A DNA stretch of 22,971 nucleotides from a virus, in the IMG/VR virus record IMGVR_UViG_3300008448_000694, positions 1-22,971 of that record. One strand, given 5' to 3'. A program made the position numbers and the translations under genes. How positions within the stretch are numbered: position 1 is the first letter of the stretch; each line of letters starts with the position of its first letter. This document shows, piece by piece, positions 1-22,971 of this stretch. Under the pieces are notes generated by a model. That model was not told the origin of the DNA, searched no databases, and saw nothing but the letters and a program-made list of their open reading frames with translations.

Positions 1-170
1 CCTTGCGGTCCTTGGCTGCCCTGCGGCCCTTGCGGTCCTTGCCCCCCCGGAGCGCCGCTGACCACGTTGAGCTCGAAGGTCGGAGCGCCGGCGACTTCCA
101 GTTCAGCCGAGGCCGCGGGGATCTCCAGACTGGTCGTCCCGCCGTCGACAATCGAAAGGTCCGGGGTCAC
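1..170 (-). CDS. Collagen-like fibre protein, N-terminal part (cut by the window edge)
   Basis: A frame starting with GTG at 170 (GTGA overlap with the previous stop) runs open to the window edge, 56 codons. It begins MTPDLSIVDGGTTSLEIPAA, continues with a beta-like ELEVAGAPTFELNVVSG, and then enters Gly-X-Y triplets: GAP-GGQ-GPQ-GPQ-GSQ-GPQ-G. Triplets of this kind form a collagen-like triple helix in phage tail fibres. The short N-terminal segment would attach the fibre to the tail. No ATG start is available and no strong ribosome binding site is seen, so coupling to the 103-aa gene is likely. Length and C-terminal domain are unknown. Confidence 0.75.
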   Translation of the reverse strand, partial: MTPDLSIVDGGTTSLEIPAASAELEVAGAPTFELNVVSGAPGGQGPQGPQGSQGPQ

Positions 171-478
171 AGGCCGAACTCGATCTTCGCCGGCCGGGTC
201 GACTGGCGGATCCCGGCCGTGACGTAGGACACGGTCAGGGCATAGGTGCCTTTGGTCATCGCCTCGGTCGTCTGGTACTGCGCCGTAAAGCCGCCCGGGA
301 TGGCACCCTGGTCCGCCAGGCTGACAGTCATCTCCAGCTTCTCGCTCTTGACCGGCTCGCGCAGCCACGCCTCGACCGTGATCCCGGCCGTGGTCAGATT
401 GACCGGGGTGCCGTTCGCGTCGCGATAGACCCCGGTGATCTGCAAGGTGTCACCGAGGGTCAGATAGGGGGTCGTCAT
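167..478 (-). CDS. Small beta-rich tail accessory protein
   Basis: A 103-aa protein with start ATG at 478 and GGAG eight bases upstream. The sequence alternates strands (TLGDTLQITGVYRDANGTPV, ITVEAWLREPVKSEKLEM, FTAQYQTTEAMTKGTYALTV, GIRQSTRPAKIEF) in an Ig-like pattern, similar to the small N-terminal domains of baseplate upper proteins (BppU type) and to proteins beside phage fibre genes. No signal peptide or catalytic motif is seen. Its stop overlaps the next start as GTGA, coupling it to the collagen-like fibre gene, which suggests that it serves in fibre attachment or on the virion surface. Function is inferred. Confidence 0.65.
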   Translation of the reverse strand: MTTPYLTLGDTLQITGVYRDANGTPVNLTTAGITVEAWLREPVKSEKLEMTVSLADQGAIPGGFTAQYQTTEAMTKGTYALTVSYVTAGIRQSTRPAKIEFGL

Positions 479-529
479 GGCAGGCTCCAGTAAGGCTGTC
501 GCGGTTTGGCGGGATGCGGCCCCGCGGGC

Positions 530-1069
530 CTAGCCCGCCTGGTCCCAGGCGGCGCGCTGTTCGGCGTACCAGTCCTGCCAGCCCTTCAGCCGGGCGCGGT
601 CGTCCGCGCAGTCGGCGTAGTTTGGGAAGACGGTGGCGGCGACGGCAGAGAGCGGAATGCCGCTGGGGGCGTCAGCAGGCTCCCCGGAACCGTCGGGAAG
701 GGCTGGCGCGGAACCGGCGGCGGCGGCGTCGTGCAGGCGCACAAAGCCGACAGGCACAGGATAGTCGCGATCGATCTCAGGGGTGACATAGACGGGGATC
801 CTTTCGGTGATGGTCCGATAGACAATGCGGGTCTCGACGCGGGCGGCCTCGACCGCCTGGCCGACGTCCTGGGTGATCCCGGCCGCCACCTGGGTCCGCC
901 GGCCGACCTCGATCGCGCCGCGCAGATCCGCGCGGGCCTGTTTGGCCGCCGCCTCGGCCGCCATCCAGTCGCGCACCTGCCAGGTCCCGGCACCGCCGAT
1001 CGACAGCCCGACCATCAGGACGGCGACATAGCCTTTCCAGCCAGCGAGAGCGCCGAGGATGCGGTTCAT
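530..1069 (-). CDS. Rz-like inner-membrane spanin
   Basis: A 179-aa protein with start ATG at 1069, just after the 32-aa gene; the open frame further upstream overlaps that gene. The N-terminus carries one membrane anchor (WKGYVAVLMVGLSIGGAGTW). A helical periplasmic part follows (about 30-85: EAAAKQARADLRGAIEVGRR, QAVEAARVETRIVYRTITERI), then VPVGFVRLHDAAAAG, a linker, and a C-terminal YADCADDRARLKGWQDWYAEQR. This is the layout of Rz-type i-spanins, which link to an outer-membrane lipoprotein to disrupt the outer membrane at the end of lysis. The embedded lipoprotein frame described separately supports it. Confidence 0.85.
   Translation of the reverse strand: MNRILGALAGWKGYVAVLMVGLSIGGAGTWQVRDWMAAEAAAKQARADLRGAIEVGRRTQVAAGITQDVGQAVEAARVETRIVYRTITERIPVYVTPEIDRDYPVPVGFVRLHDAAAAGSAPALPDGSGEPADAPSGIPLSAVAATVFPNYADCADDRARLKGWQDWYAEQRAAWDQAG
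586..789 (-). CDS. Embedded Rz1-like outer-membrane lipoprotein
   Basis: A 67-aa protein in a different frame inside the Rz-like gene. ATG at 789, with AGGA nine bases upstream. It starts MSPLRSIATILCLSALCAC: a short basic start, a hydrophobic core and a lipobox-like LCAC with C19 as the probable lipidated residue (the Cys at -2 is unusual but tolerated). The mature part is short and Pro-rich (TTPPPPVPRQPFPTVPG, then SLPSPPPSSQTTP). This is the same architecture as lambda Rz1: a signal-lipoprotein with a Pro-rich body nested in Rz. Spanin partners would connect the inner and outer membranes. The longer open frame to 993 is only an Arg/Pro-rich shadow. Confidence 0.8.
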   Translation of the reverse strand: MSPLRSIATILCLSALCACTTPPPPVPRQPFPTVPGSLLTPPAAFRSLPSPPPSSQTTPTARTTAPG

Positions 1070-1071
1070 GG

Positions 1072-1170
1072 TCAGTAACCTTTGATGATCAGAGCGAGGG
1101 CGATCAGGAACGACCCCAGGGCGGCAGCCGACAGGCCGAGCAACCACCAACGGGCGCAGCGGCGCGACAC
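1072..1170 (-). CDS. 32-aa single-span membrane protein in the lysis cassette
   Basis: A short frame starting with GTG at 1170, two bases after the endolysin stop, and ending with TGA two bases before the spanin ATG. It encodes a basic N-terminus (MSRRCARWW) and a long hydrophobic segment (LLGLSAAALGSFLIALALII), ending KGY. Tight packing on both sides, with the same TGACC junction before each start, and the perfect one-span topology (positive inside) argue that it is real. It may be a small lysis regulator or pinholin-like peptide, but no function can be proven. There is no strong Shine-Dalgarno, so it probably depends on coupling. Confidence 0.6.
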   Translation of the reverse strand: MSRRCARWWLLGLSAAALGSFLIALALIIKGY

Positions 1171-1172
1171 GG

Positions 1173-1616
1173 TCAGGCGATCCCGGCCGAATAGGTCGTG
1201 CGGCCCCGGACCTTGCGGGCGGTCAGCTTTTGCAGGCGCTGACCGGGGCCGAAGCCGATGTGAACCCAGGAACCGAACTCTTCGATGATCTGGTCATAGC
1301 CGGTCAGGTGTTTGGCCAGATGCGAGGCGACCTGCGCCGGCGTTCCGAATTCGGGGCAGGTGAAGTCGACGGCATGGCCGGTGCGGTGCGCCGACGAAGG
1401 CGATCCGCCGACGGCCCGGTTTACCGCCTCGCTGCGATACCCGGACAGGATCCGGATCGGTTTGCCGCCCAGCAGGTCGCGGACCTTTTCCATGCGATCG
1501 GCCGTCAGCGTCAGCTGGTCGATGATCGCCTGCGGCGGGACGTTCGATATGCCCTTGCGCGCGGCTGTGGCTGAAAAGGTCATCTCGGACAGGGTGAAGT
1601 GATCGCTAAGGCGCAT
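1173..1616 (-). CDS. Endolysin, M15 family zinc peptidase
   Basis: A 147-aa enzyme expected to cut the peptide part of peptidoglycan (D,D-carboxypeptidase/endopeptidase type, Peptidase_M15_3). It starts MRLSDHFTLSEMTFS at 1616, with GGAG about seven bases upstream. The active-site features are clear: ILSGYRSEAVNRAVGGS, SAHRTGHAVDF with zinc ligands H77 and D84, and SWVHIGF with H119. There is no signal peptide or membrane segment, so release depends on a holin. The upstream neighbours are two membrane proteins. Downstream, two bases after the stop, is a GTG for a 32-aa protein. The gap before it (1617-1707) carries the longest copy of the palindromic repeat. Confidence 0.93.
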   Translation of the reverse strand: MRLSDHFTLSEMTFSATAARKGISNVPPQAIIDQLTLTADRMEKVRDLLGGKPIRILSGYRSEAVNRAVGGSPSSAHRTGHAVDFTCPEFGTPAQVASHLAKHLTGYDQIIEEFGSWVHIGFGPGQRLQKLTARKVRGRTTYSAGIA

Positions 1617-1639
1617 GGCGCTCTCCGGACATGGGGAAA

Positions 1640-1668
1640 GGTCCCGACGCACGGCGTGCGTCGGGACC
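1640..1668. repeat. Palindromic repeat P, copy 1
   Basis: Fourteen perfect base pairs around one central base: GGTCCCGACGCACG (1640-1653) and CGTGCGTCGGGACC (1655-1668). Core GACGCACG-S-CGTGCGTC is shared with the other P copies. It lies in the gap between the second membrane protein and the endolysin gene. Confidence 0.85.
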
Positions 1669-1707
1669 GACAGGGTTTTGCGGGAATCGGGGCCTCGGCT
1701 TGGGCCG

Positions 1708-1761
1708 TCAGGCCCGAGGGCCGCGCCGGGTCGAGAAGGCGGAGCCTTCTGGCCGCGGACC
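1708..1761 (-). repeat. Hairpin repeat R copy inside the end of a coding region
   Basis: The unit AGAAGGC-GGA-GCCTTCT (plus strand, about 1734-1750) with flanks CCGGGTCG and GGCCGCGGACC matches the other R copies. Here it is translated, forming the last 17 codons and the stop region of the 125-aa membrane protein. Confidence 0.7.
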
Positions 1762-2085
1762 ATCAACAATGTGCACACCCCGGTGCAGCGGCACGACGCC
1801 CAGCCGCCCGTCGATCCGCCCGTCGATCGCATCGACCCGCTTCACCATCTGGCCACCGTAAAGCGCCAGCAGCAGGATCAGCAGGCCCAACAGGAAGACC
1901 AGGTCGCCCATGCCGGGCGAACCGCCCAGCATCCGGGATGGCCCGGCCCAGAGCAGACCGCCGGCCATCATGGACAGGCCGATCCGCTGCCCTCTGGGCG
2001 GTGCGGTCCGACGATCCAGCAGCACGATCGCCAGCACCACGGCCACCACCCCTGCGGCCAGAGCCGCCGAAAACAGACTGATCAT
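1708..2085 (-). CDS. Second small membrane protein of the lysis cassette, with a repeat-derived C-terminus
   Basis: A 125-aa protein starting MISLFSAALAAGVVAVVLAIVLLDRR, a first membrane span. A second (RIGLSMMAGGLLWAG) and a third (GDLVFLLGLLILLLALYGG) follow, then a charged stretch KRVDAIDGRIDGRLG. It is coupled to the upstream holin candidate (ATGA) and lies before the endolysin, so it may be a second holin, an antiholin or another lysis accessory protein; this is inference. Codons 109-125 (GPRPEGSAFSTRRGPRA) coincide with a copy of the intergenic hairpin repeat found elsewhere in this window, so the original gene end may have been replaced when the repeat arrived. Confidence 0.65.
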   Translation of the reverse strand: MISLFSAALAAGVVAVVLAIVLLDRRTAPPRGQRIGLSMMAGGLLWAGPSRMLGGSPGMGDLVFLLGLLILLLALYGGQMVKRVDAIDGRIDGRLGVVPLHRGVHIVDGPRPEGSAFSTRRGPRA

Positions 2086-2495
2086 GCCCCGCCCTCCCCG
2101 CCGGCATCGGCGGGACGCCCGCCGATGGTCGCGCCGCCGATCTGGATCCGCACCAGCGACAAAGGATCCCGCGAATAGCGCGCCAGGGCCTGCGCCAGAC
2201 CCGCCAGCACGATCATGCCGAACAGGCCGCAGATAAAGCCGATCAGGTTCGCCACCGTCACCGGCACCCCGTCGCCGGGCCACCACAGCCAGTCGATCAC
2301 GTCGCAGATGAACGGGGCCAGCCACCAGGCCGAGGCCACCCCGACGCCGGCGCTCAACAGCTTGCCGCGGATGGTCAGCTTCTCGCCGAACGCCATGCTG
2401 AACACCGCACCGGCCAGACCCGGCGCATAGGGCGCTATTGTTTTCACCAGGTCGAACAGTCCGGCGGTGCCCCCGGGGGGCTGTGGATCGGCCAT
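2082..2495 (-). CDS. Small membrane protein, holin candidate
   Basis: A 137-aa protein with start ATG at 2495 and a weak GAG-type ribosome binding site. Hydrophobic stretches are at about 25-35 (GLAGAVFSMAF), 48-66 (LLSAGVGVASAWWLAPFI) and 84-104 (LIGFICGLFGMIVLAGLAQAL), with a basic/acidic C-terminus (RYSRDPLSLVRIQIGG, then EGGA). Two or three membrane spans, a size above 100 aa and a position two genes before the endolysin are what is expected of a holin, the protein that permeabilises the inner membrane at lysis time. The stop overlaps the next start as ATGA, linking it to the second membrane protein. I do not recognise a named holin family with certainty. Confidence 0.65.
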   Translation of the reverse strand: MADPQPPGGTAGLFDLVKTIAPYAPGLAGAVFSMAFGEKLTIRGKLLSAGVGVASAWWLAPFICDVIDWLWWPGDGVPVTVANLIGFICGLFGMIVLAGLAQALARYSRDPLSLVRIQIGGATIGGRPADAGGEGGA

Positions 2496-2542
2496 GACGG
2501 GTCACTCGCTATTCGGGGTTTGACGTTTTTCTGAGGCCGGGG

Positions 2543-2567
2543 CGCGACCGATCGGGGCGCGGTCGCG
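2543..2567. other. GC-rich hairpin in the gap before the lysis genes
   Basis: CGCGACCG (2543-2550) pairs perfectly with CGGTCGCG (2560-2567) around a nine-base loop. It lies in the 101-base gap between the 144-aa gene and the first membrane-protein gene. Neither strand has a U tract right after it, so it is not a standard terminator; it could affect mRNA stability or lysis-gene expression. Confidence 0.45.
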
Positions 2568-2596
2568 TGATCCTGCCGCCGGTGTCGGGTAGAGGC

Positions 2597-3031
2597 TCAG
2601 GCGGGCTGGGGCGCGGCCACCGGCATGGGCCCGGGCGCGGGCATCTGAACCGGCGCGGGCCGGACAAACACAAACTCCGGGTCCAGCTCAGGTCCTGTCG
2701 CGCCGCCGGCTTCTTCATCCAGCAGCCCCGCCGCCCATGCCGCGATCTGGTAGTGACGGTTGGCCCGGCCCCACAGATTGATCTGGTAGGTGTGCATGGC
2801 CAGTGTTCCCATGATCGAGAGCGCCGATGCGCGGCCCGGCAGGTCTTCATCCTCCGAACAGGCCCGGTAGAGACATTCCACCACCTCGATGCGAGCGCGG
2901 GCTTTGTCGTCGAGTCGGTTCAGATGGCGCATCTTCTCCTTGATCGGCTCGGCCAGCAGGGCGGCATGGTCCACTACCCAGTCATAGAAGCGGTCCAGTT
3001 CGTGAAGTGGGCCTTGGGACAGGTCAAACAT
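2597..3031 (-). CDS. Unknown small phage protein between the tail tip and lysis genes
   Basis: A 144-aa protein with start ATG at 3031 and a strong AAGGAG seven bases upstream, 23 bases after the J-like stop. It is predicted to be helical: MFDLSQGPLHELDRFYDW, KEKMRHLNRLDDKARARIEVVECLYRAC, MGTLAMHTYQINLWGRANRHYQIAAWAAGLLDEE. It ends in a Pro/Ala-rich tail (RPAPVQMPAPGPMPVAAPQPA). There is no signal peptide or clear membrane segment. I do not recognise the family. The strong ribosome binding site and its place suggest a well-expressed accessory virion or assembly protein, but no function can be given. The upstream open frame to 3277 overlaps the J-like gene and is not counted. Confidence 0.75.
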   Translation of the reverse strand: MFDLSQGPLHELDRFYDWVVDHAALLAEPIKEKMRHLNRLDDKARARIEVVECLYRACSEDEDLPGRASALSIMGTLAMHTYQINLWGRANRHYQIAAWAAGLLDEEAGGATGPELDPEFVFVRPAPVQMPAPGPMPVAAPQPA

Positions 3032-3054
3032 GGGCGGTCTCCTTGAGACTGTGG

Positions 3055-6000
3055 TTACGAGGGGTTGCGTTGAATCTGGACCAGGAGGTTCAGGCCGACC
3101 GACAGAAGGTTCTCGCCGGAGTTCGTCTTCATCCTGAGCTTCCATGTCCGCGAGCCGCCCGCCCGCACGCGCCAGCTCCGGCTCACGTCGCTGGTAGGCT
3201 CGCCAACCGTGCCGTCGACTGTGAAGCTCTCGATGTTGTCGGCACCGCCGCCGGAGCCGATCCTGACGGCCTCCCAAGTGCCGGAATCGAGGACCTTGGG
3301 CGAACCGCCACCCGTCGCGTCCTCGACGATCTCCCAGGTGCCCTGCGGATTGATTCCGGCCGTCCCGCCGCTTTTTCTGGTGCGGCTGGGCGACAGTTCA
3401 ATGTCCATGGCCATCCAGACCACCATGTAGGAGCTGGCCTGAATACTGGGCAGGGTCAGCGTGACCTTGTCGCTCATGGTCGTGCTGTTGATGTCCACCT
3501 GCGTGGAGAACTGCTTGAACAGTCCCGAGGTGTCGACCTCCTTGATTACACCCCCACTCCGCACCTTGAGGCCGTAGGGCGTCAGCGAGGTGTCGACATA
3601 GGTGTCGCCGTTCTCGATGCCCGCCGTGACGGCGGCGGCATCTCCAGCGTATTCTCCGAGGTAGCGACCGCGAACCTTGTCTTCCGTCAGCAGAGACGTG
3701 GCCAGCTCACCCTGGTCCTGCAGGAAGGCTGCGGTGCCGATGTCGGTCAGCAGGTTTGTCCGCCCGACCAGTGTGCCGCTGACGTCGTCGAAGGTGTTCT
3801 GGCCGATGCGGGTGACCATGTTGGCGGGGCCAACCTGAATGTCGATCAGATTGTTGCCGATGTAGACTATCGAAGCGCCGAACCCGAGAGTCTGGCCAGC
3901 CGCCGCCGCGCTGGTGTGGCGGACGACGCCGTTCTGAAGGTACTGCACGCGGACGCCGTCATAGACGACCGACCACACGTCGGTGATTGCCCATGCACCG
4001 ATGGCGCAGATAATGGCGACAAACGAGCCGTTCTCGTAGACATAGACCGGAGAAGTGGAAGGGAGTCCTTCGGTGAACAGGGCGTAGTTCAGGGTGACGT
4101 AGTTGCCACCAAAGGACGGATTCACCAGTCCAGCCATGGCGTAGATAGGCAGGCTCGGGCTGGTGCCGAAGCGGAACGAGCAGTAGGCGGCGCCGACATA
4201 CTTCTCGCGCGATGTCACCCCCCCGCCCCAGGCGCCATTGGTGCCGCCGACCTTGGTGACCGTGCTGCCTGTGACCGAGACCTCGGAGTTGTAGGGGACC
4301 AGCGTGACGGTCGAGACGGTGTTCTCGGTCCATGCGCCGTAAAGAACGTCGATTACGCCATGCGGGAATGCGGAGTTTACCGAGTTGAAATAGTCGAGAA
4401 CCTTCGGGAACAGGCGCTGCCCCGGCCTGGCAGGGGCGCTGAGGTAGACCACCCCATCGACAATCGCCATGACCTTCTGGCCGTCGTAGGCGATCGTGGC
4501 GCGCGAGTTCGTATTGAGCGGGACGCCAGTGGCATTGCTATAAGCTCCGTCCGCATAGAGCGCCACCTCGCCTGTACCGACGCCGTTTGCGAAGACGGTG
4601 ATGTAATAGTTCTGCCCTGAGTCGACGAAGGTTGTGGCGTCATCATCGAGTGCAAAGAATGTGATCCAGCCATCGGCAAGTCCGGCGCTCAGGATGCTGC
4701 CAGAAATGTAGGCTGAACCGTTCTGCGCAGTGCCGACAGCCCCGCCCTGGAAAGTCCCGTCGGTGCCCCCGGTCGCCTTGAAGACCTTGTTCCCGACAAT
4801 GCCTGTGTGAAGCCCCATCGTCCGGAGGTGACCGATGGTGCCGGCATTGTCTGACGGACGCCCTGCGCCGCTGACAACCCCCCATGGAGCATTGTTCGTG
4901 GAGGCAGAAGTGCCCTGCGAGGTGACCAGATCGGGGTCGGTGCCGCTGACGTCTCCGCCTCCGACGCTCACGAAGACCGGCACGGCGTTTCCGAGGAAGG
5001 TTGCGACGCTGGCCTCGTTGCCAGAGCGGTCAACGGTGCGCCCCCAGTAACGGTAGTTCAGGCCGACTGTGACGTTGATGTCGGCGAACTCCTCGTCGAC
5101 CGTAATGGTATAGGGCGACTGCGGGATATCGTCGGGGCTGAACCCGCTCGTGTTGCGGTAGATCAGCGTGTGCAGGTAGTCGGTCATCGACGGGCGCTTC
5201 TGCACCACGCGAATCCTGCGGCCTCCGACAGCCGTCACAGAGCCCGAGATGATCGCTGGCGGGAGCGTCGTCTTTCCCGCCGCCGTCGCATTGGACGACC
5301 AGGACGACCATGCTGCCGACAGCGTCCCGGTCCGGCTCAGGGCCTTGACGCGATACCGATAGGTCGGTCCGGTCGCGATGATGCGATCCTCGATCGCGTT
5401 CTCGGTGACCGGGAACTGCTGAACGATGGTCCCGTTGTCCAGCTCGATGACATAGGACAGCGCATTGCTCGGCGCGGTCCATGCCCCGAACAGGCGACTG
5501 GTCTGGGTGCCGTCGGACGCGATGGTCGAGACGATCGAGATGGTCGGCGTCCCGGCCACATTGCCCGGCGTGACAGGCACCACGTCGCCGGCCGTCAGGG
5601 CACCGGTCGTCAGCGCGATCCAGGCCGAGGCCGTCACCGGACGCGAACGACGGGTGATCGGGACCAGCCGGACCTCAATATCCTGGTTCGGACCGACGCC
5701 GTTCGTAACGGTCATCGACAGCGCGCCGACCTCATCGATGCGGGTCTGGGCCGCGACGGTCTCACCGACGCGGCGGACCTCCGCACGGATCGCGATGACT
5801 GCGGGGTCAACCGCCGACCAGCCGACCCGGACAGCCGGCACACCCGACCCCGCTCCGGCCAGCAGCACCACCTCGGCCGTCACCCCCTGGAGATCCAGCG
5901 GCGCGAGGTCGCCCGGATCCGACGGCGGATCAGATCCATCCGTCAGGGCGCTGGGATCCGTGAACACCGACGAAGCGATCTCGCGCAGCGTCAGCCGCAT

Positions 6001-7485
6001 CCGCCACTTTTCGTCCAGGGTCCAGCTTTCGATCCGGAACCGCACGGTCGAACCGGCGAACCGGCGGGCACTGGTCCAGGCGATCCAGTCGCCCTCTTCC
6101 AGCCGACCATATTCCGGCGGCAGCACAATCGTCGCGCGGCGCTCCAGACGGCCCAGACGGCGCAGGATCTCGGCGCACCGGTCGGCCTGGGCACCGGCGG
6201 TCACCAGCATCAGCGGCAGGGTGATCTCGCGGGGCCCGCCGTCGCTGGCGATGTCCGTCAGACTTCGCCGAACCGGGCCAGAGTGATCCTTCCAGTTCTG
6301 GGCCGGTTCGACATAGCGAGGGATCACGGTATTGACCCGGCCGCCGTCGCCGTCCGACAGGAACTCCGAGAAGGTCACCGGCTCGCCCGTGACCAGATCC
6401 GCATCCGTGATCGTCACGACGGCCGCCTTGGCCTGGCCCGGCTCGATCTCGACGCCGCCCTCGCGCTGGACGATCACCCCGGCCATGGCGGCGGCGAACA
6501 TTTCCTCGACGGCGATAAAGTCATCCGATGCGCGAAGCACCCCATTGGCGGTGTAGCGGGCCGCGCCGCCAACGGTTTCGTCGCACAGATTGGCGGCGGC
6601 GATCACGGCTTCCGGCGGGGCCTCCTGGGCCGACAGCCCACGCCCGACCAGCAGGTGCTCCGGCTGGCCCTGACGACCCTGGGCATAGATCCCGCGCGCG
6701 AAGGCATAGCGCAGCAGCGCCGCGTTCCGGCTGAAGGTGTGGGTCGAGGGATCGGCCCAGGTCTGGGCACCCGCGCCCGTATAGCCCAGGGCGGCATCCT
6801 TGCGCGGGTCATAGACCTTGAGGCCGCGCAGCAGGAAGCGCACCTGCGGATGGCCCTGCGGCCACACGGTTTCATCGCATTTGTAGCTGAACCAGATGTG
6901 GGTGATCGAGGCCAGAACATCGGTCGCGGCCCAGCTGCCGCCCGACGCCGTCAGGAACCGGGCCGGCGGTGCCGCCCCCGCCTGGGTCGCGTTGACGAAC
7001 TCGATGTCCAGCGCGCCGCTGAAACCGGATTGCACACCGTTGGCGGTGAAGGCGAAATACTGGTCGTCGATGTAATAGCCGACCAGGGCGTCAACCACAT
7101 GGTCGGTCAGGGCGATACAGCGCGTCACATAGTCGGTGCCGTAGCGACCGCCATGATTGAAGGCGTCGATCAAGGATCCGCCGGTCACCGCCTCGCCGAT
7201 CAGAACCTCGCGCGGGACCTCACCCAGCGACAGCGTGGTGACACTGGCCTGGCGTTCCTGGACCGAGCCCTTGGACTTGCCCAGCAGCTTGCCGGCCGCC
7301 CAGCTGAAGGCCGTGCCGAAGACGCCGTTGATCACAAACGTGGCCACGGCCGCTGCCGTGCCGGTAAAGCCGAGACCGGTCACGATCGCGGCCGTGATCG
7401 GATCGGCCTTGGCCGGGGTCGGCGACCCCAGCACCATGGCAAACACCACGCCGAAGGCAGCGGTCAGGCGCATCATCCGGTTCAT
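3055..7485 (-). CDS. Tail tip / host specificity protein (J-like)
   Basis: A 1476-aa protein likely forming the central tail-tip fibre and receptor-binding part. The ATG at 7485 overlaps the previous stop (ATGA) and has AGAGG eight bases upstream; the open frame further upstream overlaps the 138-aa gene and is not used. Residues 1-27 look like a Sec signal peptide ending AKA before D28, followed by another hydrophobic stretch. Residues about 60-500 form the tail-protein core (EREVLIGEAVTGG-like segment, IVLPPEYGRLEEGDWIAW near 455). About 540-820 hold fibronectin-III-like repeats (for example YRYRVKALSRTGTLSAAWS and NYRYWGRTVDRSGNEAS). Two lectin-like modules lie at about 870-1030 and 1080-1200, with lower GC. 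The C-terminal 240 residues begin near LLTEDKVRGRYLGEYAG. Confidence 0.85.
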   Translation of the reverse strand: MNRMMRLTAAFGVVFAMVLGSPTPAKADPITAAIVTGLGFTGTAAAVATFVINGVFGTAFSWAAGKLLGKSKGSVQERQASVTTLSLGEVPREVLIGEAVTGGSLIDAFNHGGRYGTDYVTRCIALTDHVVDALVGYYIDDQYFAFTANGVQSGFSGALDIEFVNATQAGAAPPARFLTASGGSWAATDVLASITHIWFSYKCDETVWPQGHPQVRFLLRGLKVYDPRKDAALGYTGAGAQTWADPSTHTFSRNAALLRYAFARGIYAQGRQGQPEHLLVGRGLSAQEAPPEAVIAAANLCDETVGGAARYTANGVLRASDDFIAVEEMFAAAMAGVIVQREGGVEIEPGQAKAAVVTITDADLVTGEPVTFSEFLSDGDGGRVNTVIPRYVEPAQNWKDHSGPVRRSLTDIASDGGPREITLPLMLVTAGAQADRCAEILRRLGRLERRATIVLPPEYGRLEEGDWIAWTSARRFAGSTVRFRIESWTLDEKWRMRLTLREIASSVFTDPSALTDGSDPPSDPGDLAPLDLQGVTAEVVLLAGAGSGVPAVRVGWSAVDPAVIAIRAEVRRVGETVAAQTRIDEVGALSMTVTNGVGPNQDIEVRLVPITRRSRPVTASAWIALTTGALTAGDVVPVTPGNVAGTPTISIVSTIASDGTQTSRLFGAWTAPSNALSYVIELDNGTIVQQFPVTENAIEDRIIATGPTYRYRVKALSRTGTLSAAWSSWSSNATAAGKTTLPPAIISGSVTAVGGRRIRVVQKRPSMTDYLHTLIYRNTSGFSPDDIPQSPYTITVDEEFADINVTVGLNYRYWGRTVDRSGNEASVATFLGNAVPVFVSVGGGDVSGTDPDLVTSQGTSASTNNAPWGVVSGAGRPSDNAGTIGHLRTMGLHTGIVGNKVFKATGGTDGTFQGGAVGTAQNGSAYISGSILSAGLADGWITFFALDDDATTFVDSGQNYYITVFANGVGTGEVALYADGAYSNATGVPLNTNSRATIAYDGQKVMAIVDGVVYLSAPARPGQRLFPKVLDYFNSVNSAFPHGVIDVLYGAWTENTVSTVTLVPYNSEVSVTGSTVTKVGGTNGAWGGGVTSREKYVGAAYCSFRFGTSPSLPIYAMAGLVNPSFGGNYVTLNYALFTEGLPSTSPVYVYENGSFVAIICAIGAWAITDVWSVVYDGVRVQYLQNGVVRHTSAAAAGQTLGFGASIVYIGNNLIDIQVGPANMVTRIGQNTFDDVSGTLVGRTNLLTDIGTAAFLQDQGELATSLLTEDKVRGRYLGEYAGDAAAVTAGIENGDTYVDTSLTPYGLKVRSGGVIKEVDTSGLFKQFSTQVDINSTTMSDKVTLTLPSIQASSYMVVWMAMDIELSPSRTRKSGGTAGINPQGTWEIVEDATGGGSPKVLDSGTWEAVRIGSGGGADNIESFTVDGTVGEPTSDVSRSWRVRAGGSRTWKLRMKTNSGENLLSVGLNLLVQIQRNPS

Positions 7486-7898
7486 CGGCTGGCCTCTGTT
7501 TCCGCGACCGTCCAGGCGGCGATCAGTGACGACCGATCGGCGCGGATCAGTCCCCGCTCCGGACCCGGTCCGACCACCAGAGCCCCCTCGACCAGCACCA
7601 GACCGCCGCCCGAAATCAGCCCGACCGCGCCGCGCGGGGCCAGGGTCGGAGAAATCGGCGTCATCACCGTGCCGACGGCAGCGGCCAGCCCACCATGCCG
7701 GGCCAGCACCCGACGCGCGCCGGACGATGTCCGCCATTGGCTGGCGAACCGATCCAGCGGATTGATCCCGGTCATCGCCTCGACGCCGGCCCCGCAGAAC
7801 CGGGCGCAGTCGTGCGTCCTGGGCTCCGGCCCATAACCGAAGATCCAGTCTTCCCGGTCTTCCAGGAAGGCGATGAAGGTGGCGGCTGAAGGGGACAT
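7482..7898 (-). CDS. NlpC/P60-related tail protein, DUF6950-like
   Basis: A 138-aa protein coupled at both ends (TGATG upstream, ATGA downstream). Residues 28-45 (THDCARFCGAGVEAMTG) match the start of NlpC/P60-type and DUF6950 proteins, with C31 in the place of the catalytic cysteine. The rest (ARRVLARHGGLAAAV, then the Gly/Leu/Val-rich SGGGLVLVEGALVVGPGPERGL and IAAWTVAE) follows the DUF6950 layout, but I see no later histidine in a suitable position; the only candidates are H29, beside the cysteine, and H68. It may therefore be a structural rather than active peptidase. In lambda the protein at this place (gpK) helps assemble the tail tip and may cut peptidoglycan. Confidence 0.72.
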   Translation of the reverse strand: MSPSAATFIAFLEDREDWIFGYGPEPRTHDCARFCGAGVEAMTGINPLDRFASQWRTSSGARRVLARHGGLAAAVGTVMTPISPTLAPRGAVGLISGGGLVLVEGALVVGPGPERGLIRADRSSLIAAWTVAETEASR

Positions 7899-8533
7899 CA
7901 GACCAGATTCACCAGATCGGAGTCCGCGGACCCCACACCGCCGCCACCGCCGAAGGCCTCACCGGCGCGAACCGGCGGGCGGCCGCCGAAATAGATGACC
8001 TTCTCGCCGGCGAAGGTGACGCGCCGCAGGCCGCCGTCGGTGGCGGAAATCAGACGCTGGTCCGAATCCGTGCGCATCCGCTCCGAACGGCGGCCCAGTC
8101 CACGGGCCGCGCCCTCGACAGCGATCCGGATGATCGCCTCGCCGCCCGGCGTCTCTTCCGACGTGGCACGGTCGACACGGCCGCGCAGGAATACGGAGTC
8201 CTGCAGCAGGTTCGTGCCGGTGCCGTCGAAGATCAGCCGGCGGATCACGACGGACACACCGCGCAGGCTGGCCAGACCCAGGGACGGCATCGCATCGGGA
8301 TCCACGCCCGACAGCGTCAGTTCCGGACCCTGTTCCTGCCCGCCCAGCTGGCCGCCGGAGACCCGGATCAGGCCGCGCTGGCCCAGACCCGCATAGACCT
8401 CGGAGTCCAGGGTCAGGGGACCGTGGCCGCCCCATACCCGCAGCGGCGTGGCCGTTCCGAAACGGACAGCCCCGGACACGATGGCGGTGCCGTCGCGCAG
8501 GGCGGCGAGCGCGGGGGCGCTGAACGTCTTCAT
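7898..8533 (-). CDS. Tail tip / baseplate hub-like protein (DUF2163-like position)
   Basis: A 211-aa protein with start ATG at 8533 preceded by GGAG at eight bases. Segments PALAALRDGTAIVSGAVRFG and LTLDSEVYAGLGQRGLIRVSG suggest a beta-rich domain, followed by GPELTLSGVDPDAMPSLGLA and, near the end, RRSERMRTDSDQRLISATDGG and EKVIYFGGRP. The pattern of a basic segment ending in DQR followed by an acidic-Gly turn recurs in tail hub proteins that precede an NlpC/P60 gene and a J-type gene. Neighbour order (hub, NlpC-like, J-like) parallels both lambda L-K-J and gene transfer agent tail-tip clusters. A Gly-rich tail (EAFGGGGGVGSADSD) closes the protein. Its stop overlaps the next start (TGATG). 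Confidence 0.6.
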   Translation of the reverse strand: MKTFSAPALAALRDGTAIVSGAVRFGTATPLRVWGGHGPLTLDSEVYAGLGQRGLIRVSGGQLGGQEQGPELTLSGVDPDAMPSLGLASLRGVSVVIRRLIFDGTGTNLLQDSVFLRGRVDRATSEETPGGEAIIRIAVEGAARGLGRRSERMRTDSDQRLISATDGGLRRVTFAGEKVIYFGGRPPVRAGEAFGGGGGVGSADSDLVNLV

Positions 8534-8561
8534 CGTAAGCTCCCCGGTTGGAATCAGAAAG

Positions 8562-8588
8562 CGACCGACGCACGCCGTGCGTCGGTCG
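8562..8588. repeat. Palindromic repeat P, copy 2
   Basis: Thirteen perfect base pairs (8562-8574 with 8576-8588) around a central C, same core as copy 1. It lies upstream of the hub-like gene start and next to two copies of hairpin repeat R. Confidence 0.85.
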
Positions 8589-8601
8589 GCTGGTTACTGG
8601 C

Positions 8602-8711
8602 CAAACATCCAGCCCGCGTCGGGTCGGGAGGTCCCGAAGGGCCGACGACCGCGGGCCAAGTATCCAGCCCGCGTCGGATCGACAGGGCGGAGCCCTGTGA
8701 CCGCGGGCCAC
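8602..8711 (-). repeat. Hairpin repeat R, two tandem copies
   Basis: Two adjacent units, about 8602-8658 and 8659-8711, share outer arms (CCAGCCCGCGTCGG on one side, GACCGCGGGCC on the other). The inner parts differ: the second holds ACAGGGC-GGA-GCCCTGT (8682-8698, plus-strand reading), the first a short CGGGA/TCCCG hairpin. The outer arms GCCCGCG and CGCGGGC can pair, giving a long double hairpin per unit. The units fill the gap between the tail tip and hub-like genes. Confidence 0.8.
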
Positions 8712-8718
8712 AAAGATA

Positions 8719-9381
8719 TCAGGCCCGGAGATCCTGCAGGCCGGCGACGGTGCCGGACGTGCGAAGGTTGCGGGTCTTTTCCCCGAGGCGAGTCTCGGCT
8801 GTGTCCAGCCTCATGATGCAGACCGGATTGGCCAGATCCGCGACAGCACCGCCCGGAATCAGGGTCGGCAACGGCGGCTCCACCCGCAGCGTCACGGCGC
8901 CGGAGCCGTTGGCCGTCGAGGCCTCGACCAGGACGTGCAAGGATCGCCGGGGCTCGGACGACGTCACCCAGCGCCACATCACATAGTCACCGATCGACAG
9001 CACAAAGCCGGCCGGCAGGCCGGTCAGGGCAGGTTGATCGCGCTCGGCATTGACGGACCATGACGCGGCGGAACCATCGAAAGCGCCGCCGCCGGCCCGG
9101 TTCAGGCCGCCGAAACCGGACGGATAGGCCAGCGGAAAGGGCCGCCCACGGTCCCCGGCATACCAGGGGATCTGTGCCCCCCGGCACCGCCGAACGAACG
9201 CCCGCCATTCTTCCGACGTGGCCTGCAGGATGCGGTCGCCGATGGTCCAGCGCGCGCGCCACAGCGGAAAGCCCGCCGTGACGCCGGTGGCACGACCGTC
9301 CGTGGTCGGCGACTGGAAGTCGACCCGCTCGATCTCGAAATACTCGGCACCGACGCCGCGCGGCGGGGTCAGGACGGTCAT
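8719..9381 (-). CDS. Tail tip protein downstream of the tape measure (function uncertain)
   Basis: A 220-aa protein, translationally coupled to the tape measure gene (ATGA). It begins MTVLTPPRGVGAEYFEIERV, contains RARWTIGDRILQATSEEWRAFVRRCRGAQIPWYAGD, a Gly-rich PLAYPSGFGGLNRAGGG segment, a beta-rich SIGDYVMWRWV and SLHVLVEASTANGSGAVTLRV, and ends with CIMRLDTAETRLG. The sequence looks like a mostly beta tail-tip component. Position corresponds to the distal tail / gpM-L slot of siphophages, which seals the tube and binds the hub. I do not recognise a named family with confidence. It ends just before the 185-base repeat-rich gap. Confidence 0.6.
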   Translation of the reverse strand: MTVLTPPRGVGAEYFEIERVDFQSPTTDGRATGVTAGFPLWRARWTIGDRILQATSEEWRAFVRRCRGAQIPWYAGDRGRPFPLAYPSGFGGLNRAGGGAFDGSAASWSVNAERDQPALTGLPAGFVLSIGDYVMWRWVTSSEPRRSLHVLVEASTANGSGAVTLRVEPPLPTLIPGGAVADLANPVCIMRLDTAETRLGEKTRNLRTSGTVAGLQDLRA

Positions 9382-12116
9382 CGGATCACCCGGCGGTTCA
9401 TGGCGTCCTGAACGATCTGCGGCACGACGGACGGCAGGGAGTTGGCCATGGCGTCCAGCTTGGCACTGAGGGCGTCGATCTCACGGGGGCCGGCACCCTC
9501 GGCATGGATCACCGGGGCGAAGCTGAACGAAACCGCCTGCGGGCCGCCGGATCCAGCCGCACCCGCGACCGCCAGCCGCCGGCTGCGGTCCGCATCGATC
9601 ACCTGGGCACCGCGCGGCAGGTTGACCAGTTCCGGACCTTCCTCGCCGACCCAGCTGGGCCCGCCCGGCCACCAGTCCGTGCCCCGGGCGTTACGACCGA
9701 AGCCGCCGAACAGGGTCGAGGCCAGCGCCGACAGCCAGTCTCCGCCGCCGGGCTTGCCCTTGCCGCCCATGATCGCCGCGAAATCCATCTCGAACAGACT
9801 GTCGATCAACCTGTCGATCAGACGGTCTGCCGCGGACTCGAACTGATTGCCCAGAGCGTCGGCGATTCCGCCCTGACGGATGTCGTCAATGAAGCCTTTG
9901 ACCCAGACCCGGCGCACGCCCTCGGCCTCGGCATCGATCTCCTGGCCGATCTCAACGCCCGCACGGCTTTCGCCGGCTCCGAAATTCAGCTTCTCGCGCG
10001 CTTCGATTTCGCGGGCGCGGCGCGCAATCCGCTCTTGCCGCTCCAGCAGCCGAACCTCGTCTTCACGGCCGGCCATGCGCGCCAGCGTCAGCTGATGCTC
10101 GGCGGCGGCCGTTTCGACCATCCGCGCCATCACATCCGCGCGCGCCTGCTCCACCAGCAATTGGTCCGTTGACGCCTTCAGCCAGGCATCGAGATACCCC
10201 CGGCCCGCTTCCAGATAGTCATTGATCCGACCGTGCCACTCGGCACTCTCTTCCGAAAGCTGAACGTCCCGTTCCATGCCCAGGATCCGGTCAACCTCGA
10301 TGGCGGCCGAGACCTGCAGGGCATTTGTCTCGCGCGCCGTGACGACCGCCCGGGCCGCGAGGATCTGCTGCTGTTCCTGCAGGGCCTGGGTGCGCGCCGC
10401 GCCGGCCTCGACATCGGCATCGACCAGCTGACGGATCCGCTCACGGACCGCCGCTTCGTCCTCCAGGATCCGCACATGATCGATGTCGTTCAGCGCGCGC
10501 GACATCTCCAGCTCGAGCATCGCCGCACGATCTTCAGCCGCACGATCACGCTGCAGTCTCTCGCGGACGAGGCGGTCGCCTGAACGGTCGGCGCCGGCGC
10601 CGCCCTGGCGCAGGGCAGCCAAGCGAGCAAGACGCAGGCGTTCTTCTTCGTCTTCCTTGTTCTTGGCGGCGGCGGCAAGTGCCACTTCCCGGCGCTGCCC
10701 ATCCAGCTGGCGGCGCAGCAGGCCAGCGCGCTCTTCTTCGAGGCCGCTGATGAAGCCGGGTGCCAGCCGGATGCCCCGCGCCTCGCGATTGCGGGCAGCG
10801 ATCAGTTCGCGGTCAAGGTTGGCCAGCCGTTCGTCCGGCGTGACATACAGGGCGCGATTTAGCTGGTCCCAATAGTTGCTGAGCTTGCGGGCCGCATTGT
10901 CCCATAAACCCTCTAGCTGACCGATCTGTTCGGCGTGCCCACTGGTGGCACCGCGCAAAGCCTCAATCAGGATCAGTTGCGCCTCTTCCTTTTTGCCCAG
11001 CTTCACCAGCGTGTCGATGTAATCGAGCGTCTTGCCGTCCAACAGGCCGAAGCTCAACGTCATAGCATGCGCGGCCTTGTCTGGTTCCGCCATCGCGCGG
11101 GCCAACTGGGTCGTGGCCTCTGCCGCGTCCACACCCATAAAGGATGCGTAATCCTTGCCGATCTCGATCAGATCATCGATGACCGCTTTGCCGATATTGC
11201 CGGTCTGGACATAGGCGGCGGCTTGCTCCCGCGCGGAGCGCACCGAGACCTCGCCCTGGATCGCCGCGACCTGCGCCAGGGTTTCCAGTTCGATTGCCGT
11301 CATACCGGAGGTCCGGCCCAGACCGGTCACCGCCCGGTCCAGCATCAACGCCTGCGACTCACCCTCTTTCCAGGCAACGGCCGCCACCGTCGCCGCCGCG
11401 GCCGCAGCCGTCAAACCCGCACCCAGCGCCAGCAGACCGGCCGACGCGCGGATCCCGCTGGTTGCCAGGGCGTCCGCGATCTGCGGACCCTGCTGGATCG
11501 CGATCATCGCCGGGTTCATGCCCATGGCCGCCGTCACGGCGACATCCGCGCCCTGTCGGGCGAGGTTCAGCCGACTGGCCACCTGGTTGCGGGTCAGGCC
11601 ATTGGTATTCTGCGCCAGGGACGCCGTCGTGGCGTCCAGTCGGGTCTTCGCCAGTTCCTGAGCCCGGGCCAGCTCCAGGGTGCTGATGGCCCCGCGCTTT
11701 TGCAGGGCCTCATATTCGCGCAGTTCGGCGTTGTAGCGGTCAGTCGCCGCCGCCAGCGGATCTATCTCCGCCTTCAGCTGGGCCGCGCGGCGCGCCGCGT
11801 CTTCATCGGCCCGAAATGCTGCGGCGAAAACATCCGCCGAGGCACTGGCGCTGCCGGCACCGGAGACGCCGCCGATGCCGAGTACCGAATTGAACTGGTT
11901 CTGGGCCTGCGCCGCCTGCGCCGCCATCCGCAGGGCCTCGGCATTCCGGCGCCACTGGGCCTCCTGTCGCGCGGCGGCCTGGGTCGCGCGGTCCGTCGCG
12001 GCGGCCGTGGCGGCGTTCGCCTGCACGCCGGCCTGTTCGATCTTGCGGACTTCGCTGACGACCTCGGCCCCGCCCTCTGCCGTGAGCCGGAGCGCGATCT
12101 GACGGGTGGCGGCCAT
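9378..12116 (-). CDS. Tail length tape measure protein
   Basis: A 912-aa protein that sets tail length and is ejected with DNA. The N-terminal 100 residues are Ala/Gln/Arg-rich coiled coil. A tape-measure core with RLNLARQGADVAVTAAMGMNPAMIAIQQGPQIADAL follows, then a hydrophobic stretch at about 220-243 (LLALGAGLTAAAAAATVAAV) that could insert in the host membrane, long charged helices (about 430-700), and the family C-terminus: FESAADRLIDRLIDSLF followed by ARGTDWWPGGPSWVGEEGPE and LVNLPRGAQVI (about 800-830). It is the second longest gene of the window, in the expected place after the chaperone. Its stop overlaps the next start as ATGA. Confidence 0.93.
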   Translation of the reverse strand: MAATRQIALRLTAEGGAEVVSEVRKIEQAGVQANAATAAATDRATQAAARQEAQWRRNAEALRMAAQAAQAQNQFNSVLGIGGVSGAGSASASADVFAAAFRADEDAARRAAQLKAEIDPLAAATDRYNAELREYEALQKRGAISTLELARAQELAKTRLDATTASLAQNTNGLTRNQVASRLNLARQGADVAVTAAMGMNPAMIAIQQGPQIADALATSGIRASAGLLALGAGLTAAAAAATVAAVAWKEGESQALMLDRAVTGLGRTSGMTAIELETLAQVAAIQGEVSVRSAREQAAAYVQTGNIGKAVIDDLIEIGKDYASFMGVDAAEATTQLARAMAEPDKAAHAMTLSFGLLDGKTLDYIDTLVKLGKKEEAQLILIEALRGATSGHAEQIGQLEGLWDNAARKLSNYWDQLNRALYVTPDERLANLDRELIAARNREARGIRLAPGFISGLEEERAGLLRRQLDGQRREVALAAAAKNKEDEEERLRLARLAALRQGGAGADRSGDRLVRERLQRDRAAEDRAAMLELEMSRALNDIDHVRILEDEAAVRERIRQLVDADVEAGAARTQALQEQQQILAARAVVTARETNALQVSAAIEVDRILGMERDVQLSEESAEWHGRINDYLEAGRGYLDAWLKASTDQLLVEQARADVMARMVETAAAEHQLTLARMAGREDEVRLLERQERIARRAREIEAREKLNFGAGESRAGVEIGQEIDAEAEGVRRVWVKGFIDDIRQGGIADALGNQFESAADRLIDRLIDSLFEMDFAAIMGGKGKPGGGDWLSALASTLFGGFGRNARGTDWWPGGPSWVGEEGPELVNLPRGAQVIDADRSRRLAVAGAAGSGGPQAVSFSFAPVIHAEGAGPREIDALSAKLDAMANSLPSVVPQIVQDAMNRRVIR

Positions 12117-12117
12117 A

Positions 12118-12816
12118 TCAATCCCTCCAGGCGTTGGCGATCAGGGTGGCACCGGTGGCGGCGGCACGCTCGGCCACCGCATCCAGATCCAGCCGCTTCT
12201 TCAGGGTCACCTGCGCCACCAGCGTGAAGGCGACGAAGGTCTGGCCCTCGGGGCCGTAAAGTTTCGAGCCTCGACCCTTGCTCTGGTAGGGGGCAATGAT
12301 CCCGCCGCTTCTGCGGTTCAGCCGGGCGCGGTCCGCGACCAGAAAGGCGCGGTTGCCCTTGCCCGGGACGAACCTCAGTTTCAGTCCGGTGCGACGCTCG
12401 AATCCGGCGGGCGTGATCCGCTCGCGCGCACCCTTCCGGTTTGTGGTGGCGCCGGCCCCGGACATCCCGGCCTTGAGGCCGAACCGCCCGGCCTCGGGCG
12501 TCGGCACGGCCAGCCATTTGCCCCGGTTTGCGCGGATGACCACGCCCCTGGAATGGGCCTCGATGATCTTCGCCGCCGAGCCGCGGACCTTGACCCAGCC
12601 GGCCGCATCGACGCTGTCGCCCGATCGGGGATAGACCTCGCCGCGCCAGGCCTTCGGCAGGCTGTTGCGGAACCCCAGGGCCAGAAAGGTCTCTTCGCGG
12701 ACATCCGCCTTCAGCGCCTCGGTCGCCGCCCTGACACCGCGCGTGACCGCTCGCGCCAGATCCTTTTCAAGGCCCCGGGCCAGACCATCGACATCGAAGG
12801 AACCGCGCACGGGCAT
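12118..12816 (-). CDS. Phage tail-region protein, DUF6441-like, function unknown
   Basis: A 232-aa protein between the chaperone and tape measure genes. It opens with an N-terminal helical part (DGLARGLEKDLARAVTRGVRAATEALKADVREE), then a basic, Gly/Arg-rich body with WVKVRGSAAKIIEAHSRGVV, KWLAVPTPEAGRFG, RFVPGKGNRAFLVAD, and ends with VAFTLVAQVTLKKRLDLDAVAERAA. This resembles DUF6441 proteins that many alphaproteobacterial phages carry beside the tape measure gene; the shape also recalls tail completion (Z-like) proteins, which would fill an otherwise missing slot. GAGGA lies seven bases before the ATG at 12816. The stop is one base from the tape measure ATG. The family name is from memory and uncertain. 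Confidence 0.6.
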   Translation of the reverse strand: MPVRGSFDVDGLARGLEKDLARAVTRGVRAATEALKADVREETFLALGFRNSLPKAWRGEVYPRSGDSVDAAGWVKVRGSAAKIIEAHSRGVVIRANRGKWLAVPTPEAGRFGLKAGMSGAGATTNRKGARERITPAGFERRTGLKLRFVPGKGNRAFLVADRARLNRRSGGIIAPYQSKGRGSKLYGPEGQTFVAFTLVAQVTLKKRLDLDAVAERAAATGATLIANAWRD

Positions 12817-12819
12817 GGC

Positions 12820-13556
12820 CTAGTCCTCGGCTTCCGAATTCTGATCTTCGCCCTTCAGCGCCAGCAGCACGACCGTCTCGATCTGCGGCAGGACGTCGGC
12901 CAGCAGGGCCGCATCGGCGCCCAGCGCCTGGCCGACCTGCATCACGGCACCGAAGTCCAGGCCGTAAGGTCCGTTCATGCCCATCCGCAGCTGCCAGCGG
13001 CAGCCCTTCAGGACTTGCCAGGCGCTCTGGCCGGCCACGGTCCGGGGCTGGTTTACGACGGCGGGGCACTCTCCGCAGCGGCGTCCGTTGTCGGCGATAC
13101 ATCCGTCGCAGTAGCTGTCGCCGCCCTCGGGGTGGAACTCCCACCTTGCGAGGGCGACAAGCCGTTTTTTTCCGCTTCGGCCTCCAGCAGCGGGCCCGCG
13201 TACTGGCGCTCGAACGCCTCATAGGCCGGGTACCAGCCCAGCAGCCGGTCAACCTGTTCCGGCGTCGGCTGGCCTTCGATCGGCGAACCGTCGACATCGG
13301 CCACGCCCTCCAGGGTCCGCAGGCCGCCTGGCCGATCGGGCGGAGCGTCAGGATCCGGGCGATGCACCAGCGCGCCGATCAGGGCGCAGCGATACCGCGA
13401 ATGCAGGTCGTGCGGCTCGCCCTCGCCGGTGGCCAGAACCAGATCACGCGCCCGGCCCTTGGCGCGCATATAGTCATAGGGCTGGATCGGGTCGCAGACC
13501 GCGACGGCACCGCCACCCAGGTCAATCCGAACGGGGTCGAAACTCTTCAGCTGCAT
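12820..13556 (-). CDS. Tail assembly chaperone, long (GT-like) product by -1 frameshift
   Basis: If ribosomes slip by -1 at A_AAA_AAC (13170-13164), the frame continues without a stop from CGG at 13164 to TAG at 12820, giving 131 + 114 = 245 aa. The extension begins RLVALARWEFHPEGG, contains four cysteines spaced CX2CX7CX2C (C150, C153, C161, C164), and ends with QSAWQVLKGCRWQLRMG, GPYGLDFGAVMQVGQALGAD and IETVVLLAL. The last segment resembles DUF1799-type proteins that serve as the T part in lambda-like phages. The downstream frame has only a GTG (13038) with no clear ribosome binding site as its own start, which favours expression as a fusion. Coordinates are given as one span; the frame changes at 13164. 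Confidence 0.8.
13053..13556 (-). CDS. Tail assembly chaperone, short (G-like) product
   Basis: Zero-frame product of 167 aa, ending at TAA 13053. Residues 1-131 (MQLKSFDPVRIDLGGG, then YDYMRAKGRARDLVLATGEG, PEQVDRLLGWYPAYEAFERQY, EAEAEKNG) form the shared domain. The last 36 residues after the slippery site are Ser/Thr/Ala-rich and look unstructured, as expected when the functional continuation lies in another frame. In siphophages the gene just upstream of the tape measure gene makes chaperones that coat the tape measure protein during tail assembly. Only a weak Shine-Dalgarno (GAG) precedes the ATG at 13556, and a stem-loop at 13581-13608 lies 25 bases upstream. Confidence 0.8.
   Translation of the reverse strand: MQLKSFDPVRIDLGGGAVAVCDPIQPYDYMRAKGRARDLVLATGEGEPHDLHSRYRCALIGALVHRPDPDAPPDRPGGLRTLEGVADVDGSPIEGQPTPEQVDRLLGWYPAYEAFERQYAGPLLEAEAEKNGLSPSQGGSSTPRAATATATDVSPTTDAAAESAPPS
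13117..13170 (-). promoter_or_regulatory. Programmed -1 frameshift signal: slippery heptamer plus stem-loop
   Basis: Coding strand reads GAA AAA AAC in the zero frame, so the heptamer A AAA AAC (13170-13164) has the classical X XXY YYZ register. Five bases later an imperfect hairpin starts: GTC pairs with GAC (13158-13156 with 13119-13117), GCCCTCG with CGAGGGC (13155-13149 with 13129-13123) and an upper stem GGTGG with CCACC (13145-13141 with 13135-13131). A GGC bulge and a small internal loop interrupt it. Heptamer, spacer and stem-loop are the standard parts of a -1 frameshift element. Confidence 0.85.
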
Positions 13557-13580
13557 GGGGTCGGACTCGGTTAAGGCGAA

Positions 13581-13608
13581 AGCCCCGCCCGCTTTCGCAG
13601 GCGGGGCT
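13581..13608 (-). terminator. Stem-loop between the tail tube and chaperone genes
   Basis: AGCCCCGCC (13581-13589) pairs with GGCGGGGCT (13600-13608), nine perfect pairs around a ten-base loop. On the transcribed strand it is followed by TTTCGCCTTAA, a poor U tract, 25 bases before the chaperone ATG. It could be a partial terminator lowering chaperone synthesis relative to tail tube protein. That role is inference. Confidence 0.5.
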
Positions 13609-13635
13609 GGGGGGAGGTAGGTGAGTATTCGGTGT

Positions 13636-13652
13636 GACGCACGCCGTGCGTC
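13636..13652. repeat. Palindromic repeat P, copy 3
   Basis: Core palindrome of eight base pairs around a central C (13636-13643 with 13645-13652), without extended arms. It lies in the 197-base gap between the tail tube and chaperone genes; a separate perfect GCCGGGCGCCCGGC palindrome follows at 13665-13678. Confidence 0.8.
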
Positions 13653-13679
13653 GGTTCGGGATTGGCCGGGCGCCCGGCG

Positions 13680-13753
13680 CCCAGCCCGCGTCGGGTCGAC
13701 CCGAAGGGCGGCGCGAAAGCAGTCACAGGGCGGAGCCCTGTGACCGAGGGCCT
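13680..13753 (-). repeat. Hairpin repeat R, copy after the tail tube gene
   Basis: It carries the left arm CCAGCCCGCGTCGGGTCGAC and a perfect ten-pair hairpin GTCACAGGGC-GGA-GCCCTGTGAC (13722-13744, plus-strand reading), separated by extra bases that include CCCGAAGGGC. It begins right after the tail tube stop and could act as a terminator or mRNA end. Confidence 0.75.
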
Positions 13754-15046
13754 CTAGTAAGCCGTCACGTCATTGACCAGAACCGCCCGCAGTGTGCGCT
13801 GGGTCGCGGCCCTCTCGGTCGGCTTCATCTGGAAGGTCGTCCGGATCCCGCCGGGACCGGTCAGGCCCACCTTGCGACGCGGCAGGCGGACGTTCTCCAT
13901 GATGAAGTCGAGGCTCTTTTGCGGGCCGATCTGCCACCCCAGACGGACCGAAATCGGCGTCCGGGCCGTCGCAAGATCGTACAGGACCCGGTCGGCGAAA
14001 CGGACCGTGACATCCAGGCCGACGGAAAGCATGGCCGGATCCGCGCCCCCGATACGGCCGTCCGGACGGATCGATTCATCCTTCTCCAGATTGTTGCCGA
14101 TCCGCAGGGTCGCGCTCTCGACCCTGCCCAGCGGCACGCCGTCCTGTTCGATGATGCCCGAGAACTGGCTGAACCGCTCGGTGAGCCAGTCCGCAGCGAG
14201 CGTCCCCGCCATCGAGCTGACACCGACGTTTTCCCCCTGGCCGACCAGAGAGAGGGTGGCGTTCAGCAGGCCGGACCGCTGCATCTGGATCGACAGGTCG
14301 TTGACCATGACGCCATAGTTCATGCCGAAGTGCGGCACATCCGGGAAACCCAGCTGAACCGCCGCATCGGGGTGGGCCAGCTGCCCGGCGGTGAAAACGT
14401 GGTTGAAGGCTCCCGAGGCCGCGCCGCCGGTCAAGGTGGCGGCCGAGCGCGTCGCGTTCGTCGCCGGGGTGACGCCGGCCACCAGGGTGAAGCTGTTGCC
14501 GGCCGTCCCGACCGTATCGTGAACGATGTTCAGCACCGTGCCCGACAGGCTGGCCGAATAGGTGGCGACGGAAATGAGCGGGTCGGCGCTGGCATTCAGG
14601 AAGGCAACCAGGTTGGCCACCGTCTCCGCGATCGTTGCGCCGATCCTGCACTGGCCCGCGATGGGGGCGGCCGTCACAAGGGTGACGGTCGTGCCGTTGA
14701 TGGTCAGGATCGAGTTGTTCACCGGAAGGGCGGAAAACGTGTACGACCCGGAAGCAAACAGCCCCGCCGTGGTGACCGGGTTGCCCAGCAAAAGCCGAAG
14801 CCACAGGCCGAAATGCCTCAGATCGACAGGCACAACCGCCTGACCCTCATTGTTGACGACGTCATTGCCGCCGTCCTGCGGATCGCGACCGAAGCCGAGA
14901 ACGACGTCGTCCAGTACGTCCTGTTCCTCGCCCAGATCCACACTGACGACCGGGACCTTGCGGAACCCGGAAGCGGGAATCGATCCGTAGTCGCCCGTGG
15001 CAATCGCCATGGCAACAATGCCGTTTGCACCGCGAGCGCGAGCCAT
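13754..15046 (-). CDS. Major tail tube protein with an inserted domain
   Basis: A 430-aa protein forming the tail tube. The N-terminal part (GSIPASGFRKVPVVSVDLG, then LRHFGLWLRLLLGNP, about 20-90) and the C-terminal part (FNHVFTAGQ, GFPDVPHFGMNYGVMVNDLSI, about 213 onwards, to RKVGLTGPGGIRTTFQMKPTER) read as one tail-tube family protein. Between them, residues about 100-212 hold an extra Ser/Thr/Ala-rich beta segment with NSILTINGTTVTLVT, GATIAETVANLVAFLNASAD and GTAGNSFTLVAG. The insert sits where the tube family usually runs directly from GPYTH to VFT, so it is probably a domain displayed in a loop on the tail surface. ATG at 15046 follows GGAG six bases upstream. Confidence 0.82.
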   Translation of the reverse strand: MARARGANGIVAMAIATGDYGSIPASGFRKVPVVSVDLGEEQDVLDDVVLGFGRDPQDGGNDVVNNEGQAVVPVDLRHFGLWLRLLLGNPVTTAGLFASGSYTFSALPVNNSILTINGTTVTLVTAAPIAGQCRIGATIAETVANLVAFLNASADPLISVATYSASLSGTVLNIVHDTVGTAGNSFTLVAGVTPATNATRSAATLTGGAASGAFNHVFTAGQLAHPDAAVQLGFPDVPHFGMNYGVMVNDLSIQMQRSGLLNATLSLVGQGENVGVSSMAGTLAADWLTERFSQFSGIIEQDGVPLGRVESATLRIGNNLEKDESIRPDGRIGGADPAMLSVGLDVTVRFADRVLYDLATARTPISVRLGWQIGPQKSLDFIMENVRLPRRKVGLTGPGGIRTTFQMKPTERAATQRTLRAVLVNDVTAY

Positions 15047-15070
15047 GGAAGTCTCCGTTGTTCAGGTTGA

Positions 15071-15115
15071 CAGGCCATGTCGGGTCGGGAAGGCGGAGCC
15101 TTCTCGCCACGGGCC
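15071..15115 (-). repeat. Hairpin repeat R, copy before the tail tube gene
   Basis: A diverged copy: the inner hairpin GAAGGC-GGA-GCCTTC (15089-15103) is flanked by GTCGGGTCGG and CCACGGGCC. It occupies most of the 90-base gap between the U-like and tail tube genes. Confidence 0.7.
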
Positions 15116-15136
15116 AAAGGGAGATCGCCCGGCCCG

Positions 15137-15568
15137 CTACAGCGGGCTGGACGTGCTGTAATAGGCGATGATCGCCGCTTCGCTGGCCGCGCCGGACTCG
15201 GCACCGGCGATGTCCAGGTCACCCCGGTCGGGGGCGGTCGTCTCCAGCCATTCGACCAGCCCGCCCAGGGTCCGGTCCGCTTCCACGGCCGCGCCGACGG
15301 CGCTTTGCAGCGCATCCAGCACCTGGTCGGCGGTCTGGCCGGGCGTCGGCACCGCGCCGAACAACAGTCCGAACCGGTGCGAATAATTGTAGCTCAGGGG
15401 CGAAAGATCGACGTCGGGCTCGCCCGGATCGCCGTCCGAGATATCGACCGCGCCGACGGGAGGGATTTCATCCGGCTTTGTGCGATTCCGCGTCACCAGC
15501 GCCAGCGGCACGGCTGTCTCGACCAGAGACTTGATCGCGGCACCGACCTGTTCACGCTTGCTGGTCAC
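15137..15568 (-). CDS. Putative tail terminator / minor tail protein U-like
   Basis: A 143-aa protein. The start is a GTG at 15568 with a strong GGAGG five bases upstream; no ATG fits as well. An N-terminal helix (REQVGAAIKSLVETAVPLA) is followed by LVTRNRTKPDEIPP, DLSPLSYNYSHRFGLLFGA, a helix DQVLDALQSAVGAAVEADR, then GLVEWLETTAPD and a short C-terminal strand. This alternation and size fit tail terminator proteins of the gpU type, which cap the tail tube and join it to the head. Position between the FII-like and tail tube genes supports this. Proteins like this one are sometimes labelled acyl-CoA transferase in databases, for which I see no basis. No gpZ-like gene precedes it. Confidence 0.55.
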   Translation of the reverse strand: MTSKREQVGAAIKSLVETAVPLALVTRNRTKPDEIPPVGAVDISDGDPGEPDVDLSPLSYNYSHRFGLLFGAVPTPGQTADQVLDALQSAVGAAVEADRTLGGLVEWLETTAPDRGDLDIAGAESGAASEAAIIAYYSTSSPL

Positions 15569-15579
15569 GGAAACCTCCG

Positions 15580-15640
15580 GGCCGGGTCGGGTCGGGAGAT
15601 CCCCCCGATGCCTCGCATGGGGGGTCGACGATCACGGCCC
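15580..15640 (-). repeat. Hairpin repeat R-related copy before the U-like gene
   Basis: The flanks (GGCCGGGTCGGGTCGGGAG and ATCACGGCCC) resemble the other R copies, but the inner hairpin differs: CCCCCC and ATGC pair with GCAT and GGGGGG (15601-15624) around CTC with one bulged G. One end lies next to the GGAGG that serves the GTG start of the U-like gene. Confidence 0.55.
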
Positions 15641-15644
15641 CATA

Positions 15645-15959
15645 TCAAGAGGGCAGTTCCTTGACTTCGCAGGTCCAGACCCGCGTGCGCGTCAGACGCG
15701 GCTTTGCGACAACCTGCAGCACCACGCCGTCGCCGGCGCGCGTGACGGTATCGCCGACGGCCGGGTCGGCGACCTCGCTTTGGCGCACTCGAACAAACCG
15801 GGTCCGAACAATGCGCTGGCCTTCACCCCAGCCGTCCAGATCGTCCCGTTCGGCGCAGCGGATCCGCACGGAACCCACCACCCCGCTCCAGGCCGCATCC
15901 TCGCCGAGGGCGCGGAAGACAGCATCCTGCTGGCGGTCCACGGCCCCGGCGAAAGACAT
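15645..15959 (-). CDS. Head-tail attachment protein, lambda FII-like
   Basis: A 104-aa protein starting MSFAGAVDRQQDAVFRALGE at 15959, eight bases after the DUF2190 stop. The N-terminal helix and the beta-rich remainder (VRIRCAERDD, RFVRVRQSEVADPAVGDTV, GVVLQVVAKPR, WTCEV) match the layout of the FII/Phage_attach family, which binds the portal end and accepts the tail. The frame is open far upstream (to 16493), but that part overlaps DUF2190 and has no family character. The Shine-Dalgarno is weak, so translation may depend on coupling to the upstream gene. Assignment rests on pattern and on position at the head-tail boundary. Confidence 0.72.
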   Translation of the reverse strand: MSFAGAVDRQQDAVFRALGEDAAWSGVVGSVRIRCAERDDLDGWGEGQRIVRTRFVRVRQSEVADPAVGDTVTRAGDGVVLQVVAKPRLTRTRVWTCEVKELPS

Positions 15960-15967
15960 CGGCTGGC

Positions 15968-16300
15968 CTAGATCGTCGGCTGCAGACGGACGCGACCGAC
16001 CGCAGCGGCGGCCAGTTTGGCGTCGACCGCATAGCCGGCCTTCTGGTTGCTGCCGACGGTCGTGGTGAAGTTCTTGGCCGTGTCGTCCCAGTACAACAGA
16101 ACGCCCTGGGTCCAGGCCTGGGAGGTGGCGGCCGCGAGGTCGAACACGCCCGTGACGGCACCCGAGAAGGTTGCGCCGACGGGAGCCGTGATGGCGGGCA
16201 CAGCGATGATGCTGCCGATCTTGACCGGCGCGCCGGCCACAACCCCGCCCGAGGGCGCGATCAGGTCCAGGCTGTCGCCCGGCTGGACGAAGTTCTTCAT
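15968..16300 (-). CDS. DUF2190-family capsid (decoration-type) protein
   Basis: A 110-aa protein beginning MKNFVQPGDSLDLIAPSGG, a typical DUF2190 opening. The rest, with VKIGSIIAVPAI, GATFSGAVTGVFDLA, VLLYWDDTAKNFTT and GYAVDAKLAA, fits the small beta-rich fold of that family. Members commonly follow the major capsid gene and are thought to serve as capsid cement or decoration proteins, in the place of lambda gpD. The open frame extends upstream to 16369, but I chose 16300 because AAGGA lies eight bases upstream and the extension is an Arg-rich translation of the intergenic repeat. The 167-base gap before it holds the UUCG hairpin and one palindrome copy. Confidence 0.85.
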   Translation of the reverse strand: MKNFVQPGDSLDLIAPSGGVVAGAPVKIGSIIAVPAITAPVGATFSGAVTGVFDLAAATSQAWTQGVLLYWDDTAKNFTTTVGSNQKAGYAVDAKLAAAAVGRVRLQPTI

Positions 16301-16351
16301 GGTCGTTTTCCTTGCTCTTGAGGGGCCCTTGGCAGAACGCCGCCGGCGAAG

Positions 16352-16390
16352 ACAGGCGGGCCGACGCACGCCGTGCGTCAGTCCGCCTGT
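16352..16390. repeat. Palindromic repeat P, copy 4, with outer arms
   Basis: The core palindrome (16363-16379) is enclosed by a second stem, ACAGGCGG (16352-16359) with CCGCCTGT (16383-16390). It lies in the gap between the capsid fusion and the DUF2190 gene, downstream of the UUCG hairpin in the direction of transcription. Confidence 0.8.
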
Positions 16391-16416
16391 GATCGGCTGC
16401 GGAACAAAGCGAAGGA

Positions 16417-16442
16417 ATCGGGGCCGCCGAAGCGGCCCCGAT
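16417..16442 (-). terminator. UUCG-capped hairpin after the major capsid gene
   Basis: A perfect 11-bp stem (16417-16427 with 16432-16442) closes a TTCG loop on the transcribed strand, with a C-G closing pair, i.e. the very stable cUUCGg tetraloop. It begins about 25 bases after the fusion-gene stop. The bases after it on the transcript (TTCCTTCGCTTTG) are only moderately U-rich, so it may be a partial terminator or a 3'-end stabiliser for capsid mRNA rather than a full stop. Confidence 0.7.
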
Positions 16443-16467
16443 CAGTTCGTCGACGCTGCAATCAGGA

Positions 16468-18585
16468 TCAGGCGCCGGGGTTGCGGAAGGCACCGCGGAA
16501 GTCCGTCGCGCCCGTGTAGAAGTCCATGGTCACGCGGAAGGCCATGCCGTCGACGTCGAACTGCTCCTGGGTCAGCACGCGCGGACCGGGTGCGTCGGCC
16601 AGGTAGCCGTAGCTGAACACCGGGCAGTCGGCCGGGTCGGCGTAGAGTTCCCAGGCATTGCCGGTCAGGGCAGCTTCGGCGACGACCTGCAGGCGACCCG
16701 AGAACGGATTGACCTCGCCGGCGACGACCGGCTGGGTGTCGGCCACCAGCTGCTGGGCGACGGTTTCAACATCAGCACCGACCAGCAGGATGCGCGGCGT
16801 CAGGTTCAGGACGTTGCCGTCCAGATCCGTCTGTTTGCGGATCGCCGCGCGGGCGGCACCCAGGGTGGCGATGCCGGGGGCAGCGCCGGATGCCGCGAGG
16901 TTACCGTGGGCCGAGTTGAACAGGTTGATGTTGTCGGCCAGTTTCGGACCATTGCCCGAGTTCAGCGCCTTCATGGTGTAGAAGGTGGCGTTCTCGAACC
17001 GGCTGACCATGCGACCGATCGAGCCGAAAACGTCGTCGAACGCGCCCAGATCGTCATTGACGATCGCTTGGCGGGTCAGGTTAACCCGGCGGCCGAAGCT
17101 GGCCAGGGTCACCGTCTCGCGGCCTTCATTGATCGTGCCCGACTTGATTTCGCCGTCTTCCTGATAGGGCAGCAAGGTCGGGAAGTCGCCGATGCGCAGC
17201 AGCTTCGTCGCCTTGAAGTCGCGCAGGTCGCGACGGCGGGCAATGGCCTGATAGGTCGGCTGGGTGGCCGCATAGCGGTCCTGCAGGATCTTGTTCGAAG
17301 CCGCCTCGAGGATCAGCGGGAAGTCGGACGACGTATGCGCCGCGCGCAGGATGTTGATCGGGTCACGCTCGCGCGGGCTGACGCCGGCCCGCAGGGCGGC
17401 CAGCTCCAGCAGACGGACACCCATGAACTCGCGCGAGGCATCGGACGGCGTCCTGCGCAGGCAGCGAGACACGATAGCACCGACGATGGCCTCGCGGGTC
17501 GCTTCCGTATTGTCGCCGGAGCGGGCGGCCGAACCGGCCGGAGCGGTCGTGGTGGCGGCGCGCTGGGTCTCGGCGGCAGCCTGAAGCAGGGTTGACCGGG
17601 CGGTTTCGACGCTGATCTCGCCGCGACCGTTCTGGGCGACCAGTTCGGCGGCACGGGCATCGAGGCCGAAGCTGCGGGCCTGATCGACGAAGCCGACCGC
17701 ATCCACGGCCGAGAAGCGCGAAACCTCAGCCACAGCCGGGGTGCTGACCGAAGTGCTGGACGGGGCGGCCCGCTGTTCGGTGCCGGCCGCCGGATTGGCG
17801 GGTGTTTCGGTCGCACGGGTGTCGGCGGCGGCAGCGCCGGGGCCATTGGTGTCGAAAGCCACACGGGCAGCCGACAGGGCCAGAGCGGCGGCCGTGCCGC
17901 CCAGCGAAAGGGAGCGTCTCATATCTTCGTCCTCTTGAGGGGTGGCGACAGCGCCGGTGGAAGCGGAAAGTCCGGGGGAGGTGGCCGCCGAGCGCACCCC
18001 GGCGGCGGGATCGGCGGGAACGGTGACCAGGCTGCCTTCCAGGAGTTCCCAGGAAGTCGCGCGCCAGGTGTGTTTTTCGGTCTCGGCATCGATCGCCACG
18101 ACAGCCCAGGCCTTGGGCGCATAGCCGATCGAGATGCCGCGCAGTTCGCCGCGGGCGACCATGCCCTCGGCCTCGCGACCGGCAGGCGTATCGGCGAAGC
18201 GTGCCGTGGCGGTCAGGGCCGCGACGCCACCGATGGTTTCGAACCGGACTGCGGTGATCGTTCCGAGATTGGCATTGATGCCGTAGCGATTGTGACTGTC
18301 CAGCAGCGGCACGACGCCTCGGGCAACACGCCCGATGTCAACCGCCGCAGCGGAGATCTCCAGCTCTTCGACAAAATAGTGCCGGTCCACGGCCGCACCG
18401 GTCGAGAGGACCAGCTCCACGGTCCGCGTCTCGGCGCTGTAGGTCGATGGCGTGAAGGCCGCGAACCGCGATTGCGGACCGGTCGGGGGATGGGCGCGGC
18501 GGTCCTCGCCTGCGGCGGGGGCGTCACGGGTCATCGGGGCGAGGGCCAGAAGGGCCGTCGCCGCCGGAGTGGCGGTCTTCGTCAT
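16468..18585 (-). CDS. Prohead protease - scaffold - major capsid protein fusion
   Basis: One 705-aa frame carries three head-assembly functions. Residues about 40-200 look like a HK97/Mu-type prohead serine protease, with LLDSHNRYG (H98) and the RGISIGYA motif (S152) as probable catalytic residues, then WELLEGSLVTVPADPAA. Residues about 205-400 are Ala/Thr-rich low complexity with a helical stretch, as expected for a cleavable scaffold. Residues about 400-705 resemble HK97-fold capsid proteins, with conserved-looking segments such as LLPYQEDGEIKSGTINEGRE and a C-terminal DADGMAF-like stretch. Such fusions are known in other phages. An internal ATG at 17922 (residue 222) has an excellent ribosome binding site, so a 484-aa scaffold-capsid product may also be made. 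The start at 18585 follows GGGGA. A strong hairpin follows the stop. Confidence 0.92.
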   Translation of the reverse strand: MTKTATPAATALLALAPMTRDAPAAGEDRRAHPPTGPQSRFAAFTPSTYSAETRTVELVLSTGAAVDRHYFVEELEISAAAVDIGRVARGVVPLLDSHNRYGINANLGTITAVRFETIGGVAALTATARFADTPAGREAEGMVARGELRGISIGYAPKAWAVVAIDAETEKHTWRATSWELLEGSLVTVPADPAAGVRSAATSPGLSASTGAVATPQEDEDMRRSLSLGGTAAALALSAARVAFDTNGPGAAAADTRATETPANPAAGTEQRAAPSSTSVSTPAVAEVSRFSAVDAVGFVDQARSFGLDARAAELVAQNGRGEISVETARSTLLQAAAETQRAATTTAPAGSAARSGDNTEATREAIVGAIVSRCLRRTPSDASREFMGVRLLELAALRAGVSPRERDPINILRAAHTSSDFPLILEAASNKILQDRYAATQPTYQAIARRRDLRDFKATKLLRIGDFPTLLPYQEDGEIKSGTINEGRETVTLASFGRRVNLTRQAIVNDDLGAFDDVFGSIGRMVSRFENATFYTMKALNSGNGPKLADNINLFNSAHGNLAASGAAPGIATLGAARAAIRKQTDLDGNVLNLTPRILLVGADVETVAQQLVADTQPVVAGEVNPFSGRLQVVAEAALTGNAWELYADPADCPVFSYGYLADAPGPRVLTQEQFDVDGMAFRVTMDFYTGATDFRGAFRNPGA
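17922..17935 (-). promoter_or_regulatory. Internal ribosome binding site and in-frame start in the protease-capsid fusion
   Basis: On the coding strand AGAGGA (17935-17930) is followed by seven bases and an ATG at 17922-17920, which is in frame (residue 222). This is the best Shine-Dalgarno match in the head module and better than the one of the full-length start. It falls exactly at the junction between the protease domain and the scaffold-like segment, which begins MRRSLSLGG. Lambda C/Nu3 shows the same logic of a nested scaffold start inside a protease gene. The functional role here is inference. Confidence 0.65.
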
Positions 18586-18597
18586 GGGGATCCCCGG

Positions 18598-20088
18598 TCA
18601 GGTGGCGGCGGGTTTCGGCGCGAGATAGCCGGTCGCGGCCTGCAGCACGCCGCTGTCGGTCAGGCGGCGCGGATCGGTTTCCAGCGCCAGGCCCAGTTCG
18701 TCGATGATGTCGTTAAGCGCCTTCAACTGGTTCAGATGCTCTTCGTGATTGATGCCGCGCTCGGCCAGCGAGCGGGACAACAGCTTCAGACCCGCACGGA
18801 TCTCGATCACCTCGGCCAGCAGATCCTTGATCGGGTCGGCCTGGCGGCGAACCGGCAGCGCCCAGGACTGTCGGACCTCCAGGAACCGCCTGTCGCCGGT
18901 TTCCAGCGCCAGGCGGCGCATTCTGCGATCCACGGCGGGTTTGCAGTGCAGCGGGATGATCACATTCTGCTGGTCATCGTCCAGCAAGGCCCATTGGCCC
19001 AGGAAGGATGCGCGCAGCCCCGAATAGTTCGCCTGCGAAACGTCGCCGGTCATCACATGATAGGGGACCATGCTGGCCGAGACGCCGGCCAGCTGCTGGC
19101 GGATGAACTCGACGCCGCCGTTCGACGGGGCCGGGGTAAACGAATGGGCCGTCTCGCCCGCCGCCAGATCCATGATCATGCCGGGACGGATCGTCTGATG
19201 GTCGACACTGCGGCCGGACTGCGACTCAACCTCGGCCGTCAGGGGCGATTGTCCCGCGCCCTCGGCACGCTGTCGGATCAGTGCGACGCAAGCCGCGACC
19301 TTTTCCTGCAGCCGCTTGGCGTCCTCAATGTCCGCGATGTCCCGCAGGGTCAGGGCCACGGAGGCCAGGCGCGAGACGCCCCGTGTCTGGCCGTGGCGCA
19401 GGGCCTCATACAAATGATCGACATGCTGCGCCGGCATCGGCCGCGATGTCATGGATCCGGCGAACAGCATGTCGCCGGGATGGTCGCGGAACAGCCAGTA
19501 GGCGGACCGTTCATCGTCATTGTCGAACTCGACGCCCTGGACGATCCGGCCGCCCGAGGCGGTCAGTTCGGTCTTTGTCGGGTCCAGATAGTCACCCTCC
19601 AGACCCAGCATCCGACCGTCAGGACCGTTCGCATCGGCCTTCCAGACGGTCAGAGTCTCGCCGCCGACATACATGCCGCGAACCGACAGCTTGCCGTGGC
19701 CGTAGAAGTCGTTCTGGCCGCTGACCTTGCTTTCAGCCCAGCGATCCCAGGCGGCCTGCGCCGCGGCCTGAACCCCCTTGTCAGGGTGGATCATCATCGG
19801 CGCGATGCCGTCACCCCAGGCTGCAGCCACCATCTGTCGGACCGCTGCGGCGGCATATTTGTTGTTCCGGACCAGATCCTGGGCGCTGTTCGCCAGCGTG
19901 GTCAGGGCCCGATTGTTCTCCGCATCCGCGCTGGTCTGCGGACGACGCCAATTCTTCGTCGCACGACCGGTCGACGCGACGTCATAACCCCGGATCAGAT
20001 TGACCGAGATCCGCGCCGCCATGCGACGGGCGGCCAGGGCTGGAGCGAAGGGCGCGATGGCGCGGTCGATGACATCTCCGAAGTTCAT
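18598..20088 (-). CDS. Portal protein, lambda gpB family
   Basis: Dodecameric DNA gate at the head vertex, 496 aa from the ATG at 20088. That start has GGAG five bases upstream. The alternative GTG at 20094 has its Shine-Dalgarno bases directly against it and is less likely. Lambda-type portal signatures are clear: an N-terminal segment with GYDVAS...NWRRP, then LANSAQDLVRNNKYAAAAVR near 70-85, PAQHVDHLYEALRHGQTRGVSRLA near 215, and PGMIMDLAAGETAHSF followed by NYSGLRASFLGQW in the third quarter. The upstream gpW stop overlaps the start region. The next gene (protease-capsid fusion) begins 12 bases after the stop. Confidence 0.95.
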   Translation of the reverse strand: MNFGDVIDRAIAPFAPALAARRMAARISVNLIRGYDVASTGRATKNWRRPQTSADAENNRALTTLANSAQDLVRNNKYAAAAVRQMVAAAWGDGIAPMMIHPDKGVQAAAQAAWDRWAESKVSGQNDFYGHGKLSVRGMYVGGETLTVWKADANGPDGRMLGLEGDYLDPTKTELTASGGRIVQGVEFDNDDERSAYWLFRDHPGDMLFAGSMTSRPMPAQHVDHLYEALRHGQTRGVSRLASVALTLRDIADIEDAKRLQEKVAACVALIRQRAEGAGQSPLTAEVESQSGRSVDHQTIRPGMIMDLAAGETAHSFTPAPSNGGVEFIRQQLAGVSASMVPYHVMTGDVSQANYSGLRASFLGQWALLDDDQQNVIIPLHCKPAVDRRMRRLALETGDRRFLEVRQSWALPVRRQADPIKDLLAEVIEIRAGLKLLSRSLAERGINHEEHLNQLKALNDIIDELGLALETDPRRLTDSGVLQAATGYLAPKPAAT

Positions 20089-20090
20089 GG

Positions 20091-20300
20091 TCACTCCGGA
20101 TCGAATACAGCGACGACCGCTCGCGGGCGCGAGGCCGACACGGCTGCCGCAGCCTTGCCGCGGAAATAGTCCAGGGTCTTCAGCAGGTCAGCGGTTGAAC
20201 GATAGGTCACCCGGTCGCCGTCGGACTCGACCGTCAGTTCACCAGTCGCCGCCGCCGCCTCAAGGGCCGCGATCTCGGTTTCATATCCGGGAGCGGCCAT
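20091..20300 (-). CDS. gpW-like head-tail connector protein
   Basis: Small protein of 69 aa, almost the length of lambda gpW (68 aa), which closes the portal vertex after DNA packaging and helps recruit the tail. The sequence has an N-terminal helix (YETEIAALEAAAATGEL), then VTYRSTADLLKTLDYFRGK, a spacing typical of gpW. I chose the ATG at 20300 over a GTG at 20312 because AAGGG/GGGAA lies just upstream and because the ATG overlaps the terminase stop as TGATG. The position between the large terminase and portal genes agrees. The C-terminal tail (RPRAVVAVFDPE) is not informative. Confidence 0.85.
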   Translation of the reverse strand: MAAPGYETEIAALEAAAATGELTVESDGDRVTYRSTADLLKTLDYFRGKAAAAVSASRPRAVVAVFDPE

Positions 20301-22444
20301 CAGATTTCCCACCCTTCACCGGCATCGACAAACCCGCCGGAACGCGGCGGAGGCTCTTCAGTCTTCGCCGCCACCGGAGACACCGGCGGCGCAACGCCGA
20401 CCACGCCGGCCAGCAGGTCGCCCTGCAGCGGATCCTTCGCGGCGTAGCGTTCGGCGCGCAGCTTGGCCCAGTCGGCTTCCGACAGGGTGTCCAGCATCAG
20501 CTTCTCGGCCGCCGCGATGTTATAGACCCGGCAGTCCAGATAGTGGTTCTCGCGCCCGGGAAGGGGCTGCCACTTCCGCTTCGGATAGCCGTGCTCAACC
20601 ACGCTGACGACCGTCTCGGCCGTAACCATCTCGAACCATTCGTCCGGGGTGTCCCGGCTGAAATGGCAAAGGCCGCGAGGGCGGTGTTCCGCCGCCACGC
20701 CCGTCTTTGCTTCCTCGGCGGCCAGATTCAGCGTCGACCGCAGGAAGCCGTAGAACATGGACTTCACGCCATCGACGCCGACCAGATAGGCCTTGTCGTC
20801 CGCCTTTTTCGACGCGAACCCCGCGCGGCTACCCTGCCGCTCATACTTCAGGTTCTCGCCGCGACCGAGGATCGGGCGCGTCCAGCCGGACCGGCCAAAG
20901 ACGACCATCCGGTTCGGTCGCATCCGGGCATATTCTTCGGCCGCTTTCGTGTGATAGCCGCCGTCGACCACTTCCCAGTCCAGCGGCAGCGCCTTGCCGC
21001 CCGGGAAAACCGTCGGCTGTCGTGACAGCTTGTCCAGATCGACCCAGGCCCCTTCGCCCGGCACATCGGTGTTGCCGGGCAGGAAGGCCTGGTGCAGCGA
21101 CCAGCTTTCCGCATCCGGACCCCAGCCGACCAGCTCGGTGTAGATCCCGTCGCCCTGGACGTCGCTGGCGCGGGTCAGCACGACCGGCCCTGCCGGCATC
21201 TGCCCCGTGCCCCAGTCCTGCGACCTCAGGGCCTTCAGCCGTTCATGGTCTGGCGTCGCGCCGCGCAGTTCGAACGCCGCCCCACGGGTCAGCATCGTCC
21301 AGCCCATCAGCTTGAACTGGTCGCCCCGGCAGCCGACGAATTCGACCGCCATGTCGCCCCAGGTCTGGAAGCTGGTCAGCATGCCGTCGATGTCGAACGC
21401 ACGTTTGACGCTGCGCACCATCCGCGCGCGCGCCGCTTGAAACTCTTCTTCCGACAGAACCAGCGGCAGGGTCTCGCCGTCGATCGTCTCCGACAGCCAG
21501 CAGTCCTGCCGGATCATCGCCAGCTTCTGCCAGTGATGCGTCACCGTCCCGCAGCAGCGAGGAACCAGATAGGCGTCTTCCGGGCGCCCGTCGGGCCATT
21601 GAATATCGCGCTCGCCGTCCGGCTGGGGATCCCAGACGATCCGGAACCGCGAGCTGCAGTGCGGGCAGGCATACCAGGCGAACCGCCGATCGACGCCGTC
21701 GGCGCTGAACGCCGCGTCGATCTTGCTGGCCCCCTTGATCGTCGGGGTCGAAATCTTGACCCGCTTTGACAGGCCGCGCCGCCGGTAAACCTTCAGCCGC
21801 TGGTCGACCATGCTCTCGGGAGAGCCCTGGCCGTCCAGGTTATCCGGAAACTGGTCCAGATCGTCCTCGACCGCGTACCGCATGGTCCGCGAGCGCAGCC
21901 CGGCCGCCGAGTTCGCACCGGCCAGCGCCACATAGGACGACGATCGGGCGAACCGCAGTTTGTTCTTCGTCGATCCGTCGCCGGTCGCCTCGCCCAGCTG
22001 GCGGATCGTTCCGCCACGCGCCGGGTCCAGCCGGGGCGTGGACTCGATCATGGGCCACAGCTTCTCCGCCGCCCATTCCAGCCCCGCCTTAAGCGTCGAC
22101 TGCACGAACAGCATCGGCCCCGGTGCCAGGTCCGAGATGAACCCGATCCAGTTCTCGACCGCCGCCGTGCCGCCCGACTGGGCGCATTTGCGCAGGATCA
22201 CTTCCTCGCAGGGGTCCTGCGGCGAAAGCGCATCCATCGGCTCGACCAGGTAGGGCGCCGTTTCGTGACGCCACCGCCCCGGGATCGGCGCATCGTCGCT
22301 GAAGCGCCGATACTTCGCCGCCCATTCCGAGACCAGCATCCGCTCCGAGGGTCGGAACCCGTCGGCGAACGCCTTGTCCAGCTTCCGGGCGTTGGCCGTC
22401 AGGATCGGCGCGGTCGTGCTGAAGGCCTCCAGATCGAACGCCAT
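20300..22444 (-). CDS. Terminase large subunit, GpA (lambda) family
   Basis: ATP-driven DNA packaging motor and nuclease, 714 aa, close to the usual GpA length. The adaptor/Walker-A-like segment RKCAQSGGTAA is at about 85-95. The Walker B-like segment YAVEDDLDQF is at about 190-199, with acidic residues E193-D195. A CPHC motif near 255 followed by a CC pair near 300 looks like the small zinc-type site seen in this family. The C-terminal nuclease half keeps GVDGVKSMFYGFL, HFSRDTPDEWFEM and NHYLDCRVYNIAA with spaced acidic residues. It starts at 22444 overlapping the small-subunit stop, and its own stop overlaps the gpW-like start (TGATG). With the portal and W-like gene downstream, the order is that of lambda A-W-B. 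Confidence 0.95.
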   Translation of the reverse strand: MAFDLEAFSTTAPILTANARKLDKAFADGFRPSERMLVSEWAAKYRRFSDDAPIPGRWRHETAPYLVEPMDALSPQDPCEEVILRKCAQSGGTAAVENWIGFISDLAPGPMLFVQSTLKAGLEWAAEKLWPMIESTPRLDPARGGTIRQLGEATGDGSTKNKLRFARSSSYVALAGANSAAGLRSRTMRYAVEDDLDQFPDNLDGQGSPESMVDQRLKVYRRRGLSKRVKISTPTIKGASKIDAAFSADGVDRRFAWYACPHCSSRFRIVWDPQPDGERDIQWPDGRPEDAYLVPRCCGTVTHHWQKLAMIRQDCWLSETIDGETLPLVLSEEEFQAARARMVRSVKRAFDIDGMLTSFQTWGDMAVEFVGCRGDQFKLMGWTMLTRGAAFELRGATPDHERLKALRSQDWGTGQMPAGPVVLTRASDVQGDGIYTELVGWGPDAESWSLHQAFLPGNTDVPGEGAWVDLDKLSRQPTVFPGGKALPLDWEVVDGGYHTKAAEEYARMRPNRMVVFGRSGWTRPILGRGENLKYERQGSRAGFASKKADDKAYLVGVDGVKSMFYGFLRSTLNLAAEEAKTGVAAEHRPRGLCHFSRDTPDEWFEMVTAETVVSVVEHGYPKRKWQPLPGRENHYLDCRVYNIAAAEKLMLDTLSEADWAKLRAERYAAKDPLQGDLLAGVVGVAPPVSPVAAKTEEPPPRSGGFVDAGEGWEI

Positions 22445-22971
22445 CAGCCGGCCTCCCGCTCTTCCGCCTCCCCTTCCGCCAGGGCCTCGGCCACTTCGGC
22501 CTGAACCTCGGCGTCATCTTCATCCGGCTCGCTGCCGTCCGCGAGCGCGCCCGACGCGATCTGCGCCGCCAGATCCGCGAAGGCCCGGTCGATCTCGTCT
22601 TCCATCTGGGCCACGATGGCCCGCGCATCCCGGTTTGCAGCCAGCCATTCGGCCTGCGACCGCACCACGGACAGCATCCGCTCGCGCGCCACCCGTCCGA
22701 ACTCCGACGCACGCCGTGCGTATTCCTCGAGCGGCACCAGGTCCCCAGCGCGCCGGGCGTTCTCCAGCTGCAGCTTCTCGGTCTGCTGACGGATCAGATC
22801 CGTCCGCACATCCGCCAGGCTTCCGCCGCCCGCCGGGGCCGTCGCCGGAACCGCCAGCGGCAGGTCGCCCTGCGGCTGGGCAACACCTTTCGTCGGCCGG
22901 CCCCGAGCCGGGTCAATCTTCGCGTTCAGCCGCGCCTCGGTCCGCGCGACGTCGATCTTCATCTTCGTCGG
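22444..22971 (-). CDS. Terminase small subunit (5' end beyond the window)
   Basis: Likely DNA-recognition subunit of the packaging terminase. At least 172 residues are visible. The first ATG is at 22962, but the frame stays open to the window edge (Pro-Thr-Lys precedes that Met), so the N-terminal DNA-binding part probably lies outside. The visible part has a Lys/Arg-rich linker, a helical section with the pattern RTDLIRQQTEKLQLENAR (about residues 54-71), then LVPLEEYARRASEFGRVARE, and an acidic C-terminus rich in Glu and Asp. This pattern is familiar from small terminases that partner GpA-type large subunits. Its stop overlaps the large-subunit start as TGATG, so the two should be translationally coupled. 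Family assignment rests on recalled sequence pattern plus position. Confidence 0.8.
   Translation of the reverse strand, partial: PTKMKIDVARTEARLNAKIDPARGRPTKGVAQPQGDLPLAVPATAPAGGGSLADVRTDLIRQQTEKLQLENARRAGDLVPLEEYARRASEFGRVARERMLSVVRSQAEWLAANRDARAIVAQMEDEIDRAFADLAAQIASGALADGSEPDEDDAEVQAEVAEALAEGEAEEREAG

Follow-up and report, generated by a model that had tools for sequence, protein, structure and literature searches.

Two unrelated palindromic elements in the gaps of a siphovirus late operon: a host-genus hairpin and a candidate genome-wide site array for a KorB/ParB-like phage protein

The operator OB, an odd palindrome centred on S, is present at several points of plasmid RK2. Its protein, KorB, acts as a CTP clamp, sliding away from the operator to silence promoters at distances of over 1 kb (PMC11790492). 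Dispersed palindromes are also carried by phages: in Cluster O mycobacteriophages such as Corndog, which are without integrase, 34 copies of a 17-bp dyad with a 3-nt spacer lie in gaps and within genes, and a ParB-like protein is encoded in the same genome, to which the palindromes were never linked, the authors leaving their function open (PMC4351075). Cluster A stoperators are dispersed repressor sites of phage-specific sequence, asymmetric, oriented and read by an unrelated repressor (PMC6550527), and the SPbeta site SPBRE is a repeated prophage site, few in number and promoter-associated, whose reader MrpR is a recruited DNA-binding fold of the recombinase type and the master repressor (PMC10516654). 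In alphaproteobacteria, the MucR proteins are gene silencers that also shape the nucleoid (PMC10746212). A 2025 survey of the ParB fold reports phage fusions, with no MucR among those in its main text (PMC12704722), and in the open-access literature we found no paper linking palindrome arrays of the kind described below to a ParB-like reader.

At the locus analysed here, the palindrome P shares with the Cluster O sites the many dispersed dyads in gaps and genes and the ParB-like protein of the same genome, and differs from them in sequence, spacer and copy number; from the stoperators it differs in symmetry and putative reader, and from SPBRE in the number and placement of the sites and the fold of the reader. 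The CTPase and HTH part of that putative reader has KorB as its best structural match, from which the phage protein differs by an added winged helix at the N-terminus and, in some cases, a Ros/MucR domain at the C-terminus; unlike OB, the P sites are mostly intragenic and evenly spaced, and no ParA/IncC partner was found here.

The window, meaning the whole stretch of DNA that was analysed, is an IMG/VR virus record of 22,971 b. It carries a lambda-type siphovirus module for head, tail and terminase, in which every identified gene is on the minus strand; among these are a fusion of head maturation protease and major head protein (16468..18585, -, phrog_4523, E 7.5e-173), the terminase large subunit (20300..22444, -, phrog_15, E 1.2e-157), the tape measure protein (9378..12116, -, PF06791, E 8e-39) and a tail tip or putative tail protein (3055..7737, -, PF13550, E 3.2e-14). 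No close relative was found by megablast against GenBank phages, and no Rfam family reached its gathering score in the window; relatives were sought with the head fusion gene, and an exact scan of IMG/VR for P returned true relatives together with chance matches in unrelated phages. A preliminary description of this DNA had likened two families of intergenic palindromes, P and the hairpin unit R, to REP/BIME elements. Our preferred reading, to which we give a probability of about 0.78, is that two unrelated elements share these gaps, R being a hairpin of the host genus and P a genome-wide site array of a KorB/ParB-like clamp of the phage; the REP/BIME likeness largely stood for R, as an intergenic 3' hairpin of the host genus, and fell for P, whose array is phage-specific.

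P is the exact 17-mer GACGCACG-S-CGTGCGTC, present in four copies in the window against none expected (0 in 100 dinucleotide shuffles), well in excess of chance. All four copies are intergenic with flanking genes on the minus strand. Site 1 (1646..1662) forms the centre of a perfect 29-bp palindrome (1640-1668) and lies between the next downstream gene and a small gene (1763-2107, -), and site 2 (8567..8583) is the core of a 27-bp palindrome (8562-8588) in the gap between genes 8719-9381 (-) and 7898-8533 (-). Site 3 (13636..13652) lies in the gap that follows the minor tail gene (13754-15046, -), a border at which P is also found in the relatives G006 and G002, and site 4 (16363..16379) in the gap after the major head/protease gene, where G006 also carries P. 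Pairing extends beyond the core at three copies, over 1640-1668 and 8562-8588 and, imperfectly, around 16363. A fifth site, a perfect 15-bp core ACGCACGCCGTGCGT (22707..22721) overlooked in the preliminary description, is within the terminase small-subunit gene (22444-22962, -) and covers the codons Y-A-R-R-A, the same codons carrying a site in G006 and G002. The description of P as a gap-filling element was right for the four exact copies and not for this fifth core, nor for the copies of related phages, which are mostly intragenic. Two other inverted repeats were seen in these gaps, a GC-rich terminator-like hairpin ATCGGGGCCGC-CGAA-GCGGCCCCGAT directly after the major head gene (16417-16442), and a palindrome GGGCGCCCGGCGCCC between R and P (13668-13682) that is also present in G006 at 14744.

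Outside the window, P was found in prophages and phages. In the 3.3-Mb genome of B. intermedia, 9 of the 11 matches of RCGMACGSCGTKCGY fall within one 30-kb prophage, which also holds a relative of the head gene, and across 131 Brevundimonas genomes most had 0-3 matches, with seven genomes having 6-13, clustered in phage regions; P is absent from the host chromosomes outside prophages, which is the outcome that the preliminary description had itself named as speaking against a REP-type element. Related phages carry 4-10 copies per genome in a quasi-regular, genome-wide arrangement, and unbiased palindrome counting, in five phages read whole or in part and in additional prophages, put a P-type site first among odd palindromes by copy number in every array phage. 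Mean spacing was 2.7-7.5 kb with a coefficient of variation of 0.20-0.46, more even than random placement (P 0.0003 to 0.14 for single phages, and 1e-12 combined, the latter being optimistic since the phages are related).

The spelling of the arms is specific to the phage (CGAACG, CGCACG, CGAGCG or CGAACC), both arms being altered together, and genome G131 holds two prophages with two spellings, GCGAACG-S-CGTTCGC and GCGCACG-S-CGTGCGC. Between G003 and G004, six or seven of nine sites are at homologous codons of genes whose proteins are 62-92% identical, and at the same codons of a primase-like gene three phages have CGAACGCCGTTCGCA (RTPFA), CGAGCGCCGCTCGCA (RAPLA) and CGCACGCCGTGCGTC (RTPCV), so both arms have shifted jointly and the encoded protein has been altered along with them. 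When sites were chosen by their outer arms only, a central G-N-C was conserved in 79 of 83; a hairpin would have no need of these loop bases, and their conservation fits a protein dimer reading duplex DNA. Judged by these sequence patterns, P behaves as a candidate array of phage protein-binding sites and unlike a mobile intergenic repeat. The G002 record has, close to its terminus (42761-42799), a pair of P-type sites 24 bp apart, one with CGAACG and one with CGCACG arms, an arrangement that resembles a promoter-operator region.

The arrays are coupled to one protein family. Of the 131 Brevundimonas genomes, seven have at least six sites, seven encode the ParB-like protein, and six have both (Fisher P 8e-9; here, as in the IMG/VR comparison below, the phages are related and the trials non-independent). 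G019, which was found by its protein alone, has its own array of six copies of TGCGAACC-S-GGTTCGCA, a spelling previously unseen, so that the prediction of an array from the protein came true, and each of the two differently spelled prophages of G131 encodes its own ParB-like protein. For IMG/VR, every palindrome with 6-bp arms and a spacer of 0-5 was counted at 18 loci retrieved with the protein as the only query (all having the winged helix and the ParB part; near-duplicates or previously known loci such as L222, L223 and L232 are included). In 14 of the 18 a single palindrome recurred three times or more, in every case with a centre of 1 nt and arms of CGNNC[GC] type, and the remaining four had either two exact copies or copies with one mismatch, of these same types. 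Among loci fetched by the head protein, 3 of 54 had a palindrome at least three times and none had one four times (P 6e-9 against the protein-fetched loci). The protein is in this way associated with a cognate palindromic site in its own replicon, and the pairing of array and protein is strongly supported as a sequence association.

Five gene families recur in every one of the eight array prophages, namely TerL, a lambda-type portal, a primase-like, a methyltransferase-like and the ParB-like protein, and the array does not track the structural module, since G112, G131b and G019 do not share most of the head and tail genes. Of the five, the ParB-like protein would be the natural reader of P; another common product could read the arrays instead, for example the methyltransferase-like protein, which is likewise encoded by all eight array prophages. 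In G092 an array is present and the ParB-like gene is absent within 60 kb of contig. The window, a fragment of 23 kb, is without this gene, and its presence in the window's own phage is inferred from the relative G002. The six-site array of G092 is located at C80:25962-39461. Distant ParB-like genes were also seen beside other repeats, one adjoining eight copies of GACAGATTT-N-AAATCTGTC within 7 kb of an unrelated phage contig (L281:12280-18994), and one in a contig with three copies of TTTACG-N-CGTAAA (L254:4600-18414).

The ParB-like protein consists of an N-terminal winged helix and a predicted KorB/ParB CTPase fold with HTH, to which a C-terminal Ros/MucR domain is fused in G003, G004 and G043 (PF05443; E near 1e-30 for G003 and G004), and its GERRW and EN..R motifs are invariant. 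Pfam ParB_N stayed under its cut-off of 26.3 bits (18.7-20.6 bits, with no match in G004), phrog ParB families matched at E 1e-8 to 1e-11, and tblastn against GenBank phages gave no close relative. The structure of the first 290 residues was predicted with a pLDDT of 89; among the fold-library matches listed, a fold missing from these never being taken as absent, the best match of residues 86-290 was KorB (8qa9, Z 13.8, rmsd 5.3, 169 aligned), with ParB and Noc within 1 Z unit, and residues 1-84 matched MarR-type winged helices (Z 10-11). By predicted fold, by the GERR and EN..R motifs and by its HTH, the protein qualifies as a member of the ParB/KorB family. In G003 and G004 one P site lies within the gene of the ParB-like protein. 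When protein columns were compared with site spelling, the top-scoring columns belonged for the most part to the HTH and CTPase domains of the ParB part, and the winged-helix motif RDPSN was paired with CGAAC arms in 6 of 7 cases and with no other arms; the column-by-column association was set aside as confounded by ancestry, and RDPSN was kept as a lead only.

We infer that P is bound by this protein, which would act as a clamp and probably silence or organise phage DNA. A protein dimer would recognise each odd palindrome, the protein of the phage itself setting the spelling, and would load at P as a nucleotide-dependent clamp, from where it may slide into the adjoining DNA and so cover the phage genome from loading points 3-7 kb apart.

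Other readings of P were weighed against this one. Host REP/BIME mobility, suggested by a palindrome in gaps adjoining R, is refuted as an origin of P by the host counts; P being absent from chromosomes outside prophages, phage-specific in spelling and placed at homologous codons of coding sequence, we regard this reading as scarcely credible. A transcript hairpin in the late operon, serving as terminator, attenuator or 3' stabiliser, would suit the four window copies in gaps, three of which have outer pairing of differing sequence, and is very improbable given the mostly intragenic copies of the relatives at conserved codons, the conservation of three central bases that would be unpaired in any hairpin, and the lack of a T tract after P in the window gaps. 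P could also be a parS centromere of a plasmid-like prophage, as the ParB/KorB fold would suggest, related ParB proteins binding parS; no ParA (PF13614) was found in any of nine phage records, so that the gene set falls short of ParABS, the prophages are in chromosome-size contigs (3.4 Mb for G131 and 4.0 Mb for G112), and the sites are phage-wide and unclustered, which makes partition improbable. Both the RNA hairpin and classical partition were set aside on codon and centre conservation, on the lack of ParA and on the spread of the sites. Stoperator-like sites of a classical CI-type immunity repressor would, like those of Cluster A (PMC6550527), be dispersed and phage-specific, and G003 does encode an S24/CI-like protein; a GDSM-type S24 protein was found by motif search in one of the eight array prophages, CI is outside the five families common to the array phages, where the ParB-like protein is inside, and P is a perfect dyad, unlike the asymmetric and oriented sites of Cluster A, so that P does not fit the stoperator class, and we consider a CI-type reader unlikely, to about the same degree as a centromere.

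If the sites do load a KorB/ParB-like clamp, its output has to be considered separately. Since ParA was not found and the prophages are in chromosome-size contigs, the clamp would on our analysis more likely repress or organise phage DNA, in the manner of KorB or, through the MucR domain, of H-NS, than serve plasmid-type partition. Silencing is the favoured output, with packaging, protection and counter-silencing as alternatives. A clamp that counters silencing or protects, evicting host nucleoid proteins in the manner of VirB or shielding from nucleases, would suit the even spacing as whole-genome protection and has a precedent in VirB, described as a CTP-dependent anti-silencer of the ParB family (PMC10676424); three of the phage proteins carry Ros/MucR, a domain of silencer type in alphaproteobacteria (PMC10746212), and this output seems rather doubtful to us. 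More tentatively, and at somewhat less than even odds, the clamp with its winged helix, in some cases plus MucR, may form a temperate-phage chromatin that coats the whole prophage from evenly spaced, phage-private sites and marks it as self, co-resident prophages using mutually exclusive spellings. Dispersed phage palindromes such as those of Corndog had no known function, and the arrays described here are tied to one protein family; together with the in silico success of the G019 prediction, this makes the reader of the sites directly testable. If the clamp reading is true, long-range DNA coating of the KorB type would extend to whole prophages, and the presence of intragenic sites at steady distances would be explained.

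R is a 46-nt imperfect hairpin, and its covariance model was built from the window copies and related copies. Five matches were found in the window (E 1e-5 to 3e-9), all on the minus strand, in agreement with the single orientation described earlier: 1716..1761, 1 nt past the stop of gene 1763-2107 (-); 8664..8709, 9 nt past the stop of gene 8719-9381 (-); 8609..8657, a second tandem copy in the same gap with a UUCG-type inner hairpin; 13681..13752, a copy with a 26-nt insert, 1 nt past the stop of gene 13754-15046 (-); and 15070..15115, after gene 15137-15568 (-). A divergent, weaker R-like hairpin at about 15582-15634 (-) was below the model threshold and was aligned only. The gaps of R and P overlap incompletely, the 16363 gap having P without R and the 15070 gap R without P. 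Where both had been described (near 1640-1761, 8562-8711 and 13636-13753), the order R then P along transcription was confirmed, and it recurs in relatives (14757 then 14713 in G006; C174 3343-3387 then 3329-3343 in Brevundimonas G043); this order arises because R sits 1-21 nt past the upstream stop codon.

The search of host genomes proposed earlier gave R in at least 63 of 131 Brevundimonas genomes, with up to at least 21 scored copies per genome, these counts being lower bounds as 47 candidates were scored per genome. On first scoring, 25 of 30 host loci had the copy in an intergenic position, a few of the five others being short loci with the copy misplaced, and many copies start 2-6 nt past a stop codon in sense orientation. 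Both stems vary in a compensatory way: four pairs of the outer stem are changed on both sides (0 of 500 shuffles as high), and the inner stem is paired in nearly all distinct copies. Placed just past stop codons in sense, R would probably act at the mRNA 3' end. Like REP/BIME elements, R is a short imperfect hairpin, intergenic and repeated across host genomes, with pairs present; unlike them, it is oriented to gene 3' ends, and a REP transposase (Y1/RAYT, PF01797), searched for within the genus, was found in 4 of the 131 genomes against at least 63 with R. The term REP-like is fair for R because it is a repeated hairpin at intergenic 3' positions across genomes of the host genus, and it is largely right to describe R as a REP-like 3' hairpin of Brevundimonas that is also carried by the phage, without a REP transposase. 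R supports Brevundimonas as host of the window's phage and falls short of proof. In one host genome, two inverted R copies 604 bp apart occur twice (G116:C1:1304944-1305593 and 1979996-1980645), as if bounding a repeated unit.

Follow-up and report, generated by a model that had tools for sequence, protein, structure and literature searches.

In the tail module of phage lambda, the genes are ordered tail tube, G, GT and tape measure, and a -1 shift near the 3' end of G adds the T domain. The lambda heptamer is G_GGA_AAG, unlike the A_AAA_AAC of the locus described here, and in lambda we know of no DUF6441 gene separating GT from the tape measure gene. The lambda G/GT mechanism and its ratio have been reviewed (PMC5009743). 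In E. coli, frameshifting at A_AAA_AAC is much weaker than at A_AAA_AAG, which is the site that dnaX naturally uses (PMC5009743), and two tail chaperone frameshift genes of an HK97-like cluster were measured at 6% and 7% (PMC3711429).

Homologous G and T, with a heptamer at the same junction, are found in the RcC phages of Rhodobacter capsulatus (RcOceanus, RcKemmy and others), where the two pieces are joined in one CDS under the name tail assembly chaperone. As at the present locus, this CDS comes after the tail tube gene and before the tape measure gene. The RcC phages differ in their heptamer (G_GGA_AAC) and in having the tape measure gene directly next, with no DUF6441 gene. Their stem-loop is a single hairpin because their T is without the two extra codons described below. 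A DUF1799 pair in Dhillonvirus genomes (Sodalis phage SO-1 gp15/gp16; Escherichia phages Teewinot and JLBYU60) likewise has an in-register A_AAA_AAC before a DUF1799-type T and lies between the major tail and tape measure genes, but its 0-frame stop falls right at the heptamer and its T starts without RLxALAxWHF or the four-cysteine segment. In the public annotation of Teewinot and JLBYU60 (L120 2392-2511; L121), the T frame is absent or truncated even though A_AAA_AAC and an open -1 frame are there, and in Teewinot a reverse-strand ORF is annotated at its position.

Here, we analysed a window of 22,971 nt (G+C 67.7%) that is the entire virus record IMGVR_UViG_3300008448_000694. We put the probability that its G/T locus is a lambda-type G/GT programmed -1 ribosomal frameshift in a siphophage tail module at about 0.96. 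Its place as a new member of the G/GT class is well supported, the mechanism itself being already established in lambda and widely conserved. An earlier note had proposed a tail chaperone -1 frameshift cassette at this position, and synteny, homology to chaperones, fold similarity and a heptamer in 100% of the sampled relatives all bear this out.

The G/T locus in the siphophage tail module

On its minus strand, the window carries the head and tail genes of a siphophage. In the direction of transcription, the genes encode the predicted terminase large subunit, portal, a prohead protease/major capsid fusion, head decoration protein, tail terminator, tail tube, the G/T ORF pair, a DUF6441 protein, tape measure protein and distal tail protein (Table 1). 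The terminase large subunit was assigned by gene position and a reading of the translation, and an NCBIfam search with this candidate gave no match. The G/T locus thus occupies the chaperone position, after the tail tube gene and ahead of the tape measure gene, from which the DUF6441 gene separates it. In the sampled set, a DUF6441 gene was detected in that place in the window, L001 and L011/L002 only. Of 86 relatives, 61 had a tape measure homologue downstream of T, in most cases no more than a few hundred bases away.

Table 1. Coordinates of the G/T locus, its elements and its neighbours in the window
Feature	Position	Strand	Basis
G, 0-frame tail assembly chaperone, 167 aa	13053..13556	-	ORF; homology to the G part of the RcC-phage chaperone
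Slippery heptamer A_AAA_AAC	13164..13170	-	in register, near 3' end of G; conserved in relatives
Spacer GGCTT, five bases	13159..13163	-	taken from the sequence; varies with the drawing of the stem foot
Two-tier stem-loop	13117..13158	-	outer arms 13158-13149 and 13129-13117; inner hairpin 13145-13141 with 13135-13131
T, -1-frame extension, 114 codons and stop	12820..13164	-	open frame, Pfam, homologous T frames, predicted fold
Four-cysteine motif YCxxC..CxxCP of T, just past the frameshift junction	13066..13110	-	alignment of relatives
DUF1799/DUF7697 region of T, residues 47-104	12853..13026	-	Pfam
Tail tube protein (Phage_tube_2), neighbour upstream of G/T	13754..15046	-	Pfam, 130.2 bits
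DUF6441 protein, additional gene separating GT from tape measure	12118..12816	-	Pfam, 95.9 bits
Tape measure protein (TMP_2), presumed chaperone client	9378..12116	-	Pfam, 133.9 bits

The tail-module layout and the examined slip-site stretch also match in two cyanophages, Synechococcus phage Sc-Yong805-1 (L006) and Nostoc phage Nsp-JY21 (L005), in both of which the slip site is A_AAA_AAA. In Sc-Yong805-1, the annotation calls the gene in the tail tube position a tyrosine recombinase, which seems to be a mistake.

Anatomy of the slip site and the two frames

Read on the minus strand, the 0-frame codons GAA (13172), AAA (13169) and AAC (13166) place an X_XXY_YYZ heptamer in the register of G, AAA and AAC being frame-0 codons of 13556-13053; the earlier note was right about the register. 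When base 13164 is read twice, the -1 frame is open for 114 codons up to a stop at 12822-12820. Translation across the shift gives a GT fusion of exactly 245 aa with the predicted junction EAEKN-RLVALAR, and the GTG at 13038 falls inside T. The 114 codons, the 245-aa product and the GTG had all been claimed in the earlier note, and all were reproduced.

AAAAAAC occurs once in the window, both strands counted. Shuffled windows contained 0.44 copies on average and at least one copy in 36 of 100 shuffles, and the mere presence of AAAAAAC in a window of such size is not remarkable. For an in-register copy within the 168-nt overlap of the G and T frames, arithmetic from the shuffle counts gives an expectation of roughly 5e-4. 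A chance origin of the in-register heptamer is removed because it is conserved in every sampled relative.

The stem-loop downstream of the heptamer

The 59 nt after the heptamer fold with an energy of -33.1 kcal/mol, compared with -21.7 +/- 2.9 for dinucleotide shuffles (z -3.95), and none of 200 shuffles was equally stable. The two-tier stem-loop described before was recovered, with an inner GGUGG/CCACC hairpin nested in the outer stem. Its five-base spacer was recovered in one drawing, in which the foot of the outer stem is GUCGCC...GGCGAC and the structure lies within the range of about 5-9 nt for a downstream stimulatory element; the minimum free energy drawing instead pairs right up to the heptamer, the extra base pairs being ones that a ribosome would cover.

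Some of this pairing could come free from coding, because the stem overlies conserved T codons (ALA.W.F..GGD). We recoded the T frame synonymously 500 times with the codon usage of the window, which was also applied to the relatives. The window stem was more stable than all 500 recodings (p 0.002, z -2.9). Across 70 distinct sequences, 33 reached p<0.05 where about 3.5 were expected (mean z -1.44), the relatives not being independent of one another, and several relatives in this set had weak stems. The stem-loop is conserved in position: when 27 relatives without the two extra codons were aligned, a 14-pair hairpin six bases past the heptamer had 81% of its cells paired, compared with at most 54% when it was slid. 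Compensatory changes were few and barely beyond column shuffles (23/500), so that covariation is weak and the case for the structure draws mainly on its stability and on the recoding test.

L001, L002/L011 and the window share the two extra codons (His-Pro) in the stem stretch. Of these, the window and L002/L011 retain the outer stem, and their apex has turned into a small additional hairpin, hence the two-tier appearance. The element had been called unusually complete; this did not hold, since many relatives have an equal or stronger stem-loop and the window is an ordinary member of its family in this respect.

Conservation of the heptamer and the frame relation

We scanned with an alignment of T whose motif sits just downstream of the slip site, and took the best 80 of 490 confirmed loci together with the window and six others (87 loci). 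In 87 of 87 there was a canonical heptamer whose last base is also the first base of the conserved Arg codon: 72 were A_AAA_AAC, 10 G_GGA_AAC, 3 G_GGA_AAA and 2 A_AAA_AAA, while A_AAA_AAG was found at the slip site in none of these 87. The scan was repeated with the C-terminal half of T only, which is blind to the slip site; this search was built on a 7-sequence set, a 28-sequence C-terminal alignment being too variable, and some of its loci are shared with the first set. An in-register A_AAA_AAC or G_GGA_AAC was present in 28 of 28 loci. An in-register heptamer was also present in all three Dhillonvirus genomes, which share only the DUF1799 part. The earlier note had named homologues lacking both the heptamer and the open -1 frame as the finding that would speak against it; both were present throughout (87/87, 28/28 and 3/3). 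Past the slip site, the 0-frame tail ranged from 1 to 61 codons across the sampled loci.

The run of seven consecutive A at 13171-13165 raises the possibility that RNA polymerase slips there and produces mRNAs with G and T in one frame, and exactly seven A are also found in 61 of 77 distinct sampled relatives. However, 11 of the 77 keep the arrangement and the register with only 3-4 A (G_GGA_AAC or G_GGA_AAA), and a stem-loop at a fixed distance downstream is a need of ribosomal frameshifting, not of polymerase slippage. We therefore regard transcriptional slippage as very improbable.

It is less probable still that T forms a separate gene, started at GTG 13038 or upstream, and that the heptamer is incidental. 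A mechanical gene caller would start T at that GTG, and T is annotated separately in some public records. However, the conservation of T begins at the slip site, with R[LI]xxLAxW.. from residue 1, well ahead of GTG 13038, and every sampled relative has the heptamer. Furthermore, 50 of 77 distinct sampled relatives have no start codon between the upstream stop and the slip site, their first start inside T being at residue 22 or later, a count that is partly conditioned on the search motif. A decayed or mis-sequenced single gene, arising by a true frameshift mutation or by an assembly error in an error-prone homopolymer run, is refuted by the relatives, with an identical frame relation and heptamer in all 87 loci (the best 80 of 490, the window and six others) from many contigs and the same arrangement in the annotated isolate genomes of the RcC phages.

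Identity of G and T

T matched DUF7697 in Pfam with 45.2 bits (cut-off 27) and DUF1799 (PF08809) with 26.4 bits, which is above the curated cut-off of 26 but marginal. The frame had been described as DUF1799-like, which passes the cut-off and yet is overstated; DUF7697 is the clear match. A PF08809 search of the L001 genome gave no match, and its controls were silent as well. G had no Pfam, PHROG or NCBIfam match. Compared with the RcC-phage tail assembly chaperones, G showed 27-29% identity to their G part, with E-values from 3e-5 (best) to 4e-2, and T matched at E about 1e-6. Both are thus homologous to recognised chaperones by sequence, and T resembles them by predicted fold as well: its AlphaFold2 model (pLDDT 89.2) had as its best viral fold matches proteins named tape measure chaperone (Foldseek probability 1.00). 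The 'tape measure chaperone' of Enterobacter phage F20, Klebsiella phage Solomon and Serratia phage Scapp has the same predicted fold as T at 19-23% sequence identity and E-values just above 1e-3, a likeness that lies in the predicted fold. Sequence and fold searches of the PDB with T found nothing similar among solved structures, and we found no literature on DUF1799 together with frameshifting.

Just past the junction, T carries a CxxC...CxxC module. Cysteines 1, 3 and 4 are invariant in 32 aligned relatives, and the four-cysteine pattern is present in 70 of 77 distinct sampled T frames. The module possibly binds metal, and it would be present only in the frameshifted product.

Proposed mechanism and implications

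That the shift occurs, its rate and its role in assembly we infer from lambda. Most ribosomes would terminate at 13053 and release G (167 aa). A minority would pause at the stem-loop with AAA and AAC (Lys, Asn) on A_AAA_AAC; both tRNAs would slip back one base, and the ribosome would then translate the -1 frame, yielding GT (245 aa). By analogy, G would coat the tape measure protein, GT would recruit tail tube subunits via T, and neither would be expected in the virion. We assume a usable shift rate at A_AAA_AAC in the host, which is probably alphaproteobacterial.

Specific to the family are the CxxC...CxxC beside the junction and a slip site that is A_AAA_AAG in none of the 87 loci; in the clade of the window, the extra DUF6441 gene before the tape measure gene is added to these. 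We suggest, as a speculation that is more probably wrong than right, that this family, found here largely in alphaproteobacterial-type phages, steers clear of the bacterial-type A_AAA_AAG and depends nearly wholly on slippage of the Asn-tRNA at A_AAA_AAC, and that its four-cysteine module binds metal and is produced by none but the ribosomes that have shifted. If this were true, decoding by the host Asn-tRNA would set the frameshift rate and the bound metal would set the activity of GT, and both would depart from lambda.

The alignments also provide a rule by which two gene calls can be joined as a single tail chaperone, namely R[LI]xxLAxW directly after A_AAA_AAN or G_GGA_AAN, which serves a large group of phages and prophages. 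The expectation in the earlier note that such a pair would be annotated as two unrelated hypothetical genes applies to Sc-Yong805-1, Teewinot and JLBYU60 in so far as the two are not joined there, but not to the RcC phages, where they form a joined chaperone. In addition, a chaperone role is suggested for proteins currently filed as DUF1799 or DUF7697.

Dispersed repeats in the window

The near-palindrome CCGACGCACG[C/G]CGTGCGTCGG occurs in five copies in the window (at 1644, 8565, 13634, 16361 and 22704), several of them at gene borders. Across the viral collection, just seven stretches contained its exact core, with four copies in IMGVR_UViG_3300020156_000011. A second dispersed repeat, with an inverted core of the AGGGCGGAGCCCT type, occurs at 1734-1761, 8682-8709, 13725-13752 and 15073-15116, near gene borders and in several places close to copies of the first.
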